From: Asparagopsis taxiformis
Lineage: Eukaryota > Rhodophyta > Florideophyceae > Bonnemaisoniales > Bonnemaisoniaceae
Direction of reading: 5' to 3'
Assembly: GCA_030407315.1 (NCBI GenBank)
Contig: JALQPE010001047.1
Span: forward strand, 1 to 64,000
Length of the DNA: 64,000 nt
This document shows positions 1 through 64,000 of this stretch, piece by piece. The notes under the pieces are model-generated. The model was given only the letters and a program-made list of their open reading frames with translations. It did no database searches and was not told where the DNA came from. Positions within the stretch are counted from its first letter, which is position 1; every line of letters begins with the position of its first letter. A program made the translations under genes and the position numbers.

Positions 1-1
1 A

Positions 2-2428
2 GGATGCAAGAGAAAGCGGGGCAGCAGCACTCGTCCGGAATCAGAGCAAAATTTTCCAAACACTACTATTCCAATAGCGCCGGCGGGGGCTTCAAAGCGG
101 CAAAAAAAATCAATGCTACAAAAACAATATTGCAATGAAGCTTTGATACAGCTGCAAAGATTTCTACACAATTCCAGTGCCACCTTTCGGTCTTCGCAGC
201 AAGAAGATGCGGTAGTTGCTGCGTTTCAAGGTGCCCATGACCATATTGTGGTGTTACCAACGGGTGGCGGGAAATCCATGACGTTCATGCTGCCGGCGCT
301 GGCAAAGCCAGACATGGTCTCGGTTGTCATTCTTCCCCTGATTTCATTGCAGCTAGACGTTCTGCGTCGTCTTGCCCAAGCTGGAATCCCAGCTACTCCA
401 TGGGCCAATCGGTTCCAGTTCGAGGCGCGCATCATTGTGGCTAGTGCTGAGCATGTATCGCACAGCAGCTACAAGGCATTCATTGCAGAAAAGTCTAAGC
501 TCGGCCAGCTGCACGCTGTTTTCATTGATGAAGCACACCTCGTGTTTCAGCACGACTCATTTCGGGGAGCCATGGCTCTTGTGCCGTCCAAGATTCGACC
601 GGTCGGCACAGCGTGTCCCATATTCGCTCTGACAGCTACTTGTCCACCGCGTGCAGAGTTGGTTCTTTCCCAGGCTTGCGGCATGCGTAGTCCAGTTACA
701 ATCCGCAGTACGACGACACGCTCAAATGTTGCATACACTGTACAATGCACGACATCTTTGCAGCAGCACCAACAGGACCACAATCTTTTCGTCCTCACTA
801 GTCGGCACATATCACGAATTCTAGAAAAACAGCGGCAACTTCACAAACCGCAGGCCTCAAAACACAGTCGCACAAGTAGTACTCGAATCATAGTGTACGT
901 GCAGACGCGGGAACGAGTGCATGCAGCGTGCGGTCATTTGGCAAAGGCATGCCCACAGGCTTCCTTTGTTCTCTACCATGCTGGTCTTCCACTTTATATG
1001 CGACAGTCTGCAATGGAATTGTTTTGTGCAAATACATGCAGAAACAATGATGGTTCTGATGCTGCTATTGGTCTTCCCAGTGATACCAACGGTCGATCAG
1101 CAGACTCCCACAGAGCAGTGCAAGACAAACCTATTGTCATGGTTGCAACTTCTGCTTTTGGATGCGGTATAGACTACCCGGAGGTGCGTGCTGTGATTCA
1201 TTGTGGCTTACCTCAAACACTTTTAGACTTTCTGCAAGAAAGCGGAAGAGCTGGTCGTGATGGTAAGCGCTGTGAATCTATTCTGCTGGCTGCAGATGTG
1301 TACCAGATGAACGAAGAACAATTGAGCGATAATAACAATGATACTAATGTGCCTCGACCAGGTAATAGTCTAGGGGACCCAAGGCTCCTGGTACAAAGTA
1401 AGGTAGCTTGTCGTCGTTGGGTACTCGACTCTTTCGCTGATGGAAACCACACAGACCAGACCTGCATTCAGCGTGAGCTTACGCCGTGTGATTTGTGCAC
1501 TACCAGCACCAGTGATGGCAGCAGCAGCAGCAACAGTAATAGTAAGGATGGCGAGGAGCTGGAGCATGGAAAGGTGCGGCTGGAGGAGCCAGACATCGCT
1601 GCAGCAGCTGCTGCTCAGCATCGCCAGTCACAATTTCAGTCTGCACCTCCTCCATCTTCAATGAACCTGGCTCGGCCTGAAAGTAGCTTAAAGCCAACAC
1701 CAACGAGAAAAACATCAAATGGGATTGATACAAAGAGGGCACAGGCTGAGACAGCGGGAGCGTCTACAATCGAACAGAGTCGTTCAGGGCTTTGTCCTGC
1801 ACCGACGGCGAAGAAATTAGATCCCGTTTCGGTGGCCGCACTGTCTCCGTTTGACCTTGGAACACTTGCTAGGCAATGCTCTGCCAATGCAGGAGATGCT
1901 GCAAGTGAAAAGCATGCCAACAGTGTCGAGGTTGCTGTAAAGCAGGCCAATGATGTACGTATGACCAGCAGTCTACTCGATCATACGTGTGTTCCGTGTA
2001 CTGTTCGACAGAAACGCAACGTGCGTCACACTACAGAGCGTCCGGCATGTTTTGGGTCTCGTTGCTTACGTTGTGCTTCAGCGGGTCATCGTGCGGCCAA
2101 CTGCCCACTCAAGCTCATTTCGTCTACAAGGAAAGGCGGTGGATGTTACCAGTGCTCTATCGGGATGATAGCTGGACAAGTTGTGCATCCGGTTGGTGTA
2201 TACGGGAAGAAGTGCTGCCCCATCAAAAAGCTCATGGCAATGTGTATAATGGCTTGGGAAGACAAAGCGTTGCGTGCGAGCATATATGCCCATGCTGCGG
2301 AAACGAGAAGGTTCTCTGATACCGTTGATTTTACAAATTGGCTGCGAGGTTCCGGGAACAATTCCGAGTTCGGTCTCGGTTGCATGGTCCACTGGCTTGA
2401 CAAAACCTTACACCTAGCTGTTCCTTGA
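2..2428 (+). CDS. C2H2-tyrosine recombinase-RecQ helicase fusion, copy A (3' part only)
   Basis: This is the 3' part of the long recombinase/helicase gene, open from the window edge and equivalent to residues about 1076-1883 of the complete copy at 16722-22373. It contains the whole RecQ-like helicase: Walker A PTGGGKS near nt 257, DEAH near nt 527, ALTATCPP, and motif VI QESGRAGRDG near nt 1235. It ends with the CCHC zinc knuckle (C-X2-C-X4-H-X4-C) and a Cys-rich tail. The recombinase half lies outside the window. The ATG at 113 is an internal methionine (M1113 of the full protein), not a start. The first dozen bases differ from the other copies by an extra base, probably a contig-edge error. 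Within the gene it differs from copy B at 2291 (C instead of T, His instead of Tyr), matching copy C. Confidence 0.9.
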   Translation, partial: GCKRKRGSSTRPESEQNFPNTTIPIAPAGASKRQKKSMLQKQYCNEALIQLQRFLHNSSATFRSSQQEDAVVAAFQGAHDHIVVLPTGGGKSMTFMLPALAKPDMVSVVILPLISLQLDVLRRLAQAGIPATPWANRFQFEARIIVASAEHVSHSSYKAFIAEKSKLGQLHAVFIDEAHLVFQHDSFRGAMALVPSKIRPVGTACPIFALTATCPPRAELVLSQACGMRSPVTIRSTTTRSNVAYTVQCTTSLQQHQQDHNLFVLTSRHISRILEKQRQLHKPQASKHSRTSSTRIIVYVQTRERVHAACGHLAKACPQASFVLYHAGLPLYMRQSAMELFCANTCRNNDGSDAAIGLPSDTNGRSADSHRAVQDKPIVMVATSAFGCGIDYPEVRAVIHCGLPQTLLDFLQESGRAGRDGKRCESILLAADVYQMNEEQLSDNNNDTNVPRPGNSLGDPRLLVQSKVACRRWVLDSFADGNHTDQTCIQRELTPCDLCTTSTSDGSSSSNSNSKDGEELEHGKVRLEEPDIAAAAAAQHRQSQFQSAPPPSSMNLARPESSLKPTPTRKTSNGIDTKRAQAETAGASTIEQSRSGLCPAPTAKKLDPVSVAALSPFDLGTLARQCSANAGDAASEKHANSVEVAVKQANDVRMTSSLLDHTCVPCTVRQKRNVRHTTERPACFGSRCLRCASAGHRAANCPLKLISSTRKGGGCYQCSIGMIAGQVVHPVGVYGKKCCPIKKLMAMCIMAWEDKALRASIYAHAAETRRFSDTVDFTNWLRGSGNNSEFGLGCMVHWLDKTLHLAVP

Positions 2429-2530
2429 TATCAAAACAGTTTACTGCTGCCATACAGTCCCTTATTACGCTCCGTGATTGACTACCATAAAATAGACAAG
2501 AGCGAGCTCGGTTGCTAGAGCTCGTCCAGA

Positions 2531-2536
2531 AATAAA
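2531..2536 (+). terminator. Candidate polyadenylation signal of the recombinase/helicase gene
   Basis: AATAAA lies about 100 nt after the TGA stop of the gene ending at 2428. The same hexamer recurs at the matching place in the other copies (22476 and 62171). Its position fits a eukaryotic 3' UTR, but no transcript evidence is available. Confidence 0.4.
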
Positions 2537-2740
2537 GTCCCCTAAACATTCGTTCACTCCACGACTCCCCTTATCCCCCTAATGATCGCATCCTCTCTCT
2601 ACCGCTCTCCACTCGTTCAGTATTCATATTCAGATATAAAATCCCCACAGCCCCTAGCTGTGAGCATAAGGGCTGGAATCCCCCTATACACACACACACA
2701 CACACAATCCCAGAGCCCCACTACCACACCTACAACTACT

Positions 2741-2792
2741 ACTACAATGTATCGGGCCTGGACTTTGGCCCCGGGATAGAATAGTATAGGAA
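2741..2792 (+). repeat. 52-bp att-like direct repeat, site 1 of copy A
   Basis: This segment is repeated at 13359-13410 with 50 of 52 bases identical (T/C at base 11, G/A near the end). Its core is an imperfect inverted repeat, CCGGGCC (CGGGCC at this site) and GGCCCCGG around TGGACTTT, followed by GGGATAGAATAGTATA. The two sites flank the block carrying the methyltransferase-SET and ParB-dioxygenase genes. A short inverted core with direct copies at module borders resembles a tyrosine-recombinase crossover site, but it could also be a shared 3' UTR element. That role is inference. Confidence 0.55.
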
Positions 2793-2974
2793 TTTTTCGT
2801 TTCCACCGTTAAAATATGCACCGGAATAGGAATTACATTCAACTAGACTGGCTAGACTGGTTGCAGTTTGTTTACAGTCAACTGCATTTTGCATGCTAGT
2901 TGAAGGATATAAATATGCCTACTTGTCCAGCGCGCGCGATGACACGTTAACGTGTGCGATCCTGAAAATGTATT

Positions 2975-5900
2975 CTAGCATTCCCAGCAATTATAATCAT
3001 TGTGATACTCTATATACAGCTCTTCTCCGGCTTCAATATCTCGCAATGCTCGCACGACCACCAGTTCTGGTGACTCCAGCATGTCGGCTTGCAGAAAACC
3101 GTGCTGCAGGTCTTCCACAATGCATACATTTGCCTCTCGATTCTCCGTTCCTTCATCATCATCCAATCTTCTTGGGTCGTTAATAAAACGAGCACAGCAG
3201 AACGGTGCCGGATAGATGTACACTGAGTGCTCAGCTCCACGACTACATTTTGCTCGTTGTGCAACACCCACCCCATACTTTTCAAAGCTTCTCCTGCCCA
3301 CTTGCAGTACACCACGCCCGTATGAAACGTCTCTCTTACCATTTTTCACTTCAGCCGACGAAAGGTCAGTATACAACACAGTGCCGTAGTACGCACAGAT
3401 GCGCTCTCCACGTGACAACTTCTTCCGTGTAAACAGTCCCAGCCCCGACCATTGATGCTGAATTAGTGATTGTTTCACCTCGAGGCTCAATGTGCAAGCT
3501 TCAAATGCTCTGAGCGTGCTTTCTGGCATTGATTCAAACCACTGTCTCAATGACAGGGGCCACTCATCCGGGCGTCCAGTGTACATCATGCTATTCTCAC
3601 TGCTCTGTGCAGTACCATTGTCACCACCGTTCATACTACTACTAGTTCCAAGCGGTTCATGATGAGCAGTTATAGTTGTTTGACAAAGAAACCGATGCAA
3701 ATAGTCTGGAAGCTTTTGATACATTACGAGGCCGTCGGGTGCACGCAGTTGACAAACTGCAGTGGATAGTCGTCGTTGCTGTAGCGGGTGATCCAGAAAC
3801 TGTGAAGCGCAATGGTGGGCTTCCGTGTCACCTCGAATGGTACTTTTCAAGTCCAGTAGCTGTCTTGCAAAAGTATCATACACCAACGGCATTGCACATG
3901 TAATACATTCCTTGTCCAGGTCGCATCCAACAAACACGCGATGTTCGCTAATTTCCATGCACGCCCGGGCTGTAGAGAGTGTGCCAGCAAACATGTCAGC
4001 AACAATATCTCCAGGCCTCGAGTACCTCTCGATCAGCTCCTTCAGAGTCGAAACTTTCTTTTGCGTTGGACATAGTAAAGTCTGGCCGACTAGTCTGCTG
4101 TTGCTCTTTGTGCGTGCATCCCTGTCATCGTCTGCTGCTCCCAACAATGTTCCATTAGATGTTCGTATGTTCTTCCATATATAGTCGTCATTGAAGTGCA
4201 GAGATGTGACATTTTCCGTAATCAAATTCGAGTGTGCGAAATATGTTGACTGGACATGACCGTAAAGTTTGTAGCAAACCATATTGGCAATAGTTTCCTG
4301 GTCTGCACCGCGCTGTTTCCAAAAGTGAAGAGCACCGTTCCATATATTGACATGACTGAGCACGTTCCTTTTTCCATCTCCCATGCGTTCGTACAATTTT
4401 TCTAAATCTGCTGCTGACGCCACTGCATGTTCAGTTGGTGCTGGGAGGAATACTAGTTGTGCACTTTCCACAAAAAAAACTGGACCGCTACGGTTATCAA
4501 TCTCGTCCCGGCTGCTGACACTCGTATTGCATTCCATGTCGTCAATTTCTTTTTCGTCTCCGCTCCGCATATTCTTGTCAGTACTATCACCGACGATGTG
4601 ATCACCTCCCAGACTACCCTGGGTAGAGCAACTTCTATATGTTTCCAACAGATACTTCCACTTGTAAAACTGCTCCTGTGTGCAGAATACTATTCCATGC
4701 CCGCCTGGTCGCAATAGCGTGTCCCACAATCGGACGCAACGCTTCATTTCCTCTTCGCAGAGCTCTCCAGAACACTCTCGATTGTTGGCTTCGTCTTCTG
4801 AATTATCAGAGCAATCGTCTTCTGAATTATCAGAGCAATCCATGTATGAAGACGACGACGACGACGAGAATGAGTTACTGCCTCTTCTATCAGCGCACAC
4901 TTGCTCCTCTTCGACTTCTTGCTGCGAGCCAGACGGCGGTTCGGTAATAATGAGCTGAACAAAGTTTTCAATGCTTTCATAGAGGCCACTTTCGTCACAG
5001 GTTATTAGCTCGTCAAAGGAGACGTCATAGATGCGGCAGTATGGCTGCATATATTTCAATTCCAAGTCACTTTCCAGAGCAGCCAGTTGCTCATGCTGTT
5101 CATGCTCTCCAGCTGTGGGAGGAGTATCAAAATCATCATCACAAGTTCCTTGCATAGAGACATATTGAAACGCTATGTTGGTCAAATCTCCTTTTACGCG
5201 TTCAGTGGTACCATCAGAAGCATAACCATTAATATTGGTAGAATAGGTTTCTCGCTGTGAGCCCATTATGCATCTACCAACGGCGGCTGTAGATCCGCAC
5301 CTCGACAGAGCTTCATTGTTGTAATCATCATCGTTCTTGGTATCCCTAATATCAGTAACAGCAACAGCACCATGAACGTTCTCCAAACTGTTCATAGAAT
5401 TTCCAGAGGCCAAACCACCAGTTCTACTGGCAGTTGCTGCATTGCAGACTCTGCGCACAATCCAATATTCCGACTTGCTCCTGCTGCTGGTAGGTCTTTC
5501 TTTGTTGCTCATGCTTCTCCTGACGTCTACCTGTAGTCCCAATAAATTTTTCACAAAACCTGCAAGCTCTTTGAAGCACGAAGGAAGTAGCTGGGGATTT
5601 TCGGGCACCCTGTATGCATGCAGGAATAGGCCAAGATGAGCTTCGTTCTCATTCGTGTAAAGGTCGCCCATTTGTAGTGCGCTGTGCAAGTGGTTGAAGA
5701 ACATGCCAGTGATGTGGCGCATTGCTGCGTCCTTTCTACTGCAACGATCCCAGGCTGCTGCATTGCTGCAATCCTCTCTTTTGTGCGCAGCACCAGTATT
5801 GTTCCTGTTATTACCATCGTTTTGATACAGCGAATAGCACTGTGTAGCAGGCGAAAACCCATCGGCGCGTGAGTGCAAAACAGAAAAAGTGCTGCTAGAA

Positions 5901-6760
5901 GCGTCGAATAGTATGTATGGTGACAATAGCTCCTCGTATGTTCTCGGATCATCCGTGGAGCTAGCAGTTCTCGCAGCCAGAGCATCCCAGGCTCGTGTGA
6001 GGGTCTGGACAGTACACGCAATTCGGTCTATAGTTTCTCTTGTCATGCAACGGCGAGTAATGCCAGCCTTTCTCTTCAACGGGCTGCGGCTATTCTTGGT
6101 CAGGCATTGCACGGTGGCAGCAGCCGATTCTGACGGCTGCGAAACAGTGCAAACAGAGTGGAAGACTAGGATGACTTCCAGCGGACAAATTTTATGCAGC
6201 GGAAACTTGCTCTTCTTGTTGCGCCTATCCAACTGTTCGGTAGAGAACATTGTCGTGGCCAGAAATGAGCTGCCGACGAGCATGGTTGCAGGCACCACTC
6301 CCGTTACGACTAGATTAGTGCAGAGCTCTCCGATGCGCGCATCTTCTTGTGAAAACCCGTAGAGTGCGATAGCAATGCGGATAACTTGCTTGACATACTC
6401 TGTTCCCAGCTCTTTCAGAGCGGCCGATCCGTCGCGGAACACAGTTCGGTAGAGTTGGTTACTGCGGACTGCATTCCTAGCCGCAAGCATAGCGCACAGC
6501 TCCAGTGCGTTTTCGTCCGTTTGTCTCTCAATCCATAGAGCAAATTCTGTAGTTCCCTCGTTCCTGTTGCGGCTGAAATTTTCTGCACTGATGCATGTCC
6601 CTTGTTCAGTGATTGTACCACATTTGTTCTTCTCCCATTCTGAACACTTCATTGATGCTAGCATGAGGTTTAGCAGCTTCTGCATCGTTTGTCTTCCGTC
6701 TCTTTTCATTGCAACACAAGAGTCTGTCGGTCGTTTGGTCATTCTGTCCGTGGTCACCAT
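2975..6760 (-). CDS. DNA N4/N6-methyltransferase-SET domain fusion protein, copy A
   Basis: The gene encodes 1,261 aa without introns. Residues about 595-960 form a beta-class DNA methyltransferase. A motif IV-like stretch at 602-610 reads VQLIITEPPS where D/N-P-P-Y/W is usual. Then come LLRPGGHGIVFC at 682-693, CPTQKK at about 897-902, motif I ADMFAGT at 921-927 and GCDLD at 945-949. Motif IV before motif I is the N4/N6 (PF01555-like) order. Ser/Asp/Glu-rich inserts (about 613-672 and 715-758) interrupt the fold. Residues about 1098-1261 are a SET domain: GLGLFTRKKLSRGERICAYY, then FINDPR in place of the usual N-H motif, then AGEELYIEYHNDY and a final WEC. It likely acts in the nucleus, methylating DNA and possibly histone lysines. 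The degenerate motif IV leaves DNA-methylation activity uncertain. The N-terminal 590 aa are unrecognised. The gene converges on the helicase gene and diverges from the ParB-dioxygenase gene. Confidence 0.85.
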   Translation of the reverse strand: MVTTDRMTKRPTDSCVAMKRDGRQTMQKLLNLMLASMKCSEWEKNKCGTITEQGTCISAENFSRNRNEGTTEFALWIERQTDENALELCAMLAARNAVRSNQLYRTVFRDGSAALKELGTEYVKQVIRIAIALYGFSQEDARIGELCTNLVVTGVVPATMLVGSSFLATTMFSTEQLDRRNKKSKFPLHKICPLEVILVFHSVCTVSQPSESAAATVQCLTKNSRSPLKRKAGITRRCMTRETIDRIACTVQTLTRAWDALAARTASSTDDPRTYEELLSPYILFDASSSTFSVLHSRADGFSPATQCYSLYQNDGNNRNNTGAAHKREDCSNAAAWDRCSRKDAAMRHITGMFFNHLHSALQMGDLYTNENEAHLGLFLHAYRVPENPQLLPSCFKELAGFVKNLLGLQVDVRRSMSNKERPTSSRSKSEYWIVRRVCNAATASRTGGLASGNSMNSLENVHGAVAVTDIRDTKNDDDYNNEALSRCGSTAAVGRCIMGSQRETYSTNINGYASDGTTERVKGDLTNIAFQYVSMQGTCDDDFDTPPTAGEHEQHEQLAALESDLELKYMQPYCRIYDVSFDELITCDESGLYESIENFVQLIITEPPSGSQQEVEEEQVCADRRGSNSFSSSSSSSYMDCSDNSEDDCSDNSEDEANNRECSGELCEEEMKRCVRLWDTLLRPGGHGIVFCTQEQFYKWKYLLETYRSCSTQGSLGGDHIVGDSTDKNMRSGDEKEIDDMECNTSVSSRDEIDNRSGPVFFVESAQLVFLPAPTEHAVASAADLEKLYERMGDGKRNVLSHVNIWNGALHFWKQRGADQETIANMVCYKLYGHVQSTYFAHSNLITENVTSLHFNDDYIWKNIRTSNGTLLGAADDDRDARTKSNSRLVGQTLLCPTQKKVSTLKELIERYSRPGDIVADMFAGTLSTARACMEISEHRVFVGCDLDKECITCAMPLVYDTFARQLLDLKSTIRGDTEAHHCASQFLDHPLQQRRLSTAVCQLRAPDGLVMYQKLPDYLHRFLCQTTITAHHEPLGTSSSMNGGDNGTAQSSENSMMYTGRPDEWPLSLRQWFESMPESTLRAFEACTLSLEVKQSLIQHQWSGLGLFTRKKLSRGERICAYYGTVLYTDLSSAEVKNGKRDVSYGRGVLQVGRRSFEKYGVGVAQRAKCSRGAEHSVYIYPAPFCCARFINDPRRLDDDEGTENREANVCIVEDLQHGFLQADMLESPELVVVRALRDIEAGEELYIEYHNDYNCWEC

Positions 6761-7822
6761 GGTTGTCTGTCTGTCTGTCAGTCAGCCAGTCAGTGATTCT
6801 TCTCTTCAGTCACCTTCACTAGCACTTCAACAGCTGGTTACAGTGCAACTTACCGTGATTTGGGGTGGCTCTTAGTAAACATATTCGCGCGTGCACGCTA
6901 CTCCAAGGCTGATCAGATCCCTGCACGTTATCAGGATGAATGATGGCCGAAGAAACGTGAAAATGCCAGGGCACACTCACCCGCGAGCGGTCGGAAAACA
7001 GACAGTAGATAGGGTGATCCTGCAATTCCTGAACAATTCCCAAACGGCCTTTTCAGCATGTATACATGGCCCCTAGGCGCGCAAACGATAAAAATCGGAA
7101 TTTTCACAATTCCAATATTTTCGAAAATTACACTCGACCAGCTGGTAGTTGCCGGCCGCCGCCGCCGCCGTTTGCCATGCCAGCCAATAGGTTGCATTCA
7201 TCTGATTGCCTGCCTAATAAATCTCCAATGAGAAATATTCCCGCCACCGCTGCAGACATAATTGTCCCGTACAGCCACTCATACCTAGCTATATGCGTAT
7301 GCACAGCAAATGCATTGCGCGAAACCTTGTCATACCAATTTCTGCAGCCACCCACCGCCGTCGCCGAACGACTAAATCACAAAACCCGATCTCGAGATCC
7401 CAGTTGCGTGGCTACCTGCCACTAACACTTTTTTCTGGACCTTGAGGCAGACTGGCGGTTCGGCCAACCAATTCGATCTACGAATCAGAGCGATTTTCTG
7501 TTCAGTTGCTGGCGGCAACAACCATATTCTGCTAACCACTACTACTTTCTTCCTTGCTTCATTCCACTACGACCACCACCTTTTCCATCGACATGCGCGC
7601 GCGCCTCCCCTGCCTGTCAACGAGAGCAAAACCCAGCAGCAGCGTACGAACAGTGGGCGAGTAGGACTACTGCTGCACAGAAGCATTCCAGTACACCGTT
7701 GGTTGTAACACGGAGCAAAACCATTTTCCTACTATACACGCGCCAGCCACAAACCGTGTATTCTTTCCTCCTGCTCAACCTCAGTCACTGTGGTGCAACA
7801 AAATCCCCTCAATCGACAAGGA
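6761..7822. promoter_or_regulatory. Divergent intergenic region between methyltransferase-SET and ParB-dioxygenase genes, copy A
   Basis: This 1.06-kb segment separates two divergently transcribed genes, so it must contain both promoters unless one gene has a distant start. I see simple runs near the SET-gene start (GTCTGTCTGTCTGTCAGTCAG region at about 6767-6790), a GCC-repeat run near 7154-7171, and no open frame with recognisable protein. No convincing TATA/Inr pair was identified. The segment recurs at 26706-27767 and 34681-35755. Confidence 0.5.
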
Positions 7823-10800
7823 ATGTCTCGCGGAAGGTCAAGGCGGAGTCGTAAGAAAGCTGTGTACGATGAAGACAAAGGCGCGAACAAAGCAGAGCAT
7901 CATCATCGTGCTACATTGCAGCACTTGTATGGTAAGTCGGCAGCTGTTCGCGGCATCGTTCCCGGTGCAAACGTCAAGCTGTTCATTTTCATCAATTCGA
8001 CAGCGCGTGAGGTTGGTCTTGGCTCACTGCCGGACAATAGTGGCAGCGATGCACTACAGCGCAAGTTACATAATCACCAACTGCCCAGCACTCAGCAGCA
8101 TGACTATGTTTCTGTGCGGAATATTCACATCCACTCGGACGCAGCAAACTTTCCCTATCCCTACAACTTCAAAGGAGCGGAAGGCCCCCCGGGAACACTG
8201 GGCGACATCTACTCTACTGGATTCTATGCCTGGGACACTCGCATGATGCGTGTTGCCGTTGAGAACCGTGATACTGATGCAAGAAATGGTATTGATTCCC
8301 CACACGATGATCATGACGCCAATACGAGGGATAGCCAAGTAGACAAGTCGTTGAATGAAACCATCACTGTCAACAAAACTGCATCTGCACGGCGAGGAAA
8401 CAATGACACCAAAATACCACAGCAGCAGCAGCAGCGGGACCATTCGCAGAAGAACAGAAAGCAGCTGGAAAACTCCATCTGTGCTATTTCATCTTCATCA
8501 ACTGTCCAAGATCCGTTGGATGCGAAAAATATTTGTGACGGTTCACCCATACCTGCGACTGAAACAACAACCTCCGATGTGACCAGTACCGCTGCCGCCG
8601 TCGCTCCGGGTGCTATTGCGGAGAAGCAAACAACAAGTCTAGGAAAGGATGGTTGCTTTACTACACCTGTCGGCAACAGTAACATAGATGCGTCGGTAGC
8701 GACGATGCTTGCTTCTGTCGACGACGCTCGGGGAACCTCTATTCCGACAGAAAAGTTCTGCCGCACCGACTATGAGATTGGTACCTGCCACCTGATGCTG
8801 GATCAGCTAGCAATTCCGGGAATCACACTGCGAGATGTGTCCGAGCAACATGTTTCTGCACTGTTCCAGAACATGTTGGAAAATGGCCTTTCGTATGCGG
8901 CCGGCTTGATTACAGTGTGCATTTTGAGAAGCAACCAAAACGGAAATAGCAAGAAAAGAAGGAAAGTGGATGGCGAAGATGGGAAGCAACACAATTCAAA
9001 TGCTGCTGCTGAAGCAAGAAAACCGCCGTTACAGCTGCAGTCTTTGTCCGTGTTGAAAAATTGCTCTGGTCGCTCTCAAACTCTAGATCACTCGATTACT
9101 GCGACAACTATAGATGGAGTGCACCGGCTGTTGGCACTACGTCGTGTGAAAGTCGAACAACATCGTTTGGCCCAGGAAGATTCGCCAGATGCACCTCGTC
9201 TACGCTGGGTAAACTTGCCATTGCGTGTGCAGTACATGCAGCGCATAAACGGTGAAGAATTGAAGCTAGAAGAGCTGATGAAGCTCGGTGCGATGATGAA
9301 CGATACAACATCAATTGTGCGCAAGGATACCGACATCCTGTCTGTTCTCCACTCTGTCATATCACTGATGCGCTGCTGCGGTGAGGATCGCAGCGTGCCG
9401 GCAGCCGACCTTCGGGTCATCGATGTGAGTAAGATTATGCGAGCGAGTCAGTTCATGCGTTTCGAAACCCTTTCAACGTGCAGCAAGTGGGCTAGGCTCG
9501 GAAAGGTAATGTTGACACACCCAGAGGTATGGGAAAAGCTGAAAAGACTGAACAACATACCCAAACGCTCCCGGCTCGGCATTTCGCACCTCAGCTCACC
9601 TTATTTGTCTGCACTGGATGCCGAAGCTCTCTCTCTCCTCCTCGACTCGTTATTCGCCTTCATCAACCCGCCGCCGACGGCGACACCGAGACGGAGGAGT
9701 CTTCATTCGATGGATGACTTCTACAACAATTTTGCTCTACTATTCGAGTCTTGCATCACAACTCTTTTCCGGCAGTATGGAAAAAGTTTGCAGCTTTCAA
9801 TGACGGCATTTCTGGGCGTCTCAATCCCAGCACCACGCAATAGAACGAGGACAATCCGTGAGGAGTTCATTCACAATGTCATACAGTTTGTGACTACGGA
9901 CGGGGAAAAGGCTAGATTGAGAGAAGAAGGCATGCGACGTGCGCGCTGCAATCGTCTGCAGGTTCGTATAGCCAATCATTTCAAACCGCCTCCGCCGCCG
10001 CCACCACAGCAGCCGCTGCAAAACGAACAGGAGATCATTGAGAAAAAGAAGAGGCACCATACGCAACATCAACAAAAGGAAAAAATGGAGAAGAAGCGAA
10101 AAAGTGCATCAATTTTTCCCCCGCCGATGATGATCACTAGAAAAGGAATTGCTCCCACCAACCAGCAAGCTGATATGTCCGTTCATGACGAAGAAGATCA
10201 TCAACAAAAGCAATCAAACAAAAAGAAAAAGCAGAATCGGTTAGACGATATTGTTTCAGCAGACAAACATGATGCACAGACAACACAACCGGGGCTGCTG
10301 CCGCCGCCGCCTACTCCCAGTGCACCACCACCACCACCACCACCAACATTGAATGATCCAAGCGCGGCTGCAGCGAGAAAATCGCCCAACGGAAAAGCCC
10401 TCCACTCTCGCCGTAGTCGACGTCCTCCCTCCTCCGCGGGACCAAAGCTCGACTCAAAAGGGTATATCGTTCCGGAAGAAACAGAAGACGGTGGTTCATA
10501 TGATGACAGTGTGAATCCACTACCGCTAAGCGGTGTGCGTCCGATGGTTTGCAGCAACAGAAGCAGTAATGGAAAGTCTGCAAAGTCACTACCCGCCTAC
10601 TCAGCATCAGAGATTGCACTTTGCAGACGACTAGCATCGATGACCCCGGATACTCTGCGCTCACTAATACTGCAGGATGAAACGCACATTAGGGAAGTGG
10701 ACATGGCGCAAGTTTTGCGCGGGATATACATTCCTCCCAACCATCGCGCCCACGAGTTTGTATCCATTGTCGATATATTTGCAATGAATCTATGTGCATG

Positions 10801-11950
10801 GAGAATGGCAGCCAACCAGCTGCAGCGAACGAGGGCGCATATGCTTGGTTGCATGGACATTTCTGGACAGCACTCCGACGCTCTCGTCAATGGCTACATG
10901 TCCGGTACGGGCATGCCGTATTTCCAGATGTGCAGAGATCAGGTTCGACTGCGCGGATATACTGTGATGCACGGCTTCGCTGACATGCAGTCATTGAGTA
11001 GAAGTGATATTAGAGCCATCGAGAGCAATACCGAGATTGGAGATATGTTCAAGATTCCGGTACAGCAGCTCTTCAACTTCTTCCTCGGAACATGGAATAG
11101 TCGTGGCCCGCATTTCGGCCCCTTGGGTACCGAATCACTGTGGGCTCCTATTCTCAATACGGAGAATGAGGAAGATGTCAGGGGAGAGAAAGATGGAGCT
11201 ACCCGATTCAGTTCCACGCGATACTTGGTCATGGATTGGGTGGAGAAAAATGTGGCAAACACGAAAATTGTGCGGCGCCGAGCTCTCCTAGACACTTGGA
11301 TTGCGCTCCTGGTCCGTATGCTCGGACTGGAGGATGAGCAACTTTCCGGGTGCGCAAACACCGGTGCCCGAACGCTGCACATACCAGCTACTGGTGGGCG
11401 ACTGTTGATTACGGGTGCAAATTGTCCACGGCAGATACCTCATAATGACTTTCCAGTGCCGCATATTTCAGAGAGAAACGAAAAGCTTCCAGGATATTTC
11501 ACGCTAGTCAGTGGCGCCGATCCCTTTCCACTGTGGATCTGTCCATTCTCACACAACTTTGTGTTTGAAACTGCAGACGCAATTCTCACTATGAGTACTG
11601 CACTGCAGATGCGCAAAATCATCATCCCGCCGCACTCCGTTCTGGTAGCCCATGGATTTCTGCAGCATGCAGGCGGTGGCGCCATTGACAGTTTGACCGA
11701 ACACACGAGCACACGCTACCATCTCTATTTTGCGCCAGACTCGCAGCCACTTCCAGGCTCCCTCTTTTTTGCAATGGGAAAGCAATTACAGTTCGATGAG
11801 AATGTTCCACTTTGTAGTGATGGGCCATCAGCAGCAGTACCAAAATCATCTTCTCCTGCAGCAGCGGCGGAGCTCAACTGTCCCCCATATGTATCTGCTT
11901 CACAGCTATCGGTTCCATACAACAACAGTAGCGGTGGACAAAAAATTTAA
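7823..11950 (+). CDS. ParB-like nuclease fold-2OG/Fe(II) dioxygenase fusion protein, copy A
   Basis: The gene encodes 1,375 aa from the ATG at 7823. The same frame is open upstream, but only non-ATG codons precede. After a basic N-terminus (RGRSRRSRKK) and a long low-complexity stretch, residues about 320-445 look like a ParB/Srx-type domain: an ITLRDVSEQHVSALFQNML helix, then DGVHRLLAL at about 431-439 matching the family's G-x-H/R-R signature. A disordered linker (about 715-920) carries polyPro, polyLys and His/Gln runs. Residues about 1035-1320 resemble a double-stranded beta-helix 2-oxoglutarate/Fe(II) oxygenase: IPHNDFP supplies H1207-x-D1209, LQHAGGGA supplies H1282, and TRYHLYF supplies R1298 as the likely 2OG-binding arginine. 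Expected role (inference): DNA-targeted oxygenase, possibly oxidising modified bases. A protein or RNA substrate is equally possible. The dioxygenase call rests on motif spacing, not on a search. Confidence 0.75.
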   Translation: MSRGRSRRSRKKAVYDEDKGANKAEHHHRATLQHLYGKSAAVRGIVPGANVKLFIFINSTAREVGLGSLPDNSGSDALQRKLHNHQLPSTQQHDYVSVRNIHIHSDAANFPYPYNFKGAEGPPGTLGDIYSTGFYAWDTRMMRVAVENRDTDARNGIDSPHDDHDANTRDSQVDKSLNETITVNKTASARRGNNDTKIPQQQQQRDHSQKNRKQLENSICAISSSSTVQDPLDAKNICDGSPIPATETTTSDVTSTAAAVAPGAIAEKQTTSLGKDGCFTTPVGNSNIDASVATMLASVDDARGTSIPTEKFCRTDYEIGTCHLMLDQLAIPGITLRDVSEQHVSALFQNMLENGLSYAAGLITVCILRSNQNGNSKKRRKVDGEDGKQHNSNAAAEARKPPLQLQSLSVLKNCSGRSQTLDHSITATTIDGVHRLLALRRVKVEQHRLAQEDSPDAPRLRWVNLPLRVQYMQRINGEELKLEELMKLGAMMNDTTSIVRKDTDILSVLHSVISLMRCCGEDRSVPAADLRVIDVSKIMRASQFMRFETLSTCSKWARLGKVMLTHPEVWEKLKRLNNIPKRSRLGISHLSSPYLSALDAEALSLLLDSLFAFINPPPTATPRRRSLHSMDDFYNNFALLFESCITTLFRQYGKSLQLSMTAFLGVSIPAPRNRTRTIREEFIHNVIQFVTTDGEKARLREEGMRRARCNRLQVRIANHFKPPPPPPPQQPLQNEQEIIEKKKRHHTQHQQKEKMEKKRKSASIFPPPMMITRKGIAPTNQQADMSVHDEEDHQQKQSNKKKKQNRLDDIVSADKHDAQTTQPGLLPPPPTPSAPPPPPPPTLNDPSAAAARKSPNGKALHSRRSRRPPSSAGPKLDSKGYIVPEETEDGGSYDDSVNPLPLSGVRPMVCSNRSSNGKSAKSLPAYSASEIALCRRLASMTPDTLRSLILQDETHIREVDMAQVLRGIYIPPNHRAHEFVSIVDIFAMNLCAWRMAANQLQRTRAHMLGCMDISGQHSDALVNGYMSGTGMPYFQMCRDQVRLRGYTVMHGFADMQSLSRSDIRAIESNTEIGDMFKIPVQQLFNFFLGTWNSRGPHFGPLGTESLWAPILNTENEEDVRGEKDGATRFSSTRYLVMDWVEKNVANTKIVRRRALLDTWIALLVRMLGLEDEQLSGCANTGARTLHIPATGGRLLITGANCPRQIPHNDFPVPHISERNEKLPGYFTLVSGADPFPLWICPFSHNFVFETADAILTMSTALQMRKIIIPPHSVLVAHGFLQHAGGGAIDSLTEHTSTRYHLYFAPDSQPLPGSLFFAMGKQLQFDENVPLCSDGPSAAVPKSSSPAAAAELNCPPYVSASQLSVPYNNSSGGQKI

Positions 11951-12344
11951 AGGATATCAACATGTTTGGTGGCTGTGTAAAACTAAAAAATGCTGCCGCC
12001 GCAAATTATTATTTCATAACAACAGTTCAGCTCTGCATACATGTAGATGAAACGGAAACACATATTTCTCCACGGTCGAAGAGTTACCTTCCTCCCTCGT
12101 TCTGTATGAACAGCTAGAGCATTCTCTCACTCACTCGCCGATTCACTGAGATTTAGTTTCTACGACATGTTCTTCCTGTTCCCATCAGCGACGTATGGGT
12201 CCCTAAAATACTGTCTGTCTTTGAAAAAGAGATAGTGTCCATAACAGCAGCCATTCTGCTAGTGGCTCACTCCCAAGCTGGCTGCCAGGCCGCCGAGTGA
12301 TACCTACCACGCCAATCTGCAGGCCGAGGGCTGCATGCAGCGTC

Positions 12345-12352
12345 GGACTTGC
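12345..12352 (+). repeat. Outlying GGACTTGC motif
   Basis: This is a single upstream copy of the 8-bp motif that clusters at 13156-13255. It sits beside a short inverted context (CGGACTTGCAATCCG). Significance alone is low. Confidence 0.3.
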
Positions 12353-12549
12353 AATCCGTGGGGGATAAAATGTATGATAAATCGACTGTAATTTACGCAA
12401 GAAACATATATTTCCCGTGCACCAATCACACGTGTTTTGACACGTGCGACCGTCTGACACTAACCAAATGGGTGCCACCGTTCAAGTGGCAACGCTTTGA
12501 GTGTTTTGGCAGTAGCTAAGCAGTGCCATAACAGATAACAGGTCATTTC

Positions 12550-12597
12550 AATTTTGATTGAATTATAATCAAAATTTACATGCTCCCTTGCATGTAA
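12550..12597. repeat. Two adjacent perfect hairpins upstream of iterons, copy A
   Basis: AATTTTGATT (12550-12559) pairs perfectly with AATCAAAATT (12567-12576). Directly after it, TTACATG (12576-12582) pairs with CATGTAA (12591-12597) around an 8-nt loop. The first is AT-rich. They lie about 95 bp before the 18-bp iterons. Together they look like an origin- or recombinase-binding region; that role is inference. Confidence 0.6.
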
Positions 12598-12690
12598 ACA
12601 TGCAATTTCCTTGGAAAACAGAAAACCCTGCGGCTTCGTCTATCCGTCCGCCCAACAGTGCCCATCGGATAGGTATCCTCTGCGGATCCA

Positions 12691-12866
12691 GCGTACACTG
12701 TTGGAATAGCGTACACTGCTGGACTAGTTTACACTGTTGGACTAGTGTACACTGTTGGACTAGTGTAAACTGTTGGAATAGTGTACACTGTTGGACTAGT
12801 GTACACCGTTGGAATAGTGTACACTGTGAAGCTGGTGTATTCTGACAGCTCAGTGTACACTCCGCC
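12691..12866 (+). repeat. 18-bp iteron array (about ten units), copy A
   Basis: Head-to-tail 18-bp units follow the consensus GTGTACACTGTTGGACTA. The first eight are clear and the last two decay. Each unit begins with the palindrome GTGTACAC. Regular phasing and a palindromic half suggest repeated protein-binding sites. A small open frame crosses it (six-residue SVHCWN-type repeats), but this is a by-product of an 18-bp period and I do not call it a gene. Confidence 0.8.
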
Positions 12867-13155
12867 TACAATCTAGCTTCTATGCGCCATGCTCTACACT
12901 GGTACACTGAGGCATATCATGTTGGCAAACAGATTACCACACAATGCTGTGAGTAGTGTCAAGGGTCTGACAGACTACATGCAGCTAGTCATGGAACACT
13001 GCTGTGCGCAGTTTGGCTCGCGCATTGATACAGCTTCAGAAATTAAGCGAGCTGCTACAGGCTACCCTTACTGGTCATCACCCTGCAATCTCCAGTCAGT
13101 CAGCGAGTCAGTCATTTAGTGTACCTTGCGTGAGATCTGCTTGTCAGACGCCACC

Positions 13156-13255
13156 GGACTTGCAATTCTATTGGCTCACACTGCAGCGGACTTACGATTC
13201 AGGTAAGGTTATCATGCGTCTACAGTGGACTTGCATGGTTGAGCTCCGGACTTGC
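13156..13255 (+). repeat. Cluster of GGACTTGC short direct repeats, copy A
   Basis: The motif GGACTTGC or GGACTTAC occurs at 13156, 13188, 13227 and 13248, each preceded by a C, G or T rich base pair. Spacings are 32, 39 and 21 bp. It lies about 100 bp before the 52-bp att-like repeat, whose core contains GGACTTTGG. It could be accessory recombinase-binding sites; evidence is weak. Confidence 0.35.
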
Positions 13256-13358
13256 GTTTTCAAAAATTCTACAAATTTTTCTGGCCTCGCCTCATGTATA
13301 AAATTTTGCAGATTCTATGTCAGCCAACCGGAATTGGCTACGACTGACATCCGATTGC

Positions 13359-13410
13359 ACTACAATGTACCGGGCCTGGACTTTGGCCCCGGGATAGAAT
13401 AGTATAAGAA
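13359..13410 (+). repeat. 52-bp att-like direct repeat, site 2 of copy A
   Basis: This is the second copy of the repeat at 2741-2792, in direct orientation (50/52 identical). It lies 1.4 kb after the ParB-dioxygenase stop and closes the 10.7-kb block that holds the two modifying-enzyme genes. The inverted core around TGGACTTT is conserved. Confidence 0.55.
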
Positions 13411-13803
13411 CGTAGATTGCCACTTACACTCGTGAAATATTTCATTTAATTTCATAATCCCCTAATCGACTGCCTGCCCTCCATCGGCATGAGGAATGAA
13501 GGCCGACAGGGCACAGGGAAAGCTTTCCATGCCAGCATTGTCATTGCCGTTGCAACAGTTAGCTAATGCGATCTTCTGCACACAAATGCTGTCAGCATCT
13601 TCAGCGTCGCATGGAATGCTCAAGTCAAATTGATTTTAATGCCAGTGCTAACGCTCACGACTAGGCGGATATGCATAGGCCCATTTTCCCCACCGCCGGC
13701 CTAGCTGTCTACGTATTCCTCTCCCGCGTGTAATGCCCCATCCCACTGCCGTGGGCCAGCTGCAGTTCCTAGCCTGTACCCAAACACAAACACACAGAAG
13801 CAA

Positions 13804-14207
13804 AGTCCATGGTTCACATCTTCCCCTCTGTTCACCCAAGTCCATGGCCCGGTTCTTTACCCTCTGTTCACCCAAGTCCATGGCCCGGCTCTCCCTCTCT
13901 GTTCACCCAAGTCCATGGCCCGGCTCTCCCTCTCTGTTCACCCAAGTCCATGGCCCGGCTCTCCCTCTCTGTTCACCCAAGTCCATGGCCCGGCTCTCCC
14001 TCTCTGTTCACCCAAGTCCATGGCCCGGCTCTCCCTCTCTGTTCACCCAAGTCCATGGCCCGGTTCTTTACCCTCTGTTCACCCAAGTCCATGGCCCGGC
14101 TCTCCCTCTCTGTTCACCCAAGTCCATGGCCCGGTTCTTTACCCTCTGTTCACCCAAGTCCATGGCCCAGCTCTTTACCCTCTGTTCACCCAAGTCCATG
14201 GCCCAGT
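13804..14207 (+). repeat. 35-bp minisatellite, 12 units, copy A
   Basis: Twelve units begin with AGTCCATGGCCC and end in CTGTTCACCC, in two main variants (GGCTCTCCCTCT and GGTTCTTTACCCT). Because 35 is not a multiple of three, all three + frames stay open and give repetitive peptides, which are not genes. Copy C has about nine units, so the array varies in length or is mis-assembled. Confidence 0.9.
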
Positions 14208-16721
14208 GACTCTGCAGCATTCATTCACCACTGAATGCTCTAGCGAAATTCTATCCATTAGTAAAAGTGCGTGGTAAGCAGAGGTCACCAATCTACAGTT
14301 CAGCACCGTTTCAACGTACACCGTTTGTATTGTATGTGTGTCTATTCCACACAGACTAGGACAGCTCTTACTTAGCTCACTACTGCTACGCATCAATCGT
14401 TTCTCTCATTTGGTCTACCAAATTATGAGATAGTGCAGTACAATCTCACAAGGAAACACAGTGCTACAATGCTCTTTCCACTGCCTTCCATTCACTATTT
14501 TAGAGATATAGCTGTACTTGCACTTGCAAAACTAGTTTCTCTGTTTAAACAGAGGGGTAGTGCATATTCACTCAATCTCAACACCATGGGCTTATCGCCA
14601 GCTCGAGAGAGGATCCTCTTTGTGCAGATTCAAAGTTTCATAGTATTATCCACACATGGTAACGAGTCTATGACGTGAAGGCTTGACGTCATACATGCAA
14701 CTGCACACTGCACGAGTACTTTCCATCATTCCATTCATTAATTCATGCATCTGTGCATCTTTTAGTCGCCAAATCATCCACCGGGCAATGTGCAGAGCTG
14801 ATTTGGCAGAATCCTACCCGTTGCTAGCATGGATTTTCTCCAATAAAATGGGATACTCCTCGTCCTACCCAATCTATTACAGTGTTTTGATTACGACCAT
14901 GATCTGATACTACTATTTGCGGTAAGCAAATTTCATCCGCATTTTGCAATCAATTTCGCCGACCTTCATCCCGTGATACTATTATGGACACCGCCGGTCA
15001 GGTCTCATTCTGGACACTTCATCAGTCACATCACTCGCACCCAATTGGCCAGGCCACCGCCGTAAAGATCAAATCAAAATTTTAAATGTGGTTTGGTGTC
15101 CTGATATATCATCGGCCTGATCTGCAATATTCCTCAAGTCTACCGCCTGCATGCCTACCTACCTTTCTATCTAATCCCCTAATCAAACCAGAGAATCCAT
15201 CGACGCACTCATAATGCATCCAGCATGCAACATATATGATGATATGGTGAACACGCGCGCGCGCGCGCGCGCAAGTTTCGAGCTCACAGCCAGACAAATC
15301 ACATCCCGTTCATTTCTATCTTCTGACCGGGTTTCTGGACCAAGCATCCATGGATATTGCTGGACGCAACGACAATCTCAAATGAGATTGCAATCAGTAT
15401 TATATGTGACCCGTACACAACATGAAATCAGTCTTTCAATCATGCTGTTTCTGGGCGACTGCAGCCAAAAATATCATTCCTTCTTCCACCTCCTTAATTG
15501 TCCTGGATATATTGGCTTCGCAGAAATCCCCTAAAATCCCCACATTCATGCACGCAACCCCTTGTGGCAGCGCATAAGGCAAATTGACTGTCTGCTAGCA
15601 ATCCAGTACAACAAATACTACGTCACGCCATTTGCTTTGCAGTCATAGGTTGGTCCAGCTGCTAAATTGGCAGTTTCAAACTACACAAACCGTATGGTTC
15701 CTGTGGTGGTTTGAATCTGCCAAGTCAGCAGCAATATTGATCTCTGGTAAGTTTTATGCGCACATATATATCAGTATCCATGGTTCTACCATTAACTCTA
15801 TGACGTTTCAACTACATGCAGTGGATCAACCGTTCTGGCGACATTTCGGAAGAGCTCTGCGTCTACTGTAAACTATCCAAACTATATTCGTCATCTAATT
15901 TCGTTCATTTCTGGGTTCCATTAACAGAACCGTTCATTTCCATACTGCTCCCAGTCCACGTTTGATTGATCGAAAAGCCACTCTATCGCTCAGAACAATC
16001 CATTATTGTTGGATATATATAGAGCAAAAAATAACAGTTACAGTACTCAAGGTCCTGCAAGTACTATTTCCACGTGCTGACAACAATACTATTGCTGTCT
16101 CCGCGATTAATCGCCCAGCACGGTATGAGAGGCAGAGCTTCTCCACGTTGCCTAGTCGACAGTCTACGTCATACTGTGTAAAACTGCTCTACATGTCCTA
16201 ATTGCACTTTTCATATCTGTTTCTGTCCGATTTTTGCCTTTCGTAACGATTATCAACAATCAATCCCGTCACGGCCATGTGCTCAATCATAATCCCCAAA
16301 GCCCAAAAACTCCTGGGTGATCTTTGAAATCACATGGTGTCATTGTATGCCATATCAACAACGTTTAATTTGTTATATTCCGAAAACTCCATAGTGAGCT
16401 CCAATTCACCAAGTTCAGGTCAAGGATTATTGGTATGCATGGTTCATCTGGCACACCAGTAAACATCGACATGCAAGTGTTTCTTCGCCCAATCCGTTGG
16501 CACGTTCAGCTGCTATCTGGTTTCCACTCCCAGTCAATGTATCTATCTAACTAACTATCTATCTATCTATCTGTGAGGCGACCAGCCAGTTACGAGCAAA
16601 AACACCATACTGGAAGAGTTCAACGGCTTCAGATGAGTTTTGCAACACAGTTTTCTGCTCCATCGCCCAATCCCCCGTGTTGTTCCGAGCGCAGAAGACC
16701 AGCATTTAAGCGCGCATCGCA
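14208..16721. other. Non-coding tail and upstream region of the recombinase gene, copy A/B junction
   Basis: About 2.5 kb without a convincing gene. It holds an alternating (CG)n run at 15254-15272, a CTAT/CTAA simple run at about 16541-16571, and presumably the promoter of the recombinase gene. A TATATATA stretch lies near 16013, but its link to a start site is not shown. The position equivalent to 14262-14263 (TA) is the empty target site of the 11.9-kb insertion found in copy C. Confidence 0.6.
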
Positions 16722-19700
16722 ATGGACTGCTCGTCAGAATTTTTCCAACTGCTCACAGCAACGACAAAGCCCCTCCCGCACCAAAGCAACACACACACAT
16801 CACACACATCTCACAACGAAATCCCCTCAATCCCCTACACTTTCCATCTTCTCAAACACCAGACTACGACCAGTCTATCAACAGTATTACTGACACAAGC
16901 CAACGGTCGGCCAATTCGAAGCTTAAAGGTAACGATGGAACAGCCACAGCGATCTTTTCGCACAAATCATTCCCATATCCACTACAACATTCTTCTCGAC
17001 CTCGCACTGTGCAGCCATGAGAAGTGTGGTCATGCACTAAAACTTTCCACTGTTTCGCGCCACCTCAGACAAGTCCACAACGAGTCTGCGCAAGCTGCTG
17101 CAGCGTTTCAGGCTGAAATAAGGAAAACTCAAAAATCTGATTATATTCCTGATACCAAACTTCCTCTTCGAGGCCGCTACCTCAACGCCGGTAAAGCGCA
17201 GCAGTCCCACCAAGAGTCAGATCATATGCTGTTTGCACTCCCATTTCTGCCAGTCCAAACGTGTTACAAGTGCCAACGATGCTTCAAAATTCATCGGACA
17301 ATAGAGTCTGCAAAGAGGAATTGTCACGGTTGTACTACTGGTACTCATGTTAACCGTTCTATTCTCAATGAGCCTGCTGTGCAAGCGATGGCGGCAGAAG
17401 CAGTAAATGGTAATGCTGCTCAAAATTTCATGGCTATAAAGGCACAAACAATTTTTGGCGGAAAGAAATCAGCTCTATTCCAGGTCCTAGATGATTCGGC
17501 CGTCGACCAAAACATTGCAGCAATTCTGCGAGCGCAAGAAGGATCTCCTCCGGCTGCTCCAGCAGCAGACCTCCTACGTGGCATGAATACTGACGTCACA
17601 CATCTCGACGCTTTCCTCTCCGAGTCCAGATTTGATGCGCTCCTGGCGAGCAATCAACTTCCGATGCCCCAAGCATATGCTGCTGCTGCATGGATCTCCA
17701 CGCCGGTTGCAACCGCTATCAGACGTCTCTTGGCTGCATACATTACCACTGCACAAAAGCTCTGTGCCGGCAACGTATACATCAAATCCCACACGTTTCT
17801 TGGACACCCTGTGCGACTAGCATTAACGCCAGAAACGTGCGATAAATACTCTTCTCATGTGTCACGCCTGCTGACATTTGCCATGCACCTGGTCTCAACC
17901 ACAGCTGATACTACTGCCAGCGAGTCGGCAGAGGAAAATCAGCCCTGGAAAGAGGTTATCACAGAGGAACAAAGAGAGCTCATCAAAAGTCTTGAGAACA
18001 AAATGCGCAACGGTGGTAAAAATTGCCGCCCTGGTAGTGGAAAATACACTGATGATGATGATGGTATTGGTGGGAGCACATTGCAAAAATCTCAACTATC
18101 ACGCCCTATTGCCACACTACACCGCTTCTTGCGGTCTGTGCTGTTTGATTCTTCACTTGCATCAAATAGGCTCATGCCATTGTTTGTAGCATGCACTGCT
18201 GTTCGGAGCAGCAATCACAGCCCGCAGAAAACATTTCGTTTCGCCACTGCCTCGGAAACGTCTCCTATTCTCGCCGCTATAAAGTATATGGCAAAAGTGT
18301 TCGTTGTCAATCATGTTTACGGTGGCCTAGAAAATGATCAGAGCCCCGAAAACACCAGCACCGATGTTCAAGCGGCTTGGGCTTGGGTACAGCACTGTAC
18401 GTCGTCAAATGCGGACACTGGCATCATGTACATTTCCAACACACTGGCAAATTGCCATAGGCTGGCTCCAGCCGAGGGTCACCACATTCGATTCGTTATA
18501 TGCCCGCTCCACAAGTGGTGCGGCCTTGTAGACGGGGTCGAGCTCTCACTGCAGCATCTGGGACAGCGGATTGGGGTACTGCAGGATAGTGCCTGGAAAC
18601 TGATACACACACATCTCCTATTCGGTCTCAAGATATCCAATGACTTTTGGAGCCTTTGCCACCAGCTGCAGGACATAATGTCAGATCGCACAGCGGGTCA
18701 TTGGTTTGCTATGCATCCTTCAAACTATGACATGGTCACCAAGTGGAGAAATGCCTACCTCATTCATGTACAGCCCCAGCTATTCTGCAGAAACCCTGAT
18801 GTTAGTGGTGATGGTCATGATGATGATGATGATGATGATGATGATGTTGCCCAAATGCATCCCACAGCTGTGCGCAAGTTCCTGCATCACTGCCAGAGTC
18901 TGCAGTCACTAATTTACACTCTGATACAGCTCACATCTGGTGGCCCAGCGCGCGCATCCGAGTATGCACCTCTGCAAGTTCGCAATACAACAACAACCGC
19001 ACGCCACATATACGTTTCGCAAGGGCAGATTCTCACGATCCAGTCGTATCATAAAGGAAGGACTATGGAGGATGGTTTGGGAAAGCCGGTAGCACGATTC
19101 CCAGACTCTGTTTCTTCCGGCATTCTGCTCGTTTATTTGGTGCTCATACGTCCTATCGAACTATTAGCAACTGGAATGATGGAAAAACATACCCAACAGC
19201 AGCAGCAGCAGCGGAAGAAGAAGAAGAAAGAGTATCCTGGTTCTCGCACTGTTTCTGCGGCGGATATGGACCGTGAGGATGACAAACAAGATGAAACCAA
19301 TGGTGATGAAGATACAGGAAAGCATAGAGACTTTTTATTTAGACACTCTACTTTCGTATGCTCACCAGCACAGCTCCGGGAGCGATTCAGTTCACTGATG
19401 GAAACTGTGGACATACCATTGGGAACAGTGCAGTATCGCCACTGGTACAGCGCTGCTGTGAAGCATTTCATTCCCTCCATTCTAGCTGCTGCAGATACAG
19501 ATCGAGATGAACGTGGCATTGAGAATGTATCAAACGTAGTACAACTGCATAGGCAGAGCGGCCACACAGAGGCTACAGCCAATCAGAGGTACGGCGTTTC
19601 CACAGGAGATATTTCGCACATGACTGGTACACAGCTGCACATGTTCCGAGCAGCTAGTGAGATCTGGCATCGCGCATTGGGACTTCGTACCGGTCCTGCT

Positions 19701-22373
19701 GTTGGATATCCTCATACGAGCACAGTCAACGTGGTGCATGAGAGTAGAGTGAGCAGAAATGCGGTTTCCTCAGATTCAATAACAACAAAAGCACCAGCAC
19801 CAGCAGCTGCTGCTGCTGCCGCTTCTGCTGCTCCAGGTGCTCCAGGTGCTCAGACTTCAATGGACATAACGTACATTCGTGACAATATAAAACGGATACG
19901 GACAAGTTTGGAAGCTCTCATGTCCAGAATGCCCCCCTTCAAAAAGGGGATCAAGAGAAAGCGGGGCAGCAGCACTCGTCCGGAATCAGAGCAAAATTTT
20001 CCAAACACTACTATTCCAATAGCGCCGGCGGGGGCTTCAAAGCGGCAAAAAAAATCAATGCTACAAAAACAATATTGCAATGAAGCTTTGATACAGCTGC
20101 AAAGATTTCTACACAATTCCAGTGCCACCTTTCGGTCTTCGCAGCAAGAAGATGCGGTAGTTGCTGCGTTTCAAGGTGCCCATGACCATATTGTGGTGTT
20201 ACCAACGGGTGGCGGGAAATCCATGACGTTCATGCTGCCGGCGCTGGCAAAGCCAGACATGGTCTCGGTTGTCATTCTTCCCCTGATTTCATTGCAGCTA
20301 GACGTTCTGCGTCGTCTTGCCCAAGCTGGAATCCCAGCTACTCCATGGGCCAATCGGTTCCAGTTCGAGGCGCGCATCATTGTGGCTAGTGCTGAGCATG
20401 TATCGCACAGCAGCTACAAGGCATTCATTGCAGAAAAGTCTAAGCTCGGCCAGCTGCACGCTGTTTTCATTGATGAAGCACACCTCGTGTTTCAGCACGA
20501 CTCATTTCGGGGAGCCATGGCTCTTGTGCCGTCCAAGATTCGACCGGTCGGCACAGCGTGTCCCATATTCGCTCTGACAGCTACTTGTCCACCGCGTGCA
20601 GAGTTGGTTCTTTCCCAGGCTTGCGGCATGCGTAGTCCAGTTACAATCCGCAGTACGACGACACGCTCAAATGTTGCATACACTGTACAATGCACGACAT
20701 CTTTGCAGCAGCACCAACAGGACCACAATCTTTTCGTCCTCACTAGTCGGCACATATCACGAATTCTAGAAAAACAGCGGCAACTTCACAAACCGCAGGC
20801 CTCAAAACACAGTCGCACAAGTAGTACTCGAATCATAGTGTACGTGCAGACGCGGGAACGAGTGCATGCAGCGTGCGGTCATTTGGCAAAGGCATGCCCA
20901 CAGGCTTCCTTTGTTCTCTACCATGCTGGTCTTCCACTTTATATGCGACAGTCTGCAATGGAATTGTTTTGTGCAAATACATGCAGAAACAATGATGGTT
21001 CTGATGCTGCTATTGGTCTTCCCAGTGATACCAACGGTCGATCAGCAGACTCCCACAGAGCAGTGCAAGACAAACCTATTGTCATGGTTGCAACTTCTGC
21101 TTTTGGATGCGGTATAGACTACCCGGAGGTGCGTGCTGTGATTCATTGTGGCTTACCTCAAACACTTTTAGACTTTCTGCAAGAAAGCGGAAGAGCTGGT
21201 CGTGATGGTAAGCGCTGTGAATCTATTCTGCTGGCTGCAGATGTGTACCAGATGAACGAAGAACAATTGAGCGATAATAACAATGATACTAATGTGCCTC
21301 GACCAGGTAATAGTCTAGGGGACCCAAGGCTCCTGGTACAAAGTAAGGTAGCTTGTCGTCGTTGGGTACTCGACTCTTTCGCTGATGGAAACCACACAGA
21401 CCAGACCTGCATTCAGCGTGAGCTTACGCCGTGTGATTTGTGCACTACCAGCACCAGTGATGGCAGCAGCAGCAGCAACAGTAATAGTAAGGATGGCGAG
21501 GAGCTGGAGCATGGAAAGGTGCGGCTGGAGGAGCCAGACATCGCTGCAGCAGCTGCTGCTCAGCATCGCCAGTCACAATTTCAGTCTGCACCTCCTCCAT
21601 CTTCAATGAACCTGGCTCGGCCTGAAAGTAGCTTAAAGCCAACACCAACGAGAAAAACATCAAATGGGATTGATACAAAGAGGGCACAGGCTGAGACAGC
21701 GGGAGCGTCTACAATCGAACAGAGTCGTTCAGGGCTTTGTCCTGCACCGACGGCGAAGAAATTAGATCCCGTTTCGGTGGCCGCACTGTCTCCGTTTGAC
21801 CTTGGAACACTTGCTAGGCAATGCTCTGCCAATGCAGGAGATGCTGCAAGTGAAAAGCATGCCAACAGTGTCGAGGTTGCTGTAAAGCAGGCCAATGATG
21901 TACGTATGACCAGCAGTCTACTCGATCATACGTGTGTTCCGTGTACTGTTCGACAGAAACGCAACGTGCGTCACACTACAGAGCGTCCGGCATGTTTTGG
22001 GTCTCGTTGCTTACGTTGTGCTTCAGCGGGTCATCGTGCGGCCAACTGCCCACTCAAGCTCATTTCGTCTACAAGGAAAGGCGGTGGATGTTACCAGTGC
22101 TCTATCGGGATGATAGCTGGACAAGTTGTGCATCCGGTTGGTGTATACGGGAAGAAGTGCTGCCCCATCAAAAAGCTCATGGCAATGTGTATAATGGCTT
22201 GGGAAGACAAAGCGTTGCGTGCGAGCATATATGCCTATGCTGCGGAAACGAGAAGGTTCTCTGATACCGTTGATTTTACAAATTGGCTGCGAGGTTCCGG
22301 GAACAATTCCGAGTTCGGTCTCGGTTGCATGGTCCACTGGCTTGACAAAACCTTACACCTAGCTGTTCCTTGA
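16722..22373 (+). CDS. C2H2-tyrosine recombinase-RecQ helicase fusion, copy B (complete)
   Basis: The gene encodes 1,883 aa in one exon. An alternative start at 16935 (M72, good ATG context) would begin just before the first recognisable domain. Domain order: C2H2-like finger C97-X4-C102-X11-H114-X4-H119, resembling the DUF3505-type finger; a second Cys cluster at 181-204; a tyrosine-recombinase core with R744 (GGPARASEY), K778, R906-H907, H948 in QSGHTEATANQRY and the probable nucleophile Y957. Then, after an Ala/Pro-rich linker, a RecQ-like helicase: PTGGGKS 1161-1167, DEAH 1251-1254, ALTATCPP 1284-1291, QESGRAGRDG 1487-1496. It ends with a CCHC knuckle (C1763, C1766, H1771, C1776). Poly-Asp, poly-Gln and poly-Lys inserts mark disordered parts. 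The canonical second Arg of the H-x-x-R box is not in place (Ser910). Likely role: DNA strand exchange plus unwinding for integration, excision or amplification of the element. Confidence 0.9.
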   Translation: MDCSSEFFQLLTATTKPLPHQSNTHTSHTSHNEIPSIPYTFHLLKHQTTTSLSTVLLTQANGRPIRSLKVTMEQPQRSFRTNHSHIHYNILLDLALCSHEKCGHALKLSTVSRHLRQVHNESAQAAAAFQAEIRKTQKSDYIPDTKLPLRGRYLNAGKAQQSHQESDHMLFALPFLPVQTCYKCQRCFKIHRTIESAKRNCHGCTTGTHVNRSILNEPAVQAMAAEAVNGNAAQNFMAIKAQTIFGGKKSALFQVLDDSAVDQNIAAILRAQEGSPPAAPAADLLRGMNTDVTHLDAFLSESRFDALLASNQLPMPQAYAAAAWISTPVATAIRRLLAAYITTAQKLCAGNVYIKSHTFLGHPVRLALTPETCDKYSSHVSRLLTFAMHLVSTTADTTASESAEENQPWKEVITEEQRELIKSLENKMRNGGKNCRPGSGKYTDDDDGIGGSTLQKSQLSRPIATLHRFLRSVLFDSSLASNRLMPLFVACTAVRSSNHSPQKTFRFATASETSPILAAIKYMAKVFVVNHVYGGLENDQSPENTSTDVQAAWAWVQHCTSSNADTGIMYISNTLANCHRLAPAEGHHIRFVICPLHKWCGLVDGVELSLQHLGQRIGVLQDSAWKLIHTHLLFGLKISNDFWSLCHQLQDIMSDRTAGHWFAMHPSNYDMVTKWRNAYLIHVQPQLFCRNPDVSGDGHDDDDDDDDDVAQMHPTAVRKFLHHCQSLQSLIYTLIQLTSGGPARASEYAPLQVRNTTTTARHIYVSQGQILTIQSYHKGRTMEDGLGKPVARFPDSVSSGILLVYLVLIRPIELLATGMMEKHTQQQQQQRKKKKKEYPGSRTVSAADMDREDDKQDETNGDEDTGKHRDFLFRHSTFVCSPAQLRERFSSLMETVDIPLGTVQYRHWYSAAVKHFIPSILAAADTDRDERGIENVSNVVQLHRQSGHTEATANQRYGVSTGDISHMTGTQLHMFRAASEIWHRALGLRTGPAVGYPHTSTVNVVHESRVSRNAVSSDSITTKAPAPAAAAAAASAAPGAPGAQTSMDITYIRDNIKRIRTSLEALMSRMPPFKKGIKRKRGSSTRPESEQNFPNTTIPIAPAGASKRQKKSMLQKQYCNEALIQLQRFLHNSSATFRSSQQEDAVVAAFQGAHDHIVVLPTGGGKSMTFMLPALAKPDMVSVVILPLISLQLDVLRRLAQAGIPATPWANRFQFEARIIVASAEHVSHSSYKAFIAEKSKLGQLHAVFIDEAHLVFQHDSFRGAMALVPSKIRPVGTACPIFALTATCPPRAELVLSQACGMRSPVTIRSTTTRSNVAYTVQCTTSLQQHQQDHNLFVLTSRHISRILEKQRQLHKPQASKHSRTSSTRIIVYVQTRERVHAACGHLAKACPQASFVLYHAGLPLYMRQSAMELFCANTCRNNDGSDAAIGLPSDTNGRSADSHRAVQDKPIVMVATSAFGCGIDYPEVRAVIHCGLPQTLLDFLQESGRAGRDGKRCESILLAADVYQMNEEQLSDNNNDTNVPRPGNSLGDPRLLVQSKVACRRWVLDSFADGNHTDQTCIQRELTPCDLCTTSTSDGSSSSNSNSKDGEELEHGKVRLEEPDIAAAAAAQHRQSQFQSAPPPSSMNLARPESSLKPTPTRKTSNGIDTKRAQAETAGASTIEQSRSGLCPAPTAKKLDPVSVAALSPFDLGTLARQCSANAGDAASEKHANSVEVAVKQANDVRMTSSLLDHTCVPCTVRQKRNVRHTTERPACFGSRCLRCASAGHRAANCPLKLISSTRKGGGCYQCSIGMIAGQVVHPVGVYGKKCCPIKKLMAMCIMAWEDKALRASIYAYAAETRRFSDTVDFTNWLRGSGNNSEFGLGCMVHWLDKTLHLAVP

Positions 22374-22919
22374 TATCAAAACAGTTTACTGCTGCCATAC
22401 AGTCCCTTATTACGCTCCGTGATTGACTACCATAAAATAGACAAGAGCGAGCTCGGTTGCTAGAGCTCGTCCAGAAATAAAGTCCCCTAAACATTCGTTC
22501 ACTCCACGACTCCCCTTATCCCCCTAATGATCGCATCCTCTCTCTACCGCTCTCCACTCGTTCAGTATTCATATTCAGATATAAAATCCCCACAGCCCCT
22601 AGCTGTGAGCATAAGGGCTGGAATCCCCCTATACACACACACACACACACAATCCCAGAGCCCCACTACCACACCTACAACTACTACTACAATGTATCGG
22701 GCCTGGACTTTGGCCCCGGGATAGAATAGTATAGGAATTTTTCGTTTCCACCGTTAAAATATGCACCGGAATAGGAATTACATTCAACTAGACTGGCTAG
22801 ACTGGTTGCAGTTTGTTTACAGTCAACTGCATTTTGCATGCTAGTTGAAGGATATAAATATGCCTACTTGTCCAGCGCGCGCGATGACACGTTAACGTGT
22901 GCGATCCTGAAAATGTATT
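22374..22919. other. Convergent intergenic spacer, copy B
   Basis: Same content as 2429-2974: AATAAA at 22476, an (AC)n run and the 52-bp att-like repeat. No gene seen. Confidence 0.7.
22686..22737 (+). repeat. 52-bp att-like direct repeat, site 1 of copy B
   Basis: Identical to the site at 2741-2792. Its downstream partner in copy B would fall at about 33304-33355, inside the blended sequence, where only the central part is still readable. Confidence 0.55.
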
Positions 22920-25900
22920 CTAGCATTCCCAGCAATTATAATCATTGTGATACTCTATATACAGCTCTTCTCCGGCTTCAATATCTCGCAATGCTCGCAC
23001 GACCACCAGTTCTGGTGACTCCAGCATGTCGGCTTGCAGAAAACCGTGCTGCAGGTCTTCCACAATGCATACATTTGCCTCTCGATTCTCCGTTCCTTCA
23101 TCATCATCCAATCTTCTTGGGTCGTTAATAAAACGAGCACAGCAGAACGGTGCCGGATAGATGTACACTGAGTGCTCAGCTCCACGACTACATTTTGCTC
23201 GTTGTGCAACACCCACCCCATACTTTTCAAAGCTTCTCCTGCCCACTTGCAGTACACCACGCCCGTATGAAACGTCTCTCTTACCATTTTTCACTTCAGC
23301 CGACGAAAGGTCAGTATACAACACAGTGCCGTAGTACGCACAGATGCGCTCTCCACGTGACAACTTCTTCCGTGTAAACAGTCCCAGCCCCGACCATTGA
23401 TGCTGAATTAGTGATTGTTTCACCTCGAGGCTCAATGTGCAAGCTTCAAATGCTCTGAGCGTGCTTTCTGGCATTGATTCAAACCACTGTCTCAATGACA
23501 GGGGCCACTCATCCGGGCGTCCAGTGTACATCATGCTATTCTCACTGCTCTGTGCAGTACCATTGTCACCACCGTTCATACTACTACTAGTTCCAAGCGG
23601 TTCATGATGAGCAGTTATAGTTGTTTGACAAAGAAACCGATGCAAATAGTCTGGAAGCTTTTGATACATTACGAGGCCGTCGGGTGCACGCAGTTGACAA
23701 ACTGCAGTGGATAGTCGTCGTTGCTGTAGCGGGTGATCCAGAAACTGTGAAGCGCAATGGTGGGCTTCCGTGTCACCTCGAATGGTACTTTTCAAGTCCA
23801 GTAGCTGTCTTGCAAAAGTATCATACACCAACGGCATTGCACATGTAATACATTCCTTGTCCAGGTCGCATCCAACAAACACGCGATGTTCGCTAATTTC
23901 CATGCACGCCCGGGCTGTAGAGAGTGTGCCAGCAAACATGTCAGCAACAATATCTCCAGGCCTCGAGTACCTCTCGATCAGCTCCTTCAGAGTCGAAACT
24001 TTCTTTTGCGTTGGACATAGTAAAGTCTGGCCGACTAGTCTGCTGTTGCTCTTTGTGCGTGCATCCCTGTCATCGTCTGCTGCTCCCAACAATGTTCCAT
24101 TAGATGTTCGTATGTTCTTCCATATATAGTCGTCATTGAAGTGCAGAGATGTGACATTTTCCGTAATCAAATTCGAGTGTGCGAAATATGTTGACTGGAC
24201 ATGACCGTAAAGTTTGTAGCAAACCATATTGGCAATAGTTTCCTGGTCTGCACCGCGCTGTTTCCAAAAGTGAAGAGCACCGTTCCATATATTGACATGA
24301 CTGAGCACGTTCCTTTTTCCATCTCCCATGCGTTCGTACAATTTTTCTAAATCTGCTGCTGACGCCACTGCATGTTCAGTTGGTGCTGGGAGGAATACTA
24401 GTTGTGCACTTTCCACAAAAAAAACTGGACCGCTACGGTTATCAATCTCGTCCCGGCTGCTGACACTCGTATTGCATTCCATGTCGTCAATTTCTTTTTC
24501 GTCTCCGCTCCGCATATTCTTGTCAGTACTATCACCGACGATGTGATCACCTCCCAGACTACCCTGGGTAGAGCAACTTCTATATGTTTCCAACAGATAC
24601 TTCCACTTGTAAAACTGCTCCTGTGTGCAGAATACTATTCCATGCCCGCCTGGTCGCAATAGCGTGTCCCACAATCGGACGCAACGCTTCATTTCCTCTT
24701 CGCAGAGCTCTCCAGAACACTCTCGATTGTTGGCTTCGTCTTCTGAATTATCAGAGCAATCGTCTTCTGAATTATCAGAGCAATCCATGTATGAAGACGA
24801 CGACGACGACGAGAATGAGTTACTGCCTCTTCTATCAGCGCACACTTGCTCCTCTTCGACTTCTTGCTGCGAGCCAGACGGCGGTTCGGTAATAATGAGC
24901 TGAACAAAGTTTTCAATGCTTTCATAGAGGCCACTTTCGTCACAGGTTATTAGCTCGTCAAAGGAGACGTCATAGATGCGGCAGTATGGCTGCATATATT
25001 TCAATTCCAAGTCACTTTCCAGAGCAGCCAGTTGCTCATGCTGTTCATGCTCTCCAGCTGTGGGAGGAGTATCAAAATCATCATCACAAGTTCCTTGCAT
25101 AGAGACATATTGAAACGCTATGTTGGTCAAATCTCCTTTTACGCGTTCAGTGGTACCATCAGAAGCATAACCATTAATATTGGTAGAATAGGTTTCTCGC
25201 TGTGAGCCCATTATGCATCTACCAACGGCGGCTGTAGATCCGCACCTCGACAGAGCTTCATTGTTGTAATCATCATCGTTCTTGGTATCCCTAATATCAG
25301 TAACAGCAACAGCACCATGAACGTTCTCCAAACTGTTCATAGAATTTCCAGAGGCCAAACCACCAGTTCTACTGGCAGTTGCTGCATTGCAGACTCTGCG
25401 CACAATCCAATATTCCGACTTGCTCCTGCTGCTGGTAGGTCTTTCTTTGTTGCTCATGCTTCTCCTGACGTCTACCTGTAGTCCCAATAAATTTTTCACA
25501 AAACCTGCAAGCTCTTTGAAGCACGAAGGAAGTAGCTGGGGATTTTCGGGCACCCTGTATGCATGCAGGAATAGGCCAAGATGAGCTTCGTTCTCATTCG
25601 TGTAAAGGTCGCCCATTTGTAGTGCGCTGTGCAAGTGGTTGAAGAACATGCCAGTGATGTGGCGCATTGCTGCGTCCTTTCTACTGCAACGATCCCAGGC
25701 TGCTGCATTGCTGCAATCCTCTCTTTTGTGCGCAGCACCAGTATTGTTCCTGTTATTACCATCGTTTTGATACAGCGAATAGCACTGTGTAGCAGGCGAA
25801 AACCCATCGGCGCGTGAGTGCAAAACAGAAAAAGTGCTGCTAGAAGCGTCGAATAGTATGTATGGTGACAATAGCTCCTCGTATGTTCTCGGATCATCCG

Positions 25901-26705
25901 TGGAGCTAGCAGTTCTCGCAGCCAGAGCATCCCAGGCTCGTGTGAGGGTCTGGACAGTACACGCAATTCGGTCTATAGTTTCTCTTGTCATGCAACGGCG
26001 AGTAATGCCAGCCTTTCTCTTCAACGGGCTGCGGCTATTCTTGGTCAGGCATTGCACGGTGGCAGCAGCCGATTCTGACGGCTGCGAAACAGTGCAAACA
26101 GAGTGGAAGACTAGGATGACTTCCAGCGGACAAATTTTATGCAGCGGAAACTTGCTCTTCTTGTTGCGCCTATCCAACTGTTCGGTAGAGAACATTGTCG
26201 TGGCCAGAAATGAGCTGCCGACGAGCATGGTTGCAGGCACCACTCCCGTTACGACTAGATTAGTGCAGAGCTCTCCGATGCGCGCATCTTCTTGTGAAAA
26301 CCCGTAGAGTGCGATAGCAATGCGGATAACTTGCTTGACATACTCTGTTCCCAGCTCTTTCAGAGCGGCCGATCCGTCGCGGAACACAGTTCGGTAGAGT
26401 TGGTTACTGCGGACTGCATTCCTAGCCGCAAGCATAGCGCACAGCTCCAGTGCGTTTTCGTCCGTTTGTCTCTCAATCCATAGAGCAAATTCTGTAGTTC
26501 CCTCGTTCCTGTTGCGGCTGAAATTTTCTGCACTGATGCATGTCCCTTGTTCAGTGATTGTACCACATTTGTTCTTCTCCCATTCTGAACACTTCATTGA
26601 TGCTAGCATGAGGTTTAGCAGCTTCTGCATCGTTTGTCTTCCGTCTCTTTTCATTGCAACACAAGAGTCTGTCGGTCGTTTGGTCATTCTGTCCGTGGTC
26701 ACCAT
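22920..26705 (-). CDS. DNA N4/N6-methyltransferase-SET domain fusion protein, copy B
   Basis: The 1,261-aa product is identical to copy A, as far as I can compare by eye. The beta-class methyltransferase (motif IV-like EPPS, RPGGH, CPTQKK, ADMFAGT, GCDLD) and the C-terminal SET domain with FINDPR are as described for 2975-6760. Near identity over 3.8 kb implies recent tandem duplication or homogenisation. A 5' fragment of another copy is visible in the blended sequence near 34560-34700. Confidence 0.85.
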   Translation of the reverse strand: MVTTDRMTKRPTDSCVAMKRDGRQTMQKLLNLMLASMKCSEWEKNKCGTITEQGTCISAENFSRNRNEGTTEFALWIERQTDENALELCAMLAARNAVRSNQLYRTVFRDGSAALKELGTEYVKQVIRIAIALYGFSQEDARIGELCTNLVVTGVVPATMLVGSSFLATTMFSTEQLDRRNKKSKFPLHKICPLEVILVFHSVCTVSQPSESAAATVQCLTKNSRSPLKRKAGITRRCMTRETIDRIACTVQTLTRAWDALAARTASSTDDPRTYEELLSPYILFDASSSTFSVLHSRADGFSPATQCYSLYQNDGNNRNNTGAAHKREDCSNAAAWDRCSRKDAAMRHITGMFFNHLHSALQMGDLYTNENEAHLGLFLHAYRVPENPQLLPSCFKELAGFVKNLLGLQVDVRRSMSNKERPTSSRSKSEYWIVRRVCNAATASRTGGLASGNSMNSLENVHGAVAVTDIRDTKNDDDYNNEALSRCGSTAAVGRCIMGSQRETYSTNINGYASDGTTERVKGDLTNIAFQYVSMQGTCDDDFDTPPTAGEHEQHEQLAALESDLELKYMQPYCRIYDVSFDELITCDESGLYESIENFVQLIITEPPSGSQQEVEEEQVCADRRGSNSFSSSSSSSYMDCSDNSEDDCSDNSEDEANNRECSGELCEEEMKRCVRLWDTLLRPGGHGIVFCTQEQFYKWKYLLETYRSCSTQGSLGGDHIVGDSTDKNMRSGDEKEIDDMECNTSVSSRDEIDNRSGPVFFVESAQLVFLPAPTEHAVASAADLEKLYERMGDGKRNVLSHVNIWNGALHFWKQRGADQETIANMVCYKLYGHVQSTYFAHSNLITENVTSLHFNDDYIWKNIRTSNGTLLGAADDDRDARTKSNSRLVGQTLLCPTQKKVSTLKELIERYSRPGDIVADMFAGTLSTARACMEISEHRVFVGCDLDKECITCAMPLVYDTFARQLLDLKSTIRGDTEAHHCASQFLDHPLQQRRLSTAVCQLRAPDGLVMYQKLPDYLHRFLCQTTITAHHEPLGTSSSMNGGDNGTAQSSENSMMYTGRPDEWPLSLRQWFESMPESTLRAFEACTLSLEVKQSLIQHQWSGLGLFTRKKLSRGERICAYYGTVLYTDLSSAEVKNGKRDVSYGRGVLQVGRRSFEKYGVGVAQRAKCSRGAEHSVYIYPAPFCCARFINDPRRLDDDEGTENREANVCIVEDLQHGFLQADMLESPELVVVRALRDIEAGEELYIEYHNDYNCWEC

Positions 26706-27767
26706 GGTTGTCTGTCTGTCTGTCAGTCAGCCAGTCAGTGATTCTTCTCTTCAGTCACCTTCACTAGCACTTCAACAGCTGGTTACAGTGCAACTTACCG
26801 TGATTTGGGGTGGCTCTTAGTAAACATATTCGCGCGTGCACGCTACTCCAAGGCTGATCAGATCCCTGCACGTTATCAGGATGAATGATGGCCGAAGAAA
26901 CGTGAAAATGCCAGGGCACACTCACCCGCGAGCGGTCGGAAAACAGACAGTAGATAGGGTGATCCTGCAATTCCTGAACAATTCCCAAACGGCCTTTTCA
27001 GCATGTATACATGGCCCCTAGGCGCGCAAACGATAAAAATCGGAATTTTCACAATTCCAATATTTTCGAAAATTACACTCGACCAGCTGGTAGTTGCCGG
27101 CCGCCGCCGCCGCCGTTTGCCATGCCAGCCAATAGGTTGCATTCATCTGATTGCCTGCCTAATAAATCTCCAATGAGAAATATTCCCGCCACCGCTGCAG
27201 ACATAATTGTCCCGTACAGCCACTCATACCTAGCTATATGCGTATGCACAGCAAATGCATTGCGCGAAACCTTGTCATACCAATTTCTGCAGCCACCCAC
27301 CGCCGTCGCCGAACGACTAAATCACAAAACCCGATCTCGAGATCCCAGTTGCGTGGCTACCTGCCACTAACACTTTTTTCTGGACCTTGAGGCAGACTGG
27401 CGGTTCGGCCAACCAATTCGATCTACGAATCAGAGCGATTTTCTGTTCAGTTGCTGGCGGCAACAACCATATTCTGCTAACCACTACTACTTTCTTCCTT
27501 GCTTCATTCCACTACGACCACCACCTTTTCCATCGACATGCGCGCGCGCCTCCCCTGCCTGTCAACGAGAGCAAAACCCAGCAGCAGCGTACGAACAGTG
27601 GGCGAGTAGGACTACTGCTGCACAGAAGCATTCCAGTACACCGTTGGTTGTAACACGGAGCAAAACCATTTTCCTACTATACACGCGCCAGCCACAAACC
27701 GTGTATTCTTTCCTCCTGCTCAACCTCAGTCACTGTGGTGCAACAAAATCCCCTCAATCGACAAGGA
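26706..27767. promoter_or_regulatory. Divergent intergenic region, copy B
   Basis: Duplicate of 6761-7822. It lies between the divergent methyltransferase-SET and ParB-dioxygenase genes and must carry their promoters. No specific elements are resolved. Confidence 0.5.
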
Positions 27768-30700
27768 ATGTCTCGCGGAAGGTCAAGGCGGAGTCGTAAG
27801 AAAGCTGTGTACGATGAAGACAAAGGCGCGAACAAAGCAGAGCATCATCATCGTGCTACATTGCAGCACTTGTATGGTAAGTCGGCAGCTGTTCGCGGCA
27901 TCGTTCCCGGTGCAAACGTCAAGCTGTTCATTTTCATCAATTCGACAGCGCGTGAGGTTGGTCTTGGCTCACTGCCGGACAATAGTGGCAGCGATGCACT
28001 ACAGCGCAAGTTACATAATCACCAACTGCCCAGCACTCAGCAGCATGACTATGTTTCTGTGCGGAATATTCACATCCACTCGGACGCAGCAAACTTTCCC
28101 TATCCCTACAACTTCAAAGGAGCGGAAGGCCCCCCGGGAACACTGGGCGACATCTACTCTACTGGATTCTATGCCTGGGACACTCGCATGATGCGTGTTG
28201 CCGTTGAGAACCGTGATACTGATGCAAGAAATGGTATTGATTCCCCACACGATGATCATGACGCCAATACGAGGGATAGCCAAGTAGACAAGTCGTTGAA
28301 TGAAACCATCACTGTCAACAAAACTGCATCTGCACGGCGAGGAAACAATGACACCAAAATACCACAGCAGCAGCAGCAGCGGGACCATTCGCAGAAGAAC
28401 AGAAAGCAGCTGGAAAACTCCATCTGTGCTATTTCATCTTCATCAACTGTCCAAGATCCGTTGGATGCGAAAAATATTTGTGACGGTTCACCCATACCTG
28501 CGACTGAAACAACAACCTCCGATGTGACCAGTACCGCTGCCGCCGTCGCTCCGGGTGCTATTGCGGAGAAGCAAACAACAAGTCTAGGAAAGGATGGTTG
28601 CTTTACTACACCTGTCGGCAACAGTAACATAGATGCGTCGGTAGCGACGATGCTTGCTTCTGTCGACGACGCTCGGGGAACCTCTATTCCGACAGAAAAG
28701 TTCTGCCGCACCGACTATGAGATTGGTACCTGCCACCTGATGCTGGATCAGCTAGCAATTCCGGGAATCACACTGCGAGATGTGTCCGAGCAACATGTTT
28801 CTGCACTGTTCCAGAACATGTTGGAAAATGGCCTTTCGTATGCGGCCGGCTTGATTACAGTGTGCATTTTGAGAAGCAACCAAAACGGAAATAGCAAGAA
28901 AAGAAGGAAAGTGGATGGCGAAGATGGGAAGCAACACAATTCAAATGCTGCTGCTGAAGCAAGAAAACCGCCGTTACAGCTGCAGTCTTTGTCCGTGTTG
29001 AAAAATTGCTCTGGTCGCTCTCAAACTCTAGATCACTCGATTACTGCGACAACTATAGATGGAGTGCACCGGCTGTTGGCACTACGTCGTGTGAAAGTCG
29101 AACAACATCGTTTGGCCCAGGAAGATTCGCCAGATGCACCTCGTCTACGCTGGGTAAACTTGCCATTGCGTGTGCAGTACATGCAGCGCATAAACGGTGA
29201 AGAATTGAAGCTAGAAGAGCTGATGAAGCTCGGTGCGATGATGAACGATACAACATCAATTGTGCGCAAGGATACCGACATCCTGTCTGTTCTCCACTCT
29301 GTCATATCACTGATGCGCTGCTGCGGTGAGGATCGCAGCGTGCCGGCAGCCGACCTTCGGGTCATCGATGTGAGTAAGATTATGCGAGCGAGTCAGTTCA
29401 TGCGTTTCGAAACCCTTTCAACGTGCAGCAAGTGGGCTAGGCTCGGAAAGGTAATGTTGACACACCCAGAGGTATGGGAAAAGCTGAAAAGACTGAACAA
29501 CATACCCAAACGCTCCCGGCTCGGCATTTCGCACCTCAGCTCACCTTATTTGTCTGCACTGGATGCCGAAGCTCTCTCTCTCCTCCTCGACTCGTTATTC
29601 GCCTTCATCAACCCGCCGCCGACGGCGACACCGAGACGGAGGAGTCTTCATTCGATGGATGACTTCTACAACAATTTTGCTCTACTATTCGAGTCTTGCA
29701 TCACAACTCTTTTCCGGCAGTATGGAAAAAGTTTGCAGCTTTCAATGACGGCATTTCTGGGCGTCTCAATCCCAGCACCACGCAATAGAACGAGGACAAT
29801 CCGTGAGGAGTTCATTCACAATGTCATACAGTTTGTGACTACGGACGGGGAAAAGGCTAGATTGAGAGAAGAAGGCATGCGACGTGCGCGCTGCAATCGT
29901 CTGCAGGTTCGTATAGCCAATCATTTCAAACCGCCTCCGCCGCCGCCACCACAGCAGCCGCTGCAAAACGAACAGGAGATCATTGAGAAAAAGAAGAGGC
30001 ACCATACGCAACATCAACAAAAGGAAAAAATGGAGAAGAAGCGAAAAAGTGCATCAATTTTTCCCCCGCCGATGATGATCACTAGAAAAGGAATTGCTCC
30101 CACCAACCAGCAAGCTGATATGTCCGTTCATGACGAAGAAGATCATCAACAAAAGCAATCAAACAAAAAGAAAAAGCAGAATCGGTTAGACGATATTGTT
30201 TCAGCAGACAAACATGATGCACAGACAACACAACCGGGGCTGCTGCCGCCGCCGCCTACTCCCAGTGCACCACCACCACCACCACCACCAACATTGAATG
30301 ATCCAAGCGCGGCTGCAGCGAGAAAATCGCCCAACGGAAAAGCCCTCCACTCTCGCCGTAGTCGACGTCCTCCCTCCTCCGCGGGACCAAAGCTCGACTC
30401 AAAAGGGTATATCGTTCCGGAAGAAACAGAAGACGGTGGTTCATATGATGACAGTGTGAATCCACTACCGCTAAGCGGTGTGCGTCCGATGGTTTGCAGC
30501 AACAGAAGCAGTAATGGAAAGTCTGCAAAGTCACTACCCGCCTACTCAGCATCAGAGATTGCACTTTGCAGACGACTAGCATCGATGACCCCGGATACTC
30601 TGCGCTCACTAATACTGCAGGATGAAACGCACATTAGGGAAGTGGACATGGCGCAAGTTTTGCGCGGGATATACATTCCTCCCAACCATCGCGCCCACGA

Positions 30701-31895
30701 GTTTGTATCCATTGTCGATATATTTGCAATGAATCTATGTGCATGGAGAATGGCAGCCAACCAGCTGCAGCGAACGAGGGCGCATATGCTTGGTTGCATG
30801 GACATTTCTGGACAGCACTCCGACGCTCTCGTCAATGGCTACATGTCCGGTACGGGCATGCCGTATTTCCAGATGTGCAGAGATCAGGTTCGACTGCGCG
30901 GATATACTGTGATGCACGGCTTCGCTGACATGCAGTCATTGAGTAGAAGTGATATTAGAGCCATCGAGAGCAATACCGAGATTGGAGATATGTTCAAGAT
31001 TCCGGTACAGCAGCTCTTCAACTTCTTCCTCGGAACATGGAATAGTCGTGGCCCGCATTTCGGCCCCTTGGGTACCGAATCACTGTGGGCTCCTATTCTC
31101 AATACGGAGAATGAGGAAGATGTCAGGGGAGAGAAAGATGGAGCTACCCGATTCAGTTCCACGCGATACTTGGTCATGGATTGGGTGGAGAAAAATGTGG
31201 CAAACACGAAAATTGTGCGGCGCCGAGCTCTCCTAGACACTTGGATTGCGCTCCTGGTCCGTATGCTCGGACTGGAGGATGAGCAACTTTCCGGGTGCGC
31301 AAACACCGGTGCCCGAACGCTGCACATACCAGCTACTGGTGGGCGACTGTTGATTACGGGTGCAAATTGTCCACGGCAGATACCTCATAATGACTTTCCA
31401 GTGCCGCATATTTCAGAGAGAAACGAAAAGCTTCCAGGATATTTCACGCTAGTCAGTGGCGCCGATCCCTTTCCACTGTGGATCTGTCCATTCTCACACA
31501 ACTTTGTGTTTGAAACTGCAGACGCAATTCTCACTATGAGTACTGCACTGCAGATGCGCAAAATCATCATCCCGCCGCACTCCGTTCTGGTAGCCCATGG
31601 ATTTCTGCAGCATGCAGGCGGTGGCGCCATTGACAGTTTGACCGAACACACGAGCACACGCTACCATCTCTATTTTGCGCCAGACTCGCAGCCACTTCCA
31701 GGCTCCCTCTTTTTTGCAATGGGAAAGCAATTACAGTTCGATGAGAATGTTCCACTTTGTAGTGATGGGCCATCAGCAGCAGTACCAAAATCATCTTCTC
31801 CTGCAGCAGCGGCGGAGCTCAACTGTCCCCCATATGTATCTGCTTCACAGCTATCGGTTCCATACAACAACAGTAGCGGTGGACAAAAAATTTAA
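27768..31895 (+). CDS. ParB-like nuclease fold-2OG/Fe(II) dioxygenase fusion protein, copy B
   Basis: Intact 1,375-aa gene from the ATG at 27768, matching copy A. ParB-like signature DGVHRLLAL, and dioxygenase residues H1207, D1209, H1282 and R1298 are present. The intact state of A and B shows that the frameshifts in the third copy (35756-39877) are not typical of the element. Confidence 0.75.
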   Translation: MSRGRSRRSRKKAVYDEDKGANKAEHHHRATLQHLYGKSAAVRGIVPGANVKLFIFINSTAREVGLGSLPDNSGSDALQRKLHNHQLPSTQQHDYVSVRNIHIHSDAANFPYPYNFKGAEGPPGTLGDIYSTGFYAWDTRMMRVAVENRDTDARNGIDSPHDDHDANTRDSQVDKSLNETITVNKTASARRGNNDTKIPQQQQQRDHSQKNRKQLENSICAISSSSTVQDPLDAKNICDGSPIPATETTTSDVTSTAAAVAPGAIAEKQTTSLGKDGCFTTPVGNSNIDASVATMLASVDDARGTSIPTEKFCRTDYEIGTCHLMLDQLAIPGITLRDVSEQHVSALFQNMLENGLSYAAGLITVCILRSNQNGNSKKRRKVDGEDGKQHNSNAAAEARKPPLQLQSLSVLKNCSGRSQTLDHSITATTIDGVHRLLALRRVKVEQHRLAQEDSPDAPRLRWVNLPLRVQYMQRINGEELKLEELMKLGAMMNDTTSIVRKDTDILSVLHSVISLMRCCGEDRSVPAADLRVIDVSKIMRASQFMRFETLSTCSKWARLGKVMLTHPEVWEKLKRLNNIPKRSRLGISHLSSPYLSALDAEALSLLLDSLFAFINPPPTATPRRRSLHSMDDFYNNFALLFESCITTLFRQYGKSLQLSMTAFLGVSIPAPRNRTRTIREEFIHNVIQFVTTDGEKARLREEGMRRARCNRLQVRIANHFKPPPPPPPQQPLQNEQEIIEKKKRHHTQHQQKEKMEKKRKSASIFPPPMMITRKGIAPTNQQADMSVHDEEDHQQKQSNKKKKQNRLDDIVSADKHDAQTTQPGLLPPPPTPSAPPPPPPPTLNDPSAAAARKSPNGKALHSRRSRRPPSSAGPKLDSKGYIVPEETEDGGSYDDSVNPLPLSGVRPMVCSNRSSNGKSAKSLPAYSASEIALCRRLASMTPDTLRSLILQDETHIREVDMAQVLRGIYIPPNHRAHEFVSIVDIFAMNLCAWRMAANQLQRTRAHMLGCMDISGQHSDALVNGYMSGTGMPYFQMCRDQVRLRGYTVMHGFADMQSLSRSDIRAIESNTEIGDMFKIPVQQLFNFFLGTWNSRGPHFGPLGTESLWAPILNTENEEDVRGEKDGATRFSSTRYLVMDWVEKNVANTKIVRRRALLDTWIALLVRMLGLEDEQLSGCANTGARTLHIPATGGRLLITGANCPRQIPHNDFPVPHISERNEKLPGYFTLVSGADPFPLWICPFSHNFVFETADAILTMSTALQMRKIIIPPHSVLVAHGFLQHAGGGAIDSLTEHTSTRYHLYFAPDSQPLPGSLFFAMGKQLQFDENVPLCSDGPSAAVPKSSSPAAAAELNCPPYVSASQLSVPYNNSSGGQKI

Positions 31896-32494
31896 AGGAT
31901 ATCAACATGTTTGGTGGCTGTGTAAAACTAAAAAATGCTGCCGCCGCAAATTATTATTTCATAACAACAGTTCAGCTCTGCATACATGTAGATGAAACGG
32001 AAACACATATTTCTCCACGGTCGAAGAGTTACCTTCCTCCCTCGTTCTGTATGAACAGCTAGAGCATTCTCTCACTCACTCGCCGATTCACTGAGATTTA
32101 GTTTCTACGACATGTTCTTCCTGTTCCCATCAGCGACGTATGGGTCCCTAAAATACTGTCTGTCTTTGAAAAAGAGATAGTGTCCATAACAGCAGCCATT
32201 CTGCTAGTGGCTCACTCCCAAGCTGGCTGCCAGGCCGCCGAGTGATACCTACCACGCCAATCTGCAGGCCGAGGGCTGCATGCAGCGTCGGACTTGCAAT
32301 CCGTGGGGGATAAAATGTATGATAAATCGACTGTAATTTACGCAAGAAACATATATTTCCCGTGCACCAATCACACGTGTTTTGACACGTGCGACCGTCT
32401 GACACTAACCAAATGGGTGCCACCGTTCAAGTGGCAACGCTTTGAGTGTTTTGGCAGTAGCTAAGCAGTGCCATAACAGATAACAGGTCATTTC

Positions 32495-32542
32495 AATTTT
32501 GATTGAATTATAATCAAAATTTACATGCTCCCTTGCATGTAA
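32495..32542. repeat. Paired hairpins upstream of iterons, copy B
   Basis: Exact duplicate of 12550-12597: an AATTTTGATT/AATCAAAATT stem followed by a TTACATG/CATGTAA stem. Confidence 0.6.
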
Positions 32543-32635
32543 ACATGCAATTTCCTTGGAAAACAGAAAACCCTGCGGCTTCGTCTATCCGTCCGCCCAA
32601 CAGTGCCCATCGGATAGGTATCCTCTGCGGATCCA

Positions 32636-32811
32636 GCGTACACTGTTGGAATAGCGTACACTGCTGGACTAGTTTACACTGTTGGACTAGTGTACACTGT
32701 TGGACTAGTGTAAACTGTTGGAATAGTGTACACTGTTGGACTAGTGTACACCGTTGGAATAGTGTACACTGTGAAGCTGGTGTATTCTGACAGCTCAGTG
32801 TACACTCCGCC
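32636..32811 (+). repeat. 18-bp iteron array, copy B
   Basis: Same ten-unit GTGTACACTGTTGGACTA-type array as at 12691-12866, with the same unit-by-unit variants. The array is inherited as a block rather than expanding independently. Confidence 0.8.
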
Positions 32812-33240
32812 TACAATCTAGCTTCTATGCGCCATGCTCTACACTGGTACACTGAGGCATATCATGTTGGCAAACAGATTACCACACAATGCTGTGAGTA
32901 GTGTCAAGGGTCTGACAGACTACATGCAGCTAGTCATGGAACACTGCTGTGCGCAGTTTGGCTCGCGCATTGATACAGCTTCAGAAATTAAGCGAGCTGC
33001 TACAGGCTACCCTTACTGGTCATCACCCTGCAATCTCCAGTCAGTCAGCGAGTCAGTCATTTAGTGTACCTTGCGTGAGATCTGCTTGTCAGACGCCACC
33101 GGACTTGCAATTCTATTGGCTCACACTGCAGCGGACTTACGATTCAGGTAAGGTTATCATGCGTCTACAGTGGACTTGCATGGTTGAGCTCCGGACTTGC
33201 GTTTTCAAAAATTCTACAAATTTTTCTGGCCTCGCCTCAT

Positions 33241-34680
33241 TATAAAATTCTTGCAATTCTATGTCAGCCGAACTGGCCGACTGACATCCGATTGCACTAC
33301 ATGTACCGGGCCTGGACTTTGGCCCTGATATCATTAAAGAACAGACCACTGACACTCTGAAATATTTCATAGAATTTCAGAGGCCCCAGCCCTCCTGGCA
33401 GTTGCTGCATTGCCGACTTGCACAATGAAGGCCGACATTGGCCTGCAACAGGAAGGCTTTCTTTGTTGCCATGCTTTCCTTCACGTCGCAGTAGCTAATG
33501 CGATTTTCCACACCGCCTGCAGCTCTTCAGCGTCGAGGAATGTAAGCAAATTGATTTTAATGCCAGTGTAACGCTCACGACTAGGCGGATATGCATAGTT
33601 CCATTTTCCCCAGTTCGCCCAGCTGTAGTGCCCTGTTCCGCGTGAAGCCCCATTCCACTGCCGTGGGCAGCTGCAGTTCCTTTCACCCAACCAAACCCAG
33701 GCTCTCCATTCTGTTCACATCCTCCCCTTGTTCACACCAAGTCCATGGCCCGGTTCTTACCTCTGTTCACCCAAGTCCATGGCCCGGCTCTCCCTCTCTG
33801 TTCACCCAAGTCCATGGCCCGGCTCTCCCTCTCTGTTCACCCAAGTCCATGGCCCGGCTCTCCCTCTCTGTTCACCCAAGTCCATGGCCCGGTTCTTTAC
33901 TCTGTTCACCCAAGTCCTGGCAGTTCTCCCTCCAAGTCATCCCAAGTCTGTAGGGTTCTTTACAGTACACCAATTCGGTCCATATTTCTCTTGTCAGCAA
34001 GGCAGTGATGCAGCATTCATTCAACTGAATGCTCTAGCGAAATTCTATCCATTAGTAAAATTGCACGGAGGCAGCAATCTACTTCTCACCGTTGCAACGT
34101 ACAGTTTGTACAGTATGTCTACCAGACTAGGAGCTCTTACCAGCACAACTGCTACGCAGCAAACTTGCTCTCTTTTGGCCTACCAACTTATTTAGAGCAA
34201 CATTGTCACAAGGAAACACAGTGCTACAAGCTAGTTCCACTGCCTTCCATTCACTATTTTAGAGATATAGCTGTACTTGCACTTGCAAAACTAGTTTCTC
34301 TGTTTAAACAGAGAGTGCTATAGCAATGCATCAACTTGCTTGACATACTCTTTCCCAGCTCTTTCAGAGAGGCCTTTTTGTCGCGGAATCACAGTTGGTA
34401 GAGTTGGTTTGCGGACGTCATACCTGCCGCATGCATAGCGCACAATCCAGTGCTTTTCATCCATTTGTTCTTAATCCATCATCCAGCAATTTTAGTCCCT
34501 CATTCCTGTTGCGAGCTGATTTTCTGCACTGATGCATGTCCTTGTCCAGTGAATGTATACATTTGTTCTTACCCATTCTGAACACTTCATTGATGCTAGC
34601 ATGAGGTTTAGCAGCTTCTGCATCGTTTGTCTTCCGTCTCTTTTCATTGCAACACAAGAGTCTGTCGGTCGTTCTCATTC
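33241..34680. other. Chimeric (blended) consensus sequence, probable assembly artefact
   Basis: Up to 33240 the sequence follows the tail of copy B; after about 34680 it follows the region starting at the 5' end of the methyltransferase-SET gene. In between, single bases and short blocks alternate between two unrelated sequences: the tail (equivalent of 13286-14800) and the methyltransferase gene (equivalent of 5240-6740). For example, near 33375-33460 stretches of 5394-5520 (CATAGAATTTC.AGAGGCC, CTGGCAGTTGCTGCATTGC) interleave with 13436-13510. Near 33950-34030 pieces of 6010-6080 interleave with the minisatellite end. The offset of the two parents is about 11.95 kb, so about 12 kb (a recombinase gene and most of a methyltransferase gene) is probably missing here. 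A minisatellite remnant (33728-33930) is visible. Confidence 0.8.
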
Positions 34681-35755
34681 TGTCCGTGGTCACCATGGTT
34701 GTCTGTCTGTCTGTCAGTCAGCCAGTCAGTGATTCTTCTCTTCAGTCACCTTCACTAGCACTTCAACAGCTGGTTACAGTGCAACTTACCGTGATTTGGG
34801 GTGGCTCTTAGTAAACATATTCGCGCGTGCACGCTACTCCAAGGCTGATCAGATCCCTGCACGTTATCAGGATGAATGATGGCCGAAGAAACGTGAAAAT
34901 GCCAGGGCACACTCACCCGCGAGCGGTCGGAAAACAGACAGTAGATAGGGTGATCCTGCAATTCCTGAACAATTCCCAAACGGCCTTTTCAGCATGTATA
35001 CATGGCCCCTAGGCGCGCAAACGATAAAAATCGGAATTTTCACAATTCCAATATTTTCGAAAATTACACTCGACCAGCTGGTAGTTGCCGGCCGCCGCCG
35101 CCGCCGTTTGCCATGCCAGCCAATAGGTTGCATTCATCTGATTGCCTGCCTAATAAATCTCCAATGAGAAATATTCCCGCCACCGCTGCAGACATAATTG
35201 TCCCGTACAGCCACTCATACCTAGCTATATGCGTATGCACAGCAAATGCATTGCGCGAAACCTTGTCATACCAATTTCTGCAGCCACCCACCGCCGTCGC
35301 CGAACGACTAAATCACAAAACCCGATCTCGAGATCCCAGTTGCGTGGCTACCTGCCACTAACACTTTTCTGGACCTTGAGGCAGACTGGCGGTTCGGCCA
35401 ACCAATTCGATCTACGAATCAGAGCGATTTTCTGTTCAGTTGCTGGCGGCAACAACCATATTCTGCTAACCACTACTACTTTCTTCCTTGCTTCATTCCA
35501 CTACGACCACCACCTTTTCCATCGACATGCGCGCGCGCCTCCCCTGCCTGTCAACGAGAGCAAAACCCAGCAGCAGCGTACGAACAGTGGGCGAGTAGGA
35601 CTACTGCTGCACAGAAGCATTCCAGTACACCGTTGGTTGTAACACGGAGCAAAACCATTTCCTACTATACACGCGCCAGCCACAAACCGTGTATTCTTTC
35701 CTCCTGCTCAACCTCAGTCACTGTGGTGCAACAAAATCCCCTCAATCGACAAGGA
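34681..35755. promoter_or_regulatory. Divergent intergenic region, copy C
   Basis: Duplicate of 6761-7822 with short deletions in homopolymers (for example the T run near 35365 is two shorter and the T run near 35657 one shorter). It precedes the frameshifted ParB-dioxygenase copy. No gene seen. Confidence 0.5.
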
Positions 35756-38700
35756 ATGTCTCGCGGAAGGTCAAGGCGGAGTCGTAAGAAAGCTGTGTAC
35801 GATGAAGACAAAGGCGCGAACAAAGCAGAGCATCATCATCGTGCTACATTGCAGCACTTGTATGGTAAGTCGGCAGCTGTTCGCGGCATCGTTCCCGGTG
35901 CAAACGTCAAGCTGTTCATTTTCATCAATTCGACAGCGCGTGAGGTTGGTCTTGGCTCACTGCCGGACAATAGTGGCAGCGATGCACTACAGCGCAAGTT
36001 ACATAATCACCAACTGCCCAGCACTCAGCAGCATGACTATGTTTCTGTGCGGAATATTCACATCCACTCGGACGCAGCAAACTTTCCCTATCCCTACAAC
36101 TTCAAAGGAGCGGAAGGCCCCCGGGAACACTGGGCGACATCTACTCTACTGGATTCTATGCCTGGGACACTCGCATGATGCGTGTTGCCGTTGAGAACCG
36201 TGATACTGATGCAAGAAATGGTATTGATTCCCCACACGATGATCATGACGCCAAATACGAGGGATAGCCAAGTAGACAAGTCGTTGAATGAAACCATCAC
36301 TGTCAACAAAACTGCATCTGCACGGCGAGGAAACAATGACACCAAAATACCACAGCAGCAGCAGCAGCGGGACCATTCGCAGAAGAACAGAAAGCAGCTG
36401 GAAAACTCCATCTGTGCTATTTCATCTTCATCAACTGTCCAAGATCCGTTGGATGCGAAAAATATTTGTGACGGTTCACCCATACCTGCGACTGAAACAA
36501 CAACCTCCGATGTGACCAGTACCGCTGCCGCCGTCGCTCGGGTGCTATTGCGGAGAAGCAAACAACAAGTCTAGGAAAGGATGGTTGCTTTACTACACCT
36601 GTCGGCAACAGTAACATAGATGCGTCGGTAGCGACGATGCTTGCTTCTGTCGACGACGCTCGGGGAACCTCTATTCCGACAGAAAAGTTCTGCCGCACCG
36701 ACTATGAGATTGGTACCTGCCACCTGATGCTGGATCAGCTAGCAATTCCGGGAATCACACTGCGAGATGTGTCCGAGCAACATGTTTCTGCACTGTTCCA
36801 GAACATGTTGGAAAATGGCCTTTCGTATGCGGCCGGCTTGATTACAGTGTGCATTTTGAGAAGCAACCAAAACGGAAATAGCAAGAAAAGAAGGAAAGTG
36901 GATGGCGAAGATGGGAAGCAACACAATTCAAATGCTGCTGCTGAAGCAAGAAAACCGCCGTTACAGCTGCAGTCTTTGTCCGTGTTGAAAAATTGCTCTG
37001 GTCGCTCTCAAACTCTAGATCACTCGATTACTGCGACAACTATAGATGGAGTGCACCGGCTGTTGGCACTACGTCGTGTGAAAGTCGAACAACATCGTTT
37101 GGCCCAGGAAGATTCGCCAGATGCACCTCGTCTACGCTGGGTAAACTTGCCATTGCGTGTGCAGTACATGCAGCGCATAAACGGTGAAGAATTGAAGCTA
37201 GAAGAGCTGATGAAGCTCGGTGCGATGATGAACGATACAACATCAATTGTGCGCAAGGATACCGACATCCTGTCTGTTCTCCACTCTGTCATATCACTGA
37301 TGCGCTGCTGCGGTGAGGATCGCAGCGTGCCGGCAGCCGACCTTCGGGTCATCGATGTGAGTAAGATTATGCGAGCGAGTCAGTTCATGCGTTTCGAAAC
37401 CCTTTCAACGTGCAGCAAGTGGGCTAGGCTCGGAAAGGTAATGTTGACACACCCAGAGGTATGGGAAAAGCTGAAAAGACTGAACAACATACCCAAACGC
37501 TCCCGGCTCGGCATTTCGCACCTCAGCTCACCTTATTTGTCTGCACTGGATGCCGAAGCTCTCTCTCTCCTCCTCGACTCGTTATTCGCCTTCATCAACC
37601 CGCCGCCGACGGCGACACCGAGACGGAGGAGTCTTCATTCGATGGATGACTTCTACAACAATTTTGCTCTACTATTCGAGTCTTGCATCACAACTCTTTT
37701 CCGGCAGTATGGAAAAAGTTTGCAGCTTTCAATGACGGCATTTCTGGGCGTCTCAATCCCAGCACCACGCAATAGAACGAGGACAATCCGTGAGGAGTTC
37801 ATTCACAATGTCATACAGTTTGTGACTACGGACGGGGAAAAGGCTAGATTGAGAGAAGAAGGCATGCGACGTGCGCGCTGCAATCGTCTGCAGGTTCGTA
37901 TAGCCAATCATTTCAAACCGCCTCCGCCGCCGCCACCACAGCAGCCGCTGCAAAACGAACAGGAGATCATTGAGAAAAAGAAGAGGCACCATACGCAACA
38001 TCAACAAAAGGAAAAAATGGAGAAGAAGCGAAAAAGTGCATCAATTTTTCCCCCGCCGATGATGATCACTAGAAAAGGAATTGCTCCCACCAACCAGCAA
38101 GCTGATATGTCCGTTCATGACGAAGAAGATCATCAACAAAAGCAATCAAACAAAAAGAAAAAGCAGAATCGGTTAGACGATATTGTTTCAGCAGACAAAC
38201 ATGATGCACAGACAACACAACCGGGGCTGCTGCCGCCGCGCCTACTCCCAGTGCACCACCACCACCACCACCAACATTGAATGATCCAAGCGCGGCTGCA
38301 GCGAGAAAATCGCCCAACGGAAAAGCCCTCCACTCTCGCCGTAGTCGACGTCCTCCCTCCTCCGCGGGACCAAAGCTCGACTCAAAAGGGTATATCGTTC
38401 CGGAAGAAACAGAAGACGGTGGTTCATATGATGACAGTGTGAATCCACTACCGCTAAGCGGTGTGCGTCCGATGGTTTGCAGCAACAGAAGCAGTAATGG
38501 AAAGTCTGCAAAGTCACTACCCGCCTACTCAGCATCAGAGATTGCACTTTGCAGACGACTAGCATCGATGACCCCGGATACTCTGCGCTCACTAATACTG
38601 CAGGATGAAACGCACATTAGGGAAGTGGACATGGCGCAAGTTTTGCGCGGGATATACATTCCTCCCAACCATCGCGCCCACGAGTTTGTATCCATTGTCG

Positions 38701-39877
38701 ATATATTTGCAATGAATCTATGTGCATGGAGAATGGCAGCCAACCAGCTGCAGCGAACGAGGGCGCATATGCTTGGTTGCATGGACATTTCTGGACAGCA
38801 CTCCGACGCTCTCGTCAATGGCTACATGTCCGGTACGGGCATGCCGTATTCCAGATGTGCAGAGATCAGGTTCGACTGCGCGGATATACTGTGATGCACG
38901 GCTTCGCTGACATGCAGTCATTGAGTAGAAGTGATATTAGAGCCATCGAGAGCAATACCGAGATTGGAGATATGTTCAAGATTCCGGTACAGCAGCTCTT
39001 CAACTTCTTCCTCGGAACATGGAATAGTCGTGGCCCGCATTTCGGCCCCTTGGGTACCGAATCACTGTGGGCTCCTATTCTCAATACGGAGAATGAGGAA
39101 GATGTCAGGGGAGAGAAAGATGGAGCTACCCGATTCAGTTCCACGCGATACTTGGTCATGGATTGGGTGGAGAAAAATGTGGCAAACACGAAAATTGTGC
39201 GGCGCCGAGCTCTCCTAGACACTTGGATTGCGCTCCTGGTCCGTATGCTCGGACTGGAGGATGAGCAACTTTCCGGGTGCGCAAACACCGGTGCCCGAAC
39301 GCTGCACATACCAGCTACTGGTGGGCGACTGTTGATTACGGGTGCAAATTGTCCACGGCAGATACCTCATAATGACTTTCCAGTGCCGCATATTTCAGAG
39401 AGAAACGAAAAGCTTCCAGGATATTTCACGCTAGTCAGTGGCGCCGATCCCTTTCCACTGTGGATCTGTCCATTCTCACACAACTTTGTGTTTGAAACTG
39501 CAGACGCAATTCTCACTATGAGTACTGCACTGCAGATGCGCAAAATCATCATCCCGCCGCACTCCGTTCTGGTAGCCCATGGATTTCTGCAGCATGCAGG
39601 CGGTGGCGCCATTGACAGTTTGACCGAACACACGAGCACACGCTACCATCTCTATTTTGCGCCAGACTCGCAGCCACTTCCAGGCTCCCTCTTTTTTGCA
39701 ATGGGAAAGCAATTACAGTTCGATGAGAATGTTCCACTTTGTAGTGATGGGCCATCAGCAGCAGTACCAAAATCATCTTCTCCTGCAGCAGCGGCGGAGC
39801 TCAACTGTCCCCCATATGTATCTGCTTCACAGCTATCGGTTCCATACAACAACAGTAGCGGTGGACAAAAAATTTAA
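35756..39877 (+). pseudogene. ParB-dioxygenase gene, copy C, with frameshifts (probably sequencing errors)
   Basis: Same gene as 7823-11950, but 6 bp shorter overall. Single-base changes fall in or near homopolymers: one C lost at about 36118, one A gained at about 36252, one C lost at about 36538, one C lost at about 38239, a CCA triplet lost at about 38265, and one T lost at about 38850. The frame is restored at the end, so the dioxygenase C-terminus is unchanged. I see no clear substitutions against copies A and B. An indel-only pattern points to unpolished long-read consensus, not real decay. As written it would give broken reading frames: about 36637-38280 carries the ParB part and 38720-39877 the dioxygenase part. 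Confidence 0.75.
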
Positions 39878-40473
39878 AGGATATCAACATGTTTGGTGGC
39901 TGTGTAAAACTAAAAAATGCTGCCGCCGCAAATTATTATTTCATAACAACAGTTCAGCTCTGCATACATGTAGATGAAACGGAAACACATATTTCTCACG
40001 GTCGAAGAGTTACCTTCCTCCCTCGTTCTGTATGAACAGCTAGAGCATTCTCTCACTCACTCGCCGATTCACTGAGATTTAGTTTCTACGACATGTTCTT
40101 CCTGTTCCCATCAGCGACGTATGGGTCCCTAAAATACTGTCTGTCTTTGAAAAAGAGATAGTGTCCATAACAGCAGCCATTCTGCTAGTGGCTCACTCCA
40201 AGCTGGCTGCCAGGCCGCCGAGTGATACCTACCACGCCAATCTGCAGGCCGAGGGCTGCATGCAGCGTCGGACTTGCAATCCGTGGGGGATAAAATGTAT
40301 GATAAATCGACTGTAATTTACGCAAGAAACAATATTTCCCGTGCACCAATCACACGTGTTTTGACACGTGCGACCGTCTGACACTAACCAAATGGGTGCC
40401 ACCGTTCAAGTGGCAACGCTTTGAGTGTTTTGGCAGTAGCTAAGCAGTGCCATAACAGATAACAGGTCATTTC

Positions 40474-40521
40474 AATTTTGATTGAATTATAATCAAAATT
40501 TACATGCTCCCTTGCATGTAA
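40474..40521. repeat. Paired hairpins upstream of iterons, copy C
   Basis: Same two perfect stems as at 12550-12597. Confidence 0.6.
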
Positions 40522-40614
40522 ACATGCAATTTCCTTGGAAAACAGAAAACCCTGCGGCTTCGTCTATCCGTCCGCCCAACAGTGCCCATCGGATAGGTAT
40601 CCTCTGCGGATCCA

Positions 40615-40790
40615 GCGTACACTGTTGGAATAGCGTACACTGCTGGACTAGTTTACACTGTTGGACTAGTGTACACTGTTGGACTAGTGTAAACTGTTGG
40701 AATAGTGTACACTGTTGGACTAGTGTACACCGTTGGAATAGTGTACACTGTGAAGCTGGTGTATTCTGACAGCTCAGTGTACACTCCGCC
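40615..40790 (+). repeat. 18-bp iteron array, copy C
   Basis: Same ten-unit array as at 12691-12866, unchanged even though neighbouring homopolymers have lost bases. Confidence 0.8.
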
Positions 40791-41280
40791 TACAATCTAG
40801 CTTCTATGCGCCATGCTCTACACTGGTACACTGAGGCATATCATGTTGGCAAACAGATTACCACACAATGCTGTGAGTAGTGTCAAGGGTCTGACAGACT
40901 ACATGCAGCTAGTCATGGAACACTGCTGTGCGCAGTTTGGCTCGCGCATTGATACAGCTTCAGAAATTAAGCGAGCTGCTACAGGCTACCCTACTGGTCA
41001 TCACCCTGCAATCTCCAGTCAGTCAGCGAGTCAGTCATTTAGTGTACCTTGCGTGAGATCTGCTTGTCAGACGCCACCGGACTTGCAATTCTATTGGCTC
41101 ACACTGCAGCGGACTTACGATTCAGGTAAGGTTATCATGCGTCTACAGTGGACTTGCATGGTTGAGCTCCGGACTTGCGTTTTCAAAAATTCTACAAATT
41201 TTTCTGGCCTCGCCTCATGTATAAAATTTTGCAGATTCTATGTCAGCCAACCGGAATGGCTACGACTGACATCCGATTGC

Positions 41281-41332
41281 ACTACAATGTACCGGGCCTG
41301 GACTTTGGCCCCGGGATAGAATAGTATAAGAA
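41281..41332 (+). repeat. 52-bp att-like direct repeat, site 2 of copy C
   Basis: Matches 13359-13410. The next direct copy downstream is at 62381-62432, after the recombinase gene. Confidence 0.55.
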
Positions 41333-41723
41333 CGTAGATTGCCACTTACACTCGTGAAATATTTCATTTAATTTCATAATCCCCTAATCGACTGCCTGCC
41401 CTCCATCGGCATGAGGAATGAAGGCCGACAGGGCACAGGGAAAGCTTTCCATGCCAGCATTGTCATTGCCGTTGCAACAGTTAGCTAATGCGATCTCTGC
41501 ACACAAATGCTGTCAGCATCTTCAGCGTCGCATGGAATGCTCAAGTCAAATTGATTTTAATGCCAGTGCTAACGCTCACGACTAGGCGGATATGCATAGG
41601 CCCATTTTCCCCACCGCCGGCCTAGCTGTCTACGTATTCCTCTCCCGCGTGTAATGCCCCATCCCACTGCCGTGGGCCAGCTGCAGTTCCTAGCCTGTAC
41701 CAAACACAAACACACAGAAGCAA

Positions 41724-42016
41724 AGTCCATGGTTCACATCTTCCCCTCTGTTCACCCAAGTCCATGGCCCGGTCTTTACCCTCTGTTCACCCAAGTCCAT
41801 GGCCCGGCTCTCCCTCTCTGTTCACCCAAGTCCATGGCCCGGCTCTCCCTCTCTGTCACCCAAGTCCATGGCCCGGTTCTTTACCCCTGTTCACCCAAGT
41901 CCATGGCCCGGCTCTCCCTCTCTGTTCACCCAAGTCATGGCCGGTTCTTTACCCTCTGTTCACCCAAGTCCATGGCCCAGCTCTTTACCTCTGTTCACCC
42001 AAGTCCATGGCCCAGT
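41724..42016 (+). repeat. 35-bp minisatellite, about nine units, copy C
   Basis: Shorter version of the array at 13804-14207, with several 1-bp losses inside units (for example near 41775, 41856 and 41936). The copy-number difference may be real or due to poor consensus. Confidence 0.8.
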
Positions 42017-42070
42017 GACTCTGCAGCATTCATTCACCACTGAATGCTCTAGCGAAATTCTATCCATTAG

Positions 42071-42072
42071 TA
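42071..42072. other. TA target-site duplication, left
   Basis: The uninterrupted copy A reads CCATTAGTAAAAGTG around 14262-14263. Here the insert begins right after this TA, and the flank resumes with TA at 53957-53958. A 3-bp GTA duplication is also possible, but then the termini would be asymmetric. Confidence 0.75.
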
Positions 42073-42103
42073 CGTCTGTTTTCGGAAGTGGACGCGGACG
42101 TCC
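42073..42103 (+). repeat. Left terminal inverted repeat of the 11.9-kb element
   Basis: Begins CGTCTGTTTTCGGAAGTGG and continues into GACGCGGACGTCC. It pairs with the complement of 53924-53956, with a 2-base length difference and a few mismatches. Confidence 0.75.
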
Positions 42104-42202
42104 AGTCTCTCTAGTACGGGTCCTAGTCGGCCCGAGATTTACTAGAACAAATGAACGTCCGCGTCCGAAAAAAAAATAAAAATTTTTTGGATGCGGACGT
42201 CC

Positions 42203-42503
42203 ACTTTCTCTAGTACGTTCGGCGGAATACTAGGACCCGACATCCACTTTCTCTAGTACGTTCGGCGGAATACTAGGACCCGACATCCAATTTCTCTAGT
42301 ACATTCAGCGGAATACTAGGACCCGACATCCAATTTCTCTAGTACATTCAGCGGGATCCTAGGACCCGACATCCACTTTCTCTAGTACGTTCGGCGGAAT
42401 ACTAGGACCCGACATCCACTTTCTCTAGTACGTTTGGCGGAGTACTAGGACCCGACATCCAGTTTTTCTAGTACGTTTGGCCGGATACTAGGACCCGACA
42501 TCC
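42203..42503 (+). repeat. Subterminal 43-bp tandem array, seven units
   Basis: Each 43-bp unit contains TTTCTCTAGTAC, then about 10 bp, then ATACTAGGACCCGACATCC, so every unit carries an inverted CTAGTA/TACTAG pair. The same CTAGTAC and ACTAGG words recur near the right end (53790-53920). Subterminal arrays of this kind commonly bind transposases; here that is inference. Confidence 0.8.
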
Positions 42504-42633
42504 AGTATACAATATATCAGCAAAAACCCGGAGGGAAGAAATTACAGCGGATGGTAAATTAAGGGCCCATATCGGACCGTATTTTATTCTCTCATTTACG
42601 AAACTGCTCGTATACAATACGTCTCTCTAGAAT

Positions 42634-42770
42634 AGGAAATACATATCTGGTCAGAATAGGAAATAAATACCCGGTTAGAATAGGAAATACGTATCAAGCC
42701 AGGATACGGAATATGTATCCAGCTAGAATATGGAATACGTATCCAGCCAGAATACAAAATACCTGTCAGC
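42634..42770 (+). repeat. 24-bp tandem array, about 5.7 units
   Basis: Units of the form AGGAAATACGTATCCAGCC plus AGAAT occur with substitutions. As 24 is divisible by three, open frames of eight-residue repeats appear on both strands. I do not call them genes. Confidence 0.7.
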
Positions 42771-43172
42771 ATACCGTCGATCACCCATCTCCCTCACTAT
42801 CGCGTTCTCCCTACCATCCGAACGCCATGCACCACCATCCGCACATACTTCAAGAACCCTCACGACCTAGATTACAAAAAATCTGCTCCTTCCCAATACC
42901 ATCCCCGCTTTCCTCGACACCACCCCAGCCCATTAAATCATCAAGACATGAAACACGAACATGGTCAGCAAAATCTTACACGACTTGAAACCCACTCTTA
43001 CTTCTATCGTATGCCTGAAAATATACACATACCAGAAACACCTCACAGCTTCATTCCCCATCTTCCTAGATCCCTTCTTCACTCTCCCTGAGTCCTGCCA
43101 TTCCTGCTTCACCACTCCTGCATCACATACACAACATCAACCCCAACAGTCAGATTCAAAAGCAACGCTTAC

Positions 43173-44505
43173 CACGCCAGATATCTTAGAAAATCCCTTA
43201 CTTACCTCTCATCCATCCTACACACAATACAAACCATGATCCAAAAACCTTGCAATGAATAATCAAAGTCAGCAGTCCATATCTTCGCAAAACAAGTCTT
43301 GGCGCTCAATGAAACTTACCTTCTGTCATCACCATTCCAGCATCACCTGCATAAAATCGAAATCAACCACAACAGTCGGACTCAAAACCCACATGTCCCT
43401 CTCAGCATACTCTCAAAACTTCCGCACTTTCCTTCGCTCGACACAATACGCACCATGACTGGATAAGCTTCCAATGAATAAATATCGCATTAACTGCAAT
43501 AGTCAGATTCGAAACAAACACTTCTCTCGATGCATACCCTCAGAACTCACTTACTCTCGTTTCATTCTACACACAATACATACCAAAAGTCGAAAATCTC
43601 ACAACCAACAAATGAAGTCAACATTCCGCATCTTCGCACCACCGGACTGCGCGCTAAATGCAACTTACCTTCCGTCATCACCATTCCTGCATCACCTACA
43701 AAAAATCGAAATCAACAACAACAGTCGGACTGAAAACCCATGCTTCCCTCGCTGCATACCCTCAGAACTCACTTACCCTCGTTGTATCCTGCACACAATA
43801 GAAACCATAAGTCAAAAATTGTACAAAAAAATGTAGTCAGCATTCCATATCTTCGCGCAACTTAACTAGGCGCTCAATGTAACTTACCTTCCGTCATCAC
43901 CATTCCAGAATCACCTACACAAAATCAACATCAACCACAGCAGTCAGACTCAAAACCCACATTCCACTCACTGCACCCCTCAAATGCTCACCTACCTCCT
44001 TTCCACCCTTCAGCAAATATGCACCATGACTCACTAAGCTCCCAATAAATAAATATTGCATAAAAGACGACAGTCACATTTAAAACAAACACTTCCCTCG
44101 CTTCATACCCTCAGGACGCACTTAACCTCTTCATCTCGTTGCATCATACAAACAATACAACCAATAATTCACAAATCGTGCAACGAAAAAATGTAGTCAG
44201 CATTCCATTTCATCGCGAAACCCGTCTTTCAGCTCAATGAAACTTACCTTACTTCATCACTATTCCTGCACCACCTATACAACATCAAAATGAACCAGAA
44301 CAGTCAGACTAAAAACCCATGCATCCCTTATTGCACACCCGCGAGACTCACTTACTTACCTGCCTCCCATGGTTCACAACATGCAAACCATGACTCACGA
44401 AGCTTCTAATGAATCAATATCGCATCAACGACAACAGTACGACTCAAAACACACGCTTCCCTCGCTGCATACTCTCCAAACTGGCATACTCACCGTCGTT
44501 CTATC
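43173..44505 (-). other. Array of short exon-like segments (12 nt and 27 nt) bounded by splice signals
   Basis: On the minus strand this C/A-rich stretch repeatedly shows AG, then a short segment, then GTAAGT or a close variant. The 27-nt segments are at 44248-44274, 43888-43914, 43669-43695 and 43320-43346. In one phase three of them read DAGMVMTE or DSGMVMTE. The 12-nt segments include 44494-44505, 43996-44007, 43777-43788, 43555-43566 and 43206-43217 (e.g. GATACAACGAGG, GGTGGAAAGGAG). Others at 44360-44371 and 43425-43436 have one damaged site. Gaps between neighbours are about 80-240 nt, plausible intron sizes. Both lengths are multiples of three and would splice in the same phase. The order 43996, 43888, 43777, 43669 stays in frame, but the next segment (43555) would give a stop. 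So this is either a decayed or alternatively spliced microexon gene, or a satellite with splice-like words. No transcript evidence. Confidence 0.45.
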
Positions 44506-45056
44506 CTCTACACCAAACAAAGGAAACACGACCAAAGAACCTCAGCCAGTGACGGCGGAGAAGTGGAATTCCACAGGTTAACCTGCGGCGTCGACTGGAC
44601 AGCTTTCAACGTCAGCTTAAGTCCTGCTGTGCATACTCCATATCATCGCCGGTATTGAGATTAATAATGGCCCAAGCCATGGTCTCTGAACTCCCGAATG
44701 ATGAGATCCGGATCGAGAACATCGGAATGGTATAATCATATATATCACAATCCATTTGCTTCCCTTAAATGATCCCTGTAATATCCACTGTAAAGCACAA
44801 ACTTATTCCATGAAGTTCGCAATTAATATAATTTTATTATTTCAAATGAATTAATTGAAAATCCATCTCCCACGGCGGTCATTCATCCTTCCAAGCGCAC
44901 GTTGCCAGCAAAATGTGTGACCTAGCGGTGATGATTGATCGCTCAGGCACATTCCACCATTGGGCTGCCAGAAGTGAGCACAAAACTGATACCCACAAAA
45001 CCACGAGAACATTACAAACGAGGTCTCGAACGCACATTTGGAGTACAATATAAATA
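44506..45056. other. Unassigned segment between exon-like array and inverted repeat
   Basis: About 550 bp with no recognisable gene or repeat. It is AT-rich around 44815-44860. Confidence 0.5.
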
Positions 45057-47223
45057 CTATACAACAAACTCTACTCGCTATCTCAGACGACGCGGCTCAC
45101 AAGTGGCGTAGTCCCAATTTTCCGTAACGCCTTTCCTGATGCTTAAAAGTAAAAAACACGTCAAAACGTATATCAGAAATGAGTGCGAGAGTTTTCTGCA
45201 CAGGAGATGCTGAGCCACCAAATTGATTTTTCGGAAATTTTAGAATTTCTGGGCTGGCCAGCAATGCAATCGAGCTGGACATCCACCGGACGTCCATTTC
45301 AGGTTGATCGTGAGAGAGTAGGGCGGGACCATGATGAAACAAGGACCAAGACCTGTCCCTGACGTGTTGAGCCTGAAATCGACCCTTCGTAAGACGCGAT
45401 TTTGGCTTACAGTTAGTGCTTACAGAAGCCAGTGATGACCCCGGTCGGGGCAGCAGCCGGTTCCTGGGGCCGTTGTGGCCAAATTAGACACCTTGATTTG
45501 AATTGAAATTTGGGCTATTCTCAAAAACATGCACATGTGAACATGTTTTTGAGATGGGGGTCTGCCGTACGGCACAATCGACCCGCCCAAATCGATGATT
45601 TTTCACAATTTTTTTCTGCCCGAAATTTTAGAATTTCTGGGCTGGCCAGCAGTGCAATCGAGCTGGACATCCACAGGACGTCCATTTCAGGTTGGTCGTG
45701 TGCTGCCCACATCCATGCATTGCAGCAACTAAGCAGGCGGGCTCACTACTCATACAAAGTGCACGGAATATGAGTAACGTGATGTGTGAGTGTTGTTTGT
45801 CGTGAGGATGTAAGGTGGGACCATGATGAAACAGGGAAAAAGATGTCTCCCTAGCATAACTTGGGCTTGAAGCCTGGAATCGACCCTTCGTGAGATGTGG
45901 CTTTGCTTACAGTTGGTGCTTACAGAAGCCAGTGACGGCCCCGGCCGGGGCAGCAGCCGGTTCCTGGGGCCGTTGTGGCCAAATTAGACACCTTGATTTG
46001 AATTGAAATTTGGGCTATTCTCAAAAACATGCACATGTGAACATGTTTTTGAGATGGGGGTGTGCCGTACGGCACTTTCGACCGCCCAAATCGATATAAT
46101 TTTGCAATTTTTTTCTGACTGAAATTTTAGAATTTCTGGGCTCGCCAGCAATGCAATTGAGCTGGACATTCACCGGACGTCCATTTCAGGTTGGTCGAGT
46201 ATTGCACATGGATACAGTTTTGCAGCTATTTCTCAGCCCAACATTTTAGAATTTCAGGGCTGACCAGCAATGTAACCGAGCCGGACTTCCACTGGACGTC
46301 CATTTCAAGTTAGGCTAGTGCTGCACATTTGCTCGCATCGCAGCAACTAAGCAAGTGTTGACAGCACCGAGATGCCATGCAGACAAGGGGGAATCGGCTG
46401 CAAACGGCTTCCCTGGTCGGCGGCTGGATGTCTGGATGTGAATGGCTGCAAGCATGGAAATCTTGCTACCGCACAGCGCATACACACTGCAGCAGCACAT
46501 CACTGACGCATGCGAAAGTTGGGTGCTGCAGTGCGTGGTTGTTTGTGTGTTTGTGTGTTTGTGTGTGTATGACGAACCTTGTGGTATCCCTAGGCGTGCA
46601 CTGGTTCAAAAAGTTTGGACTGCCCCATCGGTCGTACTTTGGCGCATTTACATGCATCGGAGAACGACCAAGGAGGTAGAGCAGCAATCGCTGTTGGCTG
46701 AGCGTCCAAACTGGAGGGCTTGGGGCAATGGTTCTATAGCAGTCATTTATAGGACGCCCACCGTTGATGACTGAGATCCACGGTGGGTTTAGTATTCATG
46801 GTGTTGTCCTGCATTGGCGGACGTCGAAGACGAGTACTTCCAGTGAGCGTCCAAGGTGAACAGCTCAGCAGAGGATTATGATGTGGATGTGAAGGCATGG
46901 ATGAGGCCAGCAGGAACGTTTCTGCAAGATGGGCGTGAGTGGGTAAGTGAGCGGGGAGGGGCCGCTCGGGGCGCTTGGTAGCTTCTGGGGCCGTTGTGGC
47001 CAAATTAGAATCAAGCCTATGTCCGGCGGACGTCCTGAATTGCTTTATTTTTTGGGCTATTCTCAAAAACATGCACATGTGAACATGTTTTTGAGATGGG
47101 GGTGTGCCGTACGGCACTTTCGACCGCCCAAATCGATGTATTTTTGCATTTTTTTTCTGACTGAAATTTTAGAATTTCTGGGCTCGCCAGCAATGCAATT
47201 GCGCTGGTCATTCACCGGACGTC
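45057..47223 (+). repeat. Large inverted repeat, left arm
   Basis: This arm is the reverse complement of 49850-52512, with one internal module fewer. The inner part (46310-47223) is nearly identical to its partner, with one visible difference (46389-46390 region, Gly versus Glu in a shadow frame). The outer 350 bp are more diverged. It contains three copies of a module with the palindrome TGCCGTACGGCA and a 13-bp-stem hairpin (45530-45565, 46019-46054, 47061-47096). No protein homology recognised. Confidence 0.8.
45530..45565. repeat. Representative hairpin of the inverted-repeat module
   Basis: Stem TCTCAAAAACATG pairs perfectly with CATGTTTTTGAGA around a 10-nt loop holding CACATGTG. The same hairpin occurs at 46019, 47061, 49975, 51017, 51514 and 52015. 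In every case it lies within 12 bp of the palindrome TGCCGTACGGCA. Confidence 0.8.
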
Positions 47224-49849
47224 CATTTCCATTTCAGATCTACTGGTTGCACTAGGCCTGAAAGTGTTTCTGGATAGGGCCGAATAACGACCTGGGCAGC
47301 ACGCACTGCGTAAGATGATCTGTGTGATGCAGACTGCAAGGATTTCTATGGTGATTCTGGCTGGGGAATGTGGTAAGCTTGATTGTTGCGTGGCTTTGTA
47401 TCTCCTTGCCTGCCATTTTGCTTGGATATTTACACGAGCGATCAAACCGAAGACGCCGACTCGGCACAACTACCAACTCTCCTAGCTTCGAGTCAGCGCC
47501 ATCTAATTGCAACTTGTGACACTCAAGACGAATACGTTGTGCTGATCTCTGCAATGAAAATTGAGTTAGTGCTGCAGTTCTTTTGGTCGATGCCAATATG
47601 CAGGGATACTGTTTACACCTTTTGGGAGTCAAGAAGTTCTCAGATTGCAAATCAAATCAGATCATGGTAGAATATCTGACTTTTCTCTCTTCCCTTCACC
47701 ACATCTGCATCCGGAGCTGAGCCAAGCTGAGCTGGAGGGAACCCGGCCGCTGACCCCTGTCATTCTCATAAAAATCTTTAATGCAATACTATTCGTGTAT
47801 GGTAATGTAAGTGCTAATGAAAATGTATACAAGTCTAGAATAAACGTTGCAGTGGTTCTTTGTAGCTATCGATACTTGCTAAAAATCTGTAGCTTTTGCT
47901 TCTCGCATGGACGAGTTGCAGTCTTTGTGTTTGTTTCATTTCTGCCACAAACGAGAGGCAATCAGGGTCTGTGTGCACATAGAGAATGATTTAATATATG
48001 CGCTCATTGCCGTCGTAGATACTTTTAACAATGGCCAGTACGTTTCTCTCGGCCGCCGCCGGGTACGGTCGGACTGAAAGATCGGGGAGATGTGTGGAGA
48101 GTAGTGTTTGGATAGAGACGAACGTTGTGATGGATGGAATGGTGATGATTTCATGCTGAAGCGATGGGAGATGGATGGATATGGTTGAATGAAATCTAGT
48201 ATTCCGAAGGAGGCCTTTTCTCGAGGAAGAGGCATTATATTCTCACAAAGCATGTAGATACTGGTTTCCAGTTTGGTATGCTATTGTAGCTCAATTCACA
48301 TCTTATCTACACGTACGTATGGAGAGAGATCCAAGTGTGCGTGGCACAAGTCCAACGGTGAAACAACGCAGTATGAAACTACCACAGATAAGGCGGCGTA
48401 CAAAATCCTCGACTCAAGGCAGCTCTCAGGCTTTCGTGAGCACCGACTTCGTTCCACCAAGATGTTGCGGAAATATGTGCTGGTCTAACTTGATACGACC
48501 ATTGGACAGTTTTGCTCTCTAAGCAATGAGCGAAAAATCAATGATTGCGCGTGTCGTCGGTACGGTCTTGTAATGTTGGCTCAACCAATAACATCTAACG
48601 TTGAGTTATCCACCCTCCGCCGTGTCGTGTCGTAAATTTGCACAGAAAATTTGTTTCAAATCTTTGCTCCAATTATCAGCTCAAATACGGCATTGATCTC
48701 CAGCTTCATCTGGACAGAAACACCGATCGCTCGATGTCTGTCTCAGATAAACCGCAGTCAAACGCCATGCGGAAAGTTTCATCGCTTCCCGTTGCGACTG
48801 AATCTGCAAACGCCACACAAAAATTTGCCCTTTCCGCGTCCGGAACGAACGCCGACTACATGTCGTCAGGTTCCTGATCGACTGGATCGATGGAGCTTGC
48901 TCTGCAGGAGAGCAGGACAGGCGGTTTGTTATGCCTGGACAATTTCCATACCGATCTCCCTTCTTGAGTGCAAAATTACGAGTCTAGAAATTGACCTGCA
49001 TCGGCTGCTGTATCACATCTGTGCTAAGGATTGATGATACCCGTACCGCTGAGAAATTGCAGCTCTGGTAACGTGGGGATGATGTGCTGAACACGCAGAA
49101 CGCTGATCCATAACGGGACTGCTTCATAGGCATAGTACGGAATGTATTGAGACAGCCCAAGCGAATTCAGGAGGGAGCACCAGGGCAGTGCGCGGTGACT
49201 CAGCAGATACCAGTGGTGAGTGGTCTAAATGGGGCTACACACGAGTTTGTCAATGAACAGTCTAGTTTAGTTTGGAAATGTGTCGGATGGATGGTATGTT
49301 GTAAATGTCGACAGATTTGAGGAAGCGATAGAAGCAATCAGCACCGTGTAGTTGCATCAAGGCTTTAGTGGCCATTGCTAGAGAACTTTCTCCAATGCCC
49401 TTATTGCAGGATGGGCAGAAAACCCGGCCGGTTTCGAGATTGAAGAATTCATTGCGCAGATTGAATGAATGCAATTGACGGAGAATGCAGAAGTATACAA
49501 TGGTATCGTTTTGCAGGGTGACGTAGGGGAAACATGTTGGGCTTGTTGGAAATGCTGAGAGCGATGATGAGATCCAGTCGTTTCCGTCGTAGATGGCAGT
49601 GCTTATTTTCTGCACGGCTAGCTTGTCTGCTGGGCGACTGGGCGGTATTGGCGTACGATGAAGCGGGACTGGTGGTGTTTAAATGACATTTTTTGTTTGA
49701 AGATGGATGTATGTGTGCGACTAGAATGTAGTAAGAGCATGAAAATGTTTATGTTTGATGGGCGTCGCATGTTGGGGGACTTTATGTCGTGTGGGGCAAT
49801 AATGTATCAGGTATTTGAAGCAGACAGCAATCGCTTGAGCGCATATAGA
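47224..49849. other. Spacer between arms of the large inverted repeat
   Basis: About 2.6 kb of single-copy sequence. Only short open frames exist. The longest are a minus-strand frame at 49262-49615 (117 aa with a single CPSC motif) and a plus-strand one at 48651-49034 (127 aa). Neither resembles a family I know. Treated as non-coding or relic. Confidence 0.4.
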
Positions 49850-52512
49850 CGTCCGGTGAATGACCAGCGCAATTGCATTGCTGGCGAGCCCAGAAATTCT
49901 AAAATTTCAGTCAGAAAAAAAATGCAAAAATACATCGATTTGGGCGGTCGAAAGTGCCGTACGGCACACCCCCATCTCAAAAACATGTTCACATGTGCAT
50001 GTTTTTGAGAATAGCCCAAAAAATAAAGCAATTCAGGACGTCCGCCGGACATAGGCTTGATTCTAATTTGGCCACAACGGCCCCAGAAGCTACCAAGCGC
50101 CCCGAGCGGCCCCTCCCCGCTCACTTACCCACTCACGCCCATCTTGCAGAAACGTTCCTGCTGGCCTCATCCATGCCTTCACATCCACATCATAATCCTC
50201 TGCTGAGCTGTTCACCTTGGACGCTCACTGGAAGTACTCGTCTTCGACGTCCGCCAATGCAGGACAACACCATGAATACTAAACCCACCGTGGATCTCAG
50301 TCATCAACGGTGGGCGTCCTATAAATGACTGCTATAGAACCATTGCCCCAAGCCCTCCAGTTTGGACGCTCAGCCAACAGCGATTGCTGCTCTACCTCCT
50401 TGGTCGTTCTCCGATGCATGTAAATGCGCCAAAGTACGACCGATGGGGCAGTCCAAACTTTTTGAACCAGTGCACGCCTAGGGATACCACAAGGTTCGTC
50501 ATACACACACAAACACACAAACACACAAACAACCACGCACTGCAGCACCCAACTTTCGCATGCGTCAGTGATGTGCTGCTGCAGTGTGTATGCGCTGTGC
50601 GGTAGCAAGATTTCCATGCTTGCAGCCATTCACATCCAGACATCCAGCCGCCGACCAGGGAAGCCGTTTGCAGCCGATTCTCCCTTGTCTGCATGGCATC
50701 TCGGTGCTGTCAACACTTGCTTAGTTGCTGCGATGCGAGCAAATGTGCAGCACTAGCCTAACTTGAAATGGACGTCCAGTAGAAGTCCGGCTCGGTTACA
50801 TTGCTGGTCAGCCCTGAAATTCTAAAATGTTGGGCTGAGAAATAGCTGCAAAACTGTATCCATGTGCAATACTCGACCAACCTGAAATGGACGTCCGGTG
50901 AATGTCCAGCTCAATTGCATTGCTGGCGAGCCCAGAAATTCTAAAATTTCAGTCAGAAAAAAATTGCAAAATTATATCGATTTGGGCGGTCGAAAGTGCC
51001 GTACGGCACACCCCCATCTCAAAAACATGTTCACATGTGCATGTTTTTGAGAATAGCCCAAATTTCAATTCAAATCAAGGTGTCTAATTTGGCCACAACG
51101 GCCCCAGGAACCGGCTGCTGCCCCGGCCGGGGCCGTCACTGGCTTCTGTAAGCACCAACTGTAAGCAAAGCCACATCTCACGAAGGGTCGATTCCAGGCT
51201 CAGGCTCAATACGCCAGGGCGAAGTTTTGGTCCTTGTTTCGACATGCTCCCACCCCACTTTCTCACGACAAACACTGCTCATCCATCATGCTGCACATGC
51301 TACGTGCACTTCGTATGAGCAGTGGGCCCGCCTGCGTGGTTGCTGTAATGCGTAGATGTGAGCAGCATACGAACAACCCAGAATGGACGTCTGGTGGATG
51401 TCCGGCTCAATTGCATTGCTGGCGAGCCCAGAAATTCTAAAATTTCGGGCAGAAAAAAATTGTGAAAAATCATCGATTTGGGCGGGTCGATTGTGCCGTA
51501 CGGCAGACCCCCATCTCAAAAACATGTTCACATGTGCATGTTTTTGAGAATAGCCCAAATTTCAATTCAAATCAAGGTGTCTAATTTGGCCACAACGGCC
51601 CCAGGAACCGGCTGCCGCCCCGACCGGGGCCGTCACTGGCTTCGGTAAGCACTAACTGTAAGCCAAAATCGCGTCTTACGAAGGGTCGATTCCAGGCTTC
51701 AAGCCCAAGTTATGCTAGGGAGACATCTTTTTCCCTGTTTCATCATGGTCCCACCTTACATCCTCACGACAAACAACACTCACACATCACGTTACTCATA
51801 TTCCGTGCACTTTGTATGAGTAGTGAGCCCGCCTGCTTAGTTGCTGCAATGCATGGATGTGGGCAGCACACGACCAACCTGAAATGGACGTCCGGTGGAT
51901 GTCCGGCTCAATTGCATTGCTGGCGAGCCCAGAAATTCTAAAATTTCGGGCAGAAAAAAATTGTGAAAAATCATCGATTTGGGCGGGTCGATTGTGCCGT
52001 ACGGCAGACCCCCATCTCAAAAACATGTTCACATGTGCATGTTTTTGAGAATAGCCCAAATTTCAATTCAAATCAAGGTGTCTAATTTGGCCACAACGGC
52101 CCCAGGAACCGGCTGCCGCCCCGACCGGGGTCATCACTGGCTTCTGTAAGCACCAACTGTAAGCCAAAATCGCGTCTTACGAAGGGTCGATTTCAGGCTC
52201 AACACGTCAGGGACAGGTCTTGGTCCTTGTTTCATCATGGTCCCGCCCTACTCTCTCACGATCAACCTGAAATGGACGTCCGGTGGATGTCCAGCTCGAT
52301 TGCATTGCTGGCCAGCCCAGAAATTCTAAAATTTCCGAAAAATCAATTTGGTGGCCCAGCATCTCCTGTGCCGAAAATTCCCGCGCTCACTTGTGATATA
52401 CGTCTAGACGTGTTTCGCACTTGTACGCATCAGGGAAGGCGTCACGGAAGGTTGAGACTACGCTACTTGTGTACCGCGTCGTCTGAAATAGCGAGTAGTG
52501 TTTGTTGTATAG
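49850..52512 (-). repeat. Large inverted repeat, right arm
   Basis: Reverse complement of 45057-47223, but with an extra tandem module. Module starts at about 50879, 51373 and 51869 give a period near 495 bp. Each module contains GGACGTCC, TGCCGTACGGCA, the 13-bp-stem hairpin, a GGCC-rich stretch and a GTCGATTCCAGGCT segment. Confidence 0.8.
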
Positions 52513-53640
52513 TTGTGGAGTATGCGTCTGGTGGTTTGTAAAGCTTGCAGAACGGGATAGGGATGTGGGTGGCTCCATTTTATGAATACATGAATACAAA
52601 TATTCAGGGTTGACGAAGCGGAAAGGCATACGCTCATACATGTATGAGTTTGCATAGTGGAGAAAATATTTACATCGAAATTTACATGGAAGAGATGGAG
52701 GTTTTAAGGATGAGGTATGAGAGGAAGAAAATTCTTCTGTGGTATGAGGATGTGTTCTGTGGGGGGTGGATGGAATCTTGGGATGGGATGGTACAGGGGG
52801 AAGTGGAAATGTACGGAGTGCGGGTTTAGATTGGAGTGTGATTCGGAGAGGAGTGCCGACAAGCATATTATGGGGATTGGGGAGACGCTGCGGGGTGTTG
52901 GGGTAGTGAGGGCGGAGGAGGTGTTTAGGTGGGACCGTAGGAGGGTGCGGTTGAAGGCCCCGAGAGGAGGGGGTTTTAGGAAAGTGAGGAGAAAGAGGTG
53001 GGAAGGGGGGTGGCGTCTGTTCTGGCTGTGGTGAGTGGGGATGTGATGGGGAAGAAGAGGGTTATTGTATTTGGGGAGGGAGGGGAGTGGGAGGATGGGT
53101 GCGAAGTGGGGGTTGATATGTGTTTCAGAGCGGGGAGGTTTCTGGGGAGACGGCGGGGGAGCGGGAGCGTGGGCCGGTGGTGGTGGTGGTGGTGTATACG
53201 GTATCGAAGATGCGGATGGCGTGGGGGCATGGAGCAGGTGAGGGAGGGAGGGGTGGAGCAGGTCGAAGAGTAAGCTGCAGGGGAAGTTTGTGGAGAGGGC
53301 GAAGGAGAGGGGTTGAAGGTAGAGGAGAGAGGGTATTGAAGAACAATACGTTGCAAAGGTGATGGGGGAGAGCATGGTCGAGGGGATAGGGGATGTTTTT
53401 CCCTATTCTGAGGTAGTATGAGGACTGGTTATAAGAAATCTGTACGGTAGAGCAGAAAAGTAGGTATGGAATGGAGGTGTGCACCGTGGAAGCGGGGATA
53501 GGTAGCTGAAAATGCGTTCTAGAGTGGTATTGGGGGTGTTTGAGGTACAGTACGGGGGAGGTGAGCACCAAATGGAAGGGGGTGTGAGCGAGAGGATGAA
53601 AAAATTAAAGACAAAATTGGAGTCGACCGACAAGGAAAAA
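52513..53640 (+). other. G-rich strand with possible zinc-finger coding remnant
   Basis: The + strand is strongly G-rich and purine-biased from about 52680 to 53340. A frame at 52717-53034 reads ...KWKCTECGFRLECDSERSA..., followed by DKH, a possible CCxH-type zinc-binding stretch, then an Arg/Gly-rich tail. The reading appears to continue in another frame at 52998-53273. It may be a frame-broken remnant of a nucleic-acid-binding protein, or only low-complexity sequence. The minus strand gives Pro/Ser-rich frames, which I read as shadows. Confidence 0.25.
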
Positions 53641-53923
53641 TAGAGTGGTCGCCGTGATGGATGCGGACATCCATGTCGAGCAAGGCGGCAGAAATTTCTG
53701 GGGTCGAAATTTTTGAATTTCTGAACCGGCGCCCGTCCTAGGTTGACATAGACATGGCGGAAGTCCATCCCGAGGGGGACATCCGTGGTACTAGAAACAA
53801 TGAATGTCGTCCTAGTAATACTAGACGTACTAGACCGCATGGACGTCCGGATCTAGGCGGACATCCAAAAATACTGGAGAACATGGACGTCCGCCTAGTA
53901 ATACTAGGTGTACTAGAGGTTGT

Positions 53924-53956
53924 GGACGTCCGCGTCCATTTCCGAGAACACAGACG
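53924..53956 (-). repeat. Right terminal inverted repeat of the 11.9-kb element
   Basis: Its complement begins CGTCTGTGTTCTCGGAAATG and contains GGACGCGGACGTCC, matching the left end at 42073-42103. TA follows at 53957-53958. Confidence 0.75.
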
Positions 53957-56416
53957 TAAAAGTGCGTGGTAAGCAGAGGTCACCAATCTACAGTTCAGCA
54001 CCGTTTCAACGTACACCGTTTGTATTGTATGTGTGTCTATTCCACACAGACTAGGACAGCTCTTACTTAGCTCACTACTGCTACGCATCAATCGTTTCTC
54101 TCATTTGGTCTACCAAATTATGAGATAGTGCAGTACAATCTCACAAGGAAACACAGTGCTACAATGCTCTTTCCACTGCCTTCCATTCACTATTTTAGAG
54201 ATATAGCTGTACTTGCACTTGCAAAACTAGTTTCTCTGTTTAAACAGAGGGGTAGTGCATATTCACTCAATCTCAACACCATGGGCTTATCGCCAGCTCG
54301 AGAGAGGATCCTCTTTGTGCAGATTCAAAGTTTCATAGTATTATCCACACATGGTAACGAGTCTATGACGTGAAGGCTTGACGTCATACATGCAACTGCA
54401 CACTGCACGAGTACTTTCCATCATTCCATTCATTAATTCATGCATCTGTGCATCTTTTAGTCGCCAAATCATCCACCGGGCAATGTGCAGAGCTGATTTG
54501 GCAGAATCCTACCCGTTGCTAGCATGGATTTTCTCCAATAAAATGGGATACTCCTCGTCCTACCCAATCTATTACAGTGTTTTGATTACGACCATGATCT
54601 GATACTACTATTTGCGGTAAGCAAATTTCATCCGCATTTTGCAATCAATTTCGCCGACCTTCATCCCGTGATACTATTATGGACACCGCCGGTCAGGTCT
54701 CATTCTGGACACTTCATCAGTCACATCACTCGCACCCAATTGGCCAGGCCACCGCCGTAAAGATCAAATCAAAATTTTAAATGTGGTTTGGTGTCCTGAT
54801 ATATCATCGGCCTGATCTGCAATATTCCTCAAGTCTACCGCCTGCATGCCTACCTACCTTTCTATCTAATCCCCTAATCAAACCAGAGAATCCATCGACG
54901 CACTCATAATGCATCCAGCATGCAACATATATGATGATATGGTGAACACGCGCGCGCGCGCGCGCGCAAGTTTCGAGCTCACAGCCAGACAAATCACATC
55001 CCGTTCATTTCTATCTTCTGACCGGGTTTCTGGACCAAGCATCCATGGATATTGCTGGACGCAACGACAATCTCAAATGAGATTGCAATCAGTATTATAT
55101 GTGACCCGTACACAACATGAAATCAGTCTTTCAATCATGCTGTTTCTGGGCGACTGCAGCCAAAAATATCATTCCTTCTTCCACCTCCTTAATTGTCCTG
55201 GATATATTGGCTTCGCAGAAATCCCCTAAAATCCCCACATTCATGCACGCAACCCCTTGTGGCAGCGCATAAGGCAAATTGACTGTCTGCTAGCAATCCA
55301 GTACAACAAATACTACGTCACGCCATTTGCTTTGCAGTCATAGGTTGGTCCAGCTGCTAAATTGGCAGTTTCAAACTACACAAACCGTATGGTTCCTGTG
55401 GTGGTTTGAATCTGCCAAGTCAGCAGCAATATTGATCTCTGGTAAGTTTTATGCGCACATATATATCAGTATCCATGGTTCTACCATTAACTCTATGACG
55501 TTTCAACTACATGCAGTGGATCAACCGTTCTGGCGACATTTCGGAAGAGCTCTGCGTCTACTGTAAACTATCCAAACTATATTCGTCATCTAATTTCGTT
55601 CATTTCTGGGTTCCATTAACAGAACCGTTCATTTCCATACTGCTCCCAGTCCACGTTTGATTGATCGAAAAGCCACTCTATCGCTCAGAACAATCCATTA
55701 TTGTTGGATATATATAGAGCAAAAAATAACAGTTACAGTACTCAAGGTCCTGCAAGTACTATTTCCACGTGCTGACAACAATACTATTGCTGTCTCCGCG
55801 ATTAATCGCCCAGCACAGTATGAGAGGCAGAGCTTCTCCACGTTGCCTAGTCGACAGTCTACGTCATACTGTGTAAAACTGCTCTACATGTCCTAATTGC
55901 ACTTTTCATATCTGTTTCTGTCCGATTTTTGCCTTTCGTAACGATTATCAACAATCAATCCCGTCACGGCCATGTGCTCAATCATAATCCCCAAAGCCCA
56001 AAAACTCCTGGGTGATCTTTGAAATCACATGGTGTCATTGTATGCCATATCAACAACGTTTAATTTGTTATATTCCGAAAACTCCATAGTGAGCTCCAAT
56101 TCACCAAGTTCAGGTCAAGGATTATTGGTATGCATGGTTCATCTGGCACACCAGTAAACATCGACATGCAAGTGTTTCTTCGCCCAATCCGTTGGCACGT
56201 TCAGCTGCTATCTGGTTTCCACTCCCAGTCAATGTATCTATCTAACTAACTATCTATCTATCTATCTGTGAGGCGACCAGCCAGTTACGAGCAAAAACAC
56301 CATACTGGAAGAGTTCAACGGCTTCAGATGAGTTTTGCAACACAGTTTTCTGCTCCATCGCCCAATCCCCCGTGTTGTTCCGAGCGCAGAAGACCAGCAT
56401 TTAAGCGCGCATCGCA
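53957..56416. other. Upstream region of recombinase gene, copy C
   Basis: Equivalent of 14262-16721, resuming after the insertion. I noticed one substitution against copy A (55817 A, 16122 G). It holds the same (CG)n and CTAT runs. No gene seen. Confidence 0.6.
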
Positions 56417-59400
56417 ATGGACTGCTCGTCAGAATTTTTCCAACTGCTCACAGCAACGACAAAGCCCCTCCCGCACCAAAGCAACACACACACATCACAC
56501 ACATCTCACAACGAAATCCCCTCAATCCCCTACACTTTCCATCTTCTCAAACACCAGACTACGACCAGTCTATCAACAGTATTACTGACACAAGCCAACG
56601 GTCGGCCAATTCGAAGCTTAAAGGTAACGATGGAACAGCCACAGCGATCTTTTCGCACAAATCATTCCCATATCCACTACAACATTCTTCTCGACCTCGC
56701 ACTGTGCAGCCATGAGAAGTGTGGTCATGCACTAAAACTTTCCACTGTTTCGCGCCACCTCAGACAAGTCCACAACGAGTCTGCGCAAGCTGCTGCAGCG
56801 TTTCAGGCTGAAATAAGGAAAACTCAAAAATCTGATTATATTCCTGATACCAAACTTCCTCTTCGAGGCCGCTACCTCAACGCCGGTAAAGCGCAGCAGT
56901 CCCACCAAGAGTCAGATCATATGCTGTTTGCACTCCCATTTCTGCCAGTCCAAACGTGTTACAAGTGCCAACGATGCTTCAAAATTCATCGGACAATAGA
57001 GTCTGCAAAGAGGAATTGTCACGGTTGTACTACTGGTACTCATGTTAACCGTTCTATTCTCAATGAGCCTGCTGTGCAAGCGATGGCGGCAGAAGCAGTA
57101 AATGGTAATGCTGCTCAAAATTTCATGGCTATAAAGGCACAAACAATTTTTGGCGGAAAGAAATCAGCTCTATTCCAGGTCCTAGATGATTCGGCCGTCG
57201 ACCAAAACATTGCAGCAATTCTGCGAGCGCAAGAAGGATCTCCTCCGGCTGCTCCAGCAGCAGACCTCCTACGTGGCATGAATACTGACGTCACACATCT
57301 CGACGCTTTCCTCTCCGAGTCCAGATTTGATGCGCTCCTGGCGAGCAATCAACTTCCGATGCCCCAAGCATATGCTGCTGCTGCATGGATCTCCACGCCG
57401 GTTGCAACCGCTATCAGACGTCTCTTGGCTGCATACATTACCACTGCACAAAAGCTCTGTGCCGGCAACGTATACATCAAATCCCACACGTTTCTTGGAC
57501 ACCCTGTGCGACTAGCATTAACGCCAGAAACGTGCGATAAATACTCTTCTCATGTGTCACGCCTGCTGACATTTGCCATGCACCTGGTCTCAACCACAGC
57601 TGATACTACTGCCAGCGAGTCGGCAGAGGAAAATCAGCCCTGGAAAGAGGTTATCACAGAGGAACAAAGAGAGCTCATCAAAAGTCTTGAGAACAAAATG
57701 CGCAACGGTGGTAAAAATTGCCGCCCTGGTAGTGGAAAATACACTGATGATGATGATGGTATTGGTGGGAGCACATTGCAAAAATCTCAACTATCACGCC
57801 CTATTGCCACACTACACCGCTTCTTGCGGTCTGTGCTGTTTGATTCTTCACTTGCATCAAATAGGCTCATGCCATTGTTTGTAGCATGCACTGCTGTTCG
57901 GAGCAGCAATCACAGCCCGCAGAAAACATTTCGTTTCGCCACTGCCTCGGAAACGTCTCCTATTCTCGCCGCTATAAAGTATATGGCAAAAGTGTTCGTT
58001 GTCAATCATGTTTACGGTGGCCTAGAAAATGATCAGAGCCCCGAAAACACCAGCACCGATGTTCAAGCGGCTTGGGCTTGGGTACAGCACTGTACGTCGT
58101 CAAATGCGGACACTGGCATCATGTACATTTCCAACACACTGGCAAATTGCCATAGGCTGGCTCCAGCCGAGGGTCACCACATTCGATTCGTTATATGCCC
58201 GCTCCACAAGTGGTGCGGCCTTGTAGACGGGGTCGAGCTCTCACTGCAGCATCTGGGACAGCGGATTGGGGTACTGCAGGATAGTGCCTGGAAACTGATA
58301 CACACACATCTCCTATTCGGTCTCAAGATATCCAATGACTTTTGGAGCCTTTGCCACCAGCTGCAGGACATAATGTCAGATCGCACAGCGGGTCATTGGT
58401 TTGCTATGCATCCTTCAAACTATGACATGGTCACCAAGTGGAGAAATGCCTACCTCATTCATGTACAGCCCCAGCTATTCTGCAGAAACCCTGATGTTAG
58501 TGGTGATGGTCATGATGATGATGATGATGATGATGATGATGTTGCCCAAATGCATCCCACAGCTGTGCGCAAGTTCCTGCATCACTGCCAGAGTCTGCAG
58601 TCACTAATTTACACTCTGATACAGCTCACATCTGGTGGCCCAGCGCGCGCATCCGAGTATGCACCTCTGCAAGTTCGCAATACAACAACAACCGCACGCC
58701 ACATATACGTTTCGCAAGGGCAGATTCTCACGATCCAGTCGTATCATAAAGGAAGGACTATGGAGGATGGTTTGGGAAAGCCGGTAGCACGATTCCCAGA
58801 CTCTGTTTCTTCCGGCATTCTGCTCGTTTATTTGGTGCTCATACGTCCTATCGAACTATTAGCAACTGGAATGATGGAAAAACATACCCAACAGCAGCAG
58901 CAGCAGCGGAAGAAGAAGAAGAAAGAGTATCCTGGTTCTCGCACTGTTTCTGCGGCGGATATGGACCGTGAGGATGACAAACAAGATGAAACCAATGGTG
59001 ATGAAGATACAGGAAAGCATAGAGACTTTTTATTTAGACACTCTACTTTCGTATGCTCACCAGCACAGCTCCGGGAGCGATTCAGTTCACTGATGGAAAC
59101 TGTGGACATACCATTGGGAACAGTGCAGTATCGCCACTGGTACAGCGCTGCTGTGAAGCATTTCATTCCCTCCATTCTAGCTGCTGCAGATACAGATCGA
59201 GATGAACGTGGCATTGAGAATGTATCAAACGTAGTACAACTGCATAGGCAGAGCGGCCACACAGAGGCTACAGCCAATCAGAGGTACGGCGTTTCCACAG
59301 GAGATATTTCGCACATGACTGGTACACAGCTGCACATGTTCCGAGCAGCTAGTGAGATCTGGCATCGCGCATTGGGACTTCGTACCGGTCCTGCTGTTGG

Positions 59401-62068
59401 ATATCCTCATACGAGCACAGTCAACGTGGTGCATGAGAGTAGAGTGAGCAGAAATGCGGTTTCCTCAGATTCAATAACAACAAAAGCACCAGCACCAGCA
59501 GCTGCTGCTGCTGCCGCTTCTGCTGCTCCAGGTGCTCCAGGTGCTCAGACTTCAATGGACATAACGTACATTCGTGACAATATAAAACGGATACGGACAA
59601 GTTTGGAAGCTCTCATGTCCAGAATGCCCCCCTTCAAAAAGGGGATCAAGAGAAAGCGGGGCAGCAGCACTCGTCCGGAATCAGAGCAAAATTTTCCAAA
59701 CACTACTATTCCAATAGCGCCGGCGGGGGCTTCAAAGCGGCAAAAAAAATCAATGCTACAAAAACAATATTGCAATGAAGCTTTGATACAGCTGCAAAGA
59801 TTTCTACACAATTCCAGTGCCACCTTTCGGTCTTCGCAGCAAGAAGATGCGGTAGTTGCTGCGTTTCAAGGTGCCCATGACCATATTGTGGTGTTACCAA
59901 CGGGTGGCGGGAAATCCATGACGTTCATGCTGCCGGCGCTGGCAAAGCCAGACATGGTCTCGGTTGTCATTCTTCCCCTGATTTCATTGCAGCTAGACGT
60001 TCTGCGTCGTCTTGCCCAAGCTGGAATCCCAGCTACTCCATGGGCCAATCGGTTCCAGTTCGAGGCGCGCATCATTGTGGCTAGTGCTGAGCATGTATCG
60101 CACAGCAGCTACAAGGCATTCATTGCAGAAAAGTCTAAGCTCGGCCAGCTGCACGCTGTTTTCATTGATGAAGCACACCTCGTGTTTCAGCACGACTCAT
60201 TTCGGGGAGCCATGGCTCTTGTGCCGTCCAAGATTCGACCGGTCGGCACAGCGTGTCCCATATTCGCTCTGACAGCTACTTGTCCACCGCGTGCAGAGTT
60301 GGTTCTTTCCCAGGCTTGCGGCATGCGTAGTCCAGTTACAATCCGCAGTACGACGACACGCTCAAATGTTGCATACACTGTACAATGCACGACATCTTTG
60401 CAGCAGCACCAACAGGACCACAATCTTTTCGTCCTCACTAGTCGGCACATATCACGAATTCTAGAAAAACAGCGGCAACTTCACAAACCGCAGGCCTCAA
60501 AACACAGTCGCACAAGTAGTACTCGAATCATAGTGTACGTGCAGACGCGGGAACGAGTGCATGCAGCGTGCGGTCATTTGGCAAAGGCATGCCCACAGGC
60601 TTCCTTTGTTCTCTACCATGCTGGTCTTCCACTTTATATGCGACAGTCTGCAATGGAATTGTTTTGTGCAAATACATGCAGAAACAATGATGGTTCTGAT
60701 GCTGCTATTGGTCTTCCCAGTGATACCAACGGTCGATCAGCAGACTCCCACAGAGCAGTGCAAGACAAACCTATTGTCATGGTTGCAACTTCTGCTTTTG
60801 GATGCGGTATAGACTACCCGGAGGTGCGTGCTGTGATTCATTGTGGCTTACCTCAAACACTTTTAGACTTTCTGCAAGAAAGCGGAAGAGCTGGTCGTGA
60901 TGGTAAGCGCTGTGAATCTATTCTGCTGGCTGCAGATGTGTACCAGATGAACGAAGAACAATTGAGCGATAATAACAATGATACTAATGTGCCTCGACCA
61001 GGTAATAGTCTAGGGGACCCAAGGCTCCTGGTACAAAGTAAGGTAGCTTGTCGTCGTTGGGTACTCGACTCTTTCGCTGATGGAAACCACACAGACCAGA
61101 CCTGCATTCAGCGTGAGCTTACGCCGTGTGATTTGTGCACTACCAGCACCAGTGATGGCAGCAGCAGCAGCAACAGTAATAGTAAGGATGGCGAGGAGCT
61201 GGAGCATGGAAAGGTGCGGCTGGAGGAGCCAGACATCGCTGCAGCAGCTGCTGCTCAGCATCGCCAGTCACAATTTCAGTCTGCACCTCCTCCATCTTCA
61301 ATGAACCTGGCTCGGCCTGAAAGTAGCTTAAAGCCAACACCAACGAGAAAAACATCAAATGGGATTGATACAAAGAGGGCACAGGCTGAGACAGCGGGAG
61401 CGTCTACAATCGAACAGAGTCGTTCAGGGCTTTGTCCTGCACCGACGGCGAAGAAATTAGATCCCGTTTCGGTGGCCGCACTGTCTCCGTTTGACCTTGG
61501 AACACTTGCTAGGCAATGCTCTGCCAATGCAGGAGATGCTGCAAGTGAAAAGCATGCCAACAGTGTCGAGGTTGCTGTAAAGCAGGCCAATGATGTACGT
61601 ATGACCAGCAGTCTACTCGATCATACGTGTGTTCCGTGTACTGTTCGACAGAAACGCAACGTGCGTCACACTACAGAGCGTCCGGCATGTTTTGGGTCTC
61701 GTTGCTTACGTTGTGCTTCAGCGGGTCATCGTGCGGCCAACTGCCCACTCAAGCTCATTTCGTCTACAAGGAAAGGCGGTGGATGTTACCAGTGCTCTAT
61801 CGGGATGATAGCTGGACAAGTTGTGCATCCGGTTGGTGTATACGGGAAGAAGTGCTGCCCCATCAAAAAGCTCATGGCAATGTGTATAATGGCTTGGGAA
61901 GACAAAGCGTTGCGTGCGAGCATATATGCCCATGCTGCGGAAACGAGAAGGTTCTCTGATACCGTTGATTTTACAAATTGGCTGCGAGGTTCCGGGAACA
62001 ATTCCGAGTTCGGTCTCGGTTGCATGGTCCACTGGCTTGACAAAACCTTACACCTAGCTGTTCCTTGA
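56417..62068 (+). CDS. C2H2-tyrosine recombinase-RecQ helicase fusion, copy C (complete)
   Basis: Intact 1,883-aa gene matching copy B, except His instead of Tyr near residue 1839 (61931 C), where it agrees with copy A. All recombinase residues (R744, K778, H907, H948, Y957) and helicase motifs are kept. The high quality here contrasts with the indel-rich 34.7-42.07 kb stretch, supporting the view that the latter is poor consensus rather than decay. The alternative start at M72 corresponds to 56630. Confidence 0.9.
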   Translation: MDCSSEFFQLLTATTKPLPHQSNTHTSHTSHNEIPSIPYTFHLLKHQTTTSLSTVLLTQANGRPIRSLKVTMEQPQRSFRTNHSHIHYNILLDLALCSHEKCGHALKLSTVSRHLRQVHNESAQAAAAFQAEIRKTQKSDYIPDTKLPLRGRYLNAGKAQQSHQESDHMLFALPFLPVQTCYKCQRCFKIHRTIESAKRNCHGCTTGTHVNRSILNEPAVQAMAAEAVNGNAAQNFMAIKAQTIFGGKKSALFQVLDDSAVDQNIAAILRAQEGSPPAAPAADLLRGMNTDVTHLDAFLSESRFDALLASNQLPMPQAYAAAAWISTPVATAIRRLLAAYITTAQKLCAGNVYIKSHTFLGHPVRLALTPETCDKYSSHVSRLLTFAMHLVSTTADTTASESAEENQPWKEVITEEQRELIKSLENKMRNGGKNCRPGSGKYTDDDDGIGGSTLQKSQLSRPIATLHRFLRSVLFDSSLASNRLMPLFVACTAVRSSNHSPQKTFRFATASETSPILAAIKYMAKVFVVNHVYGGLENDQSPENTSTDVQAAWAWVQHCTSSNADTGIMYISNTLANCHRLAPAEGHHIRFVICPLHKWCGLVDGVELSLQHLGQRIGVLQDSAWKLIHTHLLFGLKISNDFWSLCHQLQDIMSDRTAGHWFAMHPSNYDMVTKWRNAYLIHVQPQLFCRNPDVSGDGHDDDDDDDDDVAQMHPTAVRKFLHHCQSLQSLIYTLIQLTSGGPARASEYAPLQVRNTTTTARHIYVSQGQILTIQSYHKGRTMEDGLGKPVARFPDSVSSGILLVYLVLIRPIELLATGMMEKHTQQQQQQRKKKKKEYPGSRTVSAADMDREDDKQDETNGDEDTGKHRDFLFRHSTFVCSPAQLRERFSSLMETVDIPLGTVQYRHWYSAAVKHFIPSILAAADTDRDERGIENVSNVVQLHRQSGHTEATANQRYGVSTGDISHMTGTQLHMFRAASEIWHRALGLRTGPAVGYPHTSTVNVVHESRVSRNAVSSDSITTKAPAPAAAAAAASAAPGAPGAQTSMDITYIRDNIKRIRTSLEALMSRMPPFKKGIKRKRGSSTRPESEQNFPNTTIPIAPAGASKRQKKSMLQKQYCNEALIQLQRFLHNSSATFRSSQQEDAVVAAFQGAHDHIVVLPTGGGKSMTFMLPALAKPDMVSVVILPLISLQLDVLRRLAQAGIPATPWANRFQFEARIIVASAEHVSHSSYKAFIAEKSKLGQLHAVFIDEAHLVFQHDSFRGAMALVPSKIRPVGTACPIFALTATCPPRAELVLSQACGMRSPVTIRSTTTRSNVAYTVQCTTSLQQHQQDHNLFVLTSRHISRILEKQRQLHKPQASKHSRTSSTRIIVYVQTRERVHAACGHLAKACPQASFVLYHAGLPLYMRQSAMELFCANTCRNNDGSDAAIGLPSDTNGRSADSHRAVQDKPIVMVATSAFGCGIDYPEVRAVIHCGLPQTLLDFLQESGRAGRDGKRCESILLAADVYQMNEEQLSDNNNDTNVPRPGNSLGDPRLLVQSKVACRRWVLDSFADGNHTDQTCIQRELTPCDLCTTSTSDGSSSSNSNSKDGEELEHGKVRLEEPDIAAAAAAQHRQSQFQSAPPPSSMNLARPESSLKPTPTRKTSNGIDTKRAQAETAGASTIEQSRSGLCPAPTAKKLDPVSVAALSPFDLGTLARQCSANAGDAASEKHANSVEVAVKQANDVRMTSSLLDHTCVPCTVRQKRNVRHTTERPACFGSRCLRCASAGHRAANCPLKLISSTRKGGGCYQCSIGMIAGQVVHPVGVYGKKCCPIKKLMAMCIMAWEDKALRASIYAHAAETRRFSDTVDFTNWLRGSGNNSEFGLGCMVHWLDKTLHLAVP

Positions 62069-62614
62069 TATCAAAACAGTTTACTGCTGCCATACAGTCC
62101 CTTATTACGCTCCGTGATTGACTACCATAAAATAGACAAGAGCGAGCTCGGTTGCTAGAGCTCGTCCAGAAATAAAGTCCCCTAAACATTCGTTCACTCC
62201 ACGACTCCCCTTATCCCCCTAATGATCGCATCCTCTCTCTACCGCTCTCCACTCGTTCAGTATTCATATTCAGATATAAAATCCCCACAGCCCCTAGCTG
62301 TGAGCATAAGGGCTGGAATCCCCCTATACACACACACACACACACAATCCCAGAGCCCCACTACCACACCTACAACTACTACTACAATGTATCGGGCCTG
62401 GACTTTGGCCCCGGGATAGAATAGTATAGGAATTTTTCGTTTCCACCGTTAAAATATGCACCGGAATAGGAATTACATTCAACTAGACTGGCTAGACTGG
62501 TTGCAGTTTGTTTACAGTCAACTGCATTTTGCATGCTAGTTGAAGGATATAAATATGCCTACTTGTCCAGCGCGCGCGATGACACGTTAACGTGTGCGAT
62601 CCTGAAAATGTATT
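62069..62614. other. Convergent intergenic spacer, copy C
   Basis: Same as 2429-2974, with AATAAA at 62171 and the att-like repeat. No gene seen. Confidence 0.7.
62381..62432 (+). repeat. 52-bp att-like direct repeat, site 1 after recombinase copy C
   Basis: Identical to 2741-2792 and 22686-22737. Confidence 0.55.
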
Positions 62615-64000
62615 CTAGCATTCCCAGCAATTATAATCATTGTGATACTCTATATACAGCTCTTCTCCGGCTTCAATATCTCGCAATGCTCGCACGACCA
62701 CCAGTTCTGGTGACTCCAGCATGTCGGCTTGCAGAAAACCGTGCTGCAGGTCTTCCACAATGCATACATTTGCCTCTCGATTCTCCGTTCCTTCATCATC
62801 ATCCAATCTTCTTGGGTCGTTAATAAAACGAGCACAGCAGAACGGTGCCGGATAGATGTACACTGAGTGCTCAGCTCCACGACTACATTTTGCTCGTTGT
62901 GCAACACCCACCCCATACTTTTCAAAGCTTCTCCTGCCCACTTGCAGTACACCACGCCCGTATGAAACGTCTCTCTTACCATTTTTCACTTCAGCCGACG
63001 AAAGGTCAGTATACAACACAGTGCCGTAGTACGCACAGATGCGCTCTCCACGTGACAACTTCTTCCGTGTAAACAGTCCCAGCCCCGACCATTGATGCTG
63101 AATTAGTGATTGTTTCACCTCGAGGCTCAATGTGCAAGCTTCAAATGCTCTGAGCGTGCTTTCTGGCATTGATTCAAACCACTGTCTCAATGACAGGGGC
63201 CACTCATCCGGGCGTCCAGTGTACATCATGCTATTCTCACTGCTCTGTGCAGTACCATTGTCACCACCGTTCATACTACTACTAGTTCCAAGCGGTTCAT
63301 GATGAGCAGTTATAGTTGTTTGACAAAGAAACCGATGCAAATAGTCTGGAAGCTTTTGATACATTACGAGGCCGTCGGGTGCACGCAGTTGACAAACTGC
63401 AGTGGATAGTCGTCGTTGCTGTAGCGGGTGATCCAGAAACTGTGAAGCGCAATGGTGGGCTTCCGTGTCACCTCGAATGGTACTTTTCAAGTCCAGTAGC
63501 TGTCTTGCAAAAGTTTCATACACCAACGGCATTGCACATGTAATACATTCCTTGTCCAGGTCGCATCCAACAAACACGCGATGTTCGCTAATTTCCATGC
63601 ACGCCCGGGCTGTAGAGAGTGTGCCAGCAAACATGTCAGCAACAATATCTCCAGGCCTCGAGTACCTCTCGATCAGCTCCTTCAGAGTCGAAACTTTCTT
63701 TTGCGTTGGACATAGTAAAGTCTGGCCGACTAGTCTGCTGTTGCTCTTTGTGCGTGCATCCCTGTCATCGTCTGCTGCTCCCAACAATGTTCCATTAGAT
63801 GTTCGTATGTTCTTCCATATATAGTCGTCATTGAAGTGCAGAGATGTGACATTTTCCGTAATCAAATTCGAGTGTGCGAAATATGTTGACTGGACATGAC
63901 CGTAAAGTTTGTAGCAAACCATATTGGCAATAGTTTCCTGGTCTGCACCGCGCTGTTTCCAAAAGTGAAGAGCACCGTTCCATATATTGACATGACTGAG
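62615..64000 (-). CDS. DNA methyltransferase-SET fusion protein, copy C (C-terminal part, runs off the window)
   Basis: The reading frame is open to the right edge, so the gene continues beyond 64000. The part seen covers about residues 801-1261: CPTQKK, ADMFAGT, GCDLD and the complete SET domain. One substitution is seen (63515 T for A), changing Asp962 to Glu just after methyltransferase motif I. The ATG at 63922 is internal, not the start. Confidence 0.85.
   Translation of the reverse strand, partial: LSHVNIWNGALHFWKQRGADQETIANMVCYKLYGHVQSTYFAHSNLITENVTSLHFNDDYIWKNIRTSNGTLLGAADDDRDARTKSNSRLVGQTLLCPTQKKVSTLKELIERYSRPGDIVADMFAGTLSTARACMEISEHRVFVGCDLDKECITCAMPLVYETFARQLLDLKSTIRGDTEAHHCASQFLDHPLQQRRLSTAVCQLRAPDGLVMYQKLPDYLHRFLCQTTITAHHEPLGTSSSMNGGDNGTAQSSENSMMYTGRPDEWPLSLRQWFESMPESTLRAFEACTLSLEVKQSLIQHQWSGLGLFTRKKLSRGERICAYYGTVLYTDLSSAEVKNGKRDVSYGRGVLQVGRRSFEKYGVGVAQRAKCSRGAEHSVYIYPAPFCCARFINDPRRLDDDEGTENREANVCIVEDLQHGFLQADMLESPELVVVRALRDIEAGEELYIEYHNDYNCWEC

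Follow-up and report, generated by a model that had tools for sequence, protein, structure and literature searches.

A repeated 19.9-kb unit in the red alga Asparagopsis taxiformis, probably a mobile element, encodes a putative tyrosine recombinase fused to a RecQ helicase

Introduction

What kind of genetic entity is a 19.9-kb unit with three long genes that is repeated head-to-tail along a contig of a red algal genome? Here, we address this question by a computational analysis of a 64,000-nt stretch of that contig (hereafter, the window), its proteins and its relatives elsewhere in the same genome. We consider it likely that the unit is a mobile element belonging to a multi-family group in this red alga, with a zinc-finger/OrsD-like–tyrosine recombinase–RecQ fusion as its key enzyme and arrays that are built by insertion at its own ends.

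Results

The unit is repeated head-to-tail but not uniformly

Self-alignment of the window revealed that the 19,945-bp period claimed in the original prediction is real in the assembly, being exact over positions 7–13,295 against copy 2, with a single substitution (at 2291). The contig (C1046; 77,733 bp) begins mid-unit with the 3′ part of copy 1 (1–14,261), followed by copy 2 (14,262–34,056, approximate right end), copy 3 (34,312–42,070), which is either internally deleted or an assembly misjoin, and copy 4 (53,957–64,000), which continues beyond the window to about 73.9 kb and is succeeded by copy 5, reaching 77,733; copies 1 to 4 lie on the forward strand. These boundaries follow from a unit origin that was chosen arbitrarily and need not coincide with the element end. 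Both contig ends fall within the unit, and because unit sequence reaches both of them, host flank is absent from the contig, the inserted transposon aside. A 1,200-bp probe from the unit matched this contig only. The tail of the unit carries 18-bp and 35-bp tandem repeats on the forward strand (12,693–14,204, and again at 32,638–33,921 and 40,617–42,013). The tRNA search of the window returned none, and no Rfam family reached its gathering score. Every ORF checked was intact; the check covered all three proteins in copies 2 and 4, and proteins 2 and 3 in copy 1.

The locus had been described as a regular tandem array in which only three substitutions were noticed. The head-to-tail repetition stands, and copy 2 (14,264–24,305) indeed differs from copy 4 by three substitutions in 10,042 bases, but the regularity is broken by a noisy segment, a deletion joint and an 11,884-bp transposon, the last nested in the array and, like the noisy joint, overlooked originally. 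Up to position 33,241, bins match copy 1 at 250 of 250 positions; from there on, some bins contain 11–31% mismatch or gap columns. This raw-read-like error segment (33,241–34,312, unstranded), recognized from self-alignment and binned identity, connects copy 2 to copy 3 with weak support and stops precisely at the deletion joint. Here, at 34,312, unit position 14,554 jumps to 6,361 (equivalent to 26,306 in copy 2), with the loss of about 11.75 kb.

A Plavaka-related transposon interrupts the array

The transposon (42,073–53,956, unstranded) has inverted ends that align over 48 columns and is flanked by TA at 42,071–42,072 and 53,957–53,958; it belongs to a TA-duplicating, Plavaka-related family. 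Further members on contigs C1007 and C519 each display one end, at TA, and the corresponding sequences on C143 and C2123 are uninterrupted. The C1007 member encodes a Plavaka transposase (PF18759, E 4.8e-25); no Plavaka ORF was recognized in the ORF list of the window's own copy. One member of this family encodes homologues of proteins 2 and 3 of the array unit, an occurrence of the pair in a second transposon family that the original prediction had also missed. Since Plavaka-type transposons of this genome carry related pairs too, the methylase-SET/protein-3 pair has probably been exchanged between the element classes. A homology search with P0064 returned seven proteins, the sole named one being a 'DNA methylase'.

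Protein 1 appears to fuse a tyrosine recombinase to a RecQ-type helicase

Protein 1 (1883 aa) is encoded on the forward strand at 16,722–22,373 in copy 2 and at 56,417–62,068 in copy 4, while its C-terminal part, comprising RecQ and the cysteine-rich tail, opens copy 1 (2–2428). From the N-terminus, it comprises an OrsD/C2H2-like region (in which Pfam OrsD scores below its cut-off), a tyrosine recombinase, a RecQ-type DEAD helicase and the cysteine-rich tail. Tyrosine recombinases share the signature R-K-(H/x)xxR-H/W-Y. In an alignment of 21 sequences, the corresponding residues R744, K778, R906 and Y957 were invariant and H948 nearly so, and box II opened with a residue other than His. The predicted model of this region adopts the tyrosine recombinase catalytic fold: Foldseek alone gave nothing at E ≤ 0.001, and upon VIA realignment the top structural matches were Xer, Cre and lambda Int (E ≤ 0.001). 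Judged by these residues and the modeled fold, protein 1 thus appears to carry a tyrosine recombinase of the Cre/Xer-like kind, in line with the C2H2–tyrosine recombinase–RecQ architecture first proposed for it. NCBIfam and PHROGs gave helicase matches, none above the curated cut-off where one is given, and PADLOC likewise reported helicases. A Pfam scan of protein 1 (E ≤ 0.1) detected neither DUF3435 nor the GCR1_C-type accessory domain of Cryptons.

Proteins 2 and 3 form a candidate epigenetic cargo

Protein 2 (1261 aa) lies on the reverse strand at 2975–6760 in copy 1, at 22,920–26,705 in copy 2 and at 62,615–64,000 in copy 4, where the window end cuts it (it extends to 66,400 in the contig). 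As predicted, it combines an N6/N4 DNA methylase-like domain (PF01555, E 4.9e-13) with a SET domain, both exceeding their Pfam cut-offs. The motif IV consensus of such methylases is D-P-P-[YF], and seven of eight relatives carry DPPY or DPPF, with DGPY in the remaining one; the window copy, however, has EPPS in place of DPPY, so that by its sequence motif IV looks degenerate. Methylases were also the matches in NCBIfam, PHROGs and PADLOC (for the first two, none above the curated cut-off where given), and the other NCBIfam and PHROGs matches were weak.

Protein 3 (1386 aa) is encoded on the forward strand at 7790–11,950 in copy 1 and at 27,735–31,895 in copy 2. In copy 3 its gene is frame-broken (35,723–39,877), which may be a residual sequence error. 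Dioxygenases of the 2OG-Fe(II) type are marked by a double-stranded beta-helix fold with HxD...H. The label 'ParB-dioxygenase' given to protein 3 holds at the motif level, where a ParB-like box and an H-x-D...H...R motif are present (HxD, H and R are kept across four sequences), but it gains no backing from profiles or structure: Pfam and PDB profiles gave no match, a PDB sequence search returned two matches only (near E 1), PADLOC reported nothing, and the AF2 model (pLDDT 33.6) is too poor to show a fold. Its homology search returned one protein from 7986 scored candidates, a list that low-complexity words may have crowded.

One relative reveals a precise left terminus and a CCTA core

Protein-1 paralogues were found on at least 16 further contigs of the same genome. 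In a 16,952-bp relative, three junctions begin at one identical nucleotide (CCTATTAGTATG, the left terminus) next to differing neighbours; one junction sits within another copy, at a CCTA site, as expected of Crypton-like integration. The joint on C437 falls at a CCTA core. The recombinase gene of this relative lies 455 bp from one terminus. The right end was seen solely within arrays, none of 11 matches being a right-end-only junction. In the window, the relative's terminus has one match with three mismatches, at the transposon insertion site, against a chance expectation of 0.37, and thus does not stand out from chance. On C59 (299,582 bp), unit sequence of the relative starts at 292,805 and reaches at least 297,400, next to Plavaka-type DNA. 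Such signs of mobility, supplied by relatives, support the original reading of the unit as an element. In some relatives, a MAGE/Nse3 gene is present; the SMC5/6 complex, to which Nse3 belongs as a subunit, silences episomes.

Discussion

How the arrays may form

In the mechanism that we propose, the recombinase would generate a circle from the element, by excision or copying, with a 4-bp core where the two ends meet; in the relative, this joint would read CACTCAT-CCTA-TTAGTATG. The circle would then re-enter at CCTA-like cores, including the terminal core of a resident copy, to yield a head-to-tail array whose period, under such own-end insertion, would equal the element length. The terminus was mapped in the 16,952-bp relative only, and the window's unit would follow the same model by transfer. 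RecQ could serve in unwinding or branch migration of intermediates, and the methylase-SET/protein-3 pair might act as a self-protection or chromatin-modulating cassette. More tentatively, it is quite possible that these elements form a new class of eukaryotic tyrosine-recombinase transposon, characterized by zinc finger, recombinase and RecQ in a single protein, a 4-bp core, own-end integration, tandem arrays, a methylase-SET/protein-3 cassette in one lineage and MAGE/Nse3 in others, and a trade in that cassette with Plavaka.

Three routes to the tandem arrangement had been envisaged. The C437 joint of the relative favours integration next to a copy already present; a circle and crossing-over are less likely routes. 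The window could derive from a 19.9-kb plasmid-like extrachromosomal circle wrapped by the assembler into a pseudo-array, the transposon-bearing copy being a minority molecule or a stitched-in integrated copy. We regard this as rather unlikely, although the absence of unique flank over 77.7 kb, the near-identity of the copies and the precise termination of the noisy segment at the deletion joint would all suit it, as would the MAGE/Nse3 gene of the relatives, whose role could fit an episome. The same assembly also offers an apparent precedent: two equal-scoring phycobiliprotein matches on C469 lie 177,170 bp apart, suggesting a plastid circle wrapped by about 33 kb, and the assembler may have lengthened array contigs in a similar way. 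A circle would, however, have to accommodate a transposon-bearing joint followed, one unit on, by a transposon-free joint; moreover, the relative on C59 is joined to other nuclear-type DNA, and the protein-1 relative that C143 and C1007 have in common shows no tandem copies in the parts examined. Unequal crossing-over from one inserted copy, with no involvement of the recombinase, would likewise explain near-identical neighbouring units in a chromosomal array, and a 3.1-kb internal duplication on C2123, with an imperfect 16-bp joint that does not use the CCTA core, looks homology-driven. Yet the array joint of the relative matches the terminus found at three other junctions, and the position of the C437 joint likewise speaks against crossing-over, which we consider unlikely as the origin of the array.

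It is highly improbable that the repeats are tandemly duplicated ordinary host genes for a RecQ helicase and chromatin enzymes. Host proteins do contain RecQ, methylase and SET domains, and Bloom/WRN-type helicases are among the weaker matches, but the relatives are numerous, are interrupted by or joined to transposons, and have precise ends that abut differing neighbours. Large viruses commonly carry helicase, methylase and recombinase genes, and four IMG/VR loci match protein 1. These matches cover the RecQ part alone, proteins 2 and 3 are unmatched in viral contigs (by scans able to detect close relatives alone), the repeated unit is short and made of three long genes, and none of five window ORFs gave a structural virus protein above the curated Pfam cut-off; we therefore rejected an integrated piece of a large DNA virus as a very improbable source. 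Our preferred reading remains a mobile element that builds its own arrays.

Comparison with known systems

Few tyrosine-recombinase elements have been described in eukaryotes, most of them in fungi, oomycetes and animals (partly after PMC3212892). In the literature searched, titles and the beginnings of abstracts contain neither a tyrosine recombinase–RecQ fusion element nor a methylase-SET transposon. Since this helicase-fused red algal group occurs head-to-tail and one of its families has an identified terminus and core, its integration chemistry can be tested directly. Adenine-methylase genes are drawn next to the Asparagopsis bromoform locus in a figure legend (PMC12115072), and these may be transposon-borne.

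The conclusion that gene set and array match neither Cryptons nor Starships is supported by the RecQ fusion, the cargo and the lack of DUF3435. Like Cryptons, the unit has a tyrosine recombinase and no terminal inverted repeats were seen; the CCTA core at the relative's left terminus recalls the 4- to 6-bp direct repeats described for Crypton termini in part of PMC3212892, which also describes CryptonS without GCR1_C. Unlike Cryptons, the units encode a RecQ fusion, are 17–20 kb long, lie head-to-tail and carry methylase-SET and other cargo; the word 'helicase' is absent from the main text of PMC3212892.

Large size, cargo and a recombinase gene near one end (the last seen in the relative) are shared with Starships. 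The difference lies in a helicase-fused recombinase that lacks DUF3435 in Pfam and in a host outside the Pezizomycotina: 11 of the genome's 13 phycobilisome-family matches fall on a single contig, read as plastid. In Starships, the tyrosine recombinase gene lies close to one end and the captain has DUF3435. Excerpts of PMC12134995 describe Starships from Pezizomycotina.

Fungal DNA transposons, Plavaka included, encode TET/JBP (Kojima 2025, PMC12730594, in part). Common to both cases is a captured epigenetic enzyme gene in unrelated transposon classes; here, the host is a red alga, the cassette pairs methylase-SET with protein 3, and one of the carriers is a tyrosine-recombinase element. A cassette common to this element and Plavaka parallels fungal TET capture and suggests that counter-silencing cassettes cross between unrelated elements.

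Finally, RecQ is carried by other transposons too. The Academ transposase is of the DDD/E type. Passages of PMC9587614 and PMC3627910 report RecQ in Kolobok-1_CCri, KolobokH and Academ, one of them from a rhodophyte, and the former assigns the Kolobok transposase to DDD/E as well. In contrast to both, the unit described here places tyrosine recombinase and RecQ on one polypeptide.

The tandem array and its interruptions

Self-comparison of the window bore out the predicted head-to-tail arrangement with a 19,945-bp period, with 1 substitution between copies 1 and 2 over 7–13,295 and 3 substitutions between copies 2 and 4 over 14,264–24,305. The repeat unit of the original prediction stands; two interruptions of the array (33,241–34,312 and 42,073–53,956) had been overlooked. 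Comparison with copy 1 in 250-base bins gave 250 gap-free matches per bin before 33,241 and, afterwards, bins with 11–31% mismatch or gap columns; this degraded segment ends at 34,312 with a jump of the sequence to unit position 6,361. The link between copies 2 and 3 at 33,241–34,312 is weak, and the deletion at 34,312 may be a misjoin.

Related units and their terminus

Matches to protein 1, the fusion of a tyrosine recombinase with RecQ (TR-RecQ), were found on at least 17 contigs, including the window's own contig C1046 (best 25 of 155 candidates), and relatives numbered at least 37 for the methylase-SET protein 2 (best 37 of 3293 candidates) and at least 34 for protein 3 (best 34 of 4436 candidates). 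A related unit of 16,952 bp, arranged head-to-tail on contigs C255, C2123 and C437, encodes a TR-RecQ protein (99.6% identity between the C255 protein and database protein P0007, ENA source), a distant protein-3 relative (29% identity over 227 aa) and a MAGE/Nse3 gene (PF01454, 2.7e-18). On C703, relatives of proteins 3 and 2 lie in the divergent order of the window's unit, followed at the contig end by TR-RecQ-like DNA (70–76% identity). TR-RecQ genes of equal score occur on C143, C1007 and C835, with 1858-aa frames on C143 and C835; a second protein-1 copy was not seen in the examined parts of C143 and C1007.

A 351-bp query spanning an array joint of the 16,952-bp unit returned 11 matches: 7 over the whole joint, 3 starting at query base 150/151 (C2122, C437 and C59) and 1 weak. 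The flanks of the C2122, C437 and C59 matches all differ. The unit thus has a single, exact left end with CCTA as the shared core, and its TR-RecQ gene starts 455 bp downstream of that end. On C437, the joint at 16,664 reads GAATATCTCCTA-TTAGTATG and the site without interruption GAATATCTCCTACATGC; on C59 (299,582 bp), unit sequence begins abruptly at 292,805, adjoining Plavaka-type transposon DNA, and the counterpart of this target on C519 is CCTG. A precise left end with a CCTA core is a prediction of tyrosine-recombinase integration, against which count the lack of a right-end-only junction among the 11 matches and a 3.1-kb duplication on C2123 that makes no use of the core. A terminus of the window's own 19,945-bp unit was looked for and not found. 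To the right of the truncated array on C2123 (49500–50500) lies another abundant repeat of 35-bp units, present at 99–100% identity in at least 40 places (best 40 of 946 candidates).

The array joint, CACTCAT-CCTA-TTAGTATG, would be expected from insertion at a resident end or from a circle. C1046 (77,733 bp, in an assembly of 141.5 Mb and 3156 contigs) is also unit sequence beyond the window (64,001–77,733), and host DNA is therefore reached at neither contig end. It could itself be a circular molecule turned into repeats by assembly. Because 11 of 13 phycobilisome-family matches fall on contig C469, two of them equal-scoring and 177,170 bp apart, we read the host as a red alga whose plastid spans about 177 kb; the available part of PMC12115072 gives 176,936 bp for the Asparagopsis taxiformis L6 plastid (PacBio, Canu, Pilon). 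If C469 is a wrapped circle, the same assembly converts circles to repeats, which keeps the circular reading of C1046 alive.

Of the 19 MAGE matches, one of them at C255:21855–22430, 15 share a contig with a protein-1 match, 2 are on C59 and C2122 (both bearing the left end of the 16,952-bp unit) and 2 lie elsewhere; 17/19 thus fall on contigs of the first two kinds, and none on C1046. Nse3 is a subunit of SMC5/6, a complex that restricts episomes, and the presence of these genes on contigs of TR-RecQ elements hints at an extrachromosomal stage.

A Plavaka-family transposon with probable related cargo

The interruption at 42,073–53,956 is a separate transposon with TA repeats on both sides and matching inverted ends, and the empty counterpart of its insertion site is present at 14,262–14,263. 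A 256-base stretch at its right end recurs at 100% identity in at least 40 places, itself counted (best 40 of 511 candidates); the family is therefore abundant and recent. Long inverted repeats nested within it (45056–47226 and 49845–52513), one pair of which is 1356 nt and 100% complementary, are possibly another foldback element.

On C519, the same right end recurs at 90,605, and after it come a relative of protein 3, the methylase-SET protein P0064 and an ORF of 670 aa that matches coiled coils weakly; on C1007, an ORF with the Plavaka domain PF18759 (4.8e-25) precedes the other transposon end, and the insertion interrupts a TR-RecQ gene whose intact counterpart is on C143. From these two contigs we infer a large Plavaka form that unites these genes with the transposase. 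Related methylase-SET/protein-3 pairs are thus carried by two unrelated classes of element within a single genome, each of which inserts into the other.

Cargo proteins

Pfam identified PF01555 (4.9e-13) and SET (2.1e-6) in protein 2. Its methylase may be inactive, since motif IV reads EPPS, as against DPPY or DPPF in 7 of 8 aligned relatives and DGPY in the remaining one, while the SET part looks retained. DPPY is intact in P0064. P0073, a 1134-aa JGI 'DNA methylase', has an IDGAHR ParB-like box N-terminal of its methylase region, which suggests that fused ParB-like and methylase parts also exist.

For protein 3, a Pfam scan gave no near-significant match, profile searches returned nothing and the AF2 model failed (pLDDT 33.6). 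Its ParB-like IDGxHR box and its H-x-D...H...R pattern are kept across aligned relatives. A single protein, P0062, was found at 86% identity over 1370 columns.

Comparison with known systems

TET/JBP dioxygenases captured by unrelated fungal transposons, Plavaka among them, and oomycete transposons with SET genes are both described in the accessible sections of PMC12730594. Genes drawn on the Asparagopsis taxiformis mbb (bromoform) contig in PMC12115072, as far as its available part goes, are labelled as site-specific and adenine-specific DNA methyltransferases, and may be members of the transposon family found here. RecQ is encoded by Academ and Kolobok transposons, one of them rhodophyte, according to the portions available of PMC3627910 and PMC9587614. 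Cryptons combine a tyrosine recombinase with 4- to 6-bp terminal repeats, and the window's element appears to work like a Crypton without being filed as one: the likeness lies in its apparent mode of action, whereas one difference lies in the helicase of protein 1, which goes unmentioned for Cryptons in the available text of PMC3212892.
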